Shown here: positions 1-64,000 of the stretch, in pieces
How the letters are laid out: each line of letters begins with the position of its first letter
Numbering within the stretch: the stretch's first letter is position 1
NCBI GenBank assembly: GCA_019635485.1
Contig: JAHBZL010000011.1
Location: 1-64,000, forward strand
Reading direction: 5' to 3'
Length of the DNA: 64,000 bases
Source: Piscinibacter sp.
Lineage (GTDB): Bacteria; Pseudomonadota; Gammaproteobacteria; Burkholderiales; Burkholderiaceae_C
Program-made: the position numbers and the translations under genes
Notes under the pieces: model-generated
Databases searched by the model: none
What the model was told of the DNA's origin: nothing
What the model saw: only the letters and a program-made list of their open reading frames with translations

Positions 1-1318
1 CCGCGGGCTGCGGCAGGGCACCGCCGCGCGCCGCCGCGATGCCGCGCTCGACACGGATCGGCGCGAGCAGCACCAGCCCGAGCACGAAGAACAGCGCCGT
101 CGACAGGATCGCCAGCCGGTGGTTGCCGCCGGTCATCCAGGTGACCAGCCCGTAGGTCAGCGGCCCGACGATCGCCGACAGGCGCGTTGCGAAGGTCCAC
201 AGGCCGAAGAACTCGGCCCGCTGCGCCGGCGGCGCGAACACCCCGACCACGGCGCGCCCGGCCGACTGGCTGGAGCCCATGCACAGGCCCGCCACGACGG
301 CCGCGACCCAGAACAGCATGGCGTCGGTGGCGAGGTAGGCCAGCACCGTCATCAGCACCCAGCCCGCCAGCGTGACCGCCAGCGCGGGCTTGTGGCCGAT
401 GCGGTCCTGCCCGTAGCCGAACGCGAAGGCCCCGAGCGCGGCGGCGATGTTGACGAGGAAGACCAGCATCATGGTCTGGGCCTGCTTGAACCCGAGCACC
501 TGCTCGGCATACACCGCGGCCAGCGCGATCACCACCGAGATGCCGGCCTGGTAGCAGAAGCCGCAGGCCAGCAGCCAGCTGAAGTCGCGCAGCTCGCGGG
601 CCCGGTTCGCCGTGGCCGCCAGCTGCCGCAGCGCCTCGCGCAGGCCGCCGCCGCGCGGTTCGACGGTGGCGCGCGGCACCGCACGCTCGCGCAGCAGCGA
701 GAAGGTCGCCAGCGCGGCGACCCCATACACCGCGGCGGTGATCAGCATCGTCACCGGCACGAACTGGGTGGCCGGCATGCCGCGCCCCTGCGCCCAGAGC
801 ACGTAGCCCAGGCACAGGCCGAGCGCGAGCATGCCGCCGAAGTAGCCGAAGCTCCAGCCCCAGCCCGAGACGCGCCCCATCGCGTCGGGCCGCGCGAGCT
901 CGGGCAGGAAGGCGGCGATCAGCGTTTCGCCGTACGCATAGGCGACGTTGGACACCACCATCGCCGCGACCGTCAGCCAGAGGTCGCCGCGGCCGACGAG
1001 CGCGAGCGCCGCGGTGGCCAGCACGCAGGCGCCGGTGCTGAAGGCCAGCAGGCGCTTCTTGCAGGCGTGCAGATCCGCATGCGCGCCCAGGCCCGGCATC
1101 GTGAACATCACGATCAGGCTGGAGGCGGCGATCACCAGCGTCCAGGCGAGCGTGCCCCAGTCCGCGCCGCCGGCAGCCACGCCGACGAAGTAGACGTTGA
1201 ACACGGCCGTCAGCACGACCGTCGTGTAGCCCGAGTTGGCGAAGTCGTACATCGCCCAGCCGAACACCTCGCGCTTGCGCACGCCGTCGTTGAGCGCTTC
1301 CTGCGGGAACAGGGCCAT
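1..1318 (-). CDS. MFS transporter, UMF1 (Atg22-like) family, truncated by window edge
   Basis: This is a multi-pass inner-membrane protein of the UMF1 branch of the major facilitator superfamily; the substrate is unknown. The N-terminus carries the branch's typical motif WAMYDFANSGY around residues 21-31, followed by alternating hydrophobic segments. An ...AYGETLIAAFLPELA... stretch resembles the central conserved region. About 439 codons are visible and the frame is still open at base 1. UMF1 proteins are usually 430-460 residues, and the last visible segment reads like the final transmembrane helix, so only a few residues are probably missing. The start is the ATG at 1318-1316. It diverges from tRNA-Leu, and its promoter must lie in the 54 bases between them, where none is obvious. 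Confidence 0.85.
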   Translation of the reverse strand, partial: MALFPQEALNDGVRKREVFGWAMYDFANSGYTTVVLTAVFNVYFVGVAAGGADWGTLAWTLVIAASSLIVMFTMPGLGAHADLHACKKRLLAFSTGACVLATAALALVGRGDLWLTVAAMVVSNVAYAYGETLIAAFLPELARPDAMGRVSGWGWSFGYFGGMLALGLCLGYVLWAQGRGMPATQFVPVTMLITAAVYGVAALATFSLLRERAVPRATVEPRGGGLREALRQLAATANRARELRDFSWLLACGFCYQAGISVVIALAAVYAEQVLGFKQAQTMMLVFLVNIAAALGAFAFGYGQDRIGHKPALAVTLAGWVLMTVLAYLATDAMLFWVAAVVAGLCMGSSQSAGRAVVGVFAPPAQRAEFFGLWTFATRLSAIVGPLTYGLVTWMTGGNHRLAILSTALFFVLGLVLLAPIRVERGIAAARGGALPQPA

Positions 1319-1358
1319 GGGGAGTCCGCGTCGTGAGGGCCGCGCATCTTAGGCGACC

Positions 1359-1364
1359 TATGAT
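1359..1364 (+). promoter_or_regulatory. -10 box of the tRNA-Leu gene
   Basis: TATGAT matches the sigma-70 -10 consensus at 5 of 6 positions and lies 8 bases before the mature 5' end of the tRNA, the expected spacing for a tRNA promoter. No good -35 hexamer is visible 16-18 bases upstream. Confidence 0.5.
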
Positions 1365-1372
1365 GCTCGCGT

Positions 1373-1464
1373 GCGCGGGTGGCGGAACTGGTAGACGCAG
1401 CGGGCTTAAAACCCGCCACTTCCCGCAAGGGGGTGTACGGGTTCGATTCCCGTCCTGCGCACCA
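1373..1464 (+). tRNA. tRNA-Leu (anticodon TAA)
   Basis: The cloverleaf can be drawn by hand. A 7-bp acceptor stem GCGCGGG pairs with CCTGCGC (one G-U). The anticodon stem GCGGG/CCCGC carries the 7-base loop CTTAAAA, with anticodon TAA at 1407-1409. A long class II variable arm follows, then the T stem ACGGG/CCCGT with loop TTCGATT. The CCA end is encoded at 1462-1464. The long variable arm and the anticodon agree on leucine. Confidence 0.95.
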
Positions 1465-1783
1465 CGTGTTCAGACCAATTTGTGTCATGCACATGACCAG
1501 GCGTCCCTGCGGGCGGGCGCCGAGGCGATTCGGCAGCAGGTCTTCGGAGTGTCGTGAACGCGGGCTCGGTTCGAGTGCGTGAGGACGGTTGCAGCGGGCG
1601 ATACAGTCATGAACGACGCTCAACCGGTGTCTGCTTGCAGCTGAAGCGGACGCTAGATCTCCGCCGGCGGGCGGCGGGCCCCGGCCATGAACGGGCGTTG
1701 GCGAAGGTCAGCTTCCGCGCTGCGTGGCAAAAGCCTTTCGGGCTGGTCTGAAAGGGCGCGGCCCGTCACCTGGACCGCGAGTC
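1465..1783. other. intergenic, no gene seen
   Basis: 319 bases between the tRNA and the convergent end of the TetR gene. Open frames here do not resemble proteins. No integrase, clear terminator hairpin or repeat of the tRNA 3' end was recognised. Confidence 0.5.
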
Positions 1784-2434
1784 TCAGGCTGCCACCTCGT
1801 AGGCCGTTACGAATACGCGCACTGCCTCTCGAAGCAGTGCCTTGTTCTCCCGTGCGTCAGGCATCTCCAGCATCAGCAGCCCACGGATGTGGCCGTCGCC
1901 CAGGAACATCGACAGGAAAAGGTCGGCGGCCTGCCGGGGGTGTTTCACCTGCAGCGTGCCCGCTTCGCTCGCGCGCCGAAGGTACACGGCAAGCTCGCTG
2001 ATCAGGCGCTCGGCTCCCTGCCTGTAGAACGCCTGGCAGGCTTCGGGCTGCGCGCCCGCGGCGCCGTAGACCGAGCGGAACTTGCCGAGTGCGTCCTCTT
2101 CGCGCGTCAGCGCCAGGAACTGCTCGCCCACGGCGAGAAGCGCCTTGCGTGGCTGCATCGGATCCAGCGCCTCCACACCGGCCGAGCCGCCCATCACGCG
2201 GTCGGTGCGGTCCTGGACCACCGCTTCGAACAGCCCTTCCTTCGAGCCGAAGTTGCTGTAGATGGTCATCTTCGAGACACCCGCTTCCGCAGCGATGGCG
2301 TCCACGCTGGCACGCTCCAGGCCATGGGCAAAGAAGTGGCTGCGAGCCGCTTCCATGATGCGTCGGCAGCGCTCCGGGTCGCGCGGTCGACCGCGGCGTG
2401 AGGGGGGTGCCGCCTTGTCGTCGTTCTGTGCCAT
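1784..2434 (-). CDS. TetR/AcrR-family repressor of the adjacent RND operon
   Basis: This 216-residue TetR-family regulator has an N-terminal helix-turn-helix at about residues 25-70, including the core AEAGVSKMTIYSNFGSKEGLF, whose YSNFGSKE is a typical TetR recognition-helix region. The rest is an alpha-helical ligand-binding and dimerisation domain. It is divergent from the outer-membrane factor/adaptor/pump operon, with 79 bases between the start codons, the classic layout of a local efflux repressor. The gap holds an inverted repeat covering both promoters, so repression of the pump and autorepression are likely. The inducing ligand cannot be read from the sequence. Confidence 0.88.
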   Translation of the reverse strand: MAQNDDKAAPPSRRGRPRDPERCRRIMEAARSHFFAHGLERASVDAIAAEAGVSKMTIYSNFGSKEGLFEAVVQDRTDRVMGGSAGVEALDPMQPRKALLAVGEQFLALTREEDALGKFRSVYGAAGAQPEACQAFYRQGAERLISELAVYLRRASEAGTLQVKHPRQAADLFLSMFLGDGHIRGLLMLEMPDARENKALLREAVRVFVTAYEVAA

Positions 2435-2446
2435 CGAATTATTTGT

Positions 2447-2496
2447 GGACTTGACAGTACATTATATGTCGCTACACTTACTGTACTGTCTAGTCC
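2447..2496. promoter_or_regulatory. divergent promoters with TetR operator arms
   Basis: Two 14-base arms, 2447-2460 (GGACTTGACAGTAC) and 2483-2496 (GTACTGTCTAGTCC), are reverse complements at 13 of 14 positions and flank a 22-base AT-rich centre. On the plus strand TTGACA (2451-2456), a 16-base spacer and TACACT (2473-2478) form a strong sigma-70 promoter for the efflux operon. On the minus strand TATAAT (2466-2461) is a perfect -10 for the tetR gene. Each arm overlaps promoter elements, as expected for a repressor site. Whether the arms are two operators or one extended site is unknown. Confidence 0.75.
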
Positions 2497-2513
2497 ATTA
2501 ATTGTAGAAGCCT

Positions 2514-4031
2514 ATGACGCCTTCATTGCATCGCAGCCGTGATGTCCGCATGCGAACCGGCCACGTCGCAGTGGCGCTCTTGGCGCTGTCGATCCTATCC
2601 GCCTGCTCTGTGCCAACGCTTCAGGCTCCATCCCCGTCCGTGCCGCTGGTGGCCGCGTTCGCGAACGGGGAGCCTGCTGCTTCCGCGGCATCGACCCTCG
2701 ACGATGCCTGGTGGGACGGCTTCGGCGACGCCACGCTGTCGCGGCTCGTCAAGGAAGCACTGTCCGCCAACCAGGATGTGGCCATGGCGCTGCAGCGCGT
2801 GGGGCAGGCGCGTGCCGGCGCGCAGGCGCAAGCCTCCCGGCTGTGGCCCACAGTCGGCCTGCAGGCCGCAGCATCGCGAAGCGACAGCGGTGTTCCCGAG
2901 CCGGTCAAACAGGGAATGCCCGACACCCGCGTGCTGCGCGCGGGTGTGAATGTCGCCTGGGAAATCGACCTGACCGGCGGCGATCGCGCGGCGCGTGATG
3001 CGGCGCGGGCCGATGCCGCCGCCGCGGCCGCAGGGGCCCAGGGAGCGCGCCTGCTCGTGGCCAGCGAAGTCGGGCGACAGTACTTCGTGCTGCGCAGTGC
3101 CGAGGAGCGGCTGCGCATCGTGCAGGCCCTGGCAGCGGCCCAAAGGCAGACCGCGGCTCGCGTGGAGAGTCGCCTGCGTGAAGGCCAGGCCAGCGCCTTC
3201 GACCTGGACCGCCCACGCGCCGAGGCCGATGCGCTGGACGCCCAGGTGCCGGCACTGCGAATGCTGGTGGGTACCACGCAAACGAGGTTGGCTGTCCTGC
3301 TGGGCCGCAACCCATCGGCCCAGGTCGTCGAGGCCGACAAAGACTTCGCATGGCCGGCGGCGCGGGCCATCGCAGCAGGCCAGCCCAGCGAACTGCTGCG
3401 GCGTCGGCCTGATCTCGTGGCCGCGGAGGCACGCGTTGGTGCCGAAGCGCTGCGCAGCGTCGAGGCCCGTGCGCAGTGGTGGCCCAAGCTGTTCCTGAGC
3501 GCGCTTGTCGGTCGCGAGGACTTGCGGCTGAACGCGCTGGACCTCGCGCCGGTTCACTTTTCCAACGTCGCACTGGCCTTTGCCACGCCGATCTTCAACG
3601 CCGGCCGCATCGATGCCGGTATCCGCGTTCAGTCCGCGCGCGCCGACGAGGCCTTGCTGGCCTGGCAGAAGGCCGTCCTTGTGGCGGTCCAGGAAGTCGA
3701 GGACAGCCTGCTCGTGCGCTCGCAGGAGACCGAGCGGAACGCGGCGCTCGCGCTCACTGTCGAGCACCGTCGTCGCTCGCTGCAGCGCGCCGAGTCGCTG
3801 CGGCGCGAAGGACAGATCGACCTGCTGGTCCTGCTGGACGTGCAGCGCTCCGTGCTCGCCAGCGAACTGGCCCTGTCGGACAGCCGCCTGCAGAAGGCGC
3901 TGGCCGACGTGCAGCTCTACAAGGCCCTGGGCGGGGGCTATGCACCCGCCCCGCACGGTCTCGCCGGTGGACTTCCCCCGGTTCAGGCCAGCACCGACAC
4001 GACTTCTCTTGCCGCAAGGACACCCCAGTGA
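2514..4031 (+). CDS. RND efflux outer-membrane factor (OprM/NodT family lipoprotein)
   Basis: This is the outer-membrane exit duct of a tripartite pump, about 505 residues against a usual 460-510. The signal peptide ends in the lipobox LSAC, so the mature protein should be lipidated at that Cys. The body has the two repeated coiled-coil/beta units of the family, including the LLRRRPDLVAAEARV motif and the C-terminal QLYKALGGGY typical of NodT-type proteins. The upstream ATG at 2514 is preceded by AGAAG. An in-frame ATG at 2550 would give a more compact lipoprotein signal and is a real alternative. The stop overlaps the adaptor's GTG by GTGA. Confidence 0.92.
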   Translation: MTPSLHRSRDVRMRTGHVAVALLALSILSACSVPTLQAPSPSVPLVAAFANGEPAASAASTLDDAWWDGFGDATLSRLVKEALSANQDVAMALQRVGQARAGAQAQASRLWPTVGLQAAASRSDSGVPEPVKQGMPDTRVLRAGVNVAWEIDLTGGDRAARDAARADAAAAAAGAQGARLLVASEVGRQYFVLRSAEERLRIVQALAAAQRQTAARVESRLREGQASAFDLDRPRAEADALDAQVPALRMLVGTTQTRLAVLLGRNPSAQVVEADKDFAWPAARAIAAGQPSELLRRRPDLVAAEARVGAEALRSVEARAQWWPKLFLSALVGREDLRLNALDLAPVHFSNVALAFATPIFNAGRIDAGIRVQSARADEALLAWQKAVLVAVQEVEDSLLVRSQETERNAALALTVEHRRRSLQRAESLRREGQIDLLVLLDVQRSVLASELALSDSRLQKALADVQLYKALGGGYAPAPHGLAGGLPPVQASTDTTSLAARTPQ

Positions 4032-5161
4032 ACAGGATCATTCCCGCCCTATCGCTCACGAGCCTTGCCGCCGCGAGCCTGTTGTTGATCGGCGGCTGCA
4101 GCGAGCCGCCGGCCGCCGCCGCAGTTGCGAAGCCGGTCTTCGTGACGACCGTCGCGCCCACCGCGTCAATGCAGAGCCGCACGTTCACCTCGGTGGTTCG
4201 CGCCCGCGTCGAAAGCGACATCGGCTTCCGTACCGGCGGCAAGGTCGTCGAAAGGCTCGTCGAGATCGGCGACAGCGTCAAGGCCGGCCAGGTGCTGGCT
4301 CGCCTGGACGCGGCCGACTACTTGCTGGCCGTGAAGGCCGCCTCCGACCAAGTGCAGGCCGCCAGCGTCGATGCGCAGCAGGCCGCGTCGGACGAAGCGC
4401 GCTTCCGCCGTTTGCTGGCCGACGGCTCGGTGGGCGCGGCCGATCATGAACGCCAGAAGGCCCGCGCCGACGCTGCAGCGGCCCGGCTGGACCAGGCTCG
4501 GCGTCAGCTGGAGCTGGCGCGCAATCGCGAGGGCTACGCCGTGCTGGTGGCGCCCTACGCCGGCGTGGTGACGGCGATCCGCTTTGAGCGGGGGCAGGTG
4601 GTGCCTGAAGGGCAACCGGTGGTCTCGCTGGCCCGGCAAGGCGACAACGAGGTGGTCGTCGACCTACCCGAAGACTGGGTGGGACGTGCCCGCGGCCTGA
4701 CTGCCACCGCGGCGCCATGGCACGACCCAAACGCGAGGCTGCGCCTCGCGCTGCGCGAGCTGTCGCCGCAGGCCACGGCGCAGGGCCGCACCTACCGCGC
4801 ACGTTATGCGGCCACTTCCGAGTCGCGCGCTCAAGTCTCGGCGCTGCCCCTGGGCAGCACGATGCAGCTGACCTTGTCGTCGCCTCAGGCGGGCCCGGCG
4901 ACGGTCTCTTTGCCCGTCAGTGCGTTGGTCAAGGGCAGCGGCCCGGCGGGCGTCTGGGTGCTGAACGCCAAGGGTTCCGGCCTGGTCTTCACGCCGGTCC
5001 AGGTGGTCGCGGTCGAAGACGCCACGGTCCGGCTCACTGGCCTGGCCAGCGGCAGCCGCGTCGTGAGTGTCGGCGCGCAAAAGCTCGATGCCGGGATGGT
5101 CGTTCGCGCCATCGAACGCGCCCCTGAGGCCACCACGACCACGGTCGCGAAGAGCACCTGA
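4028..5161 (+). CDS. RND efflux periplasmic adaptor (membrane fusion protein)
   Basis: This adaptor of 377 residues links the pump to the outer-membrane duct. It starts with GTG inside the GTGA overlap with the preceding stop. The N-terminal signal is lipoprotein-like, ending in LIGGC. The lipoyl halves are recognisable (VGDSVKAGQVLARLD and, after the hairpin, APYAGVVTAIRFERGQVVPEGQPV). An Ala/Arg-rich coiled-coil hairpin lies between them, followed by a beta-barrel and membrane-proximal domain. The stop overlaps the pump start as ATGA, implying translational coupling and fixed stoichiometry. Confidence 0.92.
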   Translation: MNRIIPALSLTSLAAASLLLIGGCSEPPAAAAVAKPVFVTTVAPTASMQSRTFTSVVRARVESDIGFRTGGKVVERLVEIGDSVKAGQVLARLDAADYLLAVKAASDQVQAASVDAQQAASDEARFRRLLADGSVGAADHERQKARADAAAARLDQARRQLELARNREGYAVLVAPYAGVVTAIRFERGQVVPEGQPVVSLARQGDNEVVVDLPEDWVGRARGLTATAAPWHDPNARLRLALRELSPQATAQGRTYRARYAATSESRAQVSALPLGSTMQLTLSSPQAGPATVSLPVSALVKGSGPAGVWVLNAKGSGLVFTPVQVVAVEDATVRLTGLASGSRVVSVGAQKLDAGMVVRAIERAPEATTTTVAKST

Positions 5162-8100
5162 TGAAACGCTTCAACCTCTCCGAATGGGCGGTCACACACC
5201 AGCCGATGGTGCTGTTTCTGATCATCACGACACTCATCGTCGGCGTGTTCTCTTTCAGCCGGCTCGGCCGCTTGGAAGACCCGACGTTCGAGGTGCCGCA
5301 GATGACCGCCATCGTCGTGTGGCCCGGCGCCACCGCGCAGGAAGTCCAGGATCAGGTCCTCAATCGCCTCGAACGCAAGCTGCAGGAGCTGGATCACTTC
5401 GACAACGTGCGCAGCTTTGCCCGCCAGGGCTACGGCGGCATTTCGCTGTGGATGAAGGGCGGCAGCAGCAAGGAAGAGCTGGACAAAGCCTGGTACCAGG
5501 CGCGCAAGAAGATCGGCGATGCGCGCCAGGAGCTCCCCGAGGGCGTGCGCGGCCCGTTCTTCAATGACGAGTACAGCGACCGGTACAGCGTGCTCTTTGC
5601 GCTGAGCGCCCCCGACCTATCGATGGCCGAGTTGCTGACCGTCACCGAATACGTTAAGCGGCGCCTGCAGAGCGTACCCGGCGCCGGCAAGGTGGACGTG
5701 CTGGGCAAGCAGGCCGAGCGGGTGTACGTGGAAGTCTCCACGAAGCGCCTGGCCGCCCTCGGCATCCCGCCGTCCGCCGTCTTCGACGCGCTGGCGCGGC
5801 AGAACCTCGTCACGCCGGCGGGTTTCGCCGACACCAAGCACGATCGCGTGCAGGTGCGTGTGGACGGCCAGTTCAACGGCGTCAAGGAAGTCTCCAATGT
5901 GACGCTGGACGTCGCAGGACAGTCGCTCCGTTTGGCCGACGTCGCCACCGTGCACAGCGGTTACGAAGACCCGCCCAGCTTCACCATCCGCCACAACGGC
6001 GTGCCGGTGCTGGCCATCGGCGTGAAGCTGCAGCACAACGGCAACGTGATGGACTTCGGCAAGGCGATGGAAGCGCGCCTGTCGCAAATCCGCCAGGAAC
6101 TGCCGGCGGGCGTGGAGATTCACCAATACGCCGACCAACCCAAGGTGGTGGCCGCGTCGATCTGGGAGTTCGAACGCGCGTTCCTCGAGGCGCTGGCCAT
6201 CGTGCTGGCGGTCTCGTTCGTCTTCCTCGGCTGGCGCACGGGCATTGTGGTCGCGGCCTCGGTGCCGCTGGTGCTGGGCCTGGTCGCGGCCGTCATGTAC
6301 GCGGCGGGCTGGAACCTCGACCGCATCTCGCTGGGCGCGCTGATCATCGCACTGGGCCTGCTGGTCGACGACGCGATCATCGCCGTCGAGATGATGGTGG
6401 TGAAGCTCGAGCAGGGCTGGGACCGCCTGCAGGCTGCGACCTACGCCTACACGTCGACCGCGTTCCCGATGCTCACCGGCACACTGGTCACGGCCGCGGG
6501 TTTCATGCCGGTCGGGTTCGCGAAATCGATCGCTGGCCAGTACGCCGGCGGCATCTTCTGGGTGGTGGGCCTCGCGCTCATCCTGTCGTGGCTGGTGGCC
6601 GTGGTCTTCACGCCGTACCTGGGTGTGAAGCTGCTGCCGAAGAACCTCGGCCACGGGAATCACCACGACGTGTACGACCGCCCGGTGTACCACCGGCTGC
6701 GCCGCGTCGTCGACTGGGCCGTACAGCACCGCTTCGTCGTGCTGGGCCTGACCGTGTTGCTGCTCGGCGTTGCCGGCTTCGGCATGTCGAAGGTGCAGCA
6801 GCAGTTCTTCCCGACCGCAGCACGCCCGGAACTGCTGGTCGAACTGCGGCTGCGTGAGGGCGCGTCATTCGCAGCGACGGAACGGCAGGTCAAGCTGCTG
6901 GAAGCGTACCTTGCGAAGGATCCGGACGTCGAGTTCTATACGGCCAACACCGGCGCCGGCACGCCCATCTTCTATCTCTCGATCCAGCCCGAACTGCCGA
7001 ATCCGGGGTTCGCGCAGGTCGTCGTCAAGACCGCCGGCATCGAGCAGCGCGAGAGGGTTCGTGCCCGCTTGCTGGAGCTGTTCGCGAAGGACGAGGCGCT
7101 GCCCGACGTCAAGGCGCGAGTCACGCGTCTGGAATTCGGTCCACCGGTGGGCTTCCCGGTCCAGTTCCGCGTCATCGGGCCGGACAAGGCCGTGGTGCGC
7201 GACATCGCCTACCGCGTGCGCGACGTGGTGCGGCAGAGCACGCTGGTGCACGACACGCAGCTCGACTGGAACGAGCAGGTGCGTTCGGTCGAGGTGCAGG
7301 TCGACCAGGACAAGGCCCGCCAGCTCGGCCTCACCACCGCCGACATCCAGGGCCTGGTGCAGACCACGCTGGACGGCGCGCCGGTCACGCAGATCCGCCG
7401 AGGCGAGGAGCTCGTCGATGTCGTCGTTCGGGCTACGGCGGACGAGCGCAAGGGCATCGGCCAGATCGGCGACCTGCAGGTCTTCACGCGCAGCGGCGTC
7501 ACCGTGCCGCTGTCGCAAATTGCGCGCATCGAGCCGACCTTCGAGGAGCCGGTGCTCTGGCGCCGCAACCGCGACATGGCGCTCACCGTGCGCAGCGACC
7601 TGATGGACGGCGTGCAGGGCCCGTACGCCACCGAGCAGATCCGCCCATCGCTCAAGCCCATCGTCGAGAGCCTGCCCGCCGGCTACCGCATCGAAGAGGG
7701 CGGCGCGATCGAAGAGAGCGACAAGGCCAACGTGGCGCTGTTCGCGGTCTTCCCCGCGATGTTCGCGGTGACGCTGCTGCTGCTGATGATCCAGCTGCAG
7801 AGCTTCTCGCGCCTGTTCATGGTGTTCATGACCGGGCCACTGGCGATCATCGGCGTCGTGCCGGCGCTGCTGCTCTTCCAGGCGCCGTTCGGCTTCGTCG
7901 CGCTGTTGGGTGTGATCGCGCTGGGCGGCATGATCATGCGCAATTCGATCATCCTGGTCGACCAGATCGACCAGGACATCGCGCGCGGCGTGGCACCTTG
8001 GACCGCCATCGTCGATGCGACAGTCCGCCGCTCACGCCCGGTCGTGCTGACGGCCGCCGCAGCGGTGCTGGCCATGATCCCGCTGACGCGCAGCGTGTTC

Positions 8101-8271
8101 TGGGGTCCGATGGCGATCTCGATCATGGGCGGCCTGGTCGTGGCCACCGCGCTGACGCTCGTGTTCGTGCCCGCGTTGTATGCCGCGTGGTTCCGCATCC
8201 GGCGTGACAGCGTGGCGCACACATCTCCTGCTGCGCCGCCAGGCGCGACGGTCGCACCGGCCGGCCATTGA
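5161..8271 (+). CDS. RND efflux pump, inner-membrane permease (HAE1-like)
   Basis: This proton-driven pump of 1036 residues has the family's two-fold repeat of one N-terminal helix, a large periplasmic domain and a bundle of helices. Visible marks are the opening SEWAVTHQPMVLFLIITTL, the first-half pore segment WPGATAQEVQDQVLNRLE, and the TM4 acidic pair in LLVDDAIIAVEMM, which belongs to proton relay. The second-half TM region contains GVIALGGMIMRNSIILVDQ. It resembles the TriC/YegN-like branch more than AcrB, but the substrate cannot be assigned. It is the third gene of the TetR-controlled operon; 29 bases follow before the hydrolase. Confidence 0.93.
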   Translation: MKRFNLSEWAVTHQPMVLFLIITTLIVGVFSFSRLGRLEDPTFEVPQMTAIVVWPGATAQEVQDQVLNRLERKLQELDHFDNVRSFARQGYGGISLWMKGGSSKEELDKAWYQARKKIGDARQELPEGVRGPFFNDEYSDRYSVLFALSAPDLSMAELLTVTEYVKRRLQSVPGAGKVDVLGKQAERVYVEVSTKRLAALGIPPSAVFDALARQNLVTPAGFADTKHDRVQVRVDGQFNGVKEVSNVTLDVAGQSLRLADVATVHSGYEDPPSFTIRHNGVPVLAIGVKLQHNGNVMDFGKAMEARLSQIRQELPAGVEIHQYADQPKVVAASIWEFERAFLEALAIVLAVSFVFLGWRTGIVVAASVPLVLGLVAAVMYAAGWNLDRISLGALIIALGLLVDDAIIAVEMMVVKLEQGWDRLQAATYAYTSTAFPMLTGTLVTAAGFMPVGFAKSIAGQYAGGIFWVVGLALILSWLVAVVFTPYLGVKLLPKNLGHGNHHDVYDRPVYHRLRRVVDWAVQHRFVVLGLTVLLLGVAGFGMSKVQQQFFPTAARPELLVELRLREGASFAATERQVKLLEAYLAKDPDVEFYTANTGAGTPIFYLSIQPELPNPGFAQVVVKTAGIEQRERVRARLLELFAKDEALPDVKARVTRLEFGPPVGFPVQFRVIGPDKAVVRDIAYRVRDVVRQSTLVHDTQLDWNEQVRSVEVQVDQDKARQLGLTTADIQGLVQTTLDGAPVTQIRRGEELVDVVVRATADERKGIGQIGDLQVFTRSGVTVPLSQIARIEPTFEEPVLWRRNRDMALTVRSDLMDGVQGPYATEQIRPSLKPIVESLPAGYRIEEGGAIEESDKANVALFAVFPAMFAVTLLLLMIQLQSFSRLFMVFMTGPLAIIGVVPALLLFQAPFGFVALLGVIALGGMIMRNSIILVDQIDQDIARGVAPWTAIVDATVRRSRPVVLTAAAAVLAMIPLTRSVFWGPMAISIMGGLVVATALTLVFVPALYAAWFRIRRDSVAHTSPAAPPGATVAPAGH

Positions 8272-8300
8272 CACCTTCATCAACATCCGAGGAGACGAGC

Positions 8301-9212
8301 ATGTCTGCCACCACCGAGTCTCAATCCGCCATCAGGATCCCTGGAACCACCGAGCACTTCCTCGAGTCGCGCGGGCCGGAATCCCGAAGTCACGGTCGAC
8401 TGCGTTACCTCACAGGCGGATCGGGAGCGCCGTTGGTCCTGCTGCACACCGTTCGCACGCAGGGCGAGCACTTCCGCCATCTCATCCCCCTGGTGCAGGA
8501 CCGGTACACGGTGTACGCGCTCGATCTGCCCGGCATGGGCTACTCGCAGATCGTGCCGGGTTCCTCATATGACGAACCCGCGATGCGCGCGGCGGTGAAG
8601 AGCCTCATCACGCAACTCGACCTGCGCGACGTGACGCTGCTCGGCGAGTCGATGGGCGCGACGCTCGCCCTCACTACCGCGGCCGATCTGCGCGAGCGGG
8701 TTCGTCGCGTCGTGGCGATCAATGCCTACGACTACGCGGGCGGTATCGCGCGGTCCAGCCTCCTGGCCCGGTTCATCGTGACCGGCGTACTGGCACCAGG
8801 CGTCGGTCCGACCATCGCCGGCGTCGAACCCAAGCCGGTCATGCGAGCCGTGCTCCGTGGCGGTCTTGGCAACAAGGCCGCCCTGCACGACGACTACCTC
8901 GACGAACTACTGAAAGTCGGACGCCGCCCAGGTTACTCGGTCGTCGCCCGCGCGGTCTACGGCAACCTGCAGAGTCTGATCTCGGCGCGTGCTCGCTACC
9001 CCGATGTCAGTGCACCGGTGCATCTCATCTACGGGGAGAAGGATTGGTCACGACCCTCGGACCGACAGGCCAACAAGCGACTGCTTCCTGCGGCCGACTT
9101 CATTCAGGTACCCGGCGCCGGTCATTTCATCGCCCTCGAAAGGCCGGACGTGCCCGCCCAGGTGCTGAACGACGCGATGCGACTCGCGAGCGTTCCGAAG
9201 ACCGCGGCCTGA
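8301..9212 (+). CDS. alpha/beta-fold hydrolase
   Basis: A 303-residue cytoplasmic alpha/beta hydrolase. The nucleophile elbow GESMGA, the acid in GEKDWS and the histidine in GAGHFIALERPD make a plausible Ser-Asp-His triad. LLHTVRTQGEHFRHLIPLV holds the oxyanion-hole strand; a Thr replaces the usual Gly after the His. The ATG at 8301 is chosen because GAGGAG sits 6 bases before it. It follows the RND pump and overlaps the next tetR by one base (TGATG), so it belongs to the efflux operon. It may hydrolyse an ester that is also a pump substrate or inducer; this is inference from position only. Confidence 0.82.
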   Translation: MSATTESQSAIRIPGTTEHFLESRGPESRSHGRLRYLTGGSGAPLVLLHTVRTQGEHFRHLIPLVQDRYTVYALDLPGMGYSQIVPGSSYDEPAMRAAVKSLITQLDLRDVTLLGESMGATLALTTAADLRERVRRVVAINAYDYAGGIARSSLLARFIVTGVLAPGVGPTIAGVEPKPVMRAVLRGGLGNKAALHDDYLDELLKVGRRPGYSVVARAVYGNLQSLISARARYPDVSAPVHLIYGEKDWSRPSDRQANKRLLPAADFIQVPGAGHFIALERPDVPAQVLNDAMRLASVPKTAA

Positions 9213-9883
9213 TGGTCGATCGCACGGCCCTCCCGATCCGACGACGCAGGCACGCGCGGCCCCAGGAGCTTCTGGATGCCGCCCTTAGCCTGTTTATCGA
9301 GAAAGGCTTTGCGGCAGCGCGTGCCGACGAGATCGCCGCGCGCGCCGGCGTCAGCAAGGGGACGCTCTACCTGTACTTCCACAGCAAGGAAGACTTGCTC
9401 CAGGAACTGATCGCGCAGCGCTTCTCTTCCAAAATCGCCATCTCGTTTCACGTGGCGACCGATGCCAGGGCAAGCCTGGACATGCTTCGAGAGGTCGTCG
9501 CCACTTGGCGCTCGGCGCTCATCGAAGGAGATGCAGGCGGCATCGTCAAGCTGCTGTTCACGGAAGCACGCAACTTCCCCGTCCTGGCCGATTTCTGGAT
9601 GAGAGAGGTCATCACACCCACACGTCTGCTCGTCTCCAAGATCGTCAAGCACGGCATTGAGCGAGCCGAGTTCCGTGCCGTGGCCCCCAACTCGGTGGTG
9701 GACGCGCTGGTGCTGCCCTTGATCGCGGCTTGCCTGCAACGCCATGCGATTAACCCGCACGCATCATCCGATGGCACGCCATGCGGCCACGACGACCTCA
9801 ACAGCTGCTTCGAGTTGGTTCTCGAAGGGCTGATGGATCGGCCCGCCGAGCGCACGCCGACCCCCACCCGGATGACCGCATGA
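9212..9883 (+). CDS. TetR-family regulator, last gene of the efflux operon
   Basis: A 223-residue TetR-family protein with the helix-turn-helix AARAGVSKGTLYLYFHSKEDLL at about residues 42-63, an almost ideal family signature, and a helical effector domain including LADFWMREVITPTRLLV. The start is the ATG in TGATG, sharing one base with the hydrolase stop. It is co-directional with the RND operon rather than divergent, so it may control a distant locus, fine-tune its own operon, or sense the hydrolase product. It is clearly different in sequence from the TetR at 1784-2434. Confidence 0.85.
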   Translation: MVDRTALPIRRRRHARPQELLDAALSLFIEKGFAAARADEIAARAGVSKGTLYLYFHSKEDLLQELIAQRFSSKIAISFHVATDARASLDMLREVVATWRSALIEGDAGGIVKLLFTEARNFPVLADFWMREVITPTRLLVSKIVKHGIERAEFRAVAPNSVVDALVLPLIAACLQRHAINPHASSDGTPCGHDDLNSCFELVLEGLMDRPAERTPTPTRMTA

Positions 9884-10283
9884 AGATCTAAGGCGCCGTC
9901 GCCCTTGGCGCGCGCGACATCGCACTCTCGCGTGGATGCCGCACGATGTAACGGTCAGGGCTGCACACCCATGCTGGCGAGCAGAAGTAGACCAGGTTGA
10001 AGGCTGAAAGGCTGCTCTCGGGCGACCAATCTCAGCGCTGCTGCGTCTGCTTCGGGTCGCCAAGGGCCATCCTTGCCGCTTCAGCGACGACAGGTCATCG
10101 TTCGTCAGCGGACAGTCCGCCCTCGCCCGGGCGGCGCACGGCGAGCGAGCGCCGAGCCGGTTTGTGCGCTGACGTTCCGGCGTCCGATCGGGCGGCCGGC
10201 TTCGGCCCCAAGACGGGCTGGGGCGTGTCCGCGACTCCATCTACCTGTTCACGACAGCATCTGGTCGGAACACCACGGTGCGG
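9884..10283. other. intergenic, possible gene remnants
   Basis: 400 bases without a convincing gene between the efflux operon and the convergent acylphosphatase. Right after the tetR, the codons from the ATG at 9881 read MKI-stop-GAVALGARD, which vaguely resembles the start of a zinc alcohol dehydrogenase, but it is broken at once by TAA. No hairpin terminator or repeat was identified. Confidence 0.35.
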
Positions 10284-10589
10284 CTACTCGGTCGGCCGCT
10301 GCTCGAATCCCTCGAAGCGCGTCGCGCTCGCCACCGTGGCCGTGTCGATGCCGATGACGCGCGCCTCGGGCACACCGTCGCGCAGCCAGTCGCGCAGCTG
10401 ACCGATCTGCTGCGGCGGCCCCTGCAGCATCGCCTCGACCGTGCCGTCACGCCGGTTGCGCACCCAGCCGGCCACACCCAGCGTGCGCGCCTGGCGCGTG
10501 CAGGCATAGCGGAAGCCCACGCCCTGCACGCGGCCGTGCACGCGCACCAGCCAGGTCTCGATCGCGGTCGCTTCGTCCGGCTTCATCAC
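10284..10589 (-). CDS. acyP: acylphosphatase
   Basis: This small cytosolic enzyme hydrolyses acyl phosphates to carboxylate and phosphate. The 101 residues match the family's 90-100. The signature VRVHGRVQGVGFRYACTRQA contains the catalytic Arg in GVGFR, and GWVRNRRDGTVEAMLQG contains the catalytic Asn and the second conserved block. It may start at the first ATG (10589) or the adjacent second one (10586). It stands alone and diverges from the flavoprotein gene, with 87 bases between their starts. Confidence 0.93.
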   Translation of the reverse strand: MMKPDEATAIETWLVRVHGRVQGVGFRYACTRQARTLGVAGWVRNRRDGTVEAMLQGPPQQIGQLRDWLRDGVPEARVIGIDTATVASATRFEGFEQRPTE

Positions 10590-10676
10590 GCCAAGCGTAA
10601 TTCAAGGCGGAGCACGTGACCAAATCGTGAGCAGTGTTTGACGGTGCCGTGAAGCCCGCCGACCAGACTGCTCGGC

Positions 10677-12032
10677 ATGGACTTCACACGCCACATCGTC
10701 ATCGTCGGCGGCGGCTTCGCCGGCACCACGCTCGCCCGCGCGCTCGAGCCCCGCCTGCCCCCCGGCTGGCGCGTCGTGCTGATCAGCGAGGAGAGCTACA
10801 CGACCTTCAACCCGATGCTGGCCGAGGTCGTCGGCGCGTCGGTGTTCCCCGAGCACGTGGTCGCGCCGATCCGCCAGATGCTGCGCTCGAGCCGCTTCGT
10901 GATGGGCCGAGTGACCGACATCGACCGCGTGCGCCGCGTCGTCAGCGCCGGCACGCTGGCCGGCGTGCAGGAGATCGCCTACGAGCATCTCGTGTTCGCC
11001 TTCGGCACGCGCGCCAATCTCGAACTGGTGCCGGGCCTGGCAGAACACGCGCTGCCGCTCAAGCTGGTCGGCGACGCGCTGTTCATCCGCAACCGCGTGC
11101 TGCAGCGCGTCGCGCGCATCGAGCTGGAGAGCGATCGGGCGCTGCGCCGCACGCTCGGCCACTTCGTCGTGATCGGCGGCGGCTTCTCGGGCGTGGAGGT
11201 GGCCGGCGAACTGGCCGACTTCCTGGCCGGCGCGCGCCGCTACTACCCGCGGGTGCAGCCCGACGAACTGCGCGTCACGCTGCTGCAAGACGCCGATCGC
11301 CTGCTGCTCGAGCTGCCCGCCACGCTCGGTGCCGCCGCGGCGCATTCGCTGCGCGGGCGCGGTGTCGACGTGCGCCTGGGCGCACGCGCCGGCCGCGTCG
11401 ACGCCGACGGCGTGCTGCTGCAGGGCGGCGAGAAGCTGGACGCCGCGACCGTGATCTGCACGATCGGCACCAAGCCGAACCCGCTGGCCGAGCGCCTCGG
11501 CCTGCCGGCCCAGCGCGGCCGGCTCGTCACCGCGCCGGATCTCTCGGTGCAGGACACGGACGACCTGTGGGCCATCGGCGACTGCGCGCTGGTGCGCAAC
11601 CACGCGGCCGACCAGCACCGTCCGCCGGAAGCCGGCCCCGCCGCGCCGGTCAGCTACGCGCCGCCGACCGCGCAGTTCGCCGTCGCGCAGGCGCAGGCGC
11701 TGGCGCGCAACCTGATCGCCCGCATCGAGCGGCGGCCGACGCGTCCGTTCGCGCACGTCTCGAAAGGAATGATGGCCACCACCGGCCACCTGAAGGGCGT
11801 CGCGCAGGTCGCGGGGCTGCGCCTGTCGGGCCTGCCGGCCTGGCTGCTGTGGCGCGCGTACTACCTGCTGCGCATGCCGACGCTCGGCCGCAAGGTGCGC
11901 ATCTGGGTCGAATGGACCTGGGGCATGTTCTTCGCCGCCGACATCACCCACCTGCGCTTCACGCGCACCGCCGAGGCCGACGCACCGTCGCTGCCGCCGG
12001 CGCCCACCACCGTTTCCCCTTCCCAACCCTAG
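10677..12032 (+). CDS. NAD(P)/FAD-dependent oxidoreductase, type II NADH dehydrogenase-like
   Basis: This 451-residue two-dinucleotide-binding flavoprotein has an N-terminal FAD fold (HIVIVGGGFAGTTLAR), a second Rossmann fold (FVVIGGGFSGVEVAGELADF) and the FAD phosphate-binding C-block (DDLWAIGDCA). These are the diagnostic motifs of NDH-2-like quinone oxidoreductases. The C-terminal part is amphipathic and hydrophobic (LPAWLLWRAYYLLRMP), as in enzymes that dock on the membrane. It probably passes electrons from NADH to quinone without proton pumping. A sulfide:quinone-type role cannot be excluded, but the disulfide cysteines expected for SQR are absent. It heads the run leading to the 3-hydroxybutyrate dehydrogenase 9 bases downstream. 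Confidence 0.85.
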   Translation: MDFTRHIVIVGGGFAGTTLARALEPRLPPGWRVVLISEESYTTFNPMLAEVVGASVFPEHVVAPIRQMLRSSRFVMGRVTDIDRVRRVVSAGTLAGVQEIAYEHLVFAFGTRANLELVPGLAEHALPLKLVGDALFIRNRVLQRVARIELESDRALRRTLGHFVVIGGGFSGVEVAGELADFLAGARRYYPRVQPDELRVTLLQDADRLLLELPATLGAAAAHSLRGRGVDVRLGARAGRVDADGVLLQGGEKLDAATVICTIGTKPNPLAERLGLPAQRGRLVTAPDLSVQDTDDLWAIGDCALVRNHAADQHRPPEAGPAAPVSYAPPTAQFAVAQAQALARNLIARIERRPTRPFAHVSKGMMATTGHLKGVAQVAGLRLSGLPAWLLWRAYYLLRMPTLGRKVRIWVEWTWGMFFAADITHLRFTRTAEADAPSLPPAPTTVSPSQP

Positions 12033-12041
12033 GAGAGCAAC

Positions 12042-12824
12042 GTGCTCAAGCACAAATCCGCCATCATCACCGGCTCGACCAGCGGCATCGGCCTGGGCAT
12101 CGCCCGCGCCTTCGCGGCCCAGGGCGCCGACATCGTGCTCAACGGCTTCGGCAATGCCGCGGAGATCGAGGCGCTGCGCGCCGGCCTGGAACGCGAGTTC
12201 GGCGTCAAGGTGCGCTACTCCGGCGCCGACATGAGCCAGCCGGAACAGGTGCGCGCGCTCGCCGAGCTGGCGCGCGCCGAATTCGGCCAGGTCGACATCG
12301 TCGTCAACAACGCCGGCATCCAGCATGTCGCGCCGATCGAGGACTTCGACGACGCGAAGTGGAACGCCGTGCTGGCGATCAACCTCTCGTCGGCCTTCCA
12401 CCTGATCAAGGCCGTCGTCCCCGGCATGAAGGCGCGGCGCTTCGGCCGCATCATCAACGTGGCCTCGGCCCACGGGCTGACCGCCTCGCCGTTCAAGTCG
12501 GCCTACGTGGCGGCCAAGCACGGGCTGATCGGCCTGTCCAAGACCGTCGCGGTCGAGCTGGCCGAACACGGCATCACCTCCAACACGATCTGCCCCGGCT
12601 ACGTGAAGACGCCGCTGGTGGAGAAGCAGATCGCCGACCAGGCCAAGGCGCACGGCATCTCGCCGGAGCAGGTGGTGCGCGAGGTGATGCTTTCGCACCA
12701 GGCGCGCAAGGAGTTCATCCAGGTCGAGGAGCTCGCCGCGCTGGCCGTGTTCCTCGCCTCCGACGCCGCTGCGTCGATGACCGGCACCGCGCTGGCCATG
12801 GACGGCGGCTGGACGCTGCACTGA
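12042..12824 (+). CDS. bdhA: 3-hydroxybutyrate dehydrogenase (SDR family)
   Basis: It oxidises (R)-3-hydroxybutyrate to acetoacetate with NAD in the breakdown of polyhydroxybutyrate. The 260 residues have the short-chain dehydrogenase plan: TGSTSGIGLGIA cofactor loop, NNAGIQHVAPI (typical of this enzyme), catalytic Ser in NVASAHGL, and YVAAKHG carrying the Tyr-x-x-x-Lys pair. TICPGYVKTPLVEKQI and the Gln/Lys-rich substrate lid also fit the family. The start is GTG at 12042, 5 bases after the Shine-Dalgarno AGGAGA (12031-12036). A sigma factor and a patatin follow; in Burkholderiales a bdhA-patatin pairing is familiar. Confidence 0.92.
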   Translation: MLKHKSAIITGSTSGIGLGIARAFAAQGADIVLNGFGNAAEIEALRAGLEREFGVKVRYSGADMSQPEQVRALAELARAEFGQVDIVVNNAGIQHVAPIEDFDDAKWNAVLAINLSSAFHLIKAVVPGMKARRFGRIINVASAHGLTASPFKSAYVAAKHGLIGLSKTVAVELAEHGITSNTICPGYVKTPLVEKQIADQAKAHGISPEQVVREVMLSHQARKEFIQVEELAALAVFLASDAAASMTGTALAMDGGWTLH

Positions 12825-12844
12825 TCCCCGTGGAGGCCCCCGCC

Positions 12845-13417
12845 ATGCACGACTTCGCCACCCAGCTCGTCGAGCTGCGCCCGCTGCTGGTGCGCATGGC
12901 GCGCCAGCGCCTGAAGAACGACGCCTGGGTCGAGGACGCGGTGTCCGAGACCCTGGTCGCCGCGCTCGAGAACCCGGCCGCCTACGCCGGGCGCGCCAAG
13001 CTGCGCACCTGGGCGGTGGGCATCCTCAAGCACAAGGTCGTCGACCAGATCCGCCGCCACACCCGCGAGTGCCAGCTCGACACCCCGGAGGACGACCCCG
13101 AGTCGGACCCGCTCGCCGATGCCGGCGCGGACACCTTCGCCGAGGCGCCGGCCGACTGGGGCGACCCGCAGGAGCGCCTGGCGCGGCGCCAGTTCATGGC
13201 CTGCTTCCAGCGCAGCCTGAAGGAACTGCCCCGCCAGCAGGGCCGGGCGTTCATGATGCGCAACTGGATGGACGCCGAGACCGAGGACATCTGCAGCGAA
13301 CTCGGCGTGACCGCCAACCACCTCGCGGTGATGCTGCACCGCGCCCGCCACAAGCTGCGTGCGTCGCTGGCCACGCAGTGGCTGGGCGGCGCGGCCGCAC
13401 TGCCTTCCCACGGATGA
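12845..13417 (+). CDS. ECF-type RNA polymerase sigma factor
   Basis: A 190-residue sigma-70 family factor with region 2 (DAWVEDAVSETLVAALENP...KLRTWAVGILKHKVVDQIRR) and region 4 (LPRQQGRAFMMRNWMDAETEDICSELGVTANHLAVMLHRARHKLR), separated by an acidic linker. It belongs to the small group of about 190-residue factors without an adjacent anti-sigma gene. It starts 20 bases after bdhA and its stop overlaps the patatin ATG (ATGA). How its activity is controlled is not visible: no zinc-binding anti-sigma factor is encoded nearby. Confidence 0.88.
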   Translation: MHDFATQLVELRPLLVRMARQRLKNDAWVEDAVSETLVAALENPAAYAGRAKLRTWAVGILKHKVVDQIRRHTRECQLDTPEDDPESDPLADAGADTFAEAPADWGDPQERLARRQFMACFQRSLKELPRQQGRAFMMRNWMDAETEDICSELGVTANHLAVMLHRARHKLRASLATQWLGGAAALPSHG

Positions 13418-14568
13418 AGAACACCATGGCCTACTCCCGCAAGCCCCGCCCCGCCGAAACCCCGGCCCGCCCGAGTGGCAAGGACGGCCTGCCCGGCCAG
13501 GTCGTCCTGGTGCTGCAAGGCGGCGGCGCGCTGGGCGCCTACCAGCTCGGCTGCTACCAGGCGCTGCACGAGGCCGGCATCGAGCCGGACTGGGTGATCG
13601 GCACCTCGATCGGCGCGATCAACGCCTCGCTGATCGCCGGCAACCCGCCGGAGCGGCGCATGCACGCGCTGCAGACCTTCTGGCAGCACATGCAGCGGTC
13701 CGCCCCCGCGCCGTCGCCGTTCGACTGGTTCGGCCTCGGCAACATGGCCGCGAACCTGGCCACCGTGTGGCGCGGCATCCCGGACTTCTTCACGCCCAAC
13801 CTGCATGCGCTGCGCGGCAGCACCGCCTCGCTGGGCGTCGAGTCCGCGGCCTACTACAGCACCGCCCCGCTGCGCGAGACACTCGGCACGCTGGTCGACT
13901 TCGACTACCTGTGCGAGTGCCGCACGCGCATGACGGTCGGCGCGGTGAACGTCGTGACCGGCGCGATGCGCTACTTCGACACCCGCAAGGAACGCCTGGG
14001 CGTCGACCACGTGATGGCCTCCGGCGCCCTGCCGCCGGCGTTCGGCGCGATCCGCATCGACGGCGAGCCCTACTGGGACGGCGGCATCTACTCGAACACG
14101 CCGATCGAGGCCGTGCTGGACGACAAGCCGCGCCGCGACTCGCTGATCTTCGCCGTCAACGTCTGGCACCAGCAGGGGCCGGAGCCGGAGTCGATCTGGC
14201 AGGTGATGGGCCGGCAGAAGGACATCCAGTACGCCAGCCGCGCCGACAGCCACATCGCCCGGCAGAAGCAGATCCACCGCCTGCGCCACGTGATCCGCGA
14301 GCTGCACAAGCAGATCCCGGCAGGCCGCCAGGATGACCCGAAGGTGAAGGAGCTCGCCGGCTGGGGCTGCGGCACCACGATGCACGTGGCGCACCTGGTC
14401 GCGCCGCGTGTCGACGGCGAGGACCACACCAAGGACATCGACTTCACGCCCGCCGGCGTGCTGGCGCGCCGCCAGGCCGGCTATGCCGACACGCGCCGGA
14501 TGATCGAGCGCGCGCCCTGGGAGCGCTCCGGCACGGACCCGATCGAAGGCGTCATCGAACACGTGTGA
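13414..14568 (+). CDS. patatin-like phospholipase
   Basis: This 384-residue lipid acyl hydrolase has a patatin domain: oxyanion loop LQGGGALGAYQLG, nucleophile Ser in GTSIGAINA, and catalytic Asp in DGGIYSNTP, which is the Ser-Asp dyad of the family. The C-terminal part (EDHTKDIDFTPAGVLARRQAGYADTRRMI) matches the extra domain seen in proteobacterial patatins encoded next to bdhA. The ATG at 13414 overlaps the sigma-factor stop; the ATG at 13426 is an alternative. Context suggests a role in turnover of polyhydroxybutyrate granules or membrane lipids; this is inference. Confidence 0.88.
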   Translation: MKNTMAYSRKPRPAETPARPSGKDGLPGQVVLVLQGGGALGAYQLGCYQALHEAGIEPDWVIGTSIGAINASLIAGNPPERRMHALQTFWQHMQRSAPAPSPFDWFGLGNMAANLATVWRGIPDFFTPNLHALRGSTASLGVESAAYYSTAPLRETLGTLVDFDYLCECRTRMTVGAVNVVTGAMRYFDTRKERLGVDHVMASGALPPAFGAIRIDGEPYWDGGIYSNTPIEAVLDDKPRRDSLIFAVNVWHQQGPEPESIWQVMGRQKDIQYASRADSHIARQKQIHRLRHVIRELHKQIPAGRQDDPKVKELAGWGCGTTMHVAHLVAPRVDGEDHTKDIDFTPAGVLARRQAGYADTRRMIERAPWERSGTDPIEGVIEHV

Positions 14569-14575
14569 GGACAAC

Positions 14576-15223
14576 ATGATCGAGACCATCGAGCAGCTGC
14601 TGCTGAACAACCGGCGCTTCGTCGCCGAGCAGCTGATGCAGGACCCGGCCTACTTCGACCACCTGGCCGAAGGGCAGCACCCGCAGTTCCTGTGGATCGG
14701 GTGCTCGGACAGCCGAGTCAGCCCGAACCTGATCACCGGCACCGCGTCCGGCGACATGTTCGTGCACCGCAACATCGCCAACCTCGTCGTGCAGACCGAC
14801 ATGAACCTGCTGTCGGTGCTGCAGTACGCGGTCGACGTGCTGCAGGTGCGCCACGTGATCGTCTGCGGCCACTACGGCTGCGGCGGCGTGAAGGCGGCCC
14901 TGGACAACCACGAGCACGGCCTGATCGACAACTGGCTGCGCACCGTCAAGGACACGCGCCAGTACTTCGGGCGCGAGCTCGACGGCCTGGACGACGAGGC
15001 GCGCTTCCGGCGGCTGGTCGAGCTGAACGTGGTCGAACAGGTCTACAACCTCGGCAAGACCAACGTCGTGCGCCAGTCCTGGCGCGCCCGCGGCCAGCCG
15101 TGGATCCACGGCTGGGTGTTCGACCTGGCCAGCGGCCACATCCATCCTCAGACGCCGATGATCGGCGACGACGCGGGCCTCGCCGCGATCTGCAAATTCC
15201 ACGCGGGCGTCGCTGCGCCCTGA
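14576..15223 (+). CDS. can: beta-class carbonic anhydrase
   Basis: It interconverts CO2 and bicarbonate. The 215 residues match the usual 210-230. Zinc ligands are visible in CSDSRV (Cys and Asp) and in HYGCGG (His and Cys, preceded by VIVCG), and FVHRNIANLV is the conserved active-site strand. It begins 7 bases after the patatin stop, in the same transcript. A beta-carbonic anhydrase makes sense in a cell carrying the Calvin cycle operon found 16 kb away, although it is also needed for ordinary bicarbonate-dependent carboxylases. Confidence 0.95.
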   Translation: MIETIEQLLLNNRRFVAEQLMQDPAYFDHLAEGQHPQFLWIGCSDSRVSPNLITGTASGDMFVHRNIANLVVQTDMNLLSVLQYAVDVLQVRHVIVCGHYGCGGVKAALDNHEHGLIDNWLRTVKDTRQYFGRELDGLDDEARFRRLVELNVVEQVYNLGKTNVVRQSWRARGQPWIHGWVFDLASGHIHPQTPMIGDDAGLAAICKFHAGVAAP

Positions 15224-15229
15224 ACAACC

Positions 15230-16210
15230 ATGAACCTCGAACTGCTCAGCGCCGCGGTGCTGATTGCCGTGCCCTGCGCGGCGATCATGGGCTACGCCAT
15301 CCAGCGCGGCGCGACCTGCACGGTCGCCGCCGTCGACGAACTGCTCGGCAAGCGCAGCGCGCGCCGCCTCGCCAGCCTGGCCGAGGCCTCGCTGTGGGTG
15401 GCCGGCGGACTGCTGCTGGCGCGCATGGTGATGTCGCTGCCGGCGCTGCCGGCCGGCTACGCGATCGGCCCGTGGACCCTCGCCGGCGCTGCGCTGCTGG
15501 GTTTCGGCGCGTGGGTCAACGGCGCCTGCGTGTTCGGCGCCATCGCCCGCTTCGGTTCGGGCGAATGGGCCTACGCGCTGACGCCGCTGGGCTTCTACCT
15601 CGGCTGCCTGACGGTGGGGGCGTTCGGTGCGCCGGTGGCGCAACGCCTGCCTGCCGGCTCTCCGGTGCTGGACCTGCCGGCGGCGGCGGTGCTGCTGTTC
15701 CTCGTTTTCGCGGCCTGGCGCGCGGTCGGCCTGCTGCGTCGCGGACCGACGATGTTCGCGGCCCGGCTGTGGGCACCGCACATGGCGACCGCGGTGATCG
15801 GCATCACCTTCGTGATCATGCTGCTGGCGGTCGGCGCCTGGGCCTACACGGACGTGCTGGCCGAGCTGGCACGCGGCATGTCGTCCAGCGTCCCGGTGCG
15901 GGTGCTGTTCTTCCTCGCGCTGCTGGGCGGCGCCGCCTGGGGCGGCTGGACGGCCGGCCGCTGGCACCCCACGCTGCCCGGCTGGCGCCAGGTGCTGCGC
16001 TGCACCGCCGGCGGCGCGCTGATGGCCTGGGGGACGCTGCTGATCCCGGGCAGCAACGACGGCCTGATCCTGATCGGCATGCCGCTGCTGTGGCCCTACG
16101 CCTGGCTGGCGTTCGCGACGATGTGCGCGACGATCGCCGCGTCGATGCTGCTGTCCCGCCAGTTCTCACATTTTGGTCACGGCGCGCGCCGCAGCGGGGC
16201 GGCTTCCTAG
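15230..16210 (+). CDS. YeeE/YedE-family membrane protein (sulfur transport-like)
   Basis: An inner-membrane protein of 326 residues with about nine hydrophobic segments. Two motifs characteristic of YeeE/YedE (TsuA-like) proteins are present: AIQRGATCTVAAVDE near residue 25 and GAWVNGACVFGAIARFGSGEW near residue 90, each with the Cys that contacts thiosulfate in characterised members. It could import thiosulfate or another reduced sulfur compound; no rhodanese or TusA partner gene is adjacent. It starts 7 bases after the carbonic anhydrase stop. Confidence 0.78.
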   Translation: MNLELLSAAVLIAVPCAAIMGYAIQRGATCTVAAVDELLGKRSARRLASLAEASLWVAGGLLLARMVMSLPALPAGYAIGPWTLAGAALLGFGAWVNGACVFGAIARFGSGEWAYALTPLGFYLGCLTVGAFGAPVAQRLPAGSPVLDLPAAAVLLFLVFAAWRAVGLLRRGPTMFAARLWAPHMATAVIGITFVIMLLAVGAWAYTDVLAELARGMSSSVPVRVLFFLALLGGAAWGGWTAGRWHPTLPGWRQVLRCTAGGALMAWGTLLIPGSNDGLILIGMPLLWPYAWLAFATMCATIAASMLLSRQFSHFGHGARRSGAAS

Positions 16211-16220
16211 AATTCCAGCC

Positions 16221-16934
16221 ATGAGCCGACGTGTACTGGTCGTCGAGGACGACCCCGACATCGGCCGGCTGGTGACCCTTCAGCTGGCCGAGATCGGCTG
16301 CGACTGCAAGCTGATCGACGACGGCGTTTCCGCACTCGCCGAAGCCCAGACCGGGCGCTACGACCTCGTCATCCTGGACCTGATGCTGCCCCGGCTGGAC
16401 GGCCTGCAGATCTGCCGCCGGCTGCGCGAGCGTGACCACCGGACGCCGGTGCTGATGCTGACCGCCAAGTCCACCGAGCTGGACCGCGTGCTCGGCCTCG
16501 AGCTCGGCGCGGACGACTACCTCACCAAGCCGTTTTCGATGCTCGAGCTGGCGGCGCGCGTGAAGGGGGTGTTCCGGCGCGCCGAGCAGGCGGCGGCCGC
16601 CCAGGTCGAAACGACGCCGGACGCGAAGCTGATCGAGGTGGACGACCTGCGCATCGACCTGCAGCGCCACGAGGCGCAGATCGCCGGCCGCGCCGTCGAG
16701 CTGACCGCCAAGGAATTCGAGCTGCTGGCCTTCTTCGCGCGCAGTCCCGGGCGCGTCTTCACCCGTGCACAGCTGCTGGATCAGGTCTGGGGCTACACGC
16801 ACAGCGGCTACGAGCACACCGTCAACTCGCACATCAACCGCCTGCGCAGCAAGATCGAAAGCGACCCGGGCAATCCCGCCTTCATCCAGACCGTCTGGGG
16901 CGTCGGCTACAAGTTCGCGGATCGGCGCGCCTAG
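16221..16934 (+). CDS. OmpR-family response regulator
   Basis: A 237-residue two-component regulator. The receiver domain carries the acidic pocket VVEDDPD, the phospho-acceptor Asp in LVILDLMLP, Thr in MLTAKS and Lys in LTKPF. The C-terminal winged helix includes LTAKEFELLAFFARSPGRVFTR and HTVNSHINRLRSKIE. The ATG at 16221 is preferred because the receiver begins directly after it. It is followed by its kinase after 4 bases. Target genes are unknown; no adjacent transporter or periplasmic gene indicates the signal. Confidence 0.92.
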   Translation: MSRRVLVVEDDPDIGRLVTLQLAEIGCDCKLIDDGVSALAEAQTGRYDLVILDLMLPRLDGLQICRRLRERDHRTPVLMLTAKSTELDRVLGLELGADDYLTKPFSMLELAARVKGVFRRAEQAAAAQVETTPDAKLIEVDDLRIDLQRHEAQIAGRAVELTAKEFELLAFFARSPGRVFTRAQLLDQVWGYTHSGYEHTVNSHINRLRSKIESDPGNPAFIQTVWGVGYKFADRRA

Positions 16935-16938
16935 GATC

Positions 16939-17859
16939 ATGGACGGCAGTACGCTCCTGCCGCCGCTGGCGCCGCCGGACGTGCTCGTCCTGCTGCTGCT
17001 GGCCGTTGCGGTGGCTGCCGGGGCCGTCTGGCGCCTGCTGCGGGTGCAGCAGCAGCTGGCGCAGCGCGACGAGGCGCTGGACCGCCAGGCCCATCGCCTG
17101 GCCGCGCACGAACGCGCCCTGCAGCAGCTGCAGCGCCAGCGCCACGAGCTGCTGGCCCGTGTCTCGCACGACCTGCGCACGCCGCTCGCGTCGATGCAGG
17201 GCTACATCGAGCTGCTGCTGCTGCGCCACGGCAGCCTGGCGGCCGCCGAGGAGCGCAACTACCTCGAGACCGCGGCGCGCCAGGGCGAGCGGCTGACGCG
17301 CCTGCTGGCCGATCTGTTCGACCTGACGCGCCTGGAGGCCGGGCAGCTGCAGGCCAGCCACGAGGACTTCGCGATCGCCGAGCTGGCGCAGGACCTGCTG
17401 CAGAAGTTCGACGCCGAGGCCACGCAGCGCGGCCTGCAGCTGCAGCTGGACTGCCGCTCGCCGTGCAACCGCTCGACCCGCGTGCACGCCGACCTGGCAC
17501 TGGTGGCCCGCGTGCTGGACAGCCTGCTCGAGAATGCACTGCGCCACACGCCCGAGGGCGGCCGCATCGTGCTCGAACTCGGCCATGGCGACGGCCGTGC
17601 CTGCATCGCGGTGCGCGACACCGGGCGCGGCATCGCCGCCGACGAGCTGCCGGGCATCTTCGAGCGCTACGAACGCGCCACCCGCGTGCGCGACGCAGAC
17701 CACAGCGACCACGCCGGCCTCGGCCTGGCGATCGCGCAGCACATCGTCGGCCTGCACGGCAGCCGCCTGGAGGTGCGCAGCACCGAAGGCGTCGGGACGA
17801 CGGTCTCGTTCGCGCTGCCGCTGGCCGCCGACATCACCGCGAGGAGGATCGCCGCATGA
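16939..17859 (+). CDS. sensor histidine kinase without a periplasmic sensor domain
   Basis: A 306-residue kinase with one N-terminal transmembrane helix (about residues 14-32), a Gln/Arg-rich coiled coil, HisKA with the phospho-acceptor His in RVSHDLRTPLASMQGY, and HATPase blocks: N box LLENALRHTP, G1 DTGRGI, G2 GLGLAIAQHIV. There is almost no periplasmic loop, so the signal must be sensed in the membrane, the cytoplasm or through a partner. The stop overlaps the next gene's ATG (ATGA), making the PAS-GAF protein a strong candidate partner. Confidence 0.9.
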   Translation: MDGSTLLPPLAPPDVLVLLLLAVAVAAGAVWRLLRVQQQLAQRDEALDRQAHRLAAHERALQQLQRQRHELLARVSHDLRTPLASMQGYIELLLLRHGSLAAAEERNYLETAARQGERLTRLLADLFDLTRLEAGQLQASHEDFAIAELAQDLLQKFDAEATQRGLQLQLDCRSPCNRSTRVHADLALVARVLDSLLENALRHTPEGGRIVLELGHGDGRACIAVRDTGRGIAADELPGIFERYERATRVRDADHSDHAGLGLAIAQHIVGLHGSRLEVRSTEGVGTTVSFALPLAADITARRIAA

Positions 17860-18938
17860 TCACCGTTCCCACCGTCTTCATTCCGCTGCTGGCCCTGCTC
17901 GGCGCCGGCGTGTTCGGCGCCAGCCTGTTCGCCCGCAGCCGCGCCAGCCAGCGCCGGCTGACGGCACGGCTGAGCGCGCTCGAACAGCGCGTCGGCGAGC
18001 AGCAGCAGGCGCTCGAACGCGCCGAGACCGCGCGCGCCGCCGCCGAAGCCGACCTGCGCGCCACCGAGCAGCGCTACCTGCTGGCCCTGCGCGGCAGCCA
18101 GGACGGGCTGTGGGAATGGGACCTCGCCTCCGGCGCGGTGCACCTGTCCCCGCGCTGGAAGAGCATGCTCGGCTTCGAAGGCCGCGCGCTCGGGGACGAC
18201 CTCGCCGCCTGGCGCGGCCGCGTGCATGCGGACGACCGTGCCGGCTTCGAACGGGCGCTGCAGCAGCACCTGGGCGGCGCCACGCCACGCCTGGACCACG
18301 AACTGCGGCTGCTGCACCAGGACGGCAGCGTGCGCCACGTGCTGTCGCGCGGGGTGGCGATCCGCGACGAGGCCGGCCGCGCCTACCGCATGGTGGGCCT
18401 GGACACCGACGTCACCGAGCTGCGCCGCGTGCAGGCCGTGCTCGATGCGGTCGCGGACGGCACCGCCGGCACCGACGGCGAGCGCTTCTTCGCCGCGATG
18501 GTCAAGCACTTCGCCCGCGCGCTCGAGGTCGACAGCGCCTTCATCACCGAATGCGCCGACAACCCGCCGACCCGCGTGCGCACGCTGGCCTACTGGTCGG
18601 CCGCCGAAGGCGCGGGGCACAACTTCGAGTACGAGCTGGTCGGCACGCCCTGTGAAGCCGTGATCCACGGCGCGCGCGACTGCTTCCATGCCGAGGGGCT
18701 GGAACGCATCTTCCCGATCGAGCAGGGCTTCGAGGCCTATCTCGGGCTGCCCATCGTCGGCAGCGACGGCCGCGTGCTCGGCCACCTCGCCTTCCTCGAC
18801 CGCCGCCCGCGCGGCGAGGAGATGATCGTCGAGCGTGTGTTCCGCATCTTCCTGGCGCGCGCAGCGGCCGAGATCGAGCGGCTGCAGGCACTCGCCCAGG
18901 CAGCGGCGCTGCACGCGGCCGCACCGGCCGTTCACTGA
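17856..18938 (+). CDS. membrane-anchored PAS-GAF protein without an output domain
   Basis: A 360-residue protein with an N-terminal membrane helix (about 8-27), a coiled coil (LSALEQRVGEQQQALERAE), a PAS domain plus PAC (QRYLLALRGSQDGLWEWDL... to RAYRMVGLDTDVTELRR, about 65-200) and a C-terminal GAF domain (about 220-345). No HATPase, GGDEF, EAL or DNA-binding module follows. It is coupled by ATGA to the sensor kinase, so it may act as a sensory accessory subunit. The 3' end overlaps the convergent DUF1810 gene by 7 bases. Confidence 0.85.
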   Translation: MITVPTVFIPLLALLGAGVFGASLFARSRASQRRLTARLSALEQRVGEQQQALERAETARAAAEADLRATEQRYLLALRGSQDGLWEWDLASGAVHLSPRWKSMLGFEGRALGDDLAAWRGRVHADDRAGFERALQQHLGGATPRLDHELRLLHQDGSVRHVLSRGVAIRDEAGRAYRMVGLDTDVTELRRVQAVLDAVADGTAGTDGERFFAAMVKHFARALEVDSAFITECADNPPTRVRTLAYWSAAEGAGHNFEYELVGTPCEAVIHGARDCFHAEGLERIFPIEQGFEAYLGLPIVGSDGRVLGHLAFLDRRPRGEEMIVERVFRIFLARAAAEIERLQALAQAAALHAAAPAVH

Positions 18939-19357
18939 AGCAGCTCGAGCGTGCGCGCGTCGGGCAGCCCGTCGAAGTAGCGTTCGAGCGCACGCCGGAA
19001 CAGCGGGTCGCCGGGCGCGACCTGCGCGAAAAGCGTCATGCACGAGCGGAACTTGAGGTCGTCCGGCGTGCCCAGGATCTGCCGGGCGCTGCGGCCCTCG
19101 ACACTCAGCATCGCGGCGGTGCACTCGGCCAGCCGCGGGCCGAGGGTCGCGTGGCTCCGGTAGGCCAGCGCCTCGGCGGCGTCGGCCAGCCCGTAGCGCT
19201 GCGCCATCGGGCTGTGGCCCAGGCCGCGCAGCTGAGGGAACACGAACCACATCCAGTGGCTGGACTTCGAGCCGGCATGCAGCTCGGCCAGCGCCTGCGC
19301 GTAGACCGGGGACTGCGCGTCGACGAAGCGCTGCAGATCGAAGGAATCGTCGTCCAT
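18932..19357 (-). CDS. DUF1810 family protein
   Basis: A 141-residue soluble protein. The N-terminal DSFDLQRFVDAQ, then HWMWFVFPQLRGLG and QRYGL, are the hallmark motifs of DUF1810 proteins, usually about 140 residues long. No function is established for the family. It is a single gene, convergent with the PAS-GAF gene and divergent from the S9 peptidase, with 98 bases between starts. The ATG at 19357 is chosen because the domain begins right after it. Confidence 0.88.
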   Translation of the reverse strand: MDDDSFDLQRFVDAQSPVYAQALAELHAGSKSSHWMWFVFPQLRGLGHSPMAQRYGLADAAEALAYRSHATLGPRLAECTAAMLSVEGRSARQILGTPDDLKFRSCMTLFAQVAPGDPLFRRALERYFDGLPDARTLELLQ

Positions 19358-19455
19358 CTCGGATCTCCGCAAGGGGCCTCCAACTCTCCCTCTAACTCGA
19401 ATTCTGCGCCGCCTGCGCGCACAATGCAGCGCGTCGAAGCCAGGGAGGACAAGGC

Positions 19456-21480
19456 ATGGACAGGCTGATTCGAGCGGCCGCCGCATGGCGGGCCGGTGGC
19501 GTGGCATTGTTGCTCGCGGTCTGGCCGCTCGTGGCCGCGACACAAGTGCTGAGAGTAGCGGACTTCTTCGCGGCGCCGTCGATGTCGCGCGCCGTCATGT
19601 CCCCCTCTGGGCGATACATCGCCGCACTGGTGAAGGCCGGTCCCGAAGGCCGCATCCAGCTGGGCGTCATGGATCCGCGAGACCCGAGCAAGGCCCGTGT
19701 CGTCGCCGGCTACACGAATGCGGACATCGAGTGGGTCGGCTGGGTCAACGACGAGCGGCTCGTCTTCACCGTCACCGACAACCAACTGCCGTACGCCGAG
19801 CAGGTGGGCGAAGGACTGTTCGCGATCGACCGCGAAGGCAAGCAGCCGATCCGCACGCTGATCCGGCGCAAGGAGGCGCCGCGCGCCGACACGGCGTCAC
19901 GCATCCAGGAGCGCGGCCAGGGCCTGTCGCCGTTTCACGTGCCGCATTCGCTGCTGCGCGACGGGTCGGCCGACATGCTGGTCGAACGGCTGACTTTCGG
20001 CAGCCACTGGGAGCTGATCCACCGGGAGTTGTTCCGGCTCGACACCGCCAACGGCCAGGTGCGCAGCATCGACGGCGGCAAGCTCGAGCGCGTGCGCCGC
20101 TGGGCGGTCGACAGCCAGGGCGTGGCACGGGTCGCCGAGTCGCGCCGGGACGGCAAGGACCGTGTGCACTGGCGCGCCGGCGCCGACGCGGACTGGCAGT
20201 TGCTCCAGGAGTCCGAGGTGCACACGCTGGAAGGCCGCGAGATGGTGCCCCTGGCCGTGGGGTCCGGCAGCACGCTGTACGCGACGATGGCCCTGGCGTC
20301 GCGACCCGACTTCGGCACCCTGGTGCGCCAGGACATGGCGCAGCCGGAAGGTGCGCCGCAACCGCTGCTGGCGCTGGACGGCTACGACTTCAGCGGCACG
20401 CTGGTGTTCGGCGCCGGCGGGGAACTGCTCGGCGTGCACTACCTGGCGGACGCACGCTCGACGCAGTGGTTCGATGAACGGCTGAAGAAGATCCAGGCCG
20501 ACGTGGACCGCCAGCTGCCTGGCACCGCCAACCGGCTCGACTGTGGGCTGTGCGGGCCCGGTGCGCTGGTGCTGGTGACGGCCTGGTCGGACCGCCAGCC
20601 CCAGGTCTACCTGGCCTACGACCCGTCGACCGGCAAGCTCACCGGCCTGAGCAACTCACGCCCGGCCGTCAAGCCGCAGCAGATGGCGCAGCGCGACATG
20701 GTCCGCATCCGCGCCCGCGATGGCCTGAGCCTGCCGCTGCACGTCACGCGTCCGGCAGGCGGAGGCGGGCCGGCGCCCGCCGTAGTGCTGGTGCATGGCG
20801 GGCCGTACGTGCGGGGCGGCGAATGGAAGTGGGACGCCACCTCGCAGTTCCTGGCCTCGCGCGGCTACGCCGTGATCGAGCCCGAGTTCCGCGGCAGCAC
20901 CGGCTTCGGCCGGGCGCACTTTCGCGCCGGCTGGAAACAGTGGGGACTGGCGATGCAGGACGACATCGCCGACGCGACGCGCTGGGCGATCGAGCAGAAG
21001 ATCGCCGACCCGCAGCGCATCTGCATCGCCGGAGGCAGCTATGGCGGTTATGCCGCGCTGATGGGCCTGGTGCGCGACCCGGCCCTGTTCCGCTGCGCGG
21101 TCGACTGGGCCGGCGTGACCGACATCGACCTGATGTACACGATCAACTGGAGCGACTTGAGTCCGACCTGGCGGCGCTACGGCATGCCCGCGCTGGTGGG
21201 CGATCGCGACAAGGACAAGGACCAGTTCGCCGCGACCTCGGCACTGCGCCAGGCGGCCCGCATCACGCAGCCGGTGCTGCTCGCGTACGGCGGCGAGGAT
21301 CGGCGCGTGCCGATCGATCACGGCCAGAAGCTGCGCGACGCGCTCAAGCCGCACAACGCGGACGTCGAGTGGATCGAGTATCCGGACGAAGGTCACGGCT
21401 GGATGAAGGAGGCCAACCAGGTCGACTTCTGGACCCGCGTCGAGGCCTTTCTCGAGCGCCACCTGAAGAACGCGCGCTGA
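19456..21480 (+). CDS. S9 family peptidase (prolyl oligopeptidase-like), exported
   Basis: A serine peptidase of 674 residues. The N-terminal hydrophobic stretch ending in AAT looks like a signal peptide, so it probably acts in the periplasm. Residues about 30-390 form the beta-propeller gate. The C-terminal alpha/beta-hydrolase domain has LVHGGPYVRGG, the nucleophile Ser528 in GGSYGGYAAL, the Asp in YGGEDRRVP and the His in DEGHGW. It likely cleaves small peptides as an aminopeptidase or oligopeptidase. It is monocistronic, followed by a strong hairpin shared with the convergent EF-hand gene. Confidence 0.92.
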   Translation: MDRLIRAAAAWRAGGVALLLAVWPLVAATQVLRVADFFAAPSMSRAVMSPSGRYIAALVKAGPEGRIQLGVMDPRDPSKARVVAGYTNADIEWVGWVNDERLVFTVTDNQLPYAEQVGEGLFAIDREGKQPIRTLIRRKEAPRADTASRIQERGQGLSPFHVPHSLLRDGSADMLVERLTFGSHWELIHRELFRLDTANGQVRSIDGGKLERVRRWAVDSQGVARVAESRRDGKDRVHWRAGADADWQLLQESEVHTLEGREMVPLAVGSGSTLYATMALASRPDFGTLVRQDMAQPEGAPQPLLALDGYDFSGTLVFGAGGELLGVHYLADARSTQWFDERLKKIQADVDRQLPGTANRLDCGLCGPGALVLVTAWSDRQPQVYLAYDPSTGKLTGLSNSRPAVKPQQMAQRDMVRIRARDGLSLPLHVTRPAGGGGPAPAVVLVHGGPYVRGGEWKWDATSQFLASRGYAVIEPEFRGSTGFGRAHFRAGWKQWGLAMQDDIADATRWAIEQKIADPQRICIAGGSYGGYAALMGLVRDPALFRCAVDWAGVTDIDLMYTINWSDLSPTWRRYGMPALVGDRDKDKDQFAATSALRQAARITQPVLLAYGGEDRRVPIDHGQKLRDALKPHNADVEWIEYPDEGHGWMKEANQVDFWTRVEAFLERHLKNAR

Positions 21481-21497
21481 GCCGTTCGGGAGAATGC

Positions 21498-21522
21498 GCG
21501 TGCCGGGATGGCCCCGGCACGC
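21498..21522. terminator. bidirectional hairpin between convergent genes
   Basis: GCGTGCCGGG (21498-21507) and CCCGGCACGC (21513-21522) pair perfectly around a 5-base loop. GCCGTTC (21481) and GAACGGC (about 21533) can add an outer stem. There is no T-run, so it may act as a transcript-stabilising or Rho-assisted terminator for both flanking genes. Confidence 0.6.
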
Positions 21523-21543
21523 CGCAGCGAGAGAACGGCCGGC

Positions 21544-21840
21544 TCAGTTGCCGCCGACGTAGTACAGCGACTTGAGCAGCGCCTGGACCTGCTCCTCGGT
21601 CATCAGGCCGCCCTTGACGCCCATCTGCTTGGCCTTCATGTCGTAGGCCTTCTCGACCATCGCCATGAACTCCTTCTTCGAGACCATGCCGTCCTTGTTC
21701 TTGTCCAGCATCGCCATCTTGAACAGCATGAAGGGATCCTGGTAGTCGGCTTCGTTGGCGCGGGCGCTGCCGGCGAGGCCGAGCGAGGCGGTGGCGGCCG
21801 TGACGGCGATCAGCGCCGTGGCGAGTTGCTTCGTGAACAT
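21544..21840 (-). CDS. secreted single EF-hand protein (paralogue of 29778-30068)
   Basis: A 98-residue protein with a clear signal peptide ending in ARA-N. It has one canonical 12-residue EF-hand loop, DKNKDGMVSKKE, at about residues 47-58, with ligands at positions 1, 3, 5, 9 and 12 and Gly at 6. Helical flanks follow, then a conserved MTEEQVQALLKSL tail. It probably binds Ca2+ or another hard metal ion in the periplasm. Position 2 of the loop is Lys, not the Pro typical of lanmodulin. GGAGAG precedes the ATG at 21840. It is clearly paralogous to the protein at 29778-30068. Confidence 0.85.
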   Translation of the reverse strand: MFTKQLATALIAVTAATASLGLAGSARANEADYQDPFMLFKMAMLDKNKDGMVSKKEFMAMVEKAYDMKAKQMGVKGGLMTEEQVQALLKSLYYVGGN

Positions 21841-22123
21841 GATGAGGCTCTCCTGTCGGGTGGTGGTCTGGATCGGGCGCATCTGCTTGCGCTGACCATC
21901 GGTCGACGGCACCCCCGCCGCATTACGCGTGATCCCGCTCATGCGGCATCTCATTCATCGTTCGGAGTCTGTTTCCTGCGGCGCATGCAGCGGGCCAAGC
22001 CGCGCCCGGGCTTGCCGTCCTCGGACGGGATCCCGTCGGACGCATCGCAGTGGCCTCTTTCGACACGTTTGGCCAACCATCAGCGAGTACAACGGCGGCA
22101 AGCCGGAGGAAGCTGGACACCTC

Positions 22124-23320
22124 TCAATCCGTGGCCGGATAACGCTTCGTCAGCTCCTTCTCGCGCCGCCAGCCGCGCAGGAACTCGGCCAGGCGCAGCG
22201 GCCGGTGGCCGCGTGCGCGGTTCGCGGCGCCGATCTCGAACAGCCAGCGGTACTGGCGCATCAGGTCGCGCCACGCCGTCAGCAGCGGCGTGCGGCGGTC
22301 CCAGATGTGCGTGCTCTCGGCACCGGCGCCGTTCACCTCGACGATCGTGAAGTCGCCGCCGCGGCGCACCTGCTCGAAGTCCGCGAAGCGGATGTCGAAG
22401 CGGCCGAAGTGGAACTCCGGCAGGCTGCGCGAAATGGCCTCGAAGCGCGCCTCCATCTCCGGGGTCACGAAGCCGGTGCCATCGCGGAAGATCGCGCCAC
22501 GGCTGTGGCTGCCGGCGAACGCGAGCCGTATCGCCTCGCCGGCGGCCGGCACGCTCTCGAGCCGCGCAGCGTGCCGGTGCAGGTACAGGTGCGGCAGCCG
22601 CCCGGCACGCGGGTCGTCCAGGATCAGGTCGCGCAGCGTGCGCCGGCCATCGCCGATCACGTGCGGGAAGTACTTCAGCGTGATCGACACGATGCGTCCC
22701 TGCGCCTCGCCCGGCCGGCGGCAGTAGAAGATGCCGGCCTCGCCTTCGTGCGGCACGTAGCGCTGCAGGATCAGCCGCCCGCCGCGCGGAAAGGCCGCGA
22801 GGTAGGCCCGCAGGTCCGCCTCGCTGCGCAGCAGCTTGACGCCGACGCCGCGGCAGCCGAGGTCCGGCTTGCCGACCACCGGCAGTGCCAGGCCGGCCTC
22901 GCGCAGGCGCATCTGCGCGGCGGCCAGTTCGTCGTCCAGCGTCGCGCCGGCGACCGCCTGGTCCGGCAGGCTGGGCCGGTCGATCGCGACGAAGGGGGCG
23001 ACCCACTGCGGCGCATGTCGCACCGCGAGGTCGAGGATCTGCGCCTTCGACTCGCCGACGAAGCCGCCGCCCGGGAACGACGGGTTGGCCACGGTCGGAA
23101 GCAGCAGGCCACGGTGGCGCAGCATCAGCCAGGCCGCATACAGCGCCACCGGCGGGTAGAAGGCCCACATGGGCCAGAACTCGTAGAAGCTCAGCGGCGG
23201 GCCATCCTGCTCCAGCGGCGGCATGCCTTCGTGCGGACGCGGCGGTCGGGTCGCGTCAGTCGTGGTGACGCCGGTGGCGGGCTCGGCGGGCCGGGTTGGC
23301 CAGGCGATGACGGTGCTCAT
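22124..23320 (-). CDS. ATP-grasp ligase-like protein (D-Ala-D-Ala ligase fold)
   Basis: A 398-residue protein. The middle resembles ATP-grasp enzymes: VVGKPDLGCRGVGVKLL, LILQRYVPHEGEAGIFY (nucleotide hinge) and, near the C-terminus, FHFGRFDIRFADFE...FTIVEVNGAGAES with the metal-binding Asp, Glu and Asn. The N-terminal 100 residues contain a hydrophobic stretch (FYEFWPMWAFYPPVALYAAWLM) that may touch the membrane. The acceptor substrate is unknown. It is the last gene of a six-gene operon, its ATG overlapping the DedA stop by ATGA. A role in cell-envelope modification is a guess from the fold and the DedA neighbour. Confidence 0.72.
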   Translation of the reverse strand: MSTVIAWPTRPAEPATGVTTTDATRPPRPHEGMPPLEQDGPPLSFYEFWPMWAFYPPVALYAAWLMLRHRGLLLPTVANPSFPGGGFVGESKAQILDLAVRHAPQWVAPFVAIDRPSLPDQAVAGATLDDELAAAQMRLREAGLALPVVGKPDLGCRGVGVKLLRSEADLRAYLAAFPRGGRLILQRYVPHEGEAGIFYCRRPGEAQGRIVSITLKYFPHVIGDGRRTLRDLILDDPRAGRLPHLYLHRHAARLESVPAAGEAIRLAFAGSHSRGAIFRDGTGFVTPEMEARFEAISRSLPEFHFGRFDIRFADFEQVRRGGDFTIVEVNGAGAESTHIWDRRTPLLTAWRDLMRQYRWLFEIGAANRARGHRPLRLAEFLRGWRREKELTKRYPATD

Positions 23321-23913
23321 GACAGGACTCCTCGACGAGATTGACGGACACGGCGCCACAGCGGCACGGCCAGCGCGAAGGCGATGATCGGCAGGGCCAC
23401 GGCGACCGGCGCGGGCAGGCCCCAGGCGCGCATCAAGGCCTCGCCGAGCGCGGCACTGAGCGCGTACAGCCCGGCCGTCCACAGCGCGACGGCCAGCAGC
23501 ACCCAGCCGGTGAACGGCAGCAGCGGCACGCGCAGCCAGCCGCAGGCCGTGTAGGTCAGCAGGCGCAGGCCCGGGATGACACGAGCCAGCAGCACAGCGC
23601 TCGGCAGCCGGCGCTGCAGCGCGTCGCGCAGCGGCAGCGCGCGCTCGCCGCCCCAGCGCCGGCGCAGCGCGGGCCACTTGAGCGCGGCGGCGCCGGCGGC
23701 ATACAGCAGCAGATCGCCCCCGGCGATGCCGCCGGCCACCGCGGCGAACGACGCGGGCCACGAAAGCAGACCCTGCGCGGCCACGGCCGCGCCGGCGGCG
23801 ATCGCCAGGTCTTCGACCAGCAGCGTGGTCAGCGCGAGCACGAGACAGACGACCCACGGCGAGGCCATGCCGGCGAGCGCGGCCTGCCAGAACGCGGCGC
23901 CTTCGCTCAGCAT
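23317..23913 (-). CDS. DedA/SNARE-associated family membrane protein
   Basis: An inner-membrane protein of 198 residues with about five hydrophobic helices. The family signature is present: an acidic residue in LVEDLAIAAGA, the glycine-rich GGIAGGDLLLY, and LLARVIPGLRLLTYTACGW, matching the conserved R-x-x-P-G-x-R segment of DedA proteins. Members act in lipid scrambling, membrane homeostasis or proton-dependent transport. The ATG at 23913 overlaps the hydrolase stop; an upstream ATG at 23967 would add 18 non-conserved residues. Confidence 0.82.
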   Translation of the reverse strand: MLSEGAAFWQAALAGMASPWVVCLVLALTTLLVEDLAIAAGAAVAAQGLLSWPASFAAVAGGIAGGDLLLYAAGAAALKWPALRRRWGGERALPLRDALQRRLPSAVLLARVIPGLRLLTYTACGWLRVPLLPFTGWVLLAVALWTAGLYALSAALGEALMRAWGLPAPVAVALPIIAFALAVPLWRRVRQSRRGVLS

Positions 23914-24734
23914 CGCGCCCGCCTCGCCCAGCGCAATGCGGCGCGCACCTCCCGCACCGCGTTCCACGGCAGGAAGTGGTCGGCGCCGGGCAACAGCATC
24001 GTCTCGCGGCGGCGCGCCCCGGTCAGCCGCGCGTGCAGGTAGTCGACGTTGGCGACCGGCACCAGGGGATCGGCCGTGCCGTGCACGATGCAGACCGGCG
24101 CCGCGAGGCGCGGCAGCAGCGGTTGCAGTGCGACCAGTTCGTCGCGCAGCGCGAGCAGTTCGGTGTTGGCGTTGCGGATCGCGCGCGGCAGCAGCGCACG
24201 CAGCGGCGGCCAGGCGCCCAGCGGCTGCAGCGGGTGGATGCGCTCGAGCGCCGGGTCCAGCGCCGCCGCGATCAGCACGACGGCGGCGACGCGTTGCGGC
24301 TGCTCCGCCGCGACCTGCGCGACGACGGCCCCGCCGAGCGAATGCCCCACCAGCACGGCGCGACGGCCATCCGGCGGCAGCAGCGCGGCGACGGCGGCGG
24401 CCTGGTCGGCCAGGCGCGGCAGCGCGTCGCGCGGCCCGCTGGCTCCGAAGCCGGGGCGGTCCAGTGCGACCAGCTCGACGCCCGGCGGCGGGGCCAGCAG
24501 GTACTCGGCCCAGCCCTGGGCCGAGCCGGGCGTGCCGTGCACCAGCACCACCCGGGTGCCCGCCGGGTCGCCGGCGACCAGCAGGTTCAGCTCGATGCCG
24601 AGCGCGGGTACCCGCACGCGACGGCGCAGCGCGGCGATCTCGCGCGCCGCCGGACGCGGCCGCGAGACGCCCAGGCCCAGCGTCGCCAGCAGCACGGTCA
24701 GCGCGCTGCCGTGGCGGGCCAGCACGGCGCTCAC
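23907..24734 (-). CDS. alpha/beta-fold hydrolase
   Basis: A 275-residue hydrolase with an oxyanion strand VVLVHGTPGSAQGWAEYL, nucleophile Ser in VGHSLGGAV, acid Asp in HGTADPLVP and His in PGADHFLPW, a complete triad. A hydrophobic N-terminal segment (about residues 8-24) may anchor it in the membrane. The substrate is unknown. It starts inside the end of the TTC38-like gene (4-base overlap) and its end overlaps the DedA start, so it is co-translated with them. Confidence 0.85.
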   Translation of the reverse strand: MSAVLARHGSALTVLLATLGLGVSRPRPAAREIAALRRRVRVPALGIELNLLVAGDPAGTRVVLVHGTPGSAQGWAEYLLAPPPGVELVALDRPGFGASGPRDALPRLADQAAAVAALLPPDGRRAVLVGHSLGGAVVAQVAAEQPQRVAAVVLIAAALDPALERIHPLQPLGAWPPLRALLPRAIRNANTELLALRDELVALQPLLPRLAAPVCIVHGTADPLVPVANVDYLHARLTGARRRETMLLPGADHFLPWNAVREVRAALRWARRARC

Positions 24735-25951
24735 GCGGCGACCGGCCAGGCGGCGGCCCGGGCCGGCTCCAGCATCTGCCGGAACCAGCCCTGCTGCGCC
24801 GTGCTGCCGCCGATCAGGTGCAGGCGCGCCATCAGCGGCTGCAGCTCGCGCTGCGCCTCCTGCCAGCGCCGGCGCGCATGCGCCACGACGCCGCGGGCCG
24901 CCGGCAGCGCCAGCTCGCGCCAGGCCGGCGCCGAGGCCGTGGCCGCGTGCGCCGCCAGGCCGTCCAGCAGCTCGGCGACGGCCGCATCGTCGCCGGCGCG
25001 TGCCAGCGCATAGGCGAAATGCAGATCGAGGAACGCGTTCTGGCGGTCATGGATGCGCGGCCGCACGTGCGCCGCGAGGTCCTGCCAGCGCGCGCCGCCG
25101 TCCACGCCCAGCGCCTCCAGGCGCGCCAGCAGCGAGACGGCGTTGACCTGGTCCTGCACGTAGGCCTTGCGCACACCCCAGACCCGCTGGTCGTACAGCG
25201 CCAGCGCGCGCCCGGCGTCGCCGCGCGCGAGGTGGAACAGCGCCAGATGCCACCACTGGTGCGTCAGCATGAAGCTGGAGCAGCGGTCCCAGGTCGGCGC
25301 CAGCGGCTCGAGCCAGTCGATGCCGGCGGCATGCGCACCGCGTGCCTCGTGCACGTGCGCGACCGCGTGCTGCGCCCAGGGGTCGTTGCGGTTCATCGCG
25401 ACGGCCCGCTCGCCGATCAGCAACGCCGCCTCCAGCTCGCCGGCCTGCTCGAGTGCGAAGGCGTGCAAACCCCAGGCGAAGCCGAGATCGGCGCACGCGC
25501 GCAGCGTCGCCGAGCTGAAGGCGACCATGCCGGCGCGATCACCCAGGTTCAGCTGGTGCACCTGCGCGAGCTTGGCGTTCAGCAGGTCGCGCGGCCAGTA
25601 GCGGGCGATCTCGAGGTGCGCGGCCAGCGCCTGCTCGGGCCGCCGCGCGGCCCAGGCCTCGAGGGCCTCGATCAGCAGCATCTCGCGCCGGGTGGCGCCG
25701 CGCGCCGCCGCGGCGTGCGCGCGCGCCAGCCAGGGCCGCGCGCGCTGCACGCCGTCGGCGGTCTGCAGGAACAGGAAGAGCGCGGCCGCCAGCGCCTGCG
25801 GCAGCGGCGCCTGCGGGTCGAGCTCGGCCGCTTCCAGGATCGCCGCGGCCCGCTGGCCGTGGCTCAGCACTTCCTCGGCGAAGGCGCCGGCCGCAGCCGC
25901 GACCTCGGGGGCGTCCGTCGTGACCGGCAGGCCGAAACAGTCCTGCAGCAT
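24731..25951 (-). CDS. TTC38-like tetratricopeptide repeat protein
   Basis: A 406-residue, almost entirely helical soluble protein. The N-terminal DCFGLPVTTDAPEVAAAAGAF block and the internal NDPWAQHAVAHVHEARGAHAAG and HQWWHLALFHLARGDAGRALALYD repeats match bacterial homologues of the TTC38 family. It carries degenerate TPR units throughout. The biochemical role is unknown; TPR proteins usually scaffold other proteins. It lies 3 bases after the DoxX-like gene and overlaps the hydrolase gene, so all three are likely co-expressed. Confidence 0.8.
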   Translation of the reverse strand: MLQDCFGLPVTTDAPEVAAAAGAFAEEVLSHGQRAAAILEAAELDPQAPLPQALAAALFLFLQTADGVQRARPWLARAHAAAARGATRREMLLIEALEAWAARRPEQALAAHLEIARYWPRDLLNAKLAQVHQLNLGDRAGMVAFSSATLRACADLGFAWGLHAFALEQAGELEAALLIGERAVAMNRNDPWAQHAVAHVHEARGAHAAGIDWLEPLAPTWDRCSSFMLTHQWWHLALFHLARGDAGRALALYDQRVWGVRKAYVQDQVNAVSLLARLEALGVDGGARWQDLAAHVRPRIHDRQNAFLDLHFAYALARAGDDAAVAELLDGLAAHAATASAPAWRELALPAARGVVAHARRRWQEAQRELQPLMARLHLIGGSTAQQGWFRQMLEPARAAAWPVAA

Positions 25952-25954
25952 GGC

Positions 25955-26449
25955 TCAGGCGTGGGCGCGGCGCTGGGCCGGCAGCAGGGCGAGCAACGCG
26001 TGCCGCTGCGACCACAGCAGCACCGCGGCCGCCACCCACACGCCGCAGGCGAGCGCGAACAGCTGGCCGCCGTCGAGCGTGCCGTCGGTGTTGCGCACCT
26101 GCACGCCCAGCGGCGTGAACAGGTGGAAGAAGATCGCGCCGCTGATCACCCCGATCGACAGCGCGGCGCCCAGCGCCGACAGCAACGGCCGGCCGAGGAA
26201 CAGCCCGCCCAGCAGCAGCGCGGAGGCCACCAGCTCGGCGCTGCCGACCACGTACTGGCTGAACGGGCCGGTCGGCGCGAACAAACCCGGGAAACCCAGG
26301 CTCGTGCCCCAGGCGTCGAGCGTGCCGAAGATGTACTGCGTCTCCGGCGAATCGGTGAACTTGAAGAACAGCGACTGCACGAACACGAACGAGATGTACA
26401 GCGCGAGCGCGGCCGTCACGGCGCGGCGGGTGCGGGAAGGGGTGTCCAT
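25955..26449 (-). CDS. DoxX-like integral membrane protein
   Basis: A 164-residue protein with four predicted transmembrane segments (about 10-28, 64-84, 90-112 and 130-148). The first helix reads LALYISFVFVQSLFFKFTDSPE, as in DoxX-like proteins, where a conserved F/K/F motif follows helix 1. The function is unknown; relatives are linked to redox or quinone metabolism. It is the second gene of the operon, 7 bases after the YHS-domain gene. Confidence 0.72.
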   Translation of the reverse strand: MDTPSRTRRAVTAALALYISFVFVQSLFFKFTDSPETQYIFGTLDAWGTSLGFPGLFAPTGPFSQYVVGSAELVASALLLGGLFLGRPLLSALGAALSIGVISGAIFFHLFTPLGVQVRNTDGTLDGGQLFALACGVWVAAAVLLWSQRHALLALLPAQRRAHA

Positions 26450-26456
26450 CGCAGCC

Positions 26457-26921
26457 TCACTTGCCCAGCACCATGGGCCAGTTCTTGTCGGCCTTGGTGA
26501 TGAAGCCGGGGATGTCCTGCTCCCACTTCTTCTGCACCGAGGCGTCGTAGTTCAGGTAGAGCTTGCCGTCGACGACCTTCCAGTACTGCGGATCGCCCGA
26601 GGCGGTGTAGCCCTGCGACACGGCCCAGGCGCAGTAGCCGCCGTACTGCGGCGCGTACTGCTCCGGCGCCGCGGCGAAGCGGTCGCGGTTCTCGGCCGAC
26701 GTGAAGCGCCATTCGGCGCCCATCCACTGGTGCACGAAGCGCCGGTCGCCCTTCACCGGCTGCTGCTGGGTGAAGTAGGCGACCGGGTCGTAGCCGCCGA
26801 CCGCCGTGCTGCTGAACGTGCCGGTGTAGATCGGTGCGTCCTTCGCGAAAGCGGGCGCGCCGTGCAGCCCGACGACCGCCAGCGCCGCGACGGCGCCGAA
26901 CTTGAGCTTGCTGAACAACAT
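26457..26921 (-). CDS. exported YHS domain-containing protein
   Basis: A 154-residue protein with a signal peptide ending in AFA-K. The YHS-type domain (about 35-115) has STAVGGYDPVAYF, a motif common in periplasmic YHS proteins, and YGGYCAWAVSQGYTASGDP, where the Cys is the putative metal ligand. YHS domains bind transition metals, often copper or a heavy metal. It heads a six-gene minus-strand operon and diverges from olsB, with 124 bases between starts holding both promoters, neither identified with certainty. Confidence 0.85.
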   Translation of the reverse strand: MLFSKLKFGAVAALAVVGLHGAPAFAKDAPIYTGTFSSTAVGGYDPVAYFTQQQPVKGDRRFVHQWMGAEWRFTSAENRDRFAAAPEQYAPQYGGYCAWAVSQGYTASGDPQYWKVVDGKLYLNYDASVQKKWEQDIPGFITKADKNWPMVLGK

Positions 26922-27045
26922 GGGGGTCCCTCTGACATGGGGTGGCCGTGATGTGCCTGAGTCGGCCCGCGGGAGGCACGGCTTACACGGCCGCGCCTGT
27001 AAGCCGGACACGCCGGCATCCGACCACGGAATCCAGGAGGACGCC

Positions 27046-27813
27046 ATGTCGCACCCCGCCACGACCCCCGCCCTGCCCGCCCCCGTTGCGCTGCGCCGCG
27101 CCGCGTCCTACCGGGTGCGGCTGGCGGACGACGCCGCCTCACTGCGAGCCGCCCAGGCGCTGCGCTTCGCGGTGTTCAACCTCGAGCTGCGCGAGGGCCT
27201 GGCCGAGTCCTGGGCCACCGGGCTGGACGCGGACCGCTTCGACGCCGTCTGCGACCACCTGCTGGTCGAGGACGCGACGAGCGGCCAGGTCGTGGGCACC
27301 TACCGGCTGCAGACCGGGACCTCGGCGGCCCGACGGCACGGCTACTACAGCGAGCGCGAGTTCGACTTCGCGCCGTTCGAGCCGGTGCGCGCGCAGGTCA
27401 TCGAGCTCGGCCGCGCCTGCGTGCACGCGCAGCACCGCAACTTCGCGGTGCTGAACCTGCTGTGGAGCGGCATCGCCGACTACGCGGCGGCCCGCGGAGC
27501 GCGCTGGCTGCTCGGCTGCAGCTCGCTGACGGCGCAGGACCCGGCGGTCGGCGCCGCCGCCTGGCGGCGCCTGCAGCCGCACTGGGTCGAACCGCGATTC
27601 CGCACCGTGCCGACCGCCGCCTTCGCCTGCCCGCTGGACCTGGCGGGCGAGCCGCCGAAGGTGCCGAAGCTGCTGTCCGCCTACCTTGCCCTTGGCGCGT
27701 CGATCTGCGGCCCGCCGGCACTGGACCGCGAGTTCGGCACGATCGACTTCCTGACCCTGCTGGACCTGGAAGGCCTGCCGAACCGCTGGCTGGCGCGCGC
27801 GCGGGCGGGCTGA
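27046..27813 (+). CDS. olsB: OlsB-like N-acyltransferase (ornithine lipid synthesis)
   Basis: A 255-residue GNAT-fold acyltransferase. RVRLADDAASLRAAQALRFAVFNLE, the acidic EDATSGQVVGTYRLQTG and VIELGRACVHAQHRN are the motifs of the hemolysin-like/OlsB group, which transfers 3-hydroxyacyl chains from ACP to ornithine to give lyso-ornithine lipid. An olsA acyltransferase is not adjacent, so the second step would be encoded elsewhere. CAGGAGG at 27034-27040 precedes the ATG at 27046. A related function in N-acyl amino acid synthesis is possible. Expression under phosphate limitation is usual for the family, but no Pho box was recognised. Confidence 0.78.
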   Translation: MSHPATTPALPAPVALRRAASYRVRLADDAASLRAAQALRFAVFNLELREGLAESWATGLDADRFDAVCDHLLVEDATSGQVVGTYRLQTGTSAARRHGYYSEREFDFAPFEPVRAQVIELGRACVHAQHRNFAVLNLLWSGIADYAAARGARWLLGCSSLTAQDPAVGAAAWRRLQPHWVEPRFRTVPTAAFACPLDLAGEPPKVPKLLSAYLALGASICGPPALDREFGTIDFLTLLDLEGLPNRWLARARAG

Positions 27814-28011
27814 GGCGGGCTCCACGCCGCAGCGCCTGGCGACCGACTCGTCGCCGAAGGTTCCCGGCGAACGTATCCACCTGGGCGATACCGTCCATCC
27901 TGGTGATTGGCCATCTGCGCCGGCCGATTCTGCAGTCCGTCGCATCCGGATGGCGGCCAGCCTGTTGCGGCCGCGACACTGCAGGCTTCGACAGCGACGA
28001 AGCGTTCTCCG

Positions 28012-29373
28012 ATGCGCGCCCTCTGCACTCAAGCCGTTCTGGTACTTGCCCTGGCCTGGAGCGCCCTTGCCCACGCCCAATCGACTGCAGCGCCTGGCGG
28101 CATGCCCGCCTCTGCACCGGCGATCGAAACGGCCACCGCCGATGCCGGTCGCGTGGCGTTCAGGATCAGGCCCGCGGACGACGCCTGGCGCGTCAGTCTG
28201 CCGCGCGACGCCGAGGCAGCAACGCAGGCCTACCTGGATCGCCTGCCAGCCGACTCCGTGCAGCGCTCCAACGACTACTTCGAAGGCGGCTACTGGCTGC
28301 AACTCTGGGATTTCCTGATCGGCCTCGCGTTCGCGGCGCTCGTGCTGCACGGCGCCCGCTCGGCTCGCGTGCGCGATTGGGCGCAGCGCGTCGGCCGCAG
28401 GGCCTTTTTCCGCGATGCGCTCTACGGCGCGGTATACGCCCTGGCCGGCTGGGTCTTCAGCCTGCCGCTCACCGTCTACCAAGGCTTCGTGCGTGAACAC
28501 CACTACGGCATGGCCACGCAGCAGTTCCCGGCCTGGATGGGCGAACAGTTCATCGCCTTGCTGGTGACCATCGTGATGACCGCGGTGGCCGTCGGCGTTC
28601 TGTACGCCGTGATCCGCCGCTCCGGCGAGCGCTGGTGGCTGTGGGGCACGGTGGCGTCGGTCGCCCTGCTGGCGGTGATGGTGATGATCGGTCCGGTGTT
28701 CGTCGATCCGCTCTTCAACACCTACAAGGCGGTGGAAGACGGACCGGTCAAGGAGACGGTGCTCGCGATGGCGCATTCCAACGGCGTGCCGGCGGACAAG
28801 GTCTACGAGTTCGACGCATCGCGCCAGACCACGCGCGTCAGCGCGAATGTGAGCGGCTTCATGGGCACGGCGGCCATCCGCCTGAACGACAACCTGTTGC
28901 GCCGCGCCTCACTGCCCGAGATCCGCGCGGTGATGTCTCATGAGATCGGCCACTACGTGATGAACCATCTGGTGAAGATGATGCTCCAGTTCGGCGTGCT
29001 CATCTTGACCGGCTTCCTGTTCGCGCAGTGGGCCATGAAGCGATTGTTCGAGCGCTTCGGCACCGCATGGGGCACTCGCAGCGTGGGCGATGTGGCGAGC
29101 CTGCCGCTGCTGGCGGCCGCATTCTCGGTCTTCATGTTCTTCTGCACGCCGCTGGTCAACACCATCATCCGCACGCAGGAGGTGGAAGCCGACCGCTTCG
29201 GCCTGAATCTGTCGCGCGAGCCGCATGGTTTTGCCGAGGCCATGCTCAAGCTCGCCGAATACCGCAAGGTCGATCCGGGGCCTGCCGAAGAATTCATCTT
29301 CTTCCACCACCCCAGCGCACGCAGCCGCATCCACGACGCGATGCGCTGGCGCGAGGCGATGAACACGCCCTGA
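28012..29373 (+). CDS. M48 family zinc metalloprotease (Ste24-like), membrane-bound
   Basis: A 453-residue peptidase with a signal peptide (ends AHA-Q), several transmembrane helices and the zinc motif HEIGH in VMSHEIGHYVMNH, with the third ligand Glu in RTQEVEADRFGLNL. The DPLFNTYKAVEDG segment and ANVSGFMGTAAIRLNDNLL are typical of the Ste24/CAAX-protease branch. It probably degrades misfolded membrane proteins. The ATG at 28012 gives the secretion signal. It stands alone after a 198-base gap and ends before a strong hairpin. Confidence 0.9.
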   Translation: MRALCTQAVLVLALAWSALAHAQSTAAPGGMPASAPAIETATADAGRVAFRIRPADDAWRVSLPRDAEAATQAYLDRLPADSVQRSNDYFEGGYWLQLWDFLIGLAFAALVLHGARSARVRDWAQRVGRRAFFRDALYGAVYALAGWVFSLPLTVYQGFVREHHYGMATQQFPAWMGEQFIALLVTIVMTAVAVGVLYAVIRRSGERWWLWGTVASVALLAVMVMIGPVFVDPLFNTYKAVEDGPVKETVLAMAHSNGVPADKVYEFDASRQTTRVSANVSGFMGTAAIRLNDNLLRRASLPEIRAVMSHEIGHYVMNHLVKMMLQFGVLILTGFLFAQWAMKRLFERFGTAWGTRSVGDVASLPLLAAAFSVFMFFCTPLVNTIIRTQEVEADRFGLNLSREPHGFAEAMLKLAEYRKVDPGPAEEFIFFHHPSARSRIHDAMRWREAMNTP

Positions 29374-29402
29374 GCCGGGCATCCCCGGGGCCCAGGTGCC
29401 AC

Positions 29403-29434
29403 GCCTCCCGCGTGCACGCTCGCACGCGGGAGGC
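29403..29434. terminator. bidirectional hairpin after the M48 gene
   Basis: GCCTCCCGCGTG (29403-29414) and CACGCGGGAGGC (29423-29434) form a perfect 12-bp stem with an 8-base loop between convergent genes. There is no T-run on either side, so termination may be Rho-assisted. Confidence 0.65.
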
Positions 29435-29467
29435 AGTCGGCGCTGAGCAACGCGGATCGACTTCCGA

Positions 29468-29737
29468 TCAGGAACCCGCGCGGCTGGCGTTCTTCTTCTC
29501 GGCCACCGCCTGCGCGTCACGCTTGGAGCGCTGCTCGCGCTCGGCGAGGCGGGCACGGGCGAGGCCGCGCGGCGTGCCGTCGCCGGCGTCGATGTAGAAG
29601 CTGCCGTCGGCGCGCGCCTGCTCGTATTCGGCGATCACCTGTTCGCGCGTCTTCGGCCCGGTGGTTTCGGCCGCGAAGGCGCTGGTGACGATGGCGGCCT
29701 GCGCGAGCACGGCCAGGGCGATGAAAGTGCGTTTCAT
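29468..29737 (-). CDS. DUF4148-type small exported protein
   Basis: An 89-residue protein with a signal peptide ending in AFA-A and a mature region rich in charged residues (GPKTREQVIAEYEQARADG), the signature of DUF4148 proteins, common and often multi-copy in Burkholderiales. No function is known. It lies 40 bases downstream of the EF-hand gene on the same strand, so the two may be co-transcribed. Confidence 0.8.
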   Translation of the reverse strand: MKRTFIALAVLAQAAIVTSAFAAETTGPKTREQVIAEYEQARADGSFYIDAGDGTPRGLARARLAEREQRSKRDAQAVAEKKNASRAGS

Positions 29738-29777
29738 GGGAGGGTCCTCGAGGGTGGGGGGATGGGTGGGCGGGAAA

Positions 29778-30068
29778 TCAGAGATCGGCCTGCGCGCCGA
29801 GCGTGCGGCCGAGGATCTTCTCGAGCTGCTTGAGCTGCTCCGGCGTCATCTTCTTGCCCTTGACCTTGATCTCGAGGGAGTGGGTGTCCCAGGCCTTGGC
29901 GATCATGGCGAGGAACTCCTCCTTGGAAATCATGCCGTCGCCGTTGCGGTCCATCGCTTGCATGTCCATCAGGCGCGAATAGATGTCGCCTTCGGCGAGT
30001 GCGCTCGCACTGCCGGCGGCCAGCGCCAGCGCGACGGCCAGCGGACGAAGAATCGATCGGGTGTTCAT
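29778..30068 (-). CDS. secreted single EF-hand protein (paralogue of 21544-21840)
   Basis: A 96-residue protein with a signal peptide ending in ALA-E and one canonical EF-hand loop, DRNGDGMISKEE, followed by FLAMIAKAWD and MTPEQLKQLEKIL. The same blocks occur in the same order in the protein at 21544-21840, so the two are paralogues. It probably binds Ca2+ or another hard metal in the periplasm. The ATG at 30068 is preferred because AGGAGA lies 6 bases before it; the ATG at 30074 overlaps that Shine-Dalgarno. The DUF4148 gene follows. Confidence 0.85.
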   Translation of the reverse strand: MNTRSILRPLAVALALAAGSASALAEGDIYSRLMDMQAMDRNGDGMISKEEFLAMIAKAWDTHSLEIKVKGKKMTPEQLKQLEKILGRTLGAQADL

Positions 30069-30263
30069 GGGCATCTCCTGTCGGGTTCGTGTTCCGCATC
30101 GGCCGCACCGTTGCAGCCTGCGTGCTGGTGGGTCGATGCGCCGCGCGGCCGATTACAGGCCCCCGAAACCAATGAAACACGGCCGCCGGACGCACGACGC
30201 GGCGCTGAAACGCCGGCCGCCGACCATGCCGGCACCGATCAATCACCCGCCTGGAGCCCGCCC

Positions 30264-30608
30264 ATGAGCCGCACCCTCGCCACCCTCGCCCTCGCGCTCG
30301 CCTCGACCATCGTCGGACTGCCCGCGCAGGCGCAGAGCTTCATCCAGGTGCGCGACTGGGATGTCTACGTCGACCTGCCGACGCGCTTCGCCTACGTCAA
30401 GGCGCCGGACCGCTGGGTGTTCGTGCGCCAGCTCGACGAGGAGCAGATGACGCGCCTGCCGGCCACCACGCTGACCGCGCTGCTGCCGCCGGAGCAGCCG
30501 GAGATCCGCTGGGCCCACCCGGCGATGGAAGAGTCGCCGCGCATGCTCGCGCTGCGCACGACCCAGACCCGCTTCGCCGGCCGCGCCGCGCCGAACCTGA
30601 CGCAGTAA
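30264..30608 (+). CDS. hypothetical exported protein
   Basis: A 114-residue protein with a clear signal peptide (MSRTLATLALALASTIVG..., cleavage after AQA). The mature part begins SFIQVRDWDVYVDLPTRFAYVKAPDRWVF and has no domain I recognise. CTGGAG 6 bases before the ATG at 30264 serves as ribosome-binding site. It is divergent from the EF-hand gene and convergent with the cbb operon. It may be a small periplasmic protein. Confidence 0.6.
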   Translation: MSRTLATLALALASTIVGLPAQAQSFIQVRDWDVYVDLPTRFAYVKAPDRWVFVRQLDEEQMTRLPATTLTALLPPEQPEIRWAHPAMEESPRMLALRTTQTRFAGRAAPNLTQ

Positions 30609-30620
30609 GCGCCCGGCTCG

Positions 30621-30650
30621 CCAAAAGAAAGGGATGGCCGTGGCCATCCC
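30621..30650 (-). terminator. intrinsic terminator of the cbb operon
   Basis: On the minus strand GGGATGGCC (30650-30642) pairs perfectly with GGCCATCCC (30639-30631) around a 2-base loop and is followed by TTTCTTTTGG (30630-30621). It lies about 100 bases after the cbbA stop, giving the operon a Rho-independent end. The plus-strand gene at 30264-30608 could use the same hairpin but has no T-run. Confidence 0.8.
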
Positions 30651-30749
30651 GTCGACAAGGACCGCGCGGGCCGGAGTCCCCGCGCGGCACCGATGCCCGA
30701 TCGACTCTAGGCCCCGGCCGCCTCCGCGGCCAGGGAAGTCTTCCTGCCC

Positions 30750-31787
30750 TCAGGCGCTGCGCCGCGCGCCCTGCTCGAGAGGCAGCGGCTTGATGCGCCC
30801 CGCCATGCCGGCGCAGCCGAACGCCTCGAAGCGTTCGACGCAGACGTCGCGCGCCGCCGCGGTGGCGTCCTTCAGGAACTTGCGCGGGTCGAACTCGCCG
30901 CGGTCGCGCGCCATTGCGCGCCGCATCGCGCCCGTCATCGCGAGCCGGATGTCGGTGTCGATGTTGACCTTGCGCACGCCGTGGCGGATGCCCTCGCGGA
31001 TCTCCTCGACCGGCACACCGTAGGTCTCGCGGATGTCGCCGCCGTGCTCGCGGATGATCGCCAGCCACTCCTGCGGCACCGACGAGCTGCCGTGCATCAC
31101 GAGGTGCGTGTCCGGGATCTTCGCGTGGATCGCCTTGATGCGGTCGATCGCGAGGATGTCGCCGGTCGGCTGGCGGCTGAACTTGTAGGCACCATGGCTG
31201 GTGCCGATCGCGATCGCGAGCGCGTCGACGCCGGTCCGGCGCACGAAGTCCGCCGCCTGGTCGGGGTCGGTCAGCAGCTGGTCGTGGCTGAGCGTGCCGG
31301 CGGCGCCGACGCCGTCCTCCTCGCCGGCCTGCCCGGATTCGAGCGAACCCAGGCAGCCCAGCTCACCCTCCACCGACACGCCCACCGCATGCGCCATCTC
31401 GACCACGCGGCGCGTCACGAGCACGTTGTAGTCGTAGGTCGACGGCGTCTTCGCGTCTTCCATCAGCGAGCCGTCCATCATCACGCTGGTGAAGCCGGAG
31501 CGGATCGCCTGCATGCACACCGCGGGGCTCGCGCCGTGGTCCTGGTGCAGCACGATGGGCAGGTCGGGGTACATCTCCGCCGCGGCCTCGACCATCTTGC
31601 GCAGGAACGGCTCGCCGGCGTACTTGCGCGCGCCGGCCGAGGCCTGCAGGATGACCGGCGCATCAGTCTTCTGCGCCGCCTGCATGATGGCCTGGATCTG
31701 CTCCAGGTTGTTGATGTTGAACGCCGGCACGCCGTAGCCGTGCTCGGCCGCGTGGTCGAGCAGCTGGCGCAGGGAGATCATCGCCAT
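30750..31787 (-). CDS. cbbA: class II fructose-1,6-bisphosphate aldolase
   Basis: It condenses dihydroxyacetone phosphate with glyceraldehyde 3-phosphate, or with erythrose 4-phosphate to give sedoheptulose bisphosphate, in the Calvin cycle. The 345 residues fit the long class II type. Visible motifs are the metal-binding [16 protein letters not shown] with a catalytic Glu, [19 protein letters not shown] with a zinc His, and [11 protein letters not shown]. It is the last gene of the cbb operon, 19 bases after cbbT, and is followed by the intrinsic terminator. Confidence 0.95.
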
Positions 31788-31806
31788 GGGTCGGGACTCC
31801 TGGAGG

Positions 31807-33882
31807 TCAAGGGGAAACCAGTGCGGCTTCGGCGGGCCGCGCCGCGCCGCGTGCCAGGTGGGCGGCGCGCACGGCGACGAGCTCGGCCGTGAGGCCGAAG
31901 TGGCGGAACAGGTCGCCGGCCGGGGCCGATTCGCCGAAGCGATCCAGGCCGACCACGTCGCCGCCCTCGCCCACCCAGCGCCACCACGGGCTGCTGCAGC
32001 CGGCCTCGATCGCGATGCGCGGCAGGCGGCGCGGGATCACCTCGTCGCGCCAGGCCTGCGGCTGCCGTTCGAACAGGTCCATGCACGGCATCGAGACGAC
32101 CCGTGCGGCAAGCCCTTCGCCGGCCAGCAGGCGGGCCGCGGCGAGCGCGACACCGACCTCCGAGCCGCTTGCGATCAGCACCACCTGCTCGTCGTCGGCG
32201 CGGCGCAGCACGTAACCGCCGCGCGCGATCGCCTCGCTGCGCGGGCTGCCCGCCACGCCGGCCTCGGCCGCGTGCGGCAGGGTCTGGCGCGACAGCAGCA
32301 GCGCGCTCGGTCCGTCGCTGCGCCGCAGCGACTCGCGCCACGCGACGGCGGTCTCGGTCGCGTCGGCCGGGCGCCAGACGTCCAGGTTCGGGATCAGGCG
32401 CAGGCTGGCCGCGTGTTCGACGGGCTGGTGCGTCGGGCCGTCCTCGCCCAGCCCGATCGAGTCGTGCGTGAAGACGTGCACCACCGGCAGCTTCATCAGC
32501 GCCGCCATGCGCACCGCGTTGCGGGCGTAATCCGAGAAGGTCAGGAAGGTGCCGCCGTAGGGCCGGAAGCCGCCGTGCAGCGCGACGCCGTTCATCACTG
32601 CCGCCATGCCGAATTCGCGCACGCCGTAGTGCACGTGGTTGCCGGTGCCGCGGCCGGTCAGCGGCCGGTGCCCCTTCCAGTCGGTCAGGTTCGAGCCGGT
32701 CAGGTCGGCCGAGCCGCCGAGCAGTTCGGGCATCGCCGGGGCCACCGCGTTGAGCAGTTCCTGCGAGGCCTTGCGCGTCGCGAGCGCGGCGCCCTTCTGT
32801 TCGGCCTCGGCGATCGCCCGTGCCAGCGCCGCCTCGGCGGCCGGCGTCGGGCTGCCGTGGCGCGCGTGGCGGCGCAGCAGTTCGTGCGCGAGCTCGGGGT
32901 GCGCCTCGGCGTAGGACGCGAAGCGGCGTTGCCAGGCCTGCCGCTGCGCGGCGCCGCGCTCGCGCGCCGACCAGGCGCGCCGCACGACCTCCGGCACCTC
33001 GAACGCCGGCCAGCTCCAGCCCAGCGCCTCGCGCGTCGCGGCGATCTCGGCCGTGCCCAGCGGGGCGCCGTGCACCTCGGCGCTGCCGGCGCGGTTCGGC
33101 GAGCCGTGGCCGATCTGCGTGCGGCAGCACACCAGCACCGGCTTGTCGGCGCTGGCCATCGCGGCGGCGATCGCCGCGTCGAGCGCCGCGCGGTCGTGGC
33201 CGTCGACGTGGCGCAGCACCGTCCAGCCGTAGGCCTCGAAGCGCGCCGGCGTGTCGTCGCGGAACCAGCCCTTCACGTCGCCGTCGATCGAGATGCCGTT
33301 GTCGTCGTAGAACGCGACCAGCTTGGACAGGCCCCACACGCCCGCCAGCGAGCAGGCCTCGTGGCTGATGCCCTCCATCAGGCAGCCGTCACCGAGGAAG
33401 ACCCAGGTGCGGTGATCGACCACGGTGTGCCCGGGCCGGTTGAACTCGGCCGACAGCAGCTTCTCGGCCAGCGCCATGCCGACCGCGTTGGCGAGGCCCT
33501 GGCCGAGCGGCCCGGTGGTGGTTTCGACGCCGGGCGTGAGCCCGGCTTCCGGGTGGCCCGGCGTCAGCGAATGCAGCTGGCGGAAGCGCTTCAGCTCGCT
33601 CAGCGGCAGCGCGTAGCCCGACAGGTGCAGCAGCGCGTACAGCAGCATCGAGCCGTGGCCGTTGCTGAGCACGAAGCGGTCGCGGTCGAGCCACTCCGGG
33701 TCGGCCGGATCGTGCTTCAGGTGCTGGCGCCAGAGCGCCTCGGCAATGTCGGCCATGCCCATCGGCATGCCGGGGTGGCCGGAGTTCGCGGCCTGCACCG
33801 CGTCGATCGCGAGCACGCGCAGCGCGTTGGCGCACAGCGTGCGCAGCGCGAGCGCGTCGAGGGTGGCGAGGTTCGTCGTCAT
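31807..33882 (-). CDS. cbbT: transketolase
   Basis: A thiamine diphosphate enzyme moving two-carbon ketol units in the regenerative part of the Calvin cycle. The 691 residues match the family's 660-690. Motifs are [27 protein letters not shown], the ThDP signature [18 protein letters not shown], the pyrimidine-domain Glu in [20 protein letters not shown], and [17 protein letters not shown]. It lies between cbbP (12 bases upstream) and cbbA in the operon. Confidence 0.97.
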
Positions 33883-33894
33883 GGCCGGCCCCGC

Positions 33895-34773
33895 TCAGTT
33901 GGACAGCGCCTTCTTGCGCCGCTCGACCAGCCGCATGATCATCGGCGTGAAGATCAGCTGCATCGCCAGTTCCATCTTGCCGCCCGGCACCACCAGCGTG
34001 TTGGCGCGCGACATCCACGAGTCGTGCAGCATCGACAGCAGGTACGGGAAGTCGAAGCCGCGCGGGTTCGCGAAGCGGATCACCACCAGGCTCTCGTCGG
34101 CGGTCGGGATCGTGCGCGCGATGAACGGGTCCGAGGTGTCGACCACCGGCACGCGCTGGAAGTTGATGTGCGTGCGCGTGAACTGCGGGCAGATGTAGTG
34201 CACGTAGTCGTGCATGCGGCGCAGGATCACGTCGGTCACCGCCTCGGTCGAGTAGCCGCGCGTGTTCTTGTCGCGGTGGATCTTCTGGATCCACTCCAGG
34301 TTGATCACCGGGACCACGCCGATCAGCAGGTCCGGGTAGCGGGCGATGTCGACCTGCTCGGTCTTCACCCCGCCGTGCAGTCCCTCGTAGAACAGCAGTT
34401 CGGAGGGCGGCAGCGATTCCCAGGGCGTGAAGGTGCCGGGCTGCTGGCCGAACGGGGCGGCCTCGTTCGCGTCGTGCAGGTACTTGCGGCTGCGGCCGGT
34501 GCCGGCCTCGGCGTAGTCGCGGAACAGCGCCTCGAGGTCCTCGAAAAGGTTGCCCTCGTGGCCGAAGTGGCTGAAGTGCCGGTTGCCGGCCGACTCGGCC
34601 TCGGCCAGCTTCTGCTTCATGGCCTGGCGGTCGAAGCGGTGGAAGGCGTCGCCCTCGATGATCGCGGCGCTGACTTCCTCGCGCCGGAAGATGTTCTCGA
34701 AGGTGCGGGTCACCGAGGTGGTACCGGCGCCGGACGATCCGGTGATCGCGATGATGGGGTGCTTGGCGGACAT
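33895..34773 (-). CDS. cbbP: phosphoribulokinase
   Basis: It phosphorylates ribulose 5-phosphate to the RuBisCO substrate, a reaction dedicated to the Calvin cycle. The 292 residues are of the proteobacterial octameric type. The P-loop ITGSSGAGTTSVT is at residues 10-22, with the catalytic Asp in IEGDAFHRFDR and conserved HFGHEGNLF and FYEGLHGG. Its presence alone indicates a working Calvin cycle. It lies 25 bases after cbbF. Confidence 0.97.
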   Translation of the reverse strand: MSAKHPIIAITGSSGAGTTSVTRTFENIFRREEVSAAIIEGDAFHRFDRQAMKQKLAEAESAGNRHFSHFGHEGNLFEDLEALFRDYAEAGTGRSRKYLHDANEAAPFGQQPGTFTPWESLPPSELLFYEGLHGGVKTEQVDIARYPDLLIGVVPVINLEWIQKIHRDKNTRGYSTEAVTDVILRRMHDYVHYICPQFTRTHINFQRVPVVDTSDPFIARTIPTADESLVVIRFANPRGFDFPYLLSMLHDSWMSRANTLVVPGGKMELAMQLIFTPMIMRLVERRKKALSN

Positions 34774-34798
34774 GGGCGTTGGGGTGCAGGGGTCGGGT

Positions 34799-35872
34799 TC
34801 AGGCCGTGGCCGCGAACAGGCCGCGCTTGCCGAACAGCGGCGCGGGGTAGCTGTCCAGCGGCTCCTCGAGGTGGTAGCTCTCGATGCGCGCCACCTCCTC
34901 CGACGAGCCGAAGACGAAGCCGATGCGCTGGTGCAGCGACTCGGGCTGCACCTCCATCACGCGACGCCGCCCGGTGCTCGCCTTGCCGCCGGCCTGCTCG
35001 ACCAGCATGCCGATCGGGTTGGCCTCGTAGAGCAGGCGCAGGCGGCCGGGCTTGGCCGGGTCCTTGCTGTCGCGCGGGTACATGAAGACCCCGCCGCGCA
35101 TCAGGATGCGGTGCGTCTCGGCCACCAGCGAGGCGATCCAGCGCATGTTGAAGTCGCTGCCACGCGGCCCGGTCTGGCCGGCCAGGCATTCGTCGACGTA
35201 GCGCTTCACCGCCGGCTCCCAGAAGCGGCTGTTCGAGGCGTTGATCGCGAACTCGCGTGTCTTCTCGGGGATCCGCAGGTGCGGGTGGCTCAACACCCAC
35301 TCGCCGAGGATCGGGTCGAGCGTGAAGGCGTGCGTGCCGTTGCCCAGCGTCAGCACCAGCATCGTCGACGGGCCGTAGATCGCGTAGCCGGCGCAGACCT
35401 GCATCGTGCCGGGCTGCAGGAAGTCCTCCGGCTTCGCGTCCTCGCCCGGCGTCGCGGCGCGCAGGATCGAGAAGATGCTGCCGACCGCGACGTTGACGTC
35501 GATGTTGCTCGAGCCGTCCAGCGGGTCGAACAGCAGCAGGTACTTGCCGCGCGGGAACTGCTCCGGCAGCCGGTAGGGCTCGTCCATCTCCTCGGAGACC
35601 ATCCCGGCGACGTGCCCGTCCCACTCGGCGGCGCGCAGGAACATGTCGTTGCTCAGCACGTCCAGCGGCTTCTGATCCTCGCCCTGCACGTTGACCGTGC
35701 CGGCGCTGCCCACGGCGCCGGACAGCGCGCCCAGCGCGACCTTGCGCGAAATCGCCTTGCAGGCGAGCGAGACGTCGGTGACCAGCGCATTGAGGTCACC
35801 GGTCGCGCCGGGATGGCGGCGGCGTTCCTCGATCAGGAACTGGGTCAGGGTGGGCCTTCCTCCGGTCGGCAT
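34799..35872 (-). CDS. cbbF: class I fructose-1,6-bisphosphatase
   Basis: It hydrolyses fructose 1,6-bisphosphate, and in related enzymes sedoheptulose bisphosphate. The 357 residues fit. The metal site is seen in VSEEMDEP and [22 protein letters not shown], and the substrate site in [16 protein letters not shown] and [21 protein letters not shown]. The ATG at 35872 follows GAGGAG and gives the normal N-terminus. Confidence 0.96.
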
Positions 35873-35883
35873 GGGAGTCTCCT

Positions 35884-36603
35884 CTAGTCGTGAGTCAATC
35901 GTTCGCCGGCGGGTCGGGCGGCGAGCAGCGCCTGCTGCAGGTCCGCGGGCGTCTCGGCACGCCAGCGCACCAGCCCGTCCGGCAGCGCATGCGCGCCATA
36001 GCCCCAGGCGGCCAGCACGGCCGGGCAACCGGCCGCCTGCGCGGCGCGCAGGTCCAGCGCGCTGTCGCCCACCATCAGCAGTTCATTCGGCTGGACACCC
36101 GCGCTGCGCGCTGCGGCGAGCAGCAGGTCCGGGGCCGGCTTGCGCTGAGCCGGCTCGTCTCCGCCGTGCACGGCCACGACGAACGGCCGCAGGCCCGCCG
36201 CCTCCAGCACGGCGCGCGACAGCGGCGTCGGCTTGTTGGTCACGACGACCATCGGCAGGTGCGGCCGCAGCGCCTCCAGCAGCGGCTCGATGCCGGCGTA
36301 GACCGTGCCCAGGCTGAGCGGTGCGGCCAGCGTGGCGACGTCGAAGCTGCGGCGCAGGCGCACGCGCAGGTCGCGGTCGGCCTCCGCGTCCGATGCCGCG
36401 CGGCCGAGGGCCGCCAGCGCGCGTGCGATCAGCATGTCCGGGCCATCGCCGATCCAGGCACGCACCTGGTCGAGATCGAAGCGCGGCAGGCCTTCCTTCT
36501 TCAGCGCGGCGTTCAGCGCGTGCTGGATGTCCGGCGCGCTGTCGATCAGCGTACCGTCGAGGTCGAAGGCCACGGCACGCACCGGACGCAGCGCGTCGAT
36601 CAT
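35884..36603 (-). CDS. cbbZ: phosphoglycolate phosphatase (HAD family)
   Basis: It removes phosphate from 2-phosphoglycolate, the product of RuBisCO oxygenation. The 239-residue HAD protein has motif [15 protein letters not shown], motif II VVTNKP, the Lys in QRKPAPDLL and motif [18 protein letters not shown]. Its ATG overlaps the cbbE stop (ATGA). A Gph encoded here within a cbb operon is classically called CbbZ. Confidence 0.93.
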
Positions 36604-37343
36604 GCCGCGAGCTCCGTCGCGCCCTGGTGGTGCCCGAGCAGCGCCTCGGCGCGCAGCGCGCCGATCGCCTCCGCATAGCGGCCGCCGGTGAAGACCGCCG
36701 ACCCGGCGACCAGCGTGTCGGCGCCGGCCGCCGCGATGCGCCGGGCGTTCTCGCGCTTCACGCCACCGTCGACCTCGAGCCAGATCTCGCGGCCGGTGCG
36801 GGCCATCGCCGCGTCGACCAGCGCACGCGCGCGTTCGATCTTCGGCAGCAGGCGCTCGATGAAGGCCTGGCCGCCGAAGCCGGGGTTGACGGTCATCAGC
36901 AGCACCAGGTCGAGCTGGTCGATCACGTGGTCGAGCACGGACAGCGGCGTCGCGGGGTTCAGTACCAGCCCGGCCTTGACGCCCAGCGAGCGGATCAGCT
37001 GGATCGTGCGGTCCACGTGCTCGCTGGCCTCCGGGTGGAACGAGATGATGTCCGCGCCGGCCTGCGCGAACATCGGCACCAGCGCGTCGACCGGCTTGAC
37101 CATCAGGTGCACGTCGATGGGCACGCTCTCGGTCGCGCCGTGCCCCGTCGCCCGCTCCGCATGCGGCCGGATCGCCTGGCACACCAGCGGCCCGACGGTG
37201 AGGTTCGGGACGTAGTGGTTGTCCATCACGTCGAAGTGGATCAGGTCGGCGCCGCCGGCGATCACCGTGCGCACCTCCTCGCCGAGCCGGGCGAAATCGG
37301 CCGACAGCAGGCTCGGCGCGATGCGGATCGTGCGCTCGTTCAT
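36600..37343 (-). CDS. cbbE: ribulose-phosphate 3-epimerase
   Basis: It interconverts xylulose and ribulose 5-phosphate. The 247-residue TIM barrel has [16 protein letters not shown], the metal His and Asp in [36 protein letters not shown] and the catalytic Asp in WLEVDGGVK. The C-terminal ~15 residues extend beyond typical Rpe. It overlaps both neighbours by ATGA, so cbbY, cbbE and cbbZ are coupled. Confidence 0.95.
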
Positions 37344-38152
37344 CCGGCCGCTCCGGCATGCAGGCCGTACAGGGCGTCGATGCCGCTGCGCGGGCGCTGG
37401 TCGGCGCGCCGGGCCAGCTCGGCGAAGGTGAGCCAGGGCGCGTCCTGCAGTGCCCGGCCGGGTTCGCCGTCCAGCGGCTCGGCGGGGTCGCCCAGGTGCG
37501 GCAGCTGCAGCGCGGCACCGTCGAAGTCGTGGTCCTCGGTCCAGAACGTGGGCGTCACGATGGTCCACAGGCCGGCGCCGCAGGCGGCACGCAGGCCGTT
37601 GTGCGAGTCCTCCAGCGCCACCGCGCGGTCGGGCGGCACGCCCAGGTGGGCGAGCGCGAGGCGGTAGATGTCCGGCGCCGGCTTCTTGGCACGCACCTGG
37701 TCGCCGCAGGCGATCACGCCGAACATCGACAGGCCCTGCTCGCCGAACTCGGAGCGCAGCAGCGCATCGATGTTGGCCGCGGTGGTCGTGCTGGCGATGG
37801 CCAGCCGGCAGCCGGCCGCCAGGGCCTCCTGGGCCAGGCGACGCACGCCGGGCCGCAGCGGGATCGCGCCGTCGGCGACGAAGCTGCTGTAGAACTTGGT
37901 CTTCTCGGCGTGGATCGCCGGGATCATCTCCGTCAGGCGGCGCCGTTCGGCGCTGCTGCCCGCCGTTGCCGCGATGTGCGCGGCGATGCGCTCCTTGCCG
38001 CCAGTGGTCAGAAGCAGCGCACGGTAGGCGTCGCGGCTCCACTTCCAGTCGAGCCGGAAGCGCTCGAAGGCGTTGTTGAACGCCATCCGGTGCGCTTCCT
38101 CGGTGTCGGCCATCGTCCCGTCGACGTCGAAGATGAGGGCTTCGATGCTCAT
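37340..38152 (-). CDS. cbbY: CbbY, xylulose-1,5-bisphosphate phosphatase-type HAD protein
   Basis: CbbY-type phosphatases destroy xylulose 1,5-bisphosphate, a misfire product that inhibits RuBisCO. The 270 residues carry HAD motif [21 protein letters not shown], whose EAHR and FN are typical of CbbY, motif II IASTTT, the Lys in KKPAPDIY and motif [14 protein letters not shown]. It is coupled by ATGA to cbbX before it and cbbE after it, matching its repair role beside the activase. Confidence 0.93.
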
Positions 38153-39045
38153 CGCGTGGCTCCTTGCGTCCCTTGGACAGCGGGCGTGAACACCCGACTG
38201 GCCAGCACATCCTGTGCCTGCAGGGTGACCAGGTCGTCCCGGCCGAGCGCGGCGTTGCTGCCGAACAGGCGCGTCGCCTGGCGCAGCCGGATGCGGTCCA
38301 GCGCATTGCGGATCGAGCGGCCGTTGGCGAAGTGCGGCTGCGCCCGGCGCAGGTGCACGTAGCGCTCGAAGGCGGCCACGGCCTCGGGGTCGAAGCGGTA
38401 GTTCAGCTGCGCGAGCATCAGCTGCGCGATCTGCAGCAGCTCCGCCTCTTCGTAGTCCGGGAAGTCGATGTGGTGCGCGATGCGCGAGGCCATGCCCGGG
38501 TTGCTCGAGAAGAAGGTGTCCATCCGGTCCTTGTAGCCGGCCAGGATCACGACCAGGTCGTCGCGGTGGTTCTCCATCACCTGCAGCAGGATCTCGATCG
38601 CCTCCTGGCCGTAGTCCCGCTCGTTCTCGGGGCGGTACAGGTAGTAGGCCTCGTCGATGAACAGCACACCGCCCATCGCCTTCTTGATGACCTCCTTGGT
38701 CTTCGGCGCGGTGTGGCCGATGAACTGGCCGACCAGGTCGTCGCGCGTCACGGCCACCAGATGGCCCTTGCGCACGTAGCCGAGCTGCTTGAGCACCTCG
38801 GCCATGCGCAGCGCCACCGTGGTCTTGCCGGTACCCGGGTTGCCGGTGAAGCACATGTGCAGCGTGGGCGGCACCGACTGCAGGCCCTGCTCGGCGCGCA
38901 GCCGGTCGATCAGCAGCAGCGCCGCGATGTCGCGGATGCGGCCCTTGACCGGCGCGAGGCCGACCAGCTCGCGGTCGAGCTGGTCGAGCAGGTCCTTCAC
39001 GCCCGATTCCTTGAACATCGTCGCTGGAGAAACCTTGGCATCCAT
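38149..39045 (-). CDS. cbbX: CbbX, red-type RuBisCO activase (AAA+)
   Basis: This ATPase pulls on the RuBisCO large subunit C-terminus to release inhibitory sugar phosphates. The 298 residues are typical for CbbX: Walker [13 protein letters not shown], Walker B in [23 protein letters not shown], the sensor region [19 protein letters not shown] and the [14 protein letters not shown] block. It sits 33 bases after cbbS, as in most form IC operons. Its presence confirms a red-type RuBisCO. Confidence 0.96.
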
Positions 39046-39078
39046 GACGTCACCCCGCTTCAGTGTTGCGCCGAACTG

Positions 39079-39498
39079 TCAGTACCGGGCACCCTCCGGG
39101 CTCTTGGCCACCGCGTAGCTCTCGATGCTGTAGCGGATCGTGCGGCCGGGCTCCTCGGTGCGCACCAGGCGGAAGCCGGGCTCGGCCTTCGGCCGGTTGA
39201 CGATGAAGGACAGCACCACCGACTCCACCCCGTGCGTCGAGTCGAACGCGGTGACCCGGATGTACTGGTCGGGGAAGGTCTTCCGGCAGGCGTTGATCTC
39301 CATCAGGATGCCGGCCGCGTCGCGCAGGTCGAACATCGGGTTGCCGTACATCTCCCAGAAGGTGTTGCGCGGGTGCGGGTCGTCGGTGTACTCGATGCCG
39401 ACCGCCCAGCCCTTGTCGAGGCAGTGCTCGAGCTGCTTGGTGATCTGCGCGTCGCTCAGCTCGGGCAGGAAGGAGAAGGTGCCTTGGGTGATTCGCAT
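39079..39498 (-). CDS. cbbS: RuBisCO small subunit (form IC)
   Basis: The small subunit of the hexadecameric RuBisCO, 139 residues, the long form found in red-type enzymes with the C-terminal extension (RYSIESYAVAKSPEGARY) that forms the central beta barrel. LPELSDAQITKQLEHCLDKGWAV and NTFWEMYGNPMFD are diagnostic. The ATG at 39498 lies 11 bases after the cbbL stop. Confidence 0.97.
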   Translation of the reverse strand: MRITQGTFSFLPELSDAQITKQLEHCLDKGWAVGIEYTDDPHPRNTFWEMYGNPMFDLRDAAGILMEINACRKTFPDQYIRVTAFDSTHGVESVVLSFIVNRPKAEPGFRLVRTEEPGRTIRYSIESYAVAKSPEGARY

Positions 39499-39509
39499 GT
39501 CGATGGTCC

Positions 39510-41074
<1,565 letters not shown>

Positions 41075-41085
41075 ATCTCTTCCCC

Positions 41086-42069
41086 ATGCCGCTGACCCGC
41101 AACGCCACCTTCCGCCAGCTCTCCAGCTTCCATGCGGTCGCGCGGCTGGGCAGCGTGTCGGCTGCGGCCGACGAGCTGCATCTGACGCAGCCGGCGGTCT
41201 CGATCCAGATCGCCGCGCTCGAGGAATCGGCACGCACGCCGCTGCTGCAGCGCACCGGGCGCGGCGTGCGCCTGACCGAGGCCGGCGAGCTGCTGGACAA
41301 GTACGCGCGCCTGATCCTCGAACTCTGGCGCGAGGCCGGCGAGGAGATGGCCACGCTGCAGGGCGTGTTCTCGGGCACGTTGCGCGTCGGCGCGATCACC
41401 ACCGCCGAGTACCTGCTGCCGCCGATGCTGGTGACCTTCGCCGGCGAGCGGCCGCAGGTGAAGGTCAAGCTGCAGGTCGGCAATCGCGACGAGATCGTGC
41501 ACATGCTCGCCGCGCAGGAGATCGACCTGGCGATCATGGGCCGTCCGCCGGCCGAGCTGAAGACCGAGTCGACCGCGTTCGCGAAGCACCCGATGGCCTT
41601 CATCGCCGCCCCGACACACCCGCTGATGAAGGGCCCGCGGCCGACGCTCGCGATGCTGTCCGAGCAGCGCATCCTGGTGCGCGAGCGCGGCTCCGGCACG
41701 CGCGCGACCATCGAGCGTGTCTTCAAGGACGCCGGCCTGCCGCTGCGCATCGGCTCGGAGCTGTCGAGCAACGAGGCGATCAAGCACATGTGCGCGGCCG
41801 GCTTCGGCGTCGCCTTCCTGTCGCTGCACACCTGCGTGCTCGAGCTGCGCGCCGGCGTGCTGGCGCTGCTGCCCATGGCGGGCAACCCGATCGAGCGCGA
41901 CTGGTACGTGATGCACCTGGCCTCGCGCCAGCTGCCGCAGGTCGCGCTGGCGTTCGAGCAGTTCCTGGTCGAGCGCGGCCAGCAGGAGATCACGCGCCAA
42001 CTCGCGCCCGGCCCGGAGGCCGCGCCGCGCCGCGCGCCCCGCCGCCGCGCCCGGGCGGCGGCCGGCTAG
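41086..42069 (+). CDS. cbbR: CbbR, LysR-type activator of the cbb operon
   Basis: A 327-residue LysR-type regulator. The N-terminal helix-turn-helix NATFRQLSSFHAVARLGSVSAAADELHLTQPAVSIQIAALE fits CbbR proteins. The substrate-binding domain senses metabolites such as NADPH or RuBP in known members. The C-terminal ~25 residues are Arg/Ala/Pro-rich and unusual. It is divergent from cbbL with 109 bases between starts. No Shine-Dalgarno is visible before the ATG, and the predicted -10 ends only 9 bases upstream, so the mRNA may be nearly leaderless. It ends 3 bases before the convergent lyase gene. Confidence 0.95.
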   Translation: MPLTRNATFRQLSSFHAVARLGSVSAAADELHLTQPAVSIQIAALEESARTPLLQRTGRGVRLTEAGELLDKYARLILELWREAGEEMATLQGVFSGTLRVGAITTAEYLLPPMLVTFAGERPQVKVKLQVGNRDEIVHMLAAQEIDLAIMGRPPAELKTESTAFAKHPMAFIAAPTHPLMKGPRPTLAMLSEQRILVRERGSGTRATIERVFKDAGLPLRIGSELSSNEAIKHMCAAGFGVAFLSLHTCVLELRAGVLALLPMAGNPIERDWYVMHLASRQLPQVALAFEQFLVERGQQEITRQLAPGPEAAPRRAPRRRARAAAG

Positions 42070-42072
42070 GGA

Positions 42073-43059
42073 CTACACCAGCCCGGTGCGCTCGTGCGCC
42101 CGCGCGCGGATGACGTCGAAGTCGGCCGGCGGCCGGTGCAGGTCCAGCCGGCGGCCGGCCTTGGCGATCTGGCTCGGCACCTCGTGGCCGACCAGCGCCG
42201 GCAGGCGCCGGCTGGCCGCGAGCAGTTGCGCGAGGTCGACACCGGTGTCGTAGCCCATCAGCTCCAGCGCGTGCACGATCTCCTCGCTGCAGACGTTGCC
42301 GGTGGCGCCCGGCGCGTAGGGGCAGCCGCCGAGGCCGCCGACCGAGGCGTCGAAGCGGTCCGCACCGGCGTCGATCGCGGCCAGCACGTTGGCCAGGCCC
42401 AACCCACGCGTGTTGTGGAAGTGCAGCGTCAGCTCGGTGCCGGGCCAGCGGGCGCGGAACGCCTGCGTCAGCCGCGCCACCTGCGGCGGGTAGGCCATGC
42501 CGGTGGTGTCGCACAGCGTCACGCCGTGCGCGCCGAGCTGCTCGACGGAGCGCTCGCACCAGTCGAGCACGCTGCCTTCGTCGACCTCGCCCTCCATCGG
42601 ACAGCCGAACGAACACGACAGCGACACGTACACCGCCACGCCGCCCTGGCGCGCGATCGACGCCACCTCCGACAGCGCCGCGAACGACTGCTCGCGCGTC
42701 ATGCGCAGGTTCGCGAGGTTGTGGCTCTCGCTGGCCGACATCACCAGGTTCAGCTCGTCGGCCTTGGATTCGATTGCGCGCTCGGCGCCGCGCACATTGG
42801 GCACCAGCGCGCTGTAGACGACACCCGGCACACGCCGGATCTCGCGCAGCACGACCTCGGCGTCGCGCAGCGCGGGAATCGCCTTCGGCGAGACGAAGGC
42901 CGTGACCTCGATCTTCGCCGGCCCGGCGTCGGACAACGCGTCGACCAGTGCGATCTTATCGGCCGTCGGCACGAAGGTCTCCTCGACCTGCAGGCCGTCG
43001 CGCGGGCCGACCTCCTGCATGAAGACACGCCGGCCGGCGCCCTGCCACACCTCGTTCAT
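42073..43059 (-). CDS. hydroxymethylglutaryl-CoA lyase family enzyme
   Basis: A 328-residue DRE-TIM metallolyase. The metal and substrate motif QEVGPRDGLQVEE, the metal-binding LHFHNTRGLGLANV and the signature GGLGGCPYAPGATGN with the active-site Cys identify the HMG-CoA lyase branch. It would cleave a 3-hydroxyacyl-CoA such as HMG-CoA or citramalyl-CoA into acetyl-CoA and a ketoacid. It is coupled by ATGA to the CoA-transferase before it, suggesting activation of a free acid followed by cleavage. The exact substrate is open. Confidence 0.85.
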   Translation of the reverse strand: MNEVWQGAGRRVFMQEVGPRDGLQVEETFVPTADKIALVDALSDAGPAKIEVTAFVSPKAIPALRDAEVVLREIRRVPGVVYSALVPNVRGAERAIESKADELNLVMSASESHNLANLRMTREQSFAALSEVASIARQGGVAVYVSLSCSFGCPMEGEVDEGSVLDWCERSVEQLGAHGVTLCDTTGMAYPPQVARLTQAFRARWPGTELTLHFHNTRGLGLANVLAAIDAGADRFDASVGGLGGCPYAPGATGNVCSEEIVHALELMGYDTGVDLAQLLAASRRLPALVGHEVPSQIAKAGRRLDLHRPPADFDVIRARAHERTGLV

Positions 43060-44267
43060 GCCACCACCTTGCGGCCGCGCAGGGCGGCGATGTCCTGACT
43101 CGAGAAGCCGATCTCGCCGAGCACCGCGTCGGTGTCGTCGCCGACATGCGGGGCCGATGTGCGCACCTGGCCCGGCGTGCCCATCAGCTTGGGCACGATG
43201 CCGGGCACCGCGACGTCGTGGCCGTCGCGCGTGCGCTGCGTCAGCACCATCTCGCGGGCCCGGAAGTGCGGATCCTCGACGATGTCCTTGGCCGTGTAGA
43301 CGCGACCGGTCGGCACCTTGGCGGCGCCGAGCGTGGCGAGCACCGTGTCGACGCTGCGCGGACGGGTCCAGTCCTCGATGGCCGCGTCGATCTCGGCGAC
43401 CCGCGCGACGCGCCCGGCGTTGTCGGCCAGCGCCGGGTCGTTGCCGAGATCGTCGCGGCCGATGGCCTGCATCAGGCGCTTGAAGATGCTGTCACCGTTG
43501 CCGGCCACCAGCACGACGCCGTCGGTGCAACGGTAGGCGTTGGACGGCGCGATGCCCGGCAGCGCCGAGCCGGCCGGCTCGCGCACGGCGCCGAACGCGC
43601 TGTACTCGGGGATCAGGCTCTCCATCACGTTGAGCACGGCCTCGGTCAGCGCGACGTCGATCACCTGCCCCTGGCCGCCGTTGACCTTGCGATGGTAGAG
43701 CGCCGTCAGCACGCCGATCGTGCCGTGCAGCGCGGCCAGCGTGTCGCCGATCGAGATGCCGCAGCGCACCGGCACACGGCCTGGCTCGCCGGTCAGGTGG
43801 CGCAACCCACCCATGGCTTCGCCGATCGCGCCGAAGCCCGGCAGGTCGCGGTACGGCCCGGTCTGGCCGTAGCCGCTGATGCGCAGCATCACCAGGCCGG
43901 GGTTGAGCCGGCGGAGTTCCTCCCAGCCCAGACCCCAGCCTTCGAGCGTGCCGGGGCGGAAGTTCTCGACCAGCACGTCGGCCTGCGCGATCAGCCTGCG
44001 GGCGATGTCCTGGCCCTCGCGCTGGCGCAGGTCCAGTGCGATCGAGCGCTTGTTGCGCGACTGCACCTGCCACCACACCGAGGTGCCGTCCTGGATCAGC
44101 CGCCAGTTGCGCAGCGGGTCGCCGGCGCCGGGCGGCTCGATCTTGATCACGTCGGCGCCGAACTCGCCCAGCGTCTTGCCGACGAAGGGGCCGGCGATCA
44201 GCTGGCCCATCTCGATCACGCGCAGGCCGGCCAGCGCGCCGGGACTCAGGTTCATCGTGCTTTCCAT
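43056..44267 (-). CDS. CaiB/BaiF family CoA-transferase (class III)
   Basis: A 403-residue class III CoA-transferase with N-terminal GLRVIEMGQLIAGPFVGKTLGEFGADVIKIEPPGAGDPLR, DLRQREGQDIARRLIAQADVLVENFRPGTLEGWGLG and the catalytic-Asp region PGFGAIGEAMGGLRHLTGEP. It moves CoA between carboxylic acids, commonly succinyl-CoA to a dicarboxylate. With the lyase it could form a two-step pathway for a branched dicarboxylic or hydroxy acid. The start is at 44267, or at an ATG 12 bases downstream. It lies 40 bases after the Bug gene. Confidence 0.9.
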   Translation of the reverse strand: MESTMNLSPGALAGLRVIEMGQLIAGPFVGKTLGEFGADVIKIEPPGAGDPLRNWRLIQDGTSVWWQVQSRNKRSIALDLRQREGQDIARRLIAQADVLVENFRPGTLEGWGLGWEELRRLNPGLVMLRISGYGQTGPYRDLPGFGAIGEAMGGLRHLTGEPGRVPVRCGISIGDTLAALHGTIGVLTALYHRKVNGGQGQVIDVALTEAVLNVMESLIPEYSAFGAVREPAGSALPGIAPSNAYRCTDGVVLVAGNGDSIFKRLMQAIGRDDLGNDPALADNAGRVARVAEIDAAIEDWTRPRSVDTVLATLGAAKVPTGRVYTAKDIVEDPHFRAREMVLTQRTRDGHDVAVPGIVPKLMGTPGQVRTSAPHVGDDTDAVLGEIGFSSQDIAALRGRKVVA

Positions 44268-44307
44268 CGTGGTGTGCTCCCGCAGGGTCGGCGGCGTCGC
44301 CCGAAGC

Positions 44308-45282
44308 TCAGTCGATCGTCGCGCCGGAATCCTTGACGATCTTCGCCCACTTCGGCAGATCGTCGTGGATCACCGCCGCGAACTGCTCGGGCGTGCTCTT
44401 GCTCGGCTCGCAGCCGACGGTGGCGAGCTTCTCCTTCGCGTCCGCCGATTCGAGCGCCTTGGCCACCTCGGCCTGCAGCTGGGCGACCAGCGCCTTGGGC
44501 GTGCCGGCCGGCGCGAACAGGCCGTACCACGGCGTCGAGCCGAAGCCCTTGATCGTCTCGCCGATGGTCGGCACGTCGGGCAGCGCGCCGACGCGCTTCT
44601 CGTTGACGACGCCCAGCACCTTCAGCTTGCCGCCCTTGATGAACGAGATCGACGACGGCAGGCTCTGCACCGACACCTGCACCTGCCCGCCGACCAGGTC
44701 GGTGACCGCGGCCGAGGCGCCCTTGTACGGCACGTGCATCAGGTCGATGCCGGCGGCCTTGCCGAGCATCTCGCCGATCAGGTGGTTCAGCGTGCCGTTG
44801 CCGGCCGAGGCGATCGCGATCTTGCCCGGGTGCGCCTTCGCGTCGGCAATCAGCTCGGCGACGTTCTTCGGCGCATAGCCGTTGTTGGCCACCAGCACGT
44901 AGCCGGCGGTGGCGACCGGGGTGACGGGCTCGAAGTCCTTGACCGGGTCGAAGCCCGGGTTCTTGTACAGCGAGGGGTTGATCACGTGCGCGCTGTTGAC
45001 GGTCAGCAGCAGCGTGTAGCCGTCCGGCTTGGCCTTGGCCGCCGCCGCGGTGCCGATGTTGCCGCCCGCGCCGGGGCGGTTGTCGACGATGAACTGCTGG
45101 CCGGTCTGCTCGGTCATCTTCTGCGCGACGATGCGCGCGATCGCGTCGTTGGCGCCGCCCGGCGCCTGCGGCACGATCACCGTGACCGGCTTGCTCGGGT
45201 ACTTGTCGTTCGCGAAGGCCGGCGTGGCGGGCAGCGCGAACGAGGCCAGCAGCAGCGTGGCGGCGCGGCGGGTGAAGGGCAT
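44308..45282 (-). CDS. Bug/TctC-type periplasmic substrate-binding protein
   Basis: A 324-residue exported protein (signal peptide ending AFA-N) of the large betaproteobacterial Bug family. Markers are YPSKPVTVIVPQAPGGANDAIAR, GQQFIVDNRPGAGGNIGT, MHVPYKGASAAVTDLVGGQVQV and the WYGLFAPAGTPKALV block. Members bind carboxylates for TctAB-type transport or as signal receptors. No tctA or tctB is present. It precedes the CoA-transferase and lyase genes, so its ligand is plausibly their substrate. Confidence 0.9.
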   Translation of the reverse strand: MPFTRRAATLLLASFALPATPAFANDKYPSKPVTVIVPQAPGGANDAIARIVAQKMTEQTGQQFIVDNRPGAGGNIGTAAAAKAKPDGYTLLLTVNSAHVINPSLYKNPGFDPVKDFEPVTPVATAGYVLVANNGYAPKNVAELIADAKAHPGKIAIASAGNGTLNHLIGEMLGKAAGIDLMHVPYKGASAAVTDLVGGQVQVSVQSLPSSISFIKGGKLKVLGVVNEKRVGALPDVPTIGETIKGFGSTPWYGLFAPAGTPKALVAQLQAEVAKALESADAKEKLATVGCEPSKSTPEQFAAVIHDDLPKWAKIVKDSGATID

Positions 45283-45398
45283 GTCGTCTCCTCGGAATGT
45301 CGATCGGGCCAGGGGACCGCCGTCGGGTGGCGGCGTGGCTGGCGCGCATTGTCGAAACCGGGGCGGCGACGCGGAATGAACGGCTCGCGAGGCCAGCC

Positions 45399-45413
45399 TT
45401 CGCGGAACGCGAA
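45399..45413. promoter_or_regulatory. LysR-type box upstream of the Bug/CoA-transferase/lyase genes
   Basis: TTCGCGGAACGCGAA is a perfect palindrome with 6-base arms and fits the T-N11-A rule for LysR-type sites. It lies 26 bases after the LysR stop codon and 117 bases before the Bug start, the right place for a LysR-controlled promoter of the downstream operon. Confidence 0.6.
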
Positions 45414-45438
45414 AGCGACTGCGGGTAAACCCGGAAGG

Positions 45439-46356
45439 TCAGCGCGACGGGGACGCGGCGTCCGGGGCGTCGACCAGGTGGTCGAGCAGCGCGCGCACCG
45501 GCCGGGCCAGTGCCAGCAGGTCGCGCGCGCCGATCAGCAGCTCGCGTTCGACCCAGCCGTCGGCCAGCTCGATGCGGTGCAGGCCCATCGAGCGCAGGTG
45601 CGGCTGCACGGCCGCGTCCGGCAGCACCGCGATGCCGAGGCCGGCGGCGACCATCTGGCACATCGCGTCGAAGCTGCGCACGTGGATGCGGATGCGCAGC
45701 CCCTTGCCGAGGTTGCTGGTCTCCAGCGCCAGGCGCTGCGCCAGCGAGGTGCCCTGCGACAGGCTGACGAAGTCGTGCTCCATCGCCTCGGCGAAGTCGA
45801 TGCGATGCCGCCCGGCCAGCGGGTGCTCGCGCGGCACCACCAGCACCAGCCGGTCGCGCCGGTAGCTCAGCGTCTGCAGCCCGAGCGTCGGCGTGCGCTC
45901 GGCGAAGATGCCGAGGTCGGCGCGGCCGTCCAGCACCGCCATCACCACCTCGTGGCTGTCCTGCTCCTGCAGCTGGATGCGGATGCCCGGGTGCCGCGCG
46001 GCGAAGCCGGCCAGCCCGGCCGGCAGGAACTGCGTGATCGCCGAGGTGTTGGCCCACAGCCGCACGATGCCAACCACGCCGCGCGCATGGTCCGACAGGT
46101 CCGCGGCGAGCTGGTCGACGTCGGCCAGGATGCGCTGCGCGTGCCGGTGCAGCGCCTGGCCCGCCAGCGTCAGCGTGACGCCGCGCGAATGGCGCTCGAG
46201 CAGTTCGGCCCCGACGGCCGCCTCGAGGTCGGAGATGCGCTTGCTCGCCGCCCCCACCGCCAGGTGCGCGAGCGCGGCGCCCTTGCTGATGCTGCCGGTG
46301 CGCACCACCAGCGCGAACAGCGACAGCGAGACAAGATCGAGGCGGTGCAGGTTCAT
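45439..46356 (-). CDS. LysR-family regulator coupled to mxaL
   Basis: A 305-residue LysR-type regulator with helix-turn-helix SLFALVVRTGSISKGAALAHLAVGAASKRISDLEAAVGAELLERHSRG, in which HLAVGAASKRI replaces the more usual HxxQPAVSxxI, and a substrate-binding domain. The ATG at 46356 overlaps the mxaL stop (ATGA), so it is translated with the mxa genes. The downstream gap carries a perfect T-N11-A palindrome before the Bug gene. It probably regulates that operon, and its co-expression with mxaL links the operon to methanol metabolism. Confidence 0.88.
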   Translation of the reverse strand: MNLHRLDLVSLSLFALVVRTGSISKGAALAHLAVGAASKRISDLEAAVGAELLERHSRGVTLTLAGQALHRHAQRILADVDQLAADLSDHARGVVGIVRLWANTSAITQFLPAGLAGFAARHPGIRIQLQEQDSHEVVMAVLDGRADLGIFAERTPTLGLQTLSYRRDRLVLVVPREHPLAGRHRIDFAEAMEHDFVSLSQGTSLAQRLALETSNLGKGLRIRIHVRSFDAMCQMVAAGLGIAVLPDAAVQPHLRSMGLHRIELADGWVERELLIGARDLLALARPVRALLDHLVDAPDAASPSR

Positions 46357-47357
46357 GCCCGCGATCCGGCATGTCCGCCGCCAGGCCGCGCGCGATGCGA
46401 CCAGCGCCAGCCCAGCCGGCGGGCGCCGGCAGCCAGGTACGGCGCGAGCAGCAGCAGCAGCGCCAGGCCCGCCAGCAGCGGGCGCAGGTCGGCGCGCACG
46501 GTCACCGGCCGGGCCAGCGCCGGATCGAGCAGCACCTCGCGCAGGCCCTGCTCGCCGCGCAGCCGGTGGTAGGCGAAGCCGCCTTCGGCCGCCAGCAGCT
46601 TCAGGTACGGCTCGCGCAGGCCGGACAGGTGCTCGGCGCCCGGCGTGGCGCCCAGCCCGACGGCTGGCGGCGCGGCGTCCTGCTCGACCATCGCCTCGCC
46701 GCCGACGCTGCCGCCACGCCCGAGGCTGCGCGGGTCGGTCTGCAGCACTTCGTCCGCCGCCCACAGGCCGAGCGGCCGGCCGACCGGGTCGAACTTCGGG
46801 ATCGGCGACGGTCGGGTGTCGCCGACGCCGACCAGCACGCCGGGCACCTCGCCGGCCTTGTCATCGAAGGCCGGCCGGTGGCGCGGGTTCAGCGGCGGCG
46901 CCTCGTGGCCGTCGGTGACGAACACCAGCGAGGGCACGCCCGGCAGCGCCTGCACGATCAGCCGCGCGCTGTGCAGCCCCTTGGCCACCTCGCTGTTGCC
47001 GGACCAGGCCATCGTGCCGTCGATCGCCGCCAGCGAGCTGCGCAGTTCGGCGCGGTTCGCGCACACCTCGACCGGCGCGAACAGCAGGTAGCTGCGGTAC
47101 TCGGTGAAGATCGCCAGGCCGAGCTTCGATCCGCAGGGCAGCTCCTGCAGCGCGTCGCGCAGCGCCTGCTTCGCGAAGGCCAGGCGCGACACCGGCCGGC
47201 CGTCCAGCAGCGTGTCGGTGACGTTCATGCTCTGCGTGATGTCGAGCACGACCACATGCTCGAACAGGCGGCGCGGCAGCGGCAGGCGCGGCTCGAGGAA
47301 GGTGGCACCCAGCGCGAGCGCCGCGGCCGCCAGCCAGAGGCGCCCGTCCAGCCTCAT
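46353..47357 (-). CDS. mxaL: MxaL, von Willebrand A-domain methanol dehydrogenase maturation protein
   Basis: A 334-residue membrane protein with an N-terminal helix, a VWA domain whose metal site is DITQSMN with a downstream Thr/Asp pair (FVTDGHEAPP), and a C-terminal transmembrane helix (LLAGLALLLLLAPYL). MxaL works with MxaA, MxaC, MxaK and MxaRS to insert the metal in methanol dehydrogenase. It starts 19 bases after mxaK. Identification rests on the VWA motif and its place in the RSACKL order. Confidence 0.85.
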   Translation of the reverse strand: MRLDGRLWLAAAALALGATFLEPRLPLPRRLFEHVVVLDITQSMNVTDTLLDGRPVSRLAFAKQALRDALQELPCGSKLGLAIFTEYRSYLLFAPVEVCANRAELRSSLAAIDGTMAWSGNSEVAKGLHSARLIVQALPGVPSLVFVTDGHEAPPLNPRHRPAFDDKAGEVPGVLVGVGDTRPSPIPKFDPVGRPLGLWAADEVLQTDPRSLGRGGSVGGEAMVEQDAAPPAVGLGATPGAEHLSGLREPYLKLLAAEGGFAYHRLRGEQGLREVLLDPALARPVTVRADLRPLLAGLALLLLLAPYLAAGARRLGWRWSHRARPGGGHAGSRA

Positions 47358-47376
47358 GCGGCCGCTCCGGCGTCAC

Positions 47377-47922
47377 TCACGGCAGCCCCGGCGAGTGGCC
47401 GCGCATGGTGGTTGCCGCCCGCTCGGCGTCGCGCCGCGTGTCGGGCATCGACTCGTCCTCGCCTTCCGGGTCGGGCACCAGGCGCTGCGCGCGCTCGAGG
47501 TTGTAGCGCGCGTCCCAGTCGCCCGGGTCCTGCCGCAGCAGCTCGCGGTAGTGCTCCTTGGCGAGTTCGATCAGCGCCAGCGCCTGGCCCGGGTGCTGCG
47601 CCTCGCGCAGTTCGATCGCCTGGCGCAGCAGCAGGTTGGCGCTGTTGAAGCGCGCCGCGCGGCCGAACGCCGGGTCCTCCTGCAGCGTGCCGTAGCGGGC
47701 CAGCGCCGCCTCGCCGGCGCCGCTGGCGGCCTGCGCGTAGGCGAGCGCGAAGCGCAGGCCGGCCGGTGCGTCGGCCGCGTCGCCGCCCTGCCCGCCGGCG
47801 GCGATGCGCGCGTCGAGCTGCCGTTCGCGCTGCAGCTGCCACGCGTCGTGGGCAGCCAGCAGCGCCAGCAGGCCCAGCGCGGCGAGCAGCATGCGGCCGA
47901 GGCGGCGCCGGTTCAGTGCCAT
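47377..47922 (-). CDS. mxaK: MxaK, methanol dehydrogenase maturation protein
   Basis: A 181-residue protein with one N-terminal helix (about 9-24) and a periplasmic part with TPR-like helices (ELAKEHYRELLRQDPGDWDARYNLERAQRLVPDPE). MxaK proteins have this size and architecture and are always found between mxaC and mxaL. It overlaps the mxaC end by 10 bases. The assignment depends on gene order as well as sequence. Confidence 0.78.
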   Translation of the reverse strand: MALNRRRLGRMLLAALGLLALLAAHDAWQLQRERQLDARIAAGGQGGDAADAPAGLRFALAYAQAASGAGEAALARYGTLQEDPAFGRAARFNSANLLLRQAIELREAQHPGQALALIELAKEHYRELLRQDPGDWDARYNLERAQRLVPDPEGEDESMPDTRRDAERAATTMRGHSPGLP

Positions 47923-48953
47923 CGCCGCAGCTCCATCAGGCGCGCCCCGAGCAGCAGCAGCACGAGCACCAGCGCCACGGCCTGCGCCCAGGGCGCGAGC
48001 TCGCGCCGCGGCACCAGGTCGTGAGTCGTGATCGGCAGATTCTCGAGCCGGTTGACGTCCGCGATCGCCTGCTCGAGCGCCTCCGACGTGCCGGCTTCGT
48101 AGGAGCGGTACGGCGTCTCGAGCGATTCGAAGAACTGGTGCAGCAGCTTCTCCGGCACGCTCTCGGCGGCGGCGCCGGACTCGCCCTCGGCCAGCGTCAG
48201 CCCGGGGCTGTTGGCCGAGCGCAGGTAGAGCCAGTAGATCGCGACGCGGTGGCGGCGCAGCAGCTGGGCCAGGTGTTCGCGGCTGTCCGGGTCGAGCCGG
48301 TCGCCGCCGTCGGAGACCAGCAGCACGATGCGCGAGCCGGTGTAGGCGCGCCCCTCCCACAGCGACAGCGCCGACTCCAGCGCGCGGCCGATGTGCGTTT
48401 CCGACAGGCCGCGCCCGACGTTGCCGGCGGCGATCGCGGCCTGGATCATCTCCTGCCGCGCGGTGAAGTCGAGCACGCGCATCGGCAACGTGCTGAACGC
48501 CACCAGCGCGAAGCGGTCCTGCGGGCGCTGCGCGGTGAAATCGGCCAGCAGCTGGCGCGCCACCTTGCCCTTGGCCTCGCGCAGGCGCGCCGGTGCCTGG
48601 CTGAAGTAGTAGTCCAGCGCCTCCGGGCCGGTGCCGCGCACGCCCTTGGGCGGCCGGCCCGGCGCGAAACCCTGGTCCATGCTGCGGCTGCGGTCCAGCA
48701 CCAGCACGATCTCCGCGCCGCGGCCGACCCGCTCCACGGTGTACTCGGGCCGGTAGGGCCCGGCGAGCGCGAACACCAGCGTCGCGATCGCGAGCGCGGC
48801 CAGCGCGCGCAGCGCGATCCCGAGCGCCGTCGAGGCCCGGTCGCGCGGCGCGAACGCCAGCCAGGCGTTCGCCAGCGGCGCACCGGAGGAGACGAGCAGC
48901 GGCAGCACGGCCAGCGGCAGCAGCAGCAACAGCCAGGGGTCGTCGAAGCGCAT
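47913..48953 (-). CDS. mxaC: MxaC, von Willebrand A-domain maturation protein
   Basis: A 346-residue protein with two N-terminal helices, a VWA domain with the MIDAS motif VLVLDRSRSMDQG and Thr/Asp in LLVSDGGDRLDPDS, and a C-terminal transmembrane helix (AVALVLVLLLLGARLM). It resembles BatA-type proteins. In methylotrophs MxaC acts with MxaA, K and L in metal insertion into methanol dehydrogenase. Its ATG shares one base with the mxaA stop (TGATG). Confidence 0.85.
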   Translation of the reverse strand: MRFDDPWLLLLLPLAVLPLLVSSGAPLANAWLAFAPRDRASTALGIALRALAALAIATLVFALAGPYRPEYTVERVGRGAEIVLVLDRSRSMDQGFAPGRPPKGVRGTGPEALDYYFSQAPARLREAKGKVARQLLADFTAQRPQDRFALVAFSTLPMRVLDFTARQEMIQAAIAAGNVGRGLSETHIGRALESALSLWEGRAYTGSRIVLLVSDGGDRLDPDSREHLAQLLRRHRVAIYWLYLRSANSPGLTLAEGESGAAAESVPEKLLHQFFESLETPYRSYEAGTSEALEQAIADVNRLENLPITTHDLVPRRELAPWAQAVALVLVLLLLGARLMELRRWH

Positions 48954-49864
48954 CACGACGCCAGCTCCACCTCGCGGCAGCGGCGCGCCAGCGCGACGAG
49001 CCAGCGTGCATCGTCCGGGTCGCGCACTTCGCCGGCGAAGAACTCGCGGTGCGACAGCTGCAGAAAGCGCCGCAGGTCCTCGCGCAGCGGTGCGAACGCC
49101 GGCCGCGCCGCGACGAAGCGCTCCAGCGTGCGCTCGAACACCACCTCGCCGGCGCTGCGGTCCAGCGCCTCGTGCAGGTGCCGGCAGGCGGCGCGCCACT
49201 GCGCATCGTCGGCCGCCGGCGCGAGGCGCTTCAGCGCGCTCCAGGCCTGCCCGAACGGCCGCTGCCGGCGCGCCACCCAGGGCAGCCCGAGGTGCAGCAC
49301 GGCCAGCGCCAGGCCCACCAGCAGCGCGCCAAAGCCCCACAGCTCCAGGCGGCGCCGCGTCGGCCGGCTGTCGATGCCGGGCGGCGTGCGGTCCGGCCGC
49401 AGCTCGCCCAGGCCGGTGCGCGGCGACACCTCCACCGGCACCAGCGGCGCCACCGTCACCGGCCAGGCCTCGACACGCAGTTCCTCGTCGCGGGCCGGGC
49501 CGTGCAGCGCCAGCCGGAACGGCGGCGTCTCGAAGGTCCGCACGGCCGTCGGCGCGAAGAACACCTGGTAGCGCAGGCGCAGCTCGTGGCGCTCGCCACC
49601 CGCCTCGCGCTGCACCTGCCGCTCGACGCTGCGCAGTTCGATCGGCTGGCCGCGCGCGCCGGGCTTGGGCAGCGAATCGGCCTGCAGCGACCAGCCGTCC
49701 GGCAGGTGCAGCACGACCTGCCGCTGCAGCGTGTCGCCGACCTGGTAGCCGAAGGCCCGCGGCGCATCGGTCTCGACGGTCGGCACCGGCGCGCCGGCGG
49801 CCGGACCCGCCGCGACGAAGGTCCACGCGGCCAGCGCGATCAGGAAGGCCGTTGCGCGGCTCAT
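48953..49864 (-). CDS. mxaA: MxaA, methanol dehydrogenase metal-insertion protein
   Basis: A 303-residue exported protein with a signal peptide ending in AAG-A, a periplasmic domain with VETDAPRAFGYQVGDTLQRQVVLHLPDGWSL (a BatD-like beta fold characteristic of MxaA), a transmembrane helix at about 185-205 and a cytoplasmic helical tail. Mutants of mxaA in methylotrophs make methanol dehydrogenase without its metal. It overlaps mxaS (ATGA) and mxaC (1 base). Confidence 0.87.
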   Translation of the reverse strand: MSRATAFLIALAAWTFVAAGPAAGAPVPTVETDAPRAFGYQVGDTLQRQVVLHLPDGWSLQADSLPKPGARGQPIELRSVERQVQREAGGERHELRLRYQVFFAPTAVRTFETPPFRLALHGPARDEELRVEAWPVTVAPLVPVEVSPRTGLGELRPDRTPPGIDSRPTRRRLELWGFGALLVGLALAVLHLGLPWVARRQRPFGQAWSALKRLAPAADDAQWRAACRHLHEALDRSAGEVVFERTLERFVAARPAFAPLREDLRRFLQLSHREFFAGEVRDPDDARWLVALARRCREVELAS

Positions 49865-50712
49865 GCGAGGAAGTGGCGCGTCACCGCGTCGGGATCGAAC
49901 GGGCCGTCGATCAGCAGCGGAAAACGCTGCTGCGCGGCGAACAGGTGCCCGAGCGCGGCGCGCCGCTCGGCCTGCGCGGCGCGCCAGCGCTCGCGCAGCG
50001 CCGGGCGCCACCAGAGCCAGCGGCGCTGGCCGCTCTCCGGGTCGATGCCCTGCACCAGCCCGCGCGTCGGCGCGAGCTCGAATTCGCTCGGCTGCCACAG
50101 CAGCACCGGCACGACCTCGTGGTGCGTCAGGCTGGCCAGCACCTCGGCCACCTGCGGCAACGGCAGGTGGAAGTCCGACACCAGGAAGACCAGCGAACGG
50201 GCGTGCGGCAGGTGGCGGTGCGCCTCGCGCAGCGCGGCGGCCGAGCGGCCCTGCGGGCGCAGCGAGCGCAGCCGCCCGGCCAGCGCGATGCCGGCGCCGC
50301 GCTGGCGCGTCTGCGGCAGCAGCCAGTCGGCACGCACGCGCTCGTCGCAGCCGACGAAGCCGAAGCTGTCGCCGGTGCGCCAGGCCGACCAGGCCAGGCT
50401 GGCGGTGAAGTCGGCCAGCACGTCGAGCTTGCGCTGCGCGCCCTCGAAGCCCATCGACGCCGACAGGTCGGCCACCACGGCCACCGGGATCGCCTTGCGC
50501 AGGCTGTTCACGCGCACCAGCCAGCGGCCGAACGGGTCGCGCAGGCTGGCGTGCAGGTCCAACCGGCGCGCGTCCGGCACGTCGAACAGCGGCGCGTGGG
50601 CGCGGAACTCGAAGCCGCCGTCGCCGCTGCGGCTGCGGTGGTGCCCCGGAAACGCGCCGCCCGCGAGCCCCGCGAGGCGGTAGTGGACCTCGGGGATGCG
50701 CGCAGGGGTCAC
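49861..50712 (-). CDS. mxaS: MxaS, DUF58 protein
   Basis: A 283-residue soluble DUF58 protein with a VWA-like fold: FRAHAPLFDVPDARRLDLHASLRDPFGRWLVRVN and AVVADLSASMGFEGAQRK with a MIDAS-like DLSAS. It starts with GTG at 50712 in a GTGA overlap with the mxaR stop, an assignment forced by the coding frame and the overlap. MxaS partners the MoxR ATPase in mxa operons. Confidence 0.87.
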   Translation of the reverse strand: MTPARIPEVHYRLAGLAGGAFPGHHRSRSGDGGFEFRAHAPLFDVPDARRLDLHASLRDPFGRWLVRVNSLRKAIPVAVVADLSASMGFEGAQRKLDVLADFTASLAWSAWRTGDSFGFVGCDERVRADWLLPQTRQRGAGIALAGRLRSLRPQGRSAAALREAHRHLPHARSLVFLVSDFHLPLPQVAEVLASLTHHEVVPVLLWQPSEFELAPTRGLVQGIDPESGQRRWLWWRPALRERWRAAQAERRAALGHLFAAQQRFPLLIDGPFDPDAVTRHFLA

Positions 50713-51731
50713 GGCGCGGCGACGCTGGCGAGGATGGCGTCCATCAGCGCCGGCGCGATCTCGTGGCGGCGCATCTCGAACACCGGCTGGAACACGACGC
50801 GGTGCGCGATCGTCTCGGCGAACACCGCCTGCACGTCCTCCGGCGTGACGTGGTCGCGTGCGTCCAGCCAGGCGGCCACCCGCGCGGCGCGCAGCAGCAG
50901 GCTCATGCCGCGCGGGCTGGCGCCGGCGAGCATCAGCTCGCCACTGTCCAGATCGCCGACGCGCACGCCGAAGCGGGCCGGCTCGGCGGTCGCGCGCCAC
51001 AGGTTCAGCGCGTACTGCTGCAGCGCGTCGGACGCGCGCACGCTGCGCTGGATCAGCTCGGCCACGCCGTTCAGTTCGGTGTGCGCCACCAGCGCCGGCG
51101 CGAGCGAGGCGATCAGCGCGTCGGTGTCGTGGAAACGCGGATCGAACATCAGCGCGCGGCGCATTCCGTCGTCGGCCGGCGAGTCGATCGTGACCTCCAT
51201 CATGAAGCGGTCGCGCGCCGCGGAGGAGATCTCGAAGGTCTCCTCGCGCTCGACGCGGTTGCGGTCGGCGAACACCAGCAGGTGGGGGAAATGCACCTCG
51301 CGGTTGAAGGCCTGCACGCTGCGCTCGGCCATCACGCGCAGCAGCAGCGCATGCACCTGCGGGCGCGCGCGGTTGATCTCGTTGAAGAAGAAGATCGCCA
51401 GGTCCTCGCCGTGGCGCGTCAGCGGGCCGGGCTCGACGGCCGGCCGGCCGGCCTCGCTGATGTAGGTGTAGTAGACGAGATCGGCCGGCATCAGGTCGAT
51501 CGTGCCCTCGGTGCGCGCGAAGGCGCCGCCGAGCACCTGCGCGAAGGCGCGCAGCAGCGTCGTCTTGCCGACACCGACGTCGCCCTGCAGCAGCACGTGC
51601 CCGCGCGCGAACACCGCGGTCAGCACCAGCCGCAGCACACGCGCCTGGCCGATCACCGCCTTGCCCACCTCCGCCTCCAGCGCGAGGGCGCGCGTGCGCC
51701 AGTCCGCCAGCAGCGCGTCGTTGCGGTCCAT
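50709..51731 (-). CDS. mxaR: MxaR, MoxR-family AAA+ ATPase
   Basis: A 340-residue AAA+ protein of the MoxR family, with Walker A GDVGVGKTTLLRAF, Walker B FFFNEINRARPQ, MAERSVQAFNREVHFPHLLVFADRNRVEREETFEISSAARDRFMM with sensor elements, and a helical lid. MoxR ATPases work as chaperones with VWA and DUF58 proteins to load metal cofactors. It is the first gene of the mxaRSACKL set, 121 bases after the caspase-fold gene, which leaves room for a promoter. Confidence 0.9.
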   Translation of the reverse strand: MDRNDALLADWRTRALALEAEVGKAVIGQARVLRLVLTAVFARGHVLLQGDVGVGKTTLLRAFAQVLGGAFARTEGTIDLMPADLVYYTYISEAGRPAVEPGPLTRHGEDLAIFFFNEINRARPQVHALLLRVMAERSVQAFNREVHFPHLLVFADRNRVEREETFEISSAARDRFMMEVTIDSPADDGMRRALMFDPRFHDTDALIASLAPALVAHTELNGVAELIQRSVRASDALQQYALNLWRATAEPARFGVRVGDLDSGELMLAGASPRGMSLLLRAARVAAWLDARDHVTPEDVQAVFAETIAHRVVFQPVFEMRRHEIAPALMDAILASVAAP

Positions 51732-51852
51732 GCCGTCTCCTGTTGTCTTCTGTCGTCTCCGGTGCGGATCCTGCCATGCGACGGGACAACCTGCGCCGCA
51801 CGCGGCTCAGCGACCGCGCCGGCAGGTCGGCAAGCAAAGAGCACGCCGCGCT

Positions 51853-53169
51853 TCAGCGTGCCGGCGGGGCATCCGGCAGGCGCTGCAGGGTCACCGGGTG
51901 GCGGCCGCTGCAAAGCAGGATGTTCGCCGGCATCACGACCTCGCCGGAGGCGCGCTGGCAGGCCGCGTCGAAGTCGAGTTCGGTGTAGCCGCGGCACAGG
52001 ACGATGCCGACGCTCCAGTCGATCAGCAGGCGCGAGCCGACGTAGCGCGCCACGCCGCTGGAGAGGCCGCAGCCGTCCTCGGAGTAGTCGTAGGTGCCGT
52101 CGCCGCGCGGCCTGAAGCTCATCACCGACTGGCAGTTCGTGCTCGGGACGTTCTGCTGCCACCGTCCGGTGGCATCGCAGCGCGCCGCGGCACGCACGGC
52201 GGGAGCGGAGGCCGGCAGGTCCGCCGACGCGGGTCCACCGGCGCGCAGCCGGGCCATGCCGGCGAACACACCGTCGGGGTAGCGCTCGAGATAGGCCGCA
52301 TAGGCGGCGGGCGTGTCGAGCTCGCGCGCGCTGTCCCACAGGCGGCGCTCCAGGTCCGCCGCCCCGGTCGCCACCGGGGCGTCCGTCGCGGCGACCGCCG
52401 GCGCGTCGCGGAACACAAAATCACCGGTCAGCGAGGAGGACTCCCACGGCACCTGCTGCCCGCCGGAGCGTTCGGAGACCGCCACGCGCACGCGCTTGAA
52501 CACGTCCTCGACCTTCAGGCCGGGCGCCTGCAGCGCGCGCAGCAGTTCGGCGGTGTACAGGCCATGGCGACCGCCGCCGTCGTGGGCCACCGAGCCGGGC
52601 GCCGTCGCGTAGGCGATCAGCGTGCCGCGGGCGGCGTCGATCGCCGCGAGCCCCTTGCCGCCGCCGCGCGTACGGACCTCGAAGGGGTTGTTGCGGCAGG
52701 CGTCCAGGATCACGACGTTGACCCGCGAGCCCGCGCGCTCGATCTCCTCCAGCAGCGCGCTCACGTCCACGCCGGCAAAGCGCAGGCCGGCCTCGCTGTC
52801 GACCTGCGCATCGACGGCCAGCAGGTAGTTGCGCCCGTTGGACTGCACCCCGTGGCCGGCGTAGTAGAACAGCGCCGTCGTCTCGGCGTCCAGGCGCTGG
52901 CTGAAGCGCACGATCGCCTGCTCCATCGCGCCGCGCCCGGCGTCGGTCAGCGTGCTGACCTCGAAGCCCAGCTGCTTCAGCGTGTCGGCCATCGCGAGCG
53001 CGTCGTTGACCGGGTTGCGCAGCGGTGCGCCCGGATAGGCCGCATTGCCGATCACCAGCGCGACGCGGCCGGCGGCCGGTGCGGCAGGCGCGGCCAGCGC
53101 CAGCAGCAGCCCGAGCAGGCCCGCGTACAGCAAGCGCCAGCTCGAGCGGATCGGTGGAAGGTTCTGCAT
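51853..53169 (-). CDS. caspase-fold (peptidase C14) exported protein
   Basis: A 438-residue protein with a signal peptide ending in PAAG-R and a metacaspase-like domain: RVALVIGNAAYPGAPLRNPVNDA, catalytic His in ALFYYAGHGVQSNGRNYLL and catalytic Cys in VVILDACRNNPFE, a complete dyad. The C-terminal 100 residues (after about 325) form a separate Cys-rich domain of unknown type. Such periplasmic caspases cleave unknown targets or act as scaffolds. The ATG at 53169 gives the signal peptide. It lies between the TonB receptor and mxaR on the same strand. Confidence 0.87.
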   Translation of the reverse strand: MQNLPPIRSSWRLLYAGLLGLLLALAAPAAPAAGRVALVIGNAAYPGAPLRNPVNDALAMADTLKQLGFEVSTLTDAGRGAMEQAIVRFSQRLDAETTALFYYAGHGVQSNGRNYLLAVDAQVDSEAGLRFAGVDVSALLEEIERAGSRVNVVILDACRNNPFEVRTRGGGKGLAAIDAARGTLIAYATAPGSVAHDGGGRHGLYTAELLRALQAPGLKVEDVFKRVRVAVSERSGGQQVPWESSSLTGDFVFRDAPAVAATDAPVATGAADLERRLWDSARELDTPAAYAAYLERYPDGVFAGMARLRAGGPASADLPASAPAVRAAARCDATGRWQQNVPSTNCQSVMSFRPRGDGTYDYSEDGCGLSSGVARYVGSRLLIDWSVGIVLCRGYTELDFDAACQRASGEVVMPANILLCSGRHPVTLQRLPDAPPAR

Positions 53170-53235
53170 GCCGCCTGGTCCCCGCGCGGGTCGCGGAACC
53201 ATAGCACGCAGCAGGCGCGCGCCGGATCGAGGCCC

Positions 53236-55503
53236 TCAGAACTGCAGCCGCACCCCCACCCAGGCAGCGCGCGGTGCGCCCGGGCCGACGAACTGCTCGG
53301 CGCGCCAGTCGTCCGGCGCCTGCAGGGCACCGCCGGCGTCGAACGCGTTTTCGCCCAGCAGGCCGGCGCTGGCGTAGCGGCGGTCGAACAGGTTGCTGAT
53401 CTTGCCGAACAGCTCGACGCTGCTGCCGACCTTCCAGCGCGTGGTCAGGTCGAGCATCGCGAATCCACCGACCTTGCCGGAGCCGAAGAACTCCTCGCCG
53501 TCCGGCTGGTGCGCGTTGTTCTCGTTGCCGCGCACGAACTGACTCGAGTAGGCCCGCAGCTGCGTGCCCAGGCTCCAGGCCGGCGTGGCCTGCCAGTCGG
53601 CGCCGAGCTTCAGGCTGTGGCGCGGCAGACCCGGCAGCTGGGCGCCGGGGCGCACCTCGATCTCGTCGTCGCCAGTACAGGCCGCGCTGGTCTCGGCGCT
53701 GCTGTTGGCCTCGGCAACGATGCAGGCGCCCGAACGGTAGGTGGCGCGCAGCAGGCTGTACGACGCCGACCAGGTGAGCGGCCCCAGGCGCTGCTCGAGC
53801 CCGAGTTCCGCGCCCTCGCGGCGCGTGCGTCCGAAGTTCGCGAAGTAGCCCGCGGCGCGCCCGTTGCTGACGAACAGCAGATCGTCGCGGTTGTCGGTGC
53901 GGAACACCGATGCGCTCCAGCGCCAGCCGCCCTCGATCGAGCCGCGCACGCCCGCCTCCACGGTGCGCGAGACGACCTGCTCGAGCGGCGGATCCGACTG
54001 CAGGGCATTCGGCAGCACGCAGGCATTGTCCGGATCCGAGCAGCCGAGTTCGATCGGGCTCGGTGCGCGGTTGCCCTGGCTGATGCCGCCGAAAGCGGTG
54101 AACGTCGGCGAGACCTGCCAGGTGAAGCCGGCCGCGGGGTTGAACTTCGTGTAGCGCGCGTCGGCGTCGAGGTTCGTGTCCAGCCCCAGGCTGGCGCGCC
54201 CCTCGTCGACGGTCGTCACACGCGTCCGGTTGTAGCGGCCCGACAGCGTGAGCTGCAGGTCCGGCCGCAACGCGACGAGGTCATGCACGTACAGGCTCGT
54301 GGTGCGCGTGCGCCCGGAGATCAGCGCGTCGGTCTCGGCCGCGCCGGTCGGGACGACCAGCAGCGTCGCGTCCAGCAGGCCTTCGGCGGTGGTCTGATCG
54401 AACCGGGTACGCGCGCGATCGATCGACGCGCCCAGCGTCAGCAGATGCATGCCGCGACGATGCGTGGACTGCAGCGCCAGCCCCGCGCCGTTCTGCCGGC
54501 TGTGCGTGCGGTGCTCGAGCCCGGACTCGGCAACGTCGGGCGGGTCGTAGTCGTCGTTCAAGTCGCCGTTCAGGGTCGCGGCCCGGGCACGGCGCACGTA
54601 GGCGGTCAGCGCCAGCTGGTCGCGCGCACCGAGATCGAGGCTGGCGTCCAGCGTCAGCAGCGTCAGGCGGTTGTCGGTGATGTCGGGGCGGGTGTAGACG
54701 CGCTTGCAGTCCACGGCGAGCATCGACTCGGGCAGCGGCCCGTTGCCGATCAGGTGGTTGTCGGCATGCGTCAGGCTCAGGTCCCAGGACAGGCCCGGCG
54801 CGTGCTGCCCGCCCTTGGCGAACAGCTGCCGGATGCGCGAGGGCGAGTAGTCGCGCCAGCCGTCCTCGTCGAAGGTGCTGGCGGCCAGGAACAGGTGGCC
54901 CGTCTCGCCGAGCCGCCGGCCATGCGTCACCTCGCTGCTGACGCGCCCGAAGGAACCCGCCTGCAGCTCGATCTCGGTACCGGGATGGGTGTCGCCGCTC
55001 TTGGTCTGCAGCGACAGCGCGCCGCCCAACGTGTTCAGGCCGAACACCGGGTTCGAACCCGGCAGCAGCGTCACGCTGGCGAGCGCGGCGCGCGGGATCA
55101 GATCCCAGTTCACGACGTCGCCGAAGGGCTCGTTGACGCGCACGCCGTCGACGAATACCGACAGGCCCTGCGGCGTACCCAGCAGCGGGCTGGCCGAGAA
55201 GCCGCGGTAGTTCACGTCCATCTGGAACGGGTTGCCCTGCATCTCGTTGACGTTGACGCTGGGCAGGCGCGCGGACATCAGGTCGGGCAGGTTGACGCTC
55301 TGCAGCTGGCGCAGCTTCTGGTCGTCGACGGTCTGCACGTTGGCCGGCATCTGGTCCTTCGGCACGCGCGTGCCGGGCACCGGCGTCGCGCCGACCACCT
55401 CCACCTCCGGCAGCGTGGTCTGGGCCTGCGCCCAGCCGGCCAGCAGGGCGAGGCTGGCCGCGGCCAGTGATTGCAGGCGCCGGCGTGGCGTCGTGCGGTT
55501 CAT
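53236..55503 (-). CDS. TonB-dependent outer-membrane receptor
   Basis: A 755-residue receptor with a signal peptide ending in AQA-Q, a TonB-box-like start (TLPEVEVVG), a plug domain (ANVQTVDDQKLRQL... VNYRGFSASPLLGTPQGLSVFVDGVRV...GSNPVFGLNTLGGALSL), and a 22-strand-type barrel ending in the C-terminal Phe (WVGVRLQF). It imports a scarce ligand by TonB energy. Its position beside a PedABC/LutABEF-type ABC system and opposite xoxF suggests a lanthanide- or PQQ-related ligand, as for LutH in methylotrophs; this is inference. A siderophore is possible, though no siderophore genes are present. Confidence 0.9.
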   Translation of the reverse strand: MNRTTPRRRLQSLAAASLALLAGWAQAQTTLPEVEVVGATPVPGTRVPKDQMPANVQTVDDQKLRQLQSVNLPDLMSARLPSVNVNEMQGNPFQMDVNYRGFSASPLLGTPQGLSVFVDGVRVNEPFGDVVNWDLIPRAALASVTLLPGSNPVFGLNTLGGALSLQTKSGDTHPGTEIELQAGSFGRVSSEVTHGRRLGETGHLFLAASTFDEDGWRDYSPSRIRQLFAKGGQHAPGLSWDLSLTHADNHLIGNGPLPESMLAVDCKRVYTRPDITDNRLTLLTLDASLDLGARDQLALTAYVRRARAATLNGDLNDDYDPPDVAESGLEHRTHSRQNGAGLALQSTHRRGMHLLTLGASIDRARTRFDQTTAEGLLDATLLVVPTGAAETDALISGRTRTTSLYVHDLVALRPDLQLTLSGRYNRTRVTTVDEGRASLGLDTNLDADARYTKFNPAAGFTWQVSPTFTAFGGISQGNRAPSPIELGCSDPDNACVLPNALQSDPPLEQVVSRTVEAGVRGSIEGGWRWSASVFRTDNRDDLLFVSNGRAAGYFANFGRTRREGAELGLEQRLGPLTWSASYSLLRATYRSGACIVAEANSSAETSAACTGDDEIEVRPGAQLPGLPRHSLKLGADWQATPAWSLGTQLRAYSSQFVRGNENNAHQPDGEEFFGSGKVGGFAMLDLTTRWKVGSSVELFGKISNLFDRRYASAGLLGENAFDAGGALQAPDDWRAEQFVGPGAPRAAWVGVRLQF

Positions 55504-55590
55504 CGGCTGTCTCCTCCTCGTTGTGGTGCCGCTCGCGCCGTCGCGGCGAGCGTGAGCGCCGACGCTACCGGGCCTCCTGCACAGCGGCCA

Positions 55591-55603
55591 GGGAAAACTT
55601 CCC
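55591..55603. promoter_or_regulatory. GGGAA-N3-TTCCC palindrome upstream of the TonB receptor
   Basis: GGGAAAACTTCCC, a perfect 5-3-5 inverted repeat, lies 88-100 bases before the TonB-receptor ATG and just after the NarL-type regulator's stop. TTTCCC and GGGAAA half sites recur in the xoxF upstream region. It could be the target of the adjacent regulator. Confidence 0.4.
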
Positions 55604-55611
55604 GCCGCGCG

Positions 55612-56241
55612 TCAGACCGACACCAGGCCGTGCCGGATCGCCAGGTGGGCCAGCGCCGCCGAGGTCGCGACGCCGAGCTTTTCCTTGATCACGGTCTGGT
55701 GGTTGGAGACGGTCTTCGCGCTCAGGCCGAGCGCACCCGCGCACTGCGCCGGCGACTGCCCCTGCGCGAGCAGGCGGAACACCTCGAACTCGCGCTCGCT
55801 CAAGGAAGCCAGCCGCGCGCCCTCGCCGAGCGGGTCGGGCCGCAGCAGCGTCGGCGACAGCTCGGCGCCCAGGTAGCGGCGCCCGGCGTGCAGCGCGTGC
55901 ACGGCATCTACCAGCCGGCCGGGTTCACTCGCCTTGGTCAGGTAGCCGCGTGCGCCGGCCTCCAGCGCGCGCCGCACCATGCCGTCGCTCTCGTGCATGC
56001 TGAAGACGAGGATGGGCGCGGTCGGGGCCCGCGCGCGCACGCGCCGGATCAGCGTGACGCCGCCGCCGGGCATCGCGAGATCGGTGACGAGCACGTCCGG
56101 GCCGGTCGCGACGAAGCCGGCGAAGGCGTCGTCCGCGTCGGCCGCCTCGTGCACGACCTGGATGTCGCCGGCCTGCTCGAGCAGGCGCCGGTAGCCGGTG
56201 CGCACCACCGGGTGGTCGTCGGCCAGCTGGACGCGGATCAC
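55612..56241 (-). CDS. NarL/FixJ-type (LuxR family) response regulator
   Basis: A 209-residue response regulator. The receiver has QLADDHPVVRTGYRRLL, phospho-Asp in VLVTDLAMPGGG and Lys in YLTKASEPG. The C-terminal LuxR-type helix-turn-helix reads LSEREFEVFRLLAQGQSPAQCAGALGLSAKTVSNHQTVIKEKL. It starts with GTG at 56241, overlapping the kinase stop (GTGA). Regulators of this class control PQQ alcohol dehydrogenase genes in other proteobacteria. Likely targets here are xoxF, the ABC operon and the TonB receptor. Confidence 0.88.
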   Translation of the reverse strand: MIRVQLADDHPVVRTGYRRLLEQAGDIQVVHEAADADDAFAGFVATGPDVLVTDLAMPGGGVTLIRRVRARAPTAPILVFSMHESDGMVRRALEAGARGYLTKASEPGRLVDAVHALHAGRRYLGAELSPTLLRPDPLGEGARLASLSEREFEVFRLLAQGQSPAQCAGALGLSAKTVSNHQTVIKEKLGVATSAALAHLAIRHGLVSV

Positions 56242-57185
56242 GCCGGCACCTCCGCGACGGCCTGGCGCACGTCCAGCGGCAGCCGCAAGGTCAGGCGCAG
56301 CCCCTGGCCCGGCGCACCGGCGAGTTCGAGCTCGCCACCGAGCGCGGCGGCCCGCTCGGCGGCGCCGAGCAGGCCCAGGCCGCGGCGCGGCGCGACGACG
56401 TCCATGCCGCAGCCGTCGTCGCTCGCCTCCAGTTCCAGGCGTCCGTCGCGGCGGCGCAGGCGCAGCCGGACGGTCGTCGCGTGCGCGTGCCGCACCGCGT
56501 TCGTCAGCGCCTCCTGCGCGACGCGGTAGACCGCGACCTCGAGTGCGTCGGGCAGCGCCGCCATGTCGGCCGCACCCTCGGGCAGAAACAGGCAGGCCAC
56601 GCCGCTGCGCAGTTCCCAGCCCTCGCACAGCGCCTGCAGCGCCGCGACCAGGCCCAGTTCGTCGAGCTGCGCCGGCCGCAAGCGCTGCAGCAGCTCGCGC
56701 ACCGACTGGTACAGGGCCTGCGCCGACGCATCGGCGCGCGCTGCGGCCGCCAGCATGCCGGCGCGGTCCCCTTCCGCGCATTGGCGCAGCACGGCAGTCT
56801 CGATGCGCAGCGCCGTGCAGCGCTGCCCCATCTCGTCGTGCAGTTCGCGCGCCAGCGCGGCGCGTTCGGACTCCTGCAGCGCGATCAGGCCCTGAGCGAG
56901 CGCGCGGTTGTGCTCCAGCAGCTCGTCGGCGCGGCGCTGCGCGGCTTCGCGCGCCCGCAGCGCCGCGTTGGTGTCGCGGCGGCGCCGGAACGCGTACCAC
57001 GCCATGCCGCAGGCCAGCACCAGCAGCGACAGCGGGATCTCGTCGGCCTGCCAGCGCTCGTAGCGCGCCAGCCAGCCGAAGTAGCGCTCGTGCAGCTCGA
57101 AGCCGACCGACAGCGCGTAGGCCGCGAGCGTCGCCAGCACGACGACGGCGAGGTCGCGCCGCCCGCGGACCTCAGGGGACGGCAC
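56238..57185 (-). CDS. NarX-type sensor histidine kinase with two membrane helices
   Basis: A 315-residue kinase with two N-terminal transmembrane helices (about 12-29 and 50-66) enclosing only some 20 periplasmic residues, then a coiled coil and a HisKA_3 domain with the phospho-His in ERAALARELHDEMGQRCTALRIE. The HATPase has AQEALTNAVRHA, DDGCGMD and GLGLLGAAERA. Such a short sensor loop suggests that a separate protein detects the ligand. The Bug gene upstream overlaps this gene by 14 bases, making it the obvious partner. The response regulator follows by GTGA overlap. Confidence 0.88.
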   Translation of the reverse strand: MPSPEVRGRRDLAVVVLATLAAYALSVGFELHERYFGWLARYERWQADEIPLSLLVLACGMAWYAFRRRRDTNAALRAREAAQRRADELLEHNRALAQGLIALQESERAALARELHDEMGQRCTALRIETAVLRQCAEGDRAGMLAAAARADASAQALYQSVRELLQRLRPAQLDELGLVAALQALCEGWELRSGVACLFLPEGAADMAALPDALEVAVYRVAQEALTNAVRHAHATTVRLRLRRRDGRLELEASDDGCGMDVVAPRRGLGLLGAAERAAALGGELELAGAPGQGLRLTLRLPLDVRQAVAEVPA

Positions 57186-58164
57186 GGCTCAGCCCCATGC
57201 GTTCGACGTTGCGCCGCTCACGCGCGTACTCCTCGCGCAGCCAGGCCGCGTAGTCGGCCGGTCCGCGGTAGTCGAGTTCCTGGTCGTACTTGGCGATCTC
57301 CTGCACGAAGACCGGATCGAGCATCGCCTTGCGGAAGGCGTCGTGCAGGACCGTCACGATGGCCGGCGGCAGGCCGCGCGGCCCGCCCAGCCCCCAGGGC
57401 GACATCGCGACGATCGGGAAGCCCAGCTCCTTCAGCGTCGGCACGGTCGGCCAGCGCCGCGACCGCTGGGCCGCGAAGGTGGCCAGCAGGCGCAGCTGGC
57501 CGCCGTCGACGAAGGGCGCGAAGCCGGTCGAGTTGACGCCGGCCATCACCTGCGCGGTCTCGACCGCCAGCGTCAGCTCGGACGTGCCCTTGTACGGCAC
57601 GTGGATGTACTTCAGCCCGCGCCGGCTGAACAGCTCCTCGAGCACCACGTGCGGGGTGGTGCCGACGCCGTTGGTCGCGATGCTCAGCTGCCCCGGCCGC
57701 GCGCGCGCGAACGCGAACAGGTCCTCCAGCTTGCGGAACGGGCTGGCCGCGGGCACCAGCACGCCGAAGGTGACGCCGGAGATCTGGATGATCGGCGTCA
57801 CGTCGCGCACCGGGTCCCACAGCACCTTCTGCGTGTAGGGCACGCGCAGCACCGGCTGCGGGATCTGCGCGATCGTGTAGCCGTCGGGCTCGGCGTTCTG
57901 CAGGATCGGCATCGCCAGCGTGCCGCCCGCGCCGCCACGGTTCTCGATCAGCACGCGCTGGCCGAGGTGCGCCCCGGCCAGCTCGGCCAGCACGCGCAGC
58001 GAGATGTCGGTGGCACCGCCGGCCGCCCAGGGCACCCAGAGCGTGATCGGCTTGCTCGGGAACGGGGCCTGCGCGAAGACCCGCCCCGGCGCCGCCGCGA
58101 GCGCGGCGGACGCGAACAGCAGCGCGCGTCGGCGCAGCGCGGCCGGTGGGAGCGTCGTCTTCAT
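57172..58164 (-). CDS. Bug/TctC-type binding protein, coupled to a sensor kinase
   Basis: A 330-residue exported Bug protein with a signal peptide (ends VFA-Q), FPSKPITLWVPWAAGGATDISLRVL, GQRVLIENRGGAGGTLAMPIL and IHVPYKGTSELTLAVETAQVMAGV. No TctAB permease is present. Its start overlaps the ABC permease stop (ATGA) and its end overlaps the kinase start by 14 bases, so it is translated between transporter and kinase. Some Bug proteins, such as BctC, signal to a histidine kinase; the arrangement suggests that role. It could also be a binding protein borrowed by the ABC system. Confidence 0.88.
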   Translation of the reverse strand: MKTTLPPAALRRRALLFASAALAAAPGRVFAQAPFPSKPITLWVPWAAGGATDISLRVLAELAGAHLGQRVLIENRGGAGGTLAMPILQNAEPDGYTIAQIPQPVLRVPYTQKVLWDPVRDVTPIIQISGVTFGVLVPAASPFRKLEDLFAFARARPGQLSIATNGVGTTPHVVLEELFSRRGLKYIHVPYKGTSELTLAVETAQVMAGVNSTGFAPFVDGGQLRLLATFAAQRSRRWPTVPTLKELGFPIVAMSPWGLGGPRGLPPAIVTVLHDAFRKAMLDPVFVQEIAKYDQELDYRGPADYAAWLREEYARERRNVERMGLSRAVP

Positions 58165-59096
58165 CCGCCGCCTCCGCGTTTCGTCAGCCCGCCAAAGCCG
58201 CGCTGCGGGTCGTAGCCCCAGCAGGCCACGCCGAAGAACAGCAGCCCGCAGCCGATCACCACCCACGGCGCCAGCCCCGGGTCCTTGCCGTACAGCGCGA
58301 AGCGGATCCACTCGACGGCGTAGGTGAACGGGTTGAAGCGGGCCAGCTGGTAGACCCACTCCGCGCCCGACTCCTCAAGCTTCCACAGCGGGTACAGCGC
58401 GGTGGACAGGAAGTACATCGGGAAGATGACGAAGTTCATCGTGCCGGCGAAGTTCTCCAGCTGCTTGATGTGCACCGACAGCAGCAGCCCCAGCGCGCCC
58501 AGCATCAGCGCGCCGGCCACCAGCGCCAGCAGCGCGTGCAGCGCGTCCAGCGTCAGCAGCGGCAGCGTGGTGCCGATGGCCAGCGCCACCAGCACGAAGG
58601 CGAGCGCCTGCAGCGCCGACAGCAGCGCGGTCGCGCACAGCTTGCCGAACAGCAGCCAGGCGCGCGGCAGCGGCGCCGTCAGCAGCAGGCGCATCAGCCC
58701 CATCTCGCGGTCGTAGACCATCGCCAGCGAGGACTGCATGCCGTTGAACAGCAGCACCATGCCGACCAGCCCCGGCGCGATGTACACGTCGTACGGGATG
58801 TAGGTGTCGTAGGGCTCGACGATCGCGACCCCGAACACGTTGCGGAAACCGGCAGCGAACACGGCCAGCCAGAGCAAGGGCCGCACCAGCGCCGAGACGA
58901 GCCGGCCGGTCTGCTGCGAGAACTTGAGCAGCTCGCGCAGCACGATCGCGCGCAGCGCCTGCAGGGCATGCAGGACGGCCCCTCGCTCGCGGCGTACCGC
59001 GAGCGATCCCCCCAGGGGATGCGGGCCGGCCTGGGGCGGCCCGGCGCCCGGCCCGCGCGCCCGGTCGCGGGTCCGATCTACGGTGTCGCCTTGCAT
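58161..59096 (-). CDS. ABC-2 type permease of a PQQ-dehydrogenase-associated ABC system
   Basis: A 311-residue ABC-2 permease with six membrane segments. The conserved LLWLAVFAAGFRNVFG, REMGLMRLLLTAPLPRAWLLFGKL, AGTMNFVIFPMYFLSTALYPLWKL and FNPFTYAVEWIRFALYG are characteristic of this subfamily (PedC/LutF-like). The first 40 residues are Arg/Gly/Pro-rich and poorly conserved, so the true start may lie inside; no better codon was found. It overlaps the binding-protein gene by 19 bases and the Bug gene by ATGA. Confidence 0.82.
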   Translation of the reverse strand: MQGDTVDRTRDRARGPGAGPPQAGPHPLGGSLAVRRERGAVLHALQALRAIVLRELLKFSQQTGRLVSALVRPLLWLAVFAAGFRNVFGVAIVEPYDTYIPYDVYIAPGLVGMVLLFNGMQSSLAMVYDREMGLMRLLLTAPLPRAWLLFGKLCATALLSALQALAFVLVALAIGTTLPLLTLDALHALLALVAGALMLGALGLLLSVHIKQLENFAGTMNFVIFPMYFLSTALYPLWKLEESGAEWVYQLARFNPFTYAVEWIRFALYGKDPGLAPWVVIGCGLLFFGVACWGYDPQRGFGGLTKRGGGG

Positions 59097-60250
59097 GCCT
59101 TCTCCGGCGCGTCCGCGCCCAGCGTGTCGAGCACGTTGCTCGGGTGCAGGATGCCGTCCACCGGCGCCTGCGCGATCACGCCCTGCCCGTCGGTCAGCAG
59201 CAGCGGCTGGCGCAGCTGGCGGTCCCAGGCGCGGAAGCTCATCGCCACGCCCTTGGAACCGTCCAGCGGGAGCTTGGGCAGCGCCTGCGCCCAGGCCGCG
59301 GCCGGGCCCTTCGGCGCGCCCGCCGCCAGCGCCACCAGCGCCTTGCCGGCCAGCCAGGCGGTCCAGTCCTGCGCCGTCATCGGACGCTTGGCAGCGCGCG
59401 CGAAGCGGCGCGACACCTGCGGCGCACCATAACGCTCGAACTGCGCGTGCCAGGCCAGCGCCACCAGCCCGGCATCGCCGACCACCGGGCGCGGCAGCGC
59501 GGTGCGGTAAGGCAGCTGACGGGCGAACTCGCCGTCGCTGTCCACCACCCAGACGGCGTCGTAGCTGGCACCGCCCGTGAGCAGCAACGGATTGGCCAGG
59601 TCACGCTCGCGCGGATCGGCCGAGAGCTTGAACGGCTTGCTGCCGACCACCTGCAGCCCGTAGCGCCGGATCGACGCCTGGGCGGTCGCCGCCCGGGTCT
59701 GGTCCGCCGCGCTCGGGCCGACGAGCAGCAACAACTTGCTCCATTTGCGTGACACCAGGTACTGCGCCAGCGCGTCGCTGCGCATGCGTTCGCTCGGCAT
59801 CAGGTGGAACAGCCGCGCGCGGCAATCGGCGCCGCGCAGCCGGTCGGCGGCCTCGCTCAGGTTCAGCACCGGGATGCGCACGGCGTCGGTCACGGCCAGC
59901 AGCCAGCCGGCCGGCAGGTCGGCCAGCAGCACCGCCGCCCCGCCCTTTTCGGCCGCCTGGGCGGCGCTGCGCGCGGCCTCCAGGGAAGCAGCGGCCTGCG
60001 TGGCGAGCGCCACCTCGGCCTGCGCCGCCTCCAGTTCGAACCGGCCGTCCTCCAGCGCCAGCTGCAACGCCTGGTCGAGCGGGCCACCCGGGTGACCCAG
60101 GTAGGCGCGCTCGACCTGCGTGCGCTCCATTCGCGGATCGTCGGCCGGCACCAGCAGCGTCGCCTTCAGCGGCAGCGCCGCGGCCGGCGCCAGGCATCCG
60201 GCCAGCAGCACCGCCAGGAAGGCACGGGAGGCCCTCACCCGACCCCTCAC
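59078..60250 (-). CDS. periplasmic binding protein of the PQQ-associated ABC system
   Basis: A 390-residue exported protein resembling branched-chain amino acid binding proteins (type I fold), with a signal peptide around the lipobox-like LLAGC and LKATLLVPADDPRMERTQVERAYLGHPGGPLDQALQLALEDGRF, GWLLAVTDAVRIPVLNLSEAADRLRGADCRARLFHLMPSERMRSDALAQYL. These match the PedA1/LutA family found only beside PQQ alcohol dehydrogenases. GTG at 60250 overlaps the propeller stop (GTGA); a second GTG at 60238 is possible. Confidence 0.8.
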   Translation of the reverse strand: MRGRVRASRAFLAVLLAGCLAPAAALPLKATLLVPADDPRMERTQVERAYLGHPGGPLDQALQLALEDGRFELEAAQAEVALATQAAASLEAARSAAQAAEKGGAAVLLADLPAGWLLAVTDAVRIPVLNLSEAADRLRGADCRARLFHLMPSERMRSDALAQYLVSRKWSKLLLLVGPSAADQTRAATAQASIRRYGLQVVGSKPFKLSADPRERDLANPLLLTGGASYDAVWVVDSDGEFARQLPYRTALPRPVVGDAGLVALAWHAQFERYGAPQVSRRFARAAKRPMTAQDWTAWLAGKALVALAAGAPKGPAAAWAQALPKLPLDGSKGVAMSFRAWDRQLRQPLLLTDGQGVIAQAPVDGILHPSNVLDTLGADAPEKACKATP

Positions 60251-61215
60251 TCGACCACCACCACGCCGTAGGGCACGCGCCCGACCGGGATGCTCTTGAT
60301 CGCCTTGGCGCCGGCCACGTCGACCACCGTGACGTCGTCGGACAGGCCGTTGACCACCCACAGGCGCGCCTCGGCCTTGTCGAGCGCGACGTTCCAGGCC
60401 CGCCGCCCCACCAGGACGAGGTCGGTCACCTTGCGCGCCGCGACGTCGACGAAGGCCACGTGGTTGGCCCGGCCCAGCGCGACGAAGGCACGCTTGCCGT
60501 CCTTCGTCAGCGTGATGCCGACCGGCGAGATGTCCTCGGCGCGCGCGCCCTTCACGGTGAACCGCAGCGTCGCGACCACCTCGTGGCTGGCGGTCGAGAC
60601 GACACTCACGCTCGCGTCCAGCTCGTTCGTGACCCAGAGTTCCTTGCCGTCCGGCGTGATCGCCATGCGGCGCGGCCGCTTGCCGACCTTGACGTTCCTG
60701 ACCACCTTGCCCTGCGCCACGTCGATCACGTGCACGAGGCTGGCGACCTCGGAGGTCACGTACAGCGTCTTGCCGTCCGCGCTGACCTTCACGCCCTCCG
60801 GTTCCTGGCCGACCTTGATCGACTTCAGCACCTTGCCGGTGGCGGCATCGACGAAGCTGGCCTCGGCCTCGTCCTCGTTGGAGACGTAGATCGTCTTGCC
60901 GTCCGGCGACAGGTCGAAGGCCTCCGGCTCGTCGCCCAGCGGCAGGCGCCGCACCGCCTTGGCCGTGGCCGGATCGATCACGTCCGCCGCGTTGGAATCG
61001 GTGCAGGCCACCATCAGCAGCCCGTCGGGCATGCGCTGGAGGTGGCGGGCGCGCTTGCAGGTCGGCACAGTGCCCTTGACGGTCAGCGTCTGGGTGTCGA
61101 TCAGCGTCAGCGCATCGTCCTTCTCGCTGCTGACCCAGGCGGTGCCCTGGGCGGTAGCCAGGGCCGAGCAGCCGGCCAGGCCGAGGGCGGCGGCGATGCG
61201 GCGGGGCGTCTTCAA
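60247..61215 (-). CDS. PQQ-associated YVTN beta-propeller protein
   Basis: A 322-residue exported protein made of repeated blades with the YVTN pattern (TIYVSNEDEAEASFVDAATGKVLKSI, TLYVTSEVASLVHVIDVAQGKVVRNV, ELWVTNELDASVSVVSTASHEVVATL), the PQQ-dependent catabolism propeller family (PedA2/LutB-like). The frame requires a TTG start at 61215, which has AAGGAGA 8 bases before it; no ATG or GTG alternative fits. The role is unknown, but it is conserved with this ABC system. Confidence 0.85.
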   Translation of the reverse strand: MKTPRRIAAALGLAGCSALATAQGTAWVSSEKDDALTLIDTQTLTVKGTVPTCKRARHLQRMPDGLLMVACTDSNAADVIDPATAKAVRRLPLGDEPEAFDLSPDGKTIYVSNEDEAEASFVDAATGKVLKSIKVGQEPEGVKVSADGKTLYVTSEVASLVHVIDVAQGKVVRNVKVGKRPRRMAITPDGKELWVTNELDASVSVVSTASHEVVATLRFTVKGARAEDISPVGITLTKDGKRAFVALGRANHVAFVDVAARKVTDLVLVGRRAWNVALDKAEARLWVVNGLSDDVTVVDVAGAKAIKSIPVGRVPYGVVVVE

Positions 61216-61247
61216 GCGTCGTTCTCCTTCTTCGCGTCGTCGTCGGA

Positions 61248-61988
61248 TCAGCTCGTGCGGGCGATGAAGCCGGCCTCGAGCGTGGCGCCGCCCAGCGCCG
61301 TCGTGACCTCGGCGGGCGCGCCGTCGGCCAGCAGCCGGCCCTTGTGCAGCACCAGCACACGGTCGGCATCGGCCGCCTCCTCGACCCAGTGGGTGGCCCA
61401 CAGCACCGTGACGCCGCGCTCGCGGACGTCCGAATGCAGCGCGGCCAGCAGGTCCTGGCGCGACTTCGGGTCGAGTCCGACGGTGGCCTCGTCCATCAGC
61501 AGCACCGCGGGTTGGTGCAGCTGGGCCCGGATCAGTTCCACCTTGCGCCGGTTGCCGCCCGACAGCTCGCGCACCTTGCGGCCGAGCTGGTCCGAGAGTC
61601 CGAAGCGCGCGGCGCCGGCCGCGATGCGCTCGTCGGCCAGGGCACCGGGCAGGCCGTGCAGGTCCGCCTGGAACCGCAGGTTGCGCCGGATGCTGAGGTC
61701 GAGGTCCAGCGAGATCTGCTGGAACACCACGCCGATGTGGCGCAGCGCCGCCGACGACGCGTGGCGCAGCGAGTAGCCGGCCACCTCGACCTCGCCCTCG
61801 TCGGCGGCGAACAGGCCGGTCAGCACCTGGAACAGCGTCGACTTGCCCGCGCCGTTCGGCCCGAGCAGCGCCACGAAGCTCGCGGGCGCGAGATCGATCG
61901 ACAGCGACTGCAGCGCGGCCTGCTTGCCGTAGCGCTTGGTCAAGGCCGAGATCCGCAGCATGGCCGGGGCGCTCACGGGTTCGCTCAT
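61248..61988 (-). CDS. ATP-binding protein of the PQQ-associated ABC system
   Basis: A 246-residue ABC ATPase with Walker A LLGPNGAGKSTLF, Q-loop GVVFQQISLDLDLS, the signature ELSGGNRRKVELIRAQLHQP, Walker B VLLMDEATVGLD and the H-loop WATHWVEEA. VFQQISLDLDLSIRRNLRFQADLHG is typical of the PedB/LutE subgroup. It is the first gene of the minus-strand array, divergent from xoxF with 560 bases between. It forms the transporter with the permease at 58161-59096. Confidence 0.9.
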   Translation of the reverse strand: MSEPVSAPAMLRISALTKRYGKQAALQSLSIDLAPASFVALLGPNGAGKSTLFQVLTGLFAADEGEVEVAGYSLRHASSAALRHIGVVFQQISLDLDLSIRRNLRFQADLHGLPGALADERIAAGAARFGLSDQLGRKVRELSGGNRRKVELIRAQLHQPAVLLMDEATVGLDPKSRQDLLAALHSDVRERGVTVLWATHWVEEAADADRVLVLHKGRLLADGAPAEVTTALGGATLEAGFIARTS

Positions 61989-62548
61989 CGTTCGGTCGGT
62001 GCAGGCGTGCGCAAGATGTCGTGGACGATAACGGAGGTGGACGAGCAAGCGTCGGGCCCGGCCACGGCCCGCGATTGAAGGCGGTCGTGCGCGGCTCGGC
62101 AAGCGGGTGGATTCCCGCGTCGGGTCTTTGTCGGGCGGCTCGTTTCGACACGCCGGCCGTCGATGAAACACTCTGTGCCGATGTGGATGCAACGCTTTTG
62201 GCGCACCCTGTCGCCAAGCGTTTTCGGCGCGCCCGCGCGGGTGCCGCAGGTGTCGTTCGTGCCCCGTGCTTTCCCTATGAGGGCCATCCCTAGTGACAGG
62301 CCACGAGCCGGCGCGGCGAGCCCGACTTTGAGGGGAAACCCATAGGCCTGCCGGTCGGCCGCCGTCAGGTCTCGCGCGTTGAGCACGGACCATGCGCCGC
62401 CCTGCAGCAACCCGGGCCGGCGGCGCGAACAAACCGGGCGCAGAAATTGCGGTTGCGGGGTCGCCGAGTTCATGAGGCCTCGTTCGGCAGCGACGTTCGC
62501 GACGCTGCCGCGTGGCCGGGCTCCGGTCACTTCAACAAGGAGACATCG
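61989..62548. promoter_or_regulatory. divergent regulatory region between the ABC operon and xoxF
   Basis: No gene was recognised in these 560 bases. Notable elements are an inverted repeat CGCTTTTGGCG (62193-62203) / CGCCAAGCG (62212-62220) with 8 bases between, a CCCTATGAGGG palindrome preceded by TTT (62270-62283), and GGGGAAACCC (62332-62341) resembling the GGGAA/TTCCC element before the TonB receptor. AAGGAG at 62537-62542 is the xoxF ribosome-binding site. No clear sigma-70 promoter was found, fitting activator-dependent expression. Confidence 0.45.
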
Positions 62549-64000
62549 ATGCGAATTCCTGGGCAATCCGGTCGGCACGCCTGGTCGCGGGTGGGGCTGG
62601 CTCTTCTCGCGCTGCCGGGCCTGGCGCTGGCGAACGCGGACGTCGAGAAGAACATCGCCAACGACAAGAACTGGGCGATGCAAGCGGGTGACATGTACAA
62701 CCAGCGCTACAGCAAGCTCAAGCAGATCAACACCGGCAACGTCGGCAAGATGCAGGTGGCGTGGACCTTCTCCACCGGCGTGCTGCGCGGCCACGAGGGC
62801 TCGCCGCTGGTGATCGACGGCACGATGTACCTGCACTCGCCGTTCCCGAACAAGGTCTTCGCGATCGACCTCGACACGCAGAAGATCAAGTGGAAGTACG
62901 AGCCGAAGCAGGACCCGGCGGTGATCCCGCAGATGTGCTGCGACACGGTGAACCGCGGCCTGGCGTACGCCGAAGGCAAGGTGATCCTGCAGCAGGCCGA
63001 TTCGATGCTGGTCGCGCTCGACGCCAAGACCGGCAAGATGGTCTGGAGCACGAAGAACGGCGACCCGAAGCTCGGCGCGGTGAACACCAATGCGCCGCAC
63101 GTCTTCAAGGACAAGGTCATCACCGGCATTTCCGGCGGCGAGTGGGGCGTGCGCGGCTTCATCGCGGCGTACAACCTCTCCGACGGCAAGCTGGCGTGGA
63201 AGGGTTACAGCGTCGGCCCGGACAACGAGATGCTGATCGACCCGGACAAGACCATGACCTGGACCGACGGCAAGCTCGCGCCGGTCGGCAAGGACTCGTC
63301 GCTCAAGACCTGGCAGGGTGACCAGTGGAAGATCGGCGGCGGCACGACGTGGGGCTGGTACAGCTACGACAAGGCGCTGAACCTGATGTACTACGGCACC
63401 GGCAACCCGTCGACCTGGAACCCGGCGCAGCGCCCCGGTGACAACAAGTGGTCGATGACCATCTTCGCGCGCGACGTCGACACCGGCATGGCCAAGTGGG
63501 TCTACCAGATGACGCCGTACGACGAGTGGGACTTCGACGGCATCAACGAGATGATCCTGGCGGACATCGACGTCAAGGGCAAGGCGACCAAGGCGCTGGT
63601 GCACTTCGACCGCAACGGCTTCGCGTACACGATGGACCGCACCAACGGTGCTCTGCTCGTGGCCGAGAAGTACGACCCGAAGGTGAACTGGGCCACGCAC
63701 GTCGACATGAAGACGGGCCGCCCGCAGGTGGTCGCGAAGTACTCAACGGCCAAGAACGGTCCTGACGTCAACACCAAGGGCATCTGCCCGGCGGCGTTGG
63801 GCAGCAAGGACCAGCAGCCGGCCGCGTTCGACCCCGAGACCAAGCTCTTCTACGTGCCGACCAACCACGTCTGCATGGACTACGAGCCGTTCAAGGTCGA
63901 GTACACCGCCGGACAGCCGTACGTCGGTGCGACGCTGTCGATGTTCCCGGCCCCGGGCAGCCACGGCGGCATGGGCAACTACATCACGTGGAATGCCGGC
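62549..64000 (+). CDS. xoxF: XoxF, lanthanide-type PQQ methanol dehydrogenase (3' end beyond window)
   Basis: A periplasmic quinoprotein oxidising methanol, with electrons passed to a c-type cytochrome. 484 of about 600 residues are visible. The signal peptide ends in ALA-N. The vicinal disulfide Cys130-Cys131 stacks on PQQ. Metal ligands are Glu198 (SGGEWG), Asn286 ([10 protein letters not shown]), the catalytic Asp328 and the extra Asp330 in DEWDFDG. The DFD pattern, instead of D-x-A in MxaF, marks lanthanide binding. [19 protein letters not shown] and [12 protein letters not shown] match clade XoxF5. The partner genes xoxG and xoxJ would lie beyond the edge. Confidence 0.93.

Follow-up and report, generated by a model that had tools for sequence, protein, structure and literature searches.

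PQQ methanol and ethanol dehydrogenases of the lanthanide type carry a further Asp, placed two residues beyond the catalytic one. In Pseudomonas putida, the ABC system PedA1A2BC is required for lanthanum-dependent growth with PedH but not for growth with PedE (available part of PMC6839425). Mutants of the lut genes of Methylorubrum extorquens place both an ABC transporter and a TonB receptor among the needs of lanthanum-dependent growth on methanol (available part of PMC7391723). The locus described here, from a Piscinibacter genome, is for the most part a system of this known kind.

Within the window (the whole stretch of DNA analysed, 64,000 nucleotides), 19 genes run without interruption on the minus strand from 61988 down to 42073 and diverge from xoxF (Table 1). 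A sequence-only reading had described a twenty-gene run. Its uninterrupted run, its divergence from xoxF and its gene families, which Pfam and NCBIfam matches bear out for all but mxaA and mxaK, all hold, but the coordinates give 19 genes, as does the sum of that reading's own gene list. Its overlaps at most junctions depend on the start codons chosen, with 8 of 18 junctions overlapping on the shorter starts and 10 of 18 on the longer starts of the permease (59096) and kinase (57185). The run falls into three or more layers: a core that is conserved, a caspase gene inserted on its own (51853-53202) and a tail of four genes (42073-46356). The core comprises the ATPase, propeller, binding protein, permease, Bug1, regulator, TonB receptor and mxaRSACKL, with the divergent xoxF, and is kept in all eight genus genomes examined, two of which are limited by contig ends. 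The earlier reading had staked its case in part on conserved gene order, and the order is kept in relatives. These comparisons indicate that Bug1 probably belongs to the system, while the caspase and the tail look like local additions.

Table 1 Features of the array and of its divergent neighbour, in window coordinates
Feature	Position	Strand	Basis or remark
xoxF	62549..64000	+	TIGR03075, WDFDG; cut by window end
Divergent promoter region	61989..62548	.	conserved block 62162-62195 (alignment of intergenic regions)
ABC ATPase, PQQ_ABC_ATP / PedB-LutE type	61248..61988	-	TIGR03864, 320 bits vs cut-off 302
Secreted YVTN beta-propeller, PedA2 type	60247..61215	-	TIGR03866, 329 bits vs cut-off 287
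Periplasmic substrate-binding protein, PedA1/LutA type	59078..60211	-	TIGR03863, 358 bits, under cut-off 414; position conserved in relatives
ABC-2 type permease, PedC/LutF type	58161..59096	-	TIGR03861, 356 bits vs cut-off 241; start alternatively 58943
Bug1, TctC/Bug periplasmic binding protein	57172..58164	-	PF03401, E 5e-68
Histidine kinase (HisKA_3)	56238..57185	-	no separate sensor domain; start alternatively 57140
NarL/LuxR-type response regulator	55612..56241	-	Pfam/NCBIfam match
TonB-dependent receptor	53236..55503	-	PF00593/PF07715
Secreted caspase-fold (C14) protein	51853..53202	-	PF00656, E 8e-44; insertion seen only in own genome's locus
mxaR (MoxR AAA ATPase)	50709..51731	-	Pfam/NCBIfam; in-place match to canonical operon
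mxaS (DUF58)	49861..50712	-	Pfam/NCBIfam; in-place match to canonical operon
mxaA	48953..49864	-	no Pfam/NCBIfam match; 29%, E 4e-21 to mxaA position of canonical operon
mxaC (VWA)	47913..48956	-	Pfam/NCBIfam; in-place match to canonical operon
mxaK	47377..47922	-	no Pfam/NCBIfam match; 35%, E 9e-13 to canonical operon
mxaL (VWA)	46353..47357	-	Pfam/NCBIfam; in-place match to canonical operon
LysR regulator, first tail gene	45439..46356	-	Pfam/NCBIfam match
Bug2 (TctC), tail	44308..45282	-	Pfam/NCBIfam match
CaiB-type CoA transferase, tail	43056..44267	-	PF02515, E 6e-126
HMG-CoA-lyase-like, tail	42073..43059	-	NF004283, 331 bits vs cut-off 246

All four PQQ_ABC-family subunits are present, three of them above their NCBIfam cut-offs and the PedA1-type protein below, and family scores support the ABC genes as probably being of the kind linked to PQQ dehydrogenases (Ped/Lut). 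The divergent gene begins with ATG at 62549, runs to contig position 64369 and is followed by xoxG and xoxJ. Its product is a PQQ alcohol dehydrogenase (719 bits against a TIGR03075 cut-off of 480) whose WDFD motif contains the lanthanide-type Asp. MxaI (PF02315) has no match in any of the eight genus genomes, our own genome being 84% complete, and is found in 1 of 149 genomes overall. The WDFD XoxF, the PedA1A2BC-type genes and the lack of an MxaI match support a predicted role in lanthanide acquisition and XoxF maturation. At 27 of the 28 XoxF loci chosen by Bug1, xoxF is divergent from the ATPase gene. Elsewhere XoxF lies about 26 kb from the ABC locus (G066), more than 0.8 Mb away (G065, G067) or on a different contig (G053, G059, G060, G081, G088), and one genome has XoxF with no match to PedC (G020). 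PedC (E<=1e-20) is also without a match in some genomes with lanthanide-type dehydrogenases (G128, G144, G146).

Bug1 accompanies this ABC system across the bacterial family. Among 399 family genomes, 53 of 57 Bug1 copies with at least 57% identity lie within 6 kb of PedC on the same strand, and Bug1 is nearby at 52 of 60 loci with a PedC of at least 70% identity; the other 8 have no nearby Bug1 among the matches listed. As judged by gene neighbourhood, Bug1 is a dedicated, regular extra partner of the ABC system in the family, and the earlier mention of "two Bug proteins" as unusual extras merges this conserved partner with Bug2 of the added tail. Close copies occur in Variovorax, Rhizobacter, Ideonella, Sphaerotilus and Piscinibacter strains. 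The 80 named-strain loci (L-series) were chosen by Bug1, and counts from them describe a non-neutral sample. At these loci the PQQ dehydrogenases are of the lanthanide type in 28 of 28 XoxF and 20 of 22 readable others; a sample picked by hand away from such loci gives 12 of 20. Ser occupies the metal position in two dehydrogenases at Bug1-chosen loci and in one at another Bug1 locus. Since Bug1 also adjoins PQQ dehydrogenases other than XoxF, it is not methanol-specific.

The best solved match of Bug1 is the terephthalate-binding protein (E 4e-37). In a hand-read alignment with the quinolinate pocket of Bug27, residues G21, T22, C136, Q142, C165, T183 and N228 fall opposite A51, T52, N165, P171, T194, N211 and S255/P256 of Bug1. 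Only T22 is kept (1/7), in a comparison that left out a Phe and the residues at 74, which the paper also names. Bug1 was rejected as a quinolinate binder of the Bug27/69 type because the pocket residues are mostly not kept. In the reading favoured here, Bug1 would carry an anionic ligand in the periplasm, either a lanthanide chelate or PQQ; a complex of the lanthanide with a carboxylate or a lanthanophore is the likeliest cargo, and PQQ a possible one.

From the observed gene content, conserved order, co-occurrence and lanthanide-type active-site motif, we infer a scheme that we regard as reasonably probable: the conserved core supplies the acquisition and maturation functions for a lanthanide-dependent methanol dehydrogenase, Bug1 is a regular periplasmic carrier, and the caspase and tail are local additions. 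The TonB receptor would import a lanthanide chelate through the outer membrane, and the PedA1-type binding protein, the PedA2-type propeller and Bug1 would hold or pass the metal-bearing ligand in the periplasm. The ATPase and PedC permease would then move the ligand across the inner membrane, and MxaRSACKL would aid the assembly of holo-XoxF in a cell with no detected MxaI. The caspase and the LysR-Bug2-CaiB-HMGL tail would stand outside this methanol-oxidation scheme. A more specific proposal, which we put forward tentatively as possible, makes Bug1 a fifth component of the lanthanide quinoprotein systems of this Burkholderiales family, periplasmic and so far unrecognised. It would carry lanthanide-carboxylate or lanthanide-PQQ and, jointly with PedA1 and the propeller, load the dehydrogenase within the periplasm. 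In Rubrivivax gelatinosus IM 151 (L128), the propeller, binding protein and Bug1 genes lie with xoxF, and a different contig carries those of the ATPase and permease. With Bug1 as a fifth component, this split arrangement suggests that the ABC engine and the loading module can be separated. Bug1 is a defined and testable candidate for a periplasmic carrier.

The TonB receptor is a candidate lanthanophore receptor, putatively assigned to LutH from its context only. Its best solved relative is PqqU/YncD (E ~3e-21), and its PqqU NCBIfam score is 112 against a cut-off of 1200. PqqU contacts Q84, Y99, Q121 and R536 (available part of PMC12124388) align in a hand reading with F, L, V and A, so that none of the four is kept, and contacts R304, R365 and K274 lie beyond the alignment. 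On the score and these contacts, the receptor was rejected as a PqqU-type PQQ receptor. A rival reading has the receptor and Bug1 handling PQQ rather than metal, the receptor recapturing it in the manner of PqqU and Bug1 binding this pyridine-containing tricarboxylate. The nearest solved structure, the binding of quinolinate by Bug27 and Bug69 (available part of PMC11452294) and the PQQ dehydrogenases at Bug1 loci all point this way. Yet the receptor misses the PqqU family, Bug1 keeps few Bug27 ligand residues, the contig carries its own pqqC (over cut-off) with pqqB, D and E (by inspection), and PedE, also PQQ-dependent, is unaffected in the P. putida ABC mutant (available part of PMC6839425), which leaves PQQ recapture unlikely.

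Bug1 might also serve the adjacent kinase-regulator pair as its periplasmic sensor subunit, reporting lanthanide or methanol status. Its gene adjoins that of the kinase, in which no sensor domain was matched and in which two hydrophobic segments, one found by scan and the second by eye, enclose a predicted loop of about 20 residues. Bug proteins that act on sensor kinases are known, as with Bordetella BctC. However, the kinase is absent from five of the eight genus genomes, where Bug1 and the regulator remain. It is separated from Bug1 by mxaRSACKL in two Variovorax loci (L157, L176) and in L135, and is found (at least 35% identity) at only 24 of the 80 Bug1-chosen loci, so that we consider a sensor role quite improbable. 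The proposal that uptake, sensing, maturation and the enzyme are gathered at one locus is backed by the Ped/Lut-kind ABC genes, the WDFD XoxF, the lack of an MxaI match and the gene order conserved in relatives, but is loose as regards sensing.

The six mxaRSACKL genes align in order with the canonical mxaFJGIRSACKLD operon of a relative (G114; also L238). Across 149 genomes, mxaC is matched in 20 of 27 with XoxF against 2 of the 122 others, and tracks XoxF rather than MxaI. In two more genomes without MxaI (G060, G066), mxaRSACKL is convergent to xoxFGJ. No mxaC match was found in 7 of the 27 XoxF genomes, and MxaRSACKL are therefore not obligatory. This gap, together with the description of mxaRSACKL as essential for the classical methanol dehydrogenase (available part of PMC4109929), would suit a cluster left behind when an MxaFI system was lost. 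We find that very unlikely, as the cluster is kept in all eight genus genomes, none of them with an MxaI match, follows XoxF and adjoins xox genes in two different arrangements, and is also retained by XoxF-only Methylotenera strains (same source). That MxaRSACKL go with XoxF where MxaI is lacking speaks for their maturing methanol dehydrogenases in general and not only the calcium enzyme, a role foreshadowed by those strains in the available part of PMC4109929.

The caspase has no match at 27 family loci or at the 80 Bug1-chosen loci (overlapping sets), of which 8 and 12, respectively, include the TonB receptor gene as well as mxaR; the caspase relatives found sit at other places, with identities of 51% at most. 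The tail is absent at every locus reaching at least 2.5 kb past mxaL (6 of the 27 and 4 of the 80), and the remaining Bug1-chosen mxaL loci end too early to show it. At relatives' loci Bug2 has distant Bug matches only (at most 35%), CaiB and HMGL have none, and in G003 cbbR-cbbL come next after mxaL. Despite a single strand with short gaps throughout, a 4-base overlap of LysR and mxaL and a caspase ATG (53202) only 33 bases past the TonB receptor stop, these absences make it highly improbable that all 19 genes belong to one unit for lanthanide acquisition and control, and the single twenty-gene unit of the sequence-only reading gives way to a layered array.

Like PedA1A2BC of P. putida KT2440, the array has the same four subunit kinds near a lanthanide-type PQQ dehydrogenase, but the ped cluster contains ethanol-type dehydrogenases and is without a LutH-like receptor, where the array has a TonB receptor (available parts of PMC6839425 and PMC12997753). 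Those parts do not mention mxaRSACKL; the words TctC and Bug are absent from PMC12997753, as are TctC and "tripartite tricarboxylate" from PMC6839425. The lut cluster of M. extorquens AM1 likewise combines an ABC transporter with a TonB receptor, names no Bug in its gene table, and shares its chromosome with xox and pqq genes, lut and xox lying about 40 genes apart by locus tag; M. extorquens differs in also having MxaFI and lanmodulin (available part of PMC7391723). Methylophilaceae carry the identical six mxaRSACKL genes in identical order, kept in XoxF-only strains, yet the chromosomal place of their extra clusters is not strictly conserved, (available part of PMC4109929), whereas in the array the cluster forms one locus with the ABC genes and xoxF. 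Bug1 shares the PF03401 family with Bug27 and the terephthalate-binding protein. Unlike the Bugs of tripartite tricarboxylate systems, whose partners TctA and TctB have no match among the 19 array genes, Bug1 is linked to an ABC-2 type transporter.

A codon-usage gene call places 19 genes in the minus-strand array. The single direction and the gene families of the sequence-only reading hold, and its count of 20 genes is reduced by one. The source is a draft genome of 5.0 Mb and 84% completeness, and the window covers positions 1-64000 of a contig of 120,987 bases.

Features of the array and of the contig around it
Feature	Position	Strand	Content or basis
Array	61988 to 42073	-	ATPase, propeller, binding protein, permease, Bug1, kinase, regulator, TonB receptor, caspase, mxaR, mxaS, mxaA, mxaC, mxaK, mxaL, LysR, Bug2, CaiB, HMGL
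Caspase-fold protein	51853-53202	-	secreted
Conserved block	62162-62195		xoxF-ATPase intergenic region
xoxF	start 62549	+	runs past window end
Cytochrome gene (xoxG position)	beyond window, 3' of xoxF
xoxJ	beyond window, after xoxG position		TIGR03871 over cut-off
SoxYZ-like carrier gene	beyond window, after xoxJ		TIGR04557 over cut-off
Zinc-metallohydrolase-like gene	beyond window, after SoxYZ-like carrier		below cut-off
pqqC	beyond window	-	over cut-off
pqqB, pqqD, pqqE, fae/fhc-like genes	contig 73-90 kb		inspection of translations only
RuBisCO operon and cbbR	34799-42069, adjoins array just below 42 kb		inspection of translations only

Comparison with relatives divides the array into layers. 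We mapped the window proteins onto 27 fetched stretches around the permease (PedC), and separately onto 80 loci collected by a profile search with Bug1 in genomes with organism names. Because some genomes occur in both sets (for example, L033 and L118 come from one genome, as do L043 and L124), the two counts are kept apart. The full order of xoxF followed by ATPase, propeller, binding protein, permease, Bug1, an occasional kinase, regulator, TonB receptor and mxaRSACKL is found in five genus genomes (G001, G002, G003, G004 and G007), with several genes of G004 matching as two pieces. The core of G005 is cut by a contig end inside mxaK, and that of G006 is spread over two contigs.

The caspase has no match above 40 bits at any of the 27 or 80 loci (overlapping sets), including those where the TonB receptor gene and mxaR are both present (8 of 27 and 12 of 80), and its membership is therefore rejected. 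These two genes lie 124-137 bases apart in the closest relatives, and the gap widens to 0.5-1.8 kb in G004, G006, G053 and G085, where the caspase is absent too. Its position between them is seen in this genome only, among the loci examined; the secreted protein carries His and Cys motifs, seen by eye, and a second copy with 49% identity lies at G000:C72. The LysR-Bug2-CaiB-HMGL tail is absent from six loci reaching 2.5-4.7 kb beyond mxaL (G001, G002, G003, G004, G007 and G053) and from four loci of the 80-locus set extending more than 4 kb past mxaL; 9 of the 13 mxaL loci in that set stop at most 1.7 kb after the gene, where the tail could not show. The idea that Bug2 also binds lanthanide is rejected along with the whole tail. 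Since the caspase and tail are missing from the relatives' loci able to show them and the kinase is sporadic, the array consists of a conserved core and an optional kinase, to which this genome alone, among the loci compared, adds a caspase and a tail. A single lanthanide locus, as first proposed, would describe the core, whose order is conserved, and very probably does not extend to the caspase and tail; of the two Bug proteins counted as members, Bug1 is kept in the core near PedC and Bug2 is not. In G003, cbbR and cbbL follow about 1.5 kb after mxaL, and cbbR-cbbL lies within the fetched stretch at 12 of the 28 XoxF loci of the 80-locus set, all 12 from Variovorax. Together with the RuBisCO operon and cbbR adjoining the array, this makes methanol oxidation and the Calvin cycle neighbours.

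Lanthanide acquisition as the central idea is supported for the core. The XoxF metal-site motif is WDFDG, whose Asp is a mark of lanthanide enzymes, and a search of the genome at E<=1e-60 yields one further PQQ dehydrogenase, L206, which carries that Asp too. Of 149 relatives, one has an MxaI match, and within the genus the count is 0 of 8. In G114, a genome that does encode MxaI, a canonical operon aligns in order with the six window mxa genes. Genes like mxaC (E<=1e-15) occur in 22 of the 149 genomes, namely in 20 of 27 with XoxF of at least 74% identity and 2 of 122 others (G114 and G090); the match is absent in 7 of the 27 (G020, G065, G112, G118, G125, G137 and G144). In G060 and G066, the mxaRSACKL cluster adjoins xoxFGJ convergently, unlike the window arrangement. 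XoxF-only Methylotenera are described as retaining mxaRSACKL (PMC4109929). Published genetics agree with the lanthanide reading: P. putida deleted for this ABC type needs about 100 times more La to grow by PedH, with no change in growth by PedE (PMC6839425), and M. extorquens lut mutants show no or slow growth on methanol with La (PMC7391723). Three relatives (G128, G144 and G146) encode lanthanide-type PQQ dehydrogenases yet have no PedC match at E<=1e-20, which reflects either another importer or a search miss.

The TonB receptor is present at 44 of the 80 Bug1 loci at 35% identity or more. Its best solved relative is PqqU; identity with PqqU is rejected on score and contact residues, three of which are not alignable. 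Genomic context makes it a candidate lanthanophore receptor. The canonical mxaFJGIRSACKLD operon at L238 (G114:C11:78500-95000) likewise has a TonB receptor gene after it, with 34% identity to that of the window.

Bug1 is closely linked to the ABC system. Its matches in a search of 149 relatives fall into two tiers. In 399 family genomes, tabulated by hand with E-value limits of 1e-75 and 1e-98 that leave out weaker copies, 53 of 57 Bug1 copies of at least 57% identity share the strand of PedC and are no more than 6 kb from it. Bug1 and PedC are on separate contigs in G394 and G344, one of them at a contig end; they are about 33 kb apart in G012, and G196 (87% complete) has Bug1 at this level and no PedC among the matches listed. 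Conversely, a Bug1 of this level is close by at 52 of 60 PedC loci of at least 70% identity, compared with only 1 of 25 below 70%; 12 of these 25 have a more distant Bug of 51-55% identity, on the opposite strand in 11. In the 80-locus set, PedC is present at 75 loci, always on the strand of Bug1 (75/75), and was not found at 55% identity or more at L128, L153, L171, L191 and L192; Bug1 stands at a contig start in L153 and L191. Among Bug1 loci without XoxF, 32 of 48 have, by gap size, a 2.4-2.9 kb stretch between PedC and Bug1. Besides an ExbB/MotA-like protein, the two that were read (L124:7015-10004 and L044:11443-13974) encode a protein that resembles ExbD by eye, a small protein of the membrane and a lipoprotein similar to DUF3108; together these might form a proton-driven motor module dedicated to the system.

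The dehydrogenases at these loci bear on their shared theme. XoxF of at least 80% identity is found at 28 of the 80 loci, with different PQQ dehydrogenases at others. The metal-site Asp is present in 28/28 XoxF and 20/22 readable other PQQ dehydrogenases, with one unreadable fragment excluded and L193 tallied as lanthanide-type despite its unusual motif YDYD; away from Bug1 loci it occurs in 12/20 of a hand-picked, non-random sample (Fisher p 0.03, ignoring phylogeny and with counts tallied by hand). This excess modestly favours lanthanide over PQQ alone as that theme.

Rubrivivax gelatinosus IM 151, where the system is naturally split, bears on which proteins travel together. At its locus L128, the genes next to xoxF and divergent from it are those for propeller, binding protein, Bug1, kinase, regulator and TonB receptor, with no match to the ATPase or permease. 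Those two genes (71% and 80% identity) lie together on another contig, which starts at the ATPase; the 15 kb of it that were read contain neither the propeller nor the binding protein nor Bug1. L128 and L246 thus show the ABC system divided between an ATPase/permease contig and a propeller/binding protein/Bug1 contig with xoxF. The three periplasmic proteins therefore stay with XoxF as a set in this one genome, where the split could include an assembly effect.

The best solved relatives of Bug1 include a terephthalate-binding protein, 2dvz (which we take to be BugE) and Bug27. The quinolinate pocket residues of Bug27 are given in PMC11452294. Read by hand, seven of them align with Bug1 A51, T52, N165, P171, T194, N211 and S255/P256, and only T52 is kept, so a quinolinate binder of the Bug27/69 type is rejected. 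N165 is present in 100% of Bug1 orthologues, with Thr in 19/20 paralogues, and N211 in 94%, with Asp in 20/20 paralogues; these are two among further distinguishing positions. On this alignment, none of the seven positions is acidic (0/7), which points to an organic anion or a chelate as the putative Bug1 ligand, rather than a bare Ln3+ ion.

The kinase has no sensor domain match and two hydrophobic segments, one found by scan and one by eye. Among the 8 genus genomes, its gene is in the array of G000, G003 and G005 only; the other five (G001, G002, G004, G006 and G007) keep the regulator in the array, and their best kinase match, at 38-44% identity, is located elsewhere. A role for the kinase as sole lanthanide sensor is therefore unlikely. 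Bug1 as a kinase co-receptor is weakened by the same absence and by the kinase distribution at Bug1 loci. As the regulator is kept though the kinase is gone, it may be an orphan or may receive phosphate from another kinase, for example from the pair at contig 77457-79450. The conserved block between xoxF and the ATPase gene is common to Rhizobacter and some Variovorax loci and is a candidate regulatory site. Scored over whole loci (17 in all), its 14-base core is exact in 11 and has no more than 2 mismatches in 14, these 11 included; L166 has 3 mismatches and L141 and L144 have 4, at other places.

Bug1 is the unexpected part of the locus. In the excerpts of open-licence literature, including PMC11931723 and PMC12997753, we found no description tying Bug or TctC proteins to lanthanides or xoxF, nor of a dedicated link between Bug1 and this ABC system. 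Judged by its sequence, the array core combines a lanthanide locus of the Lut/Ped type, itself an already known kind of system, with xoxF and mxaRSACKL.
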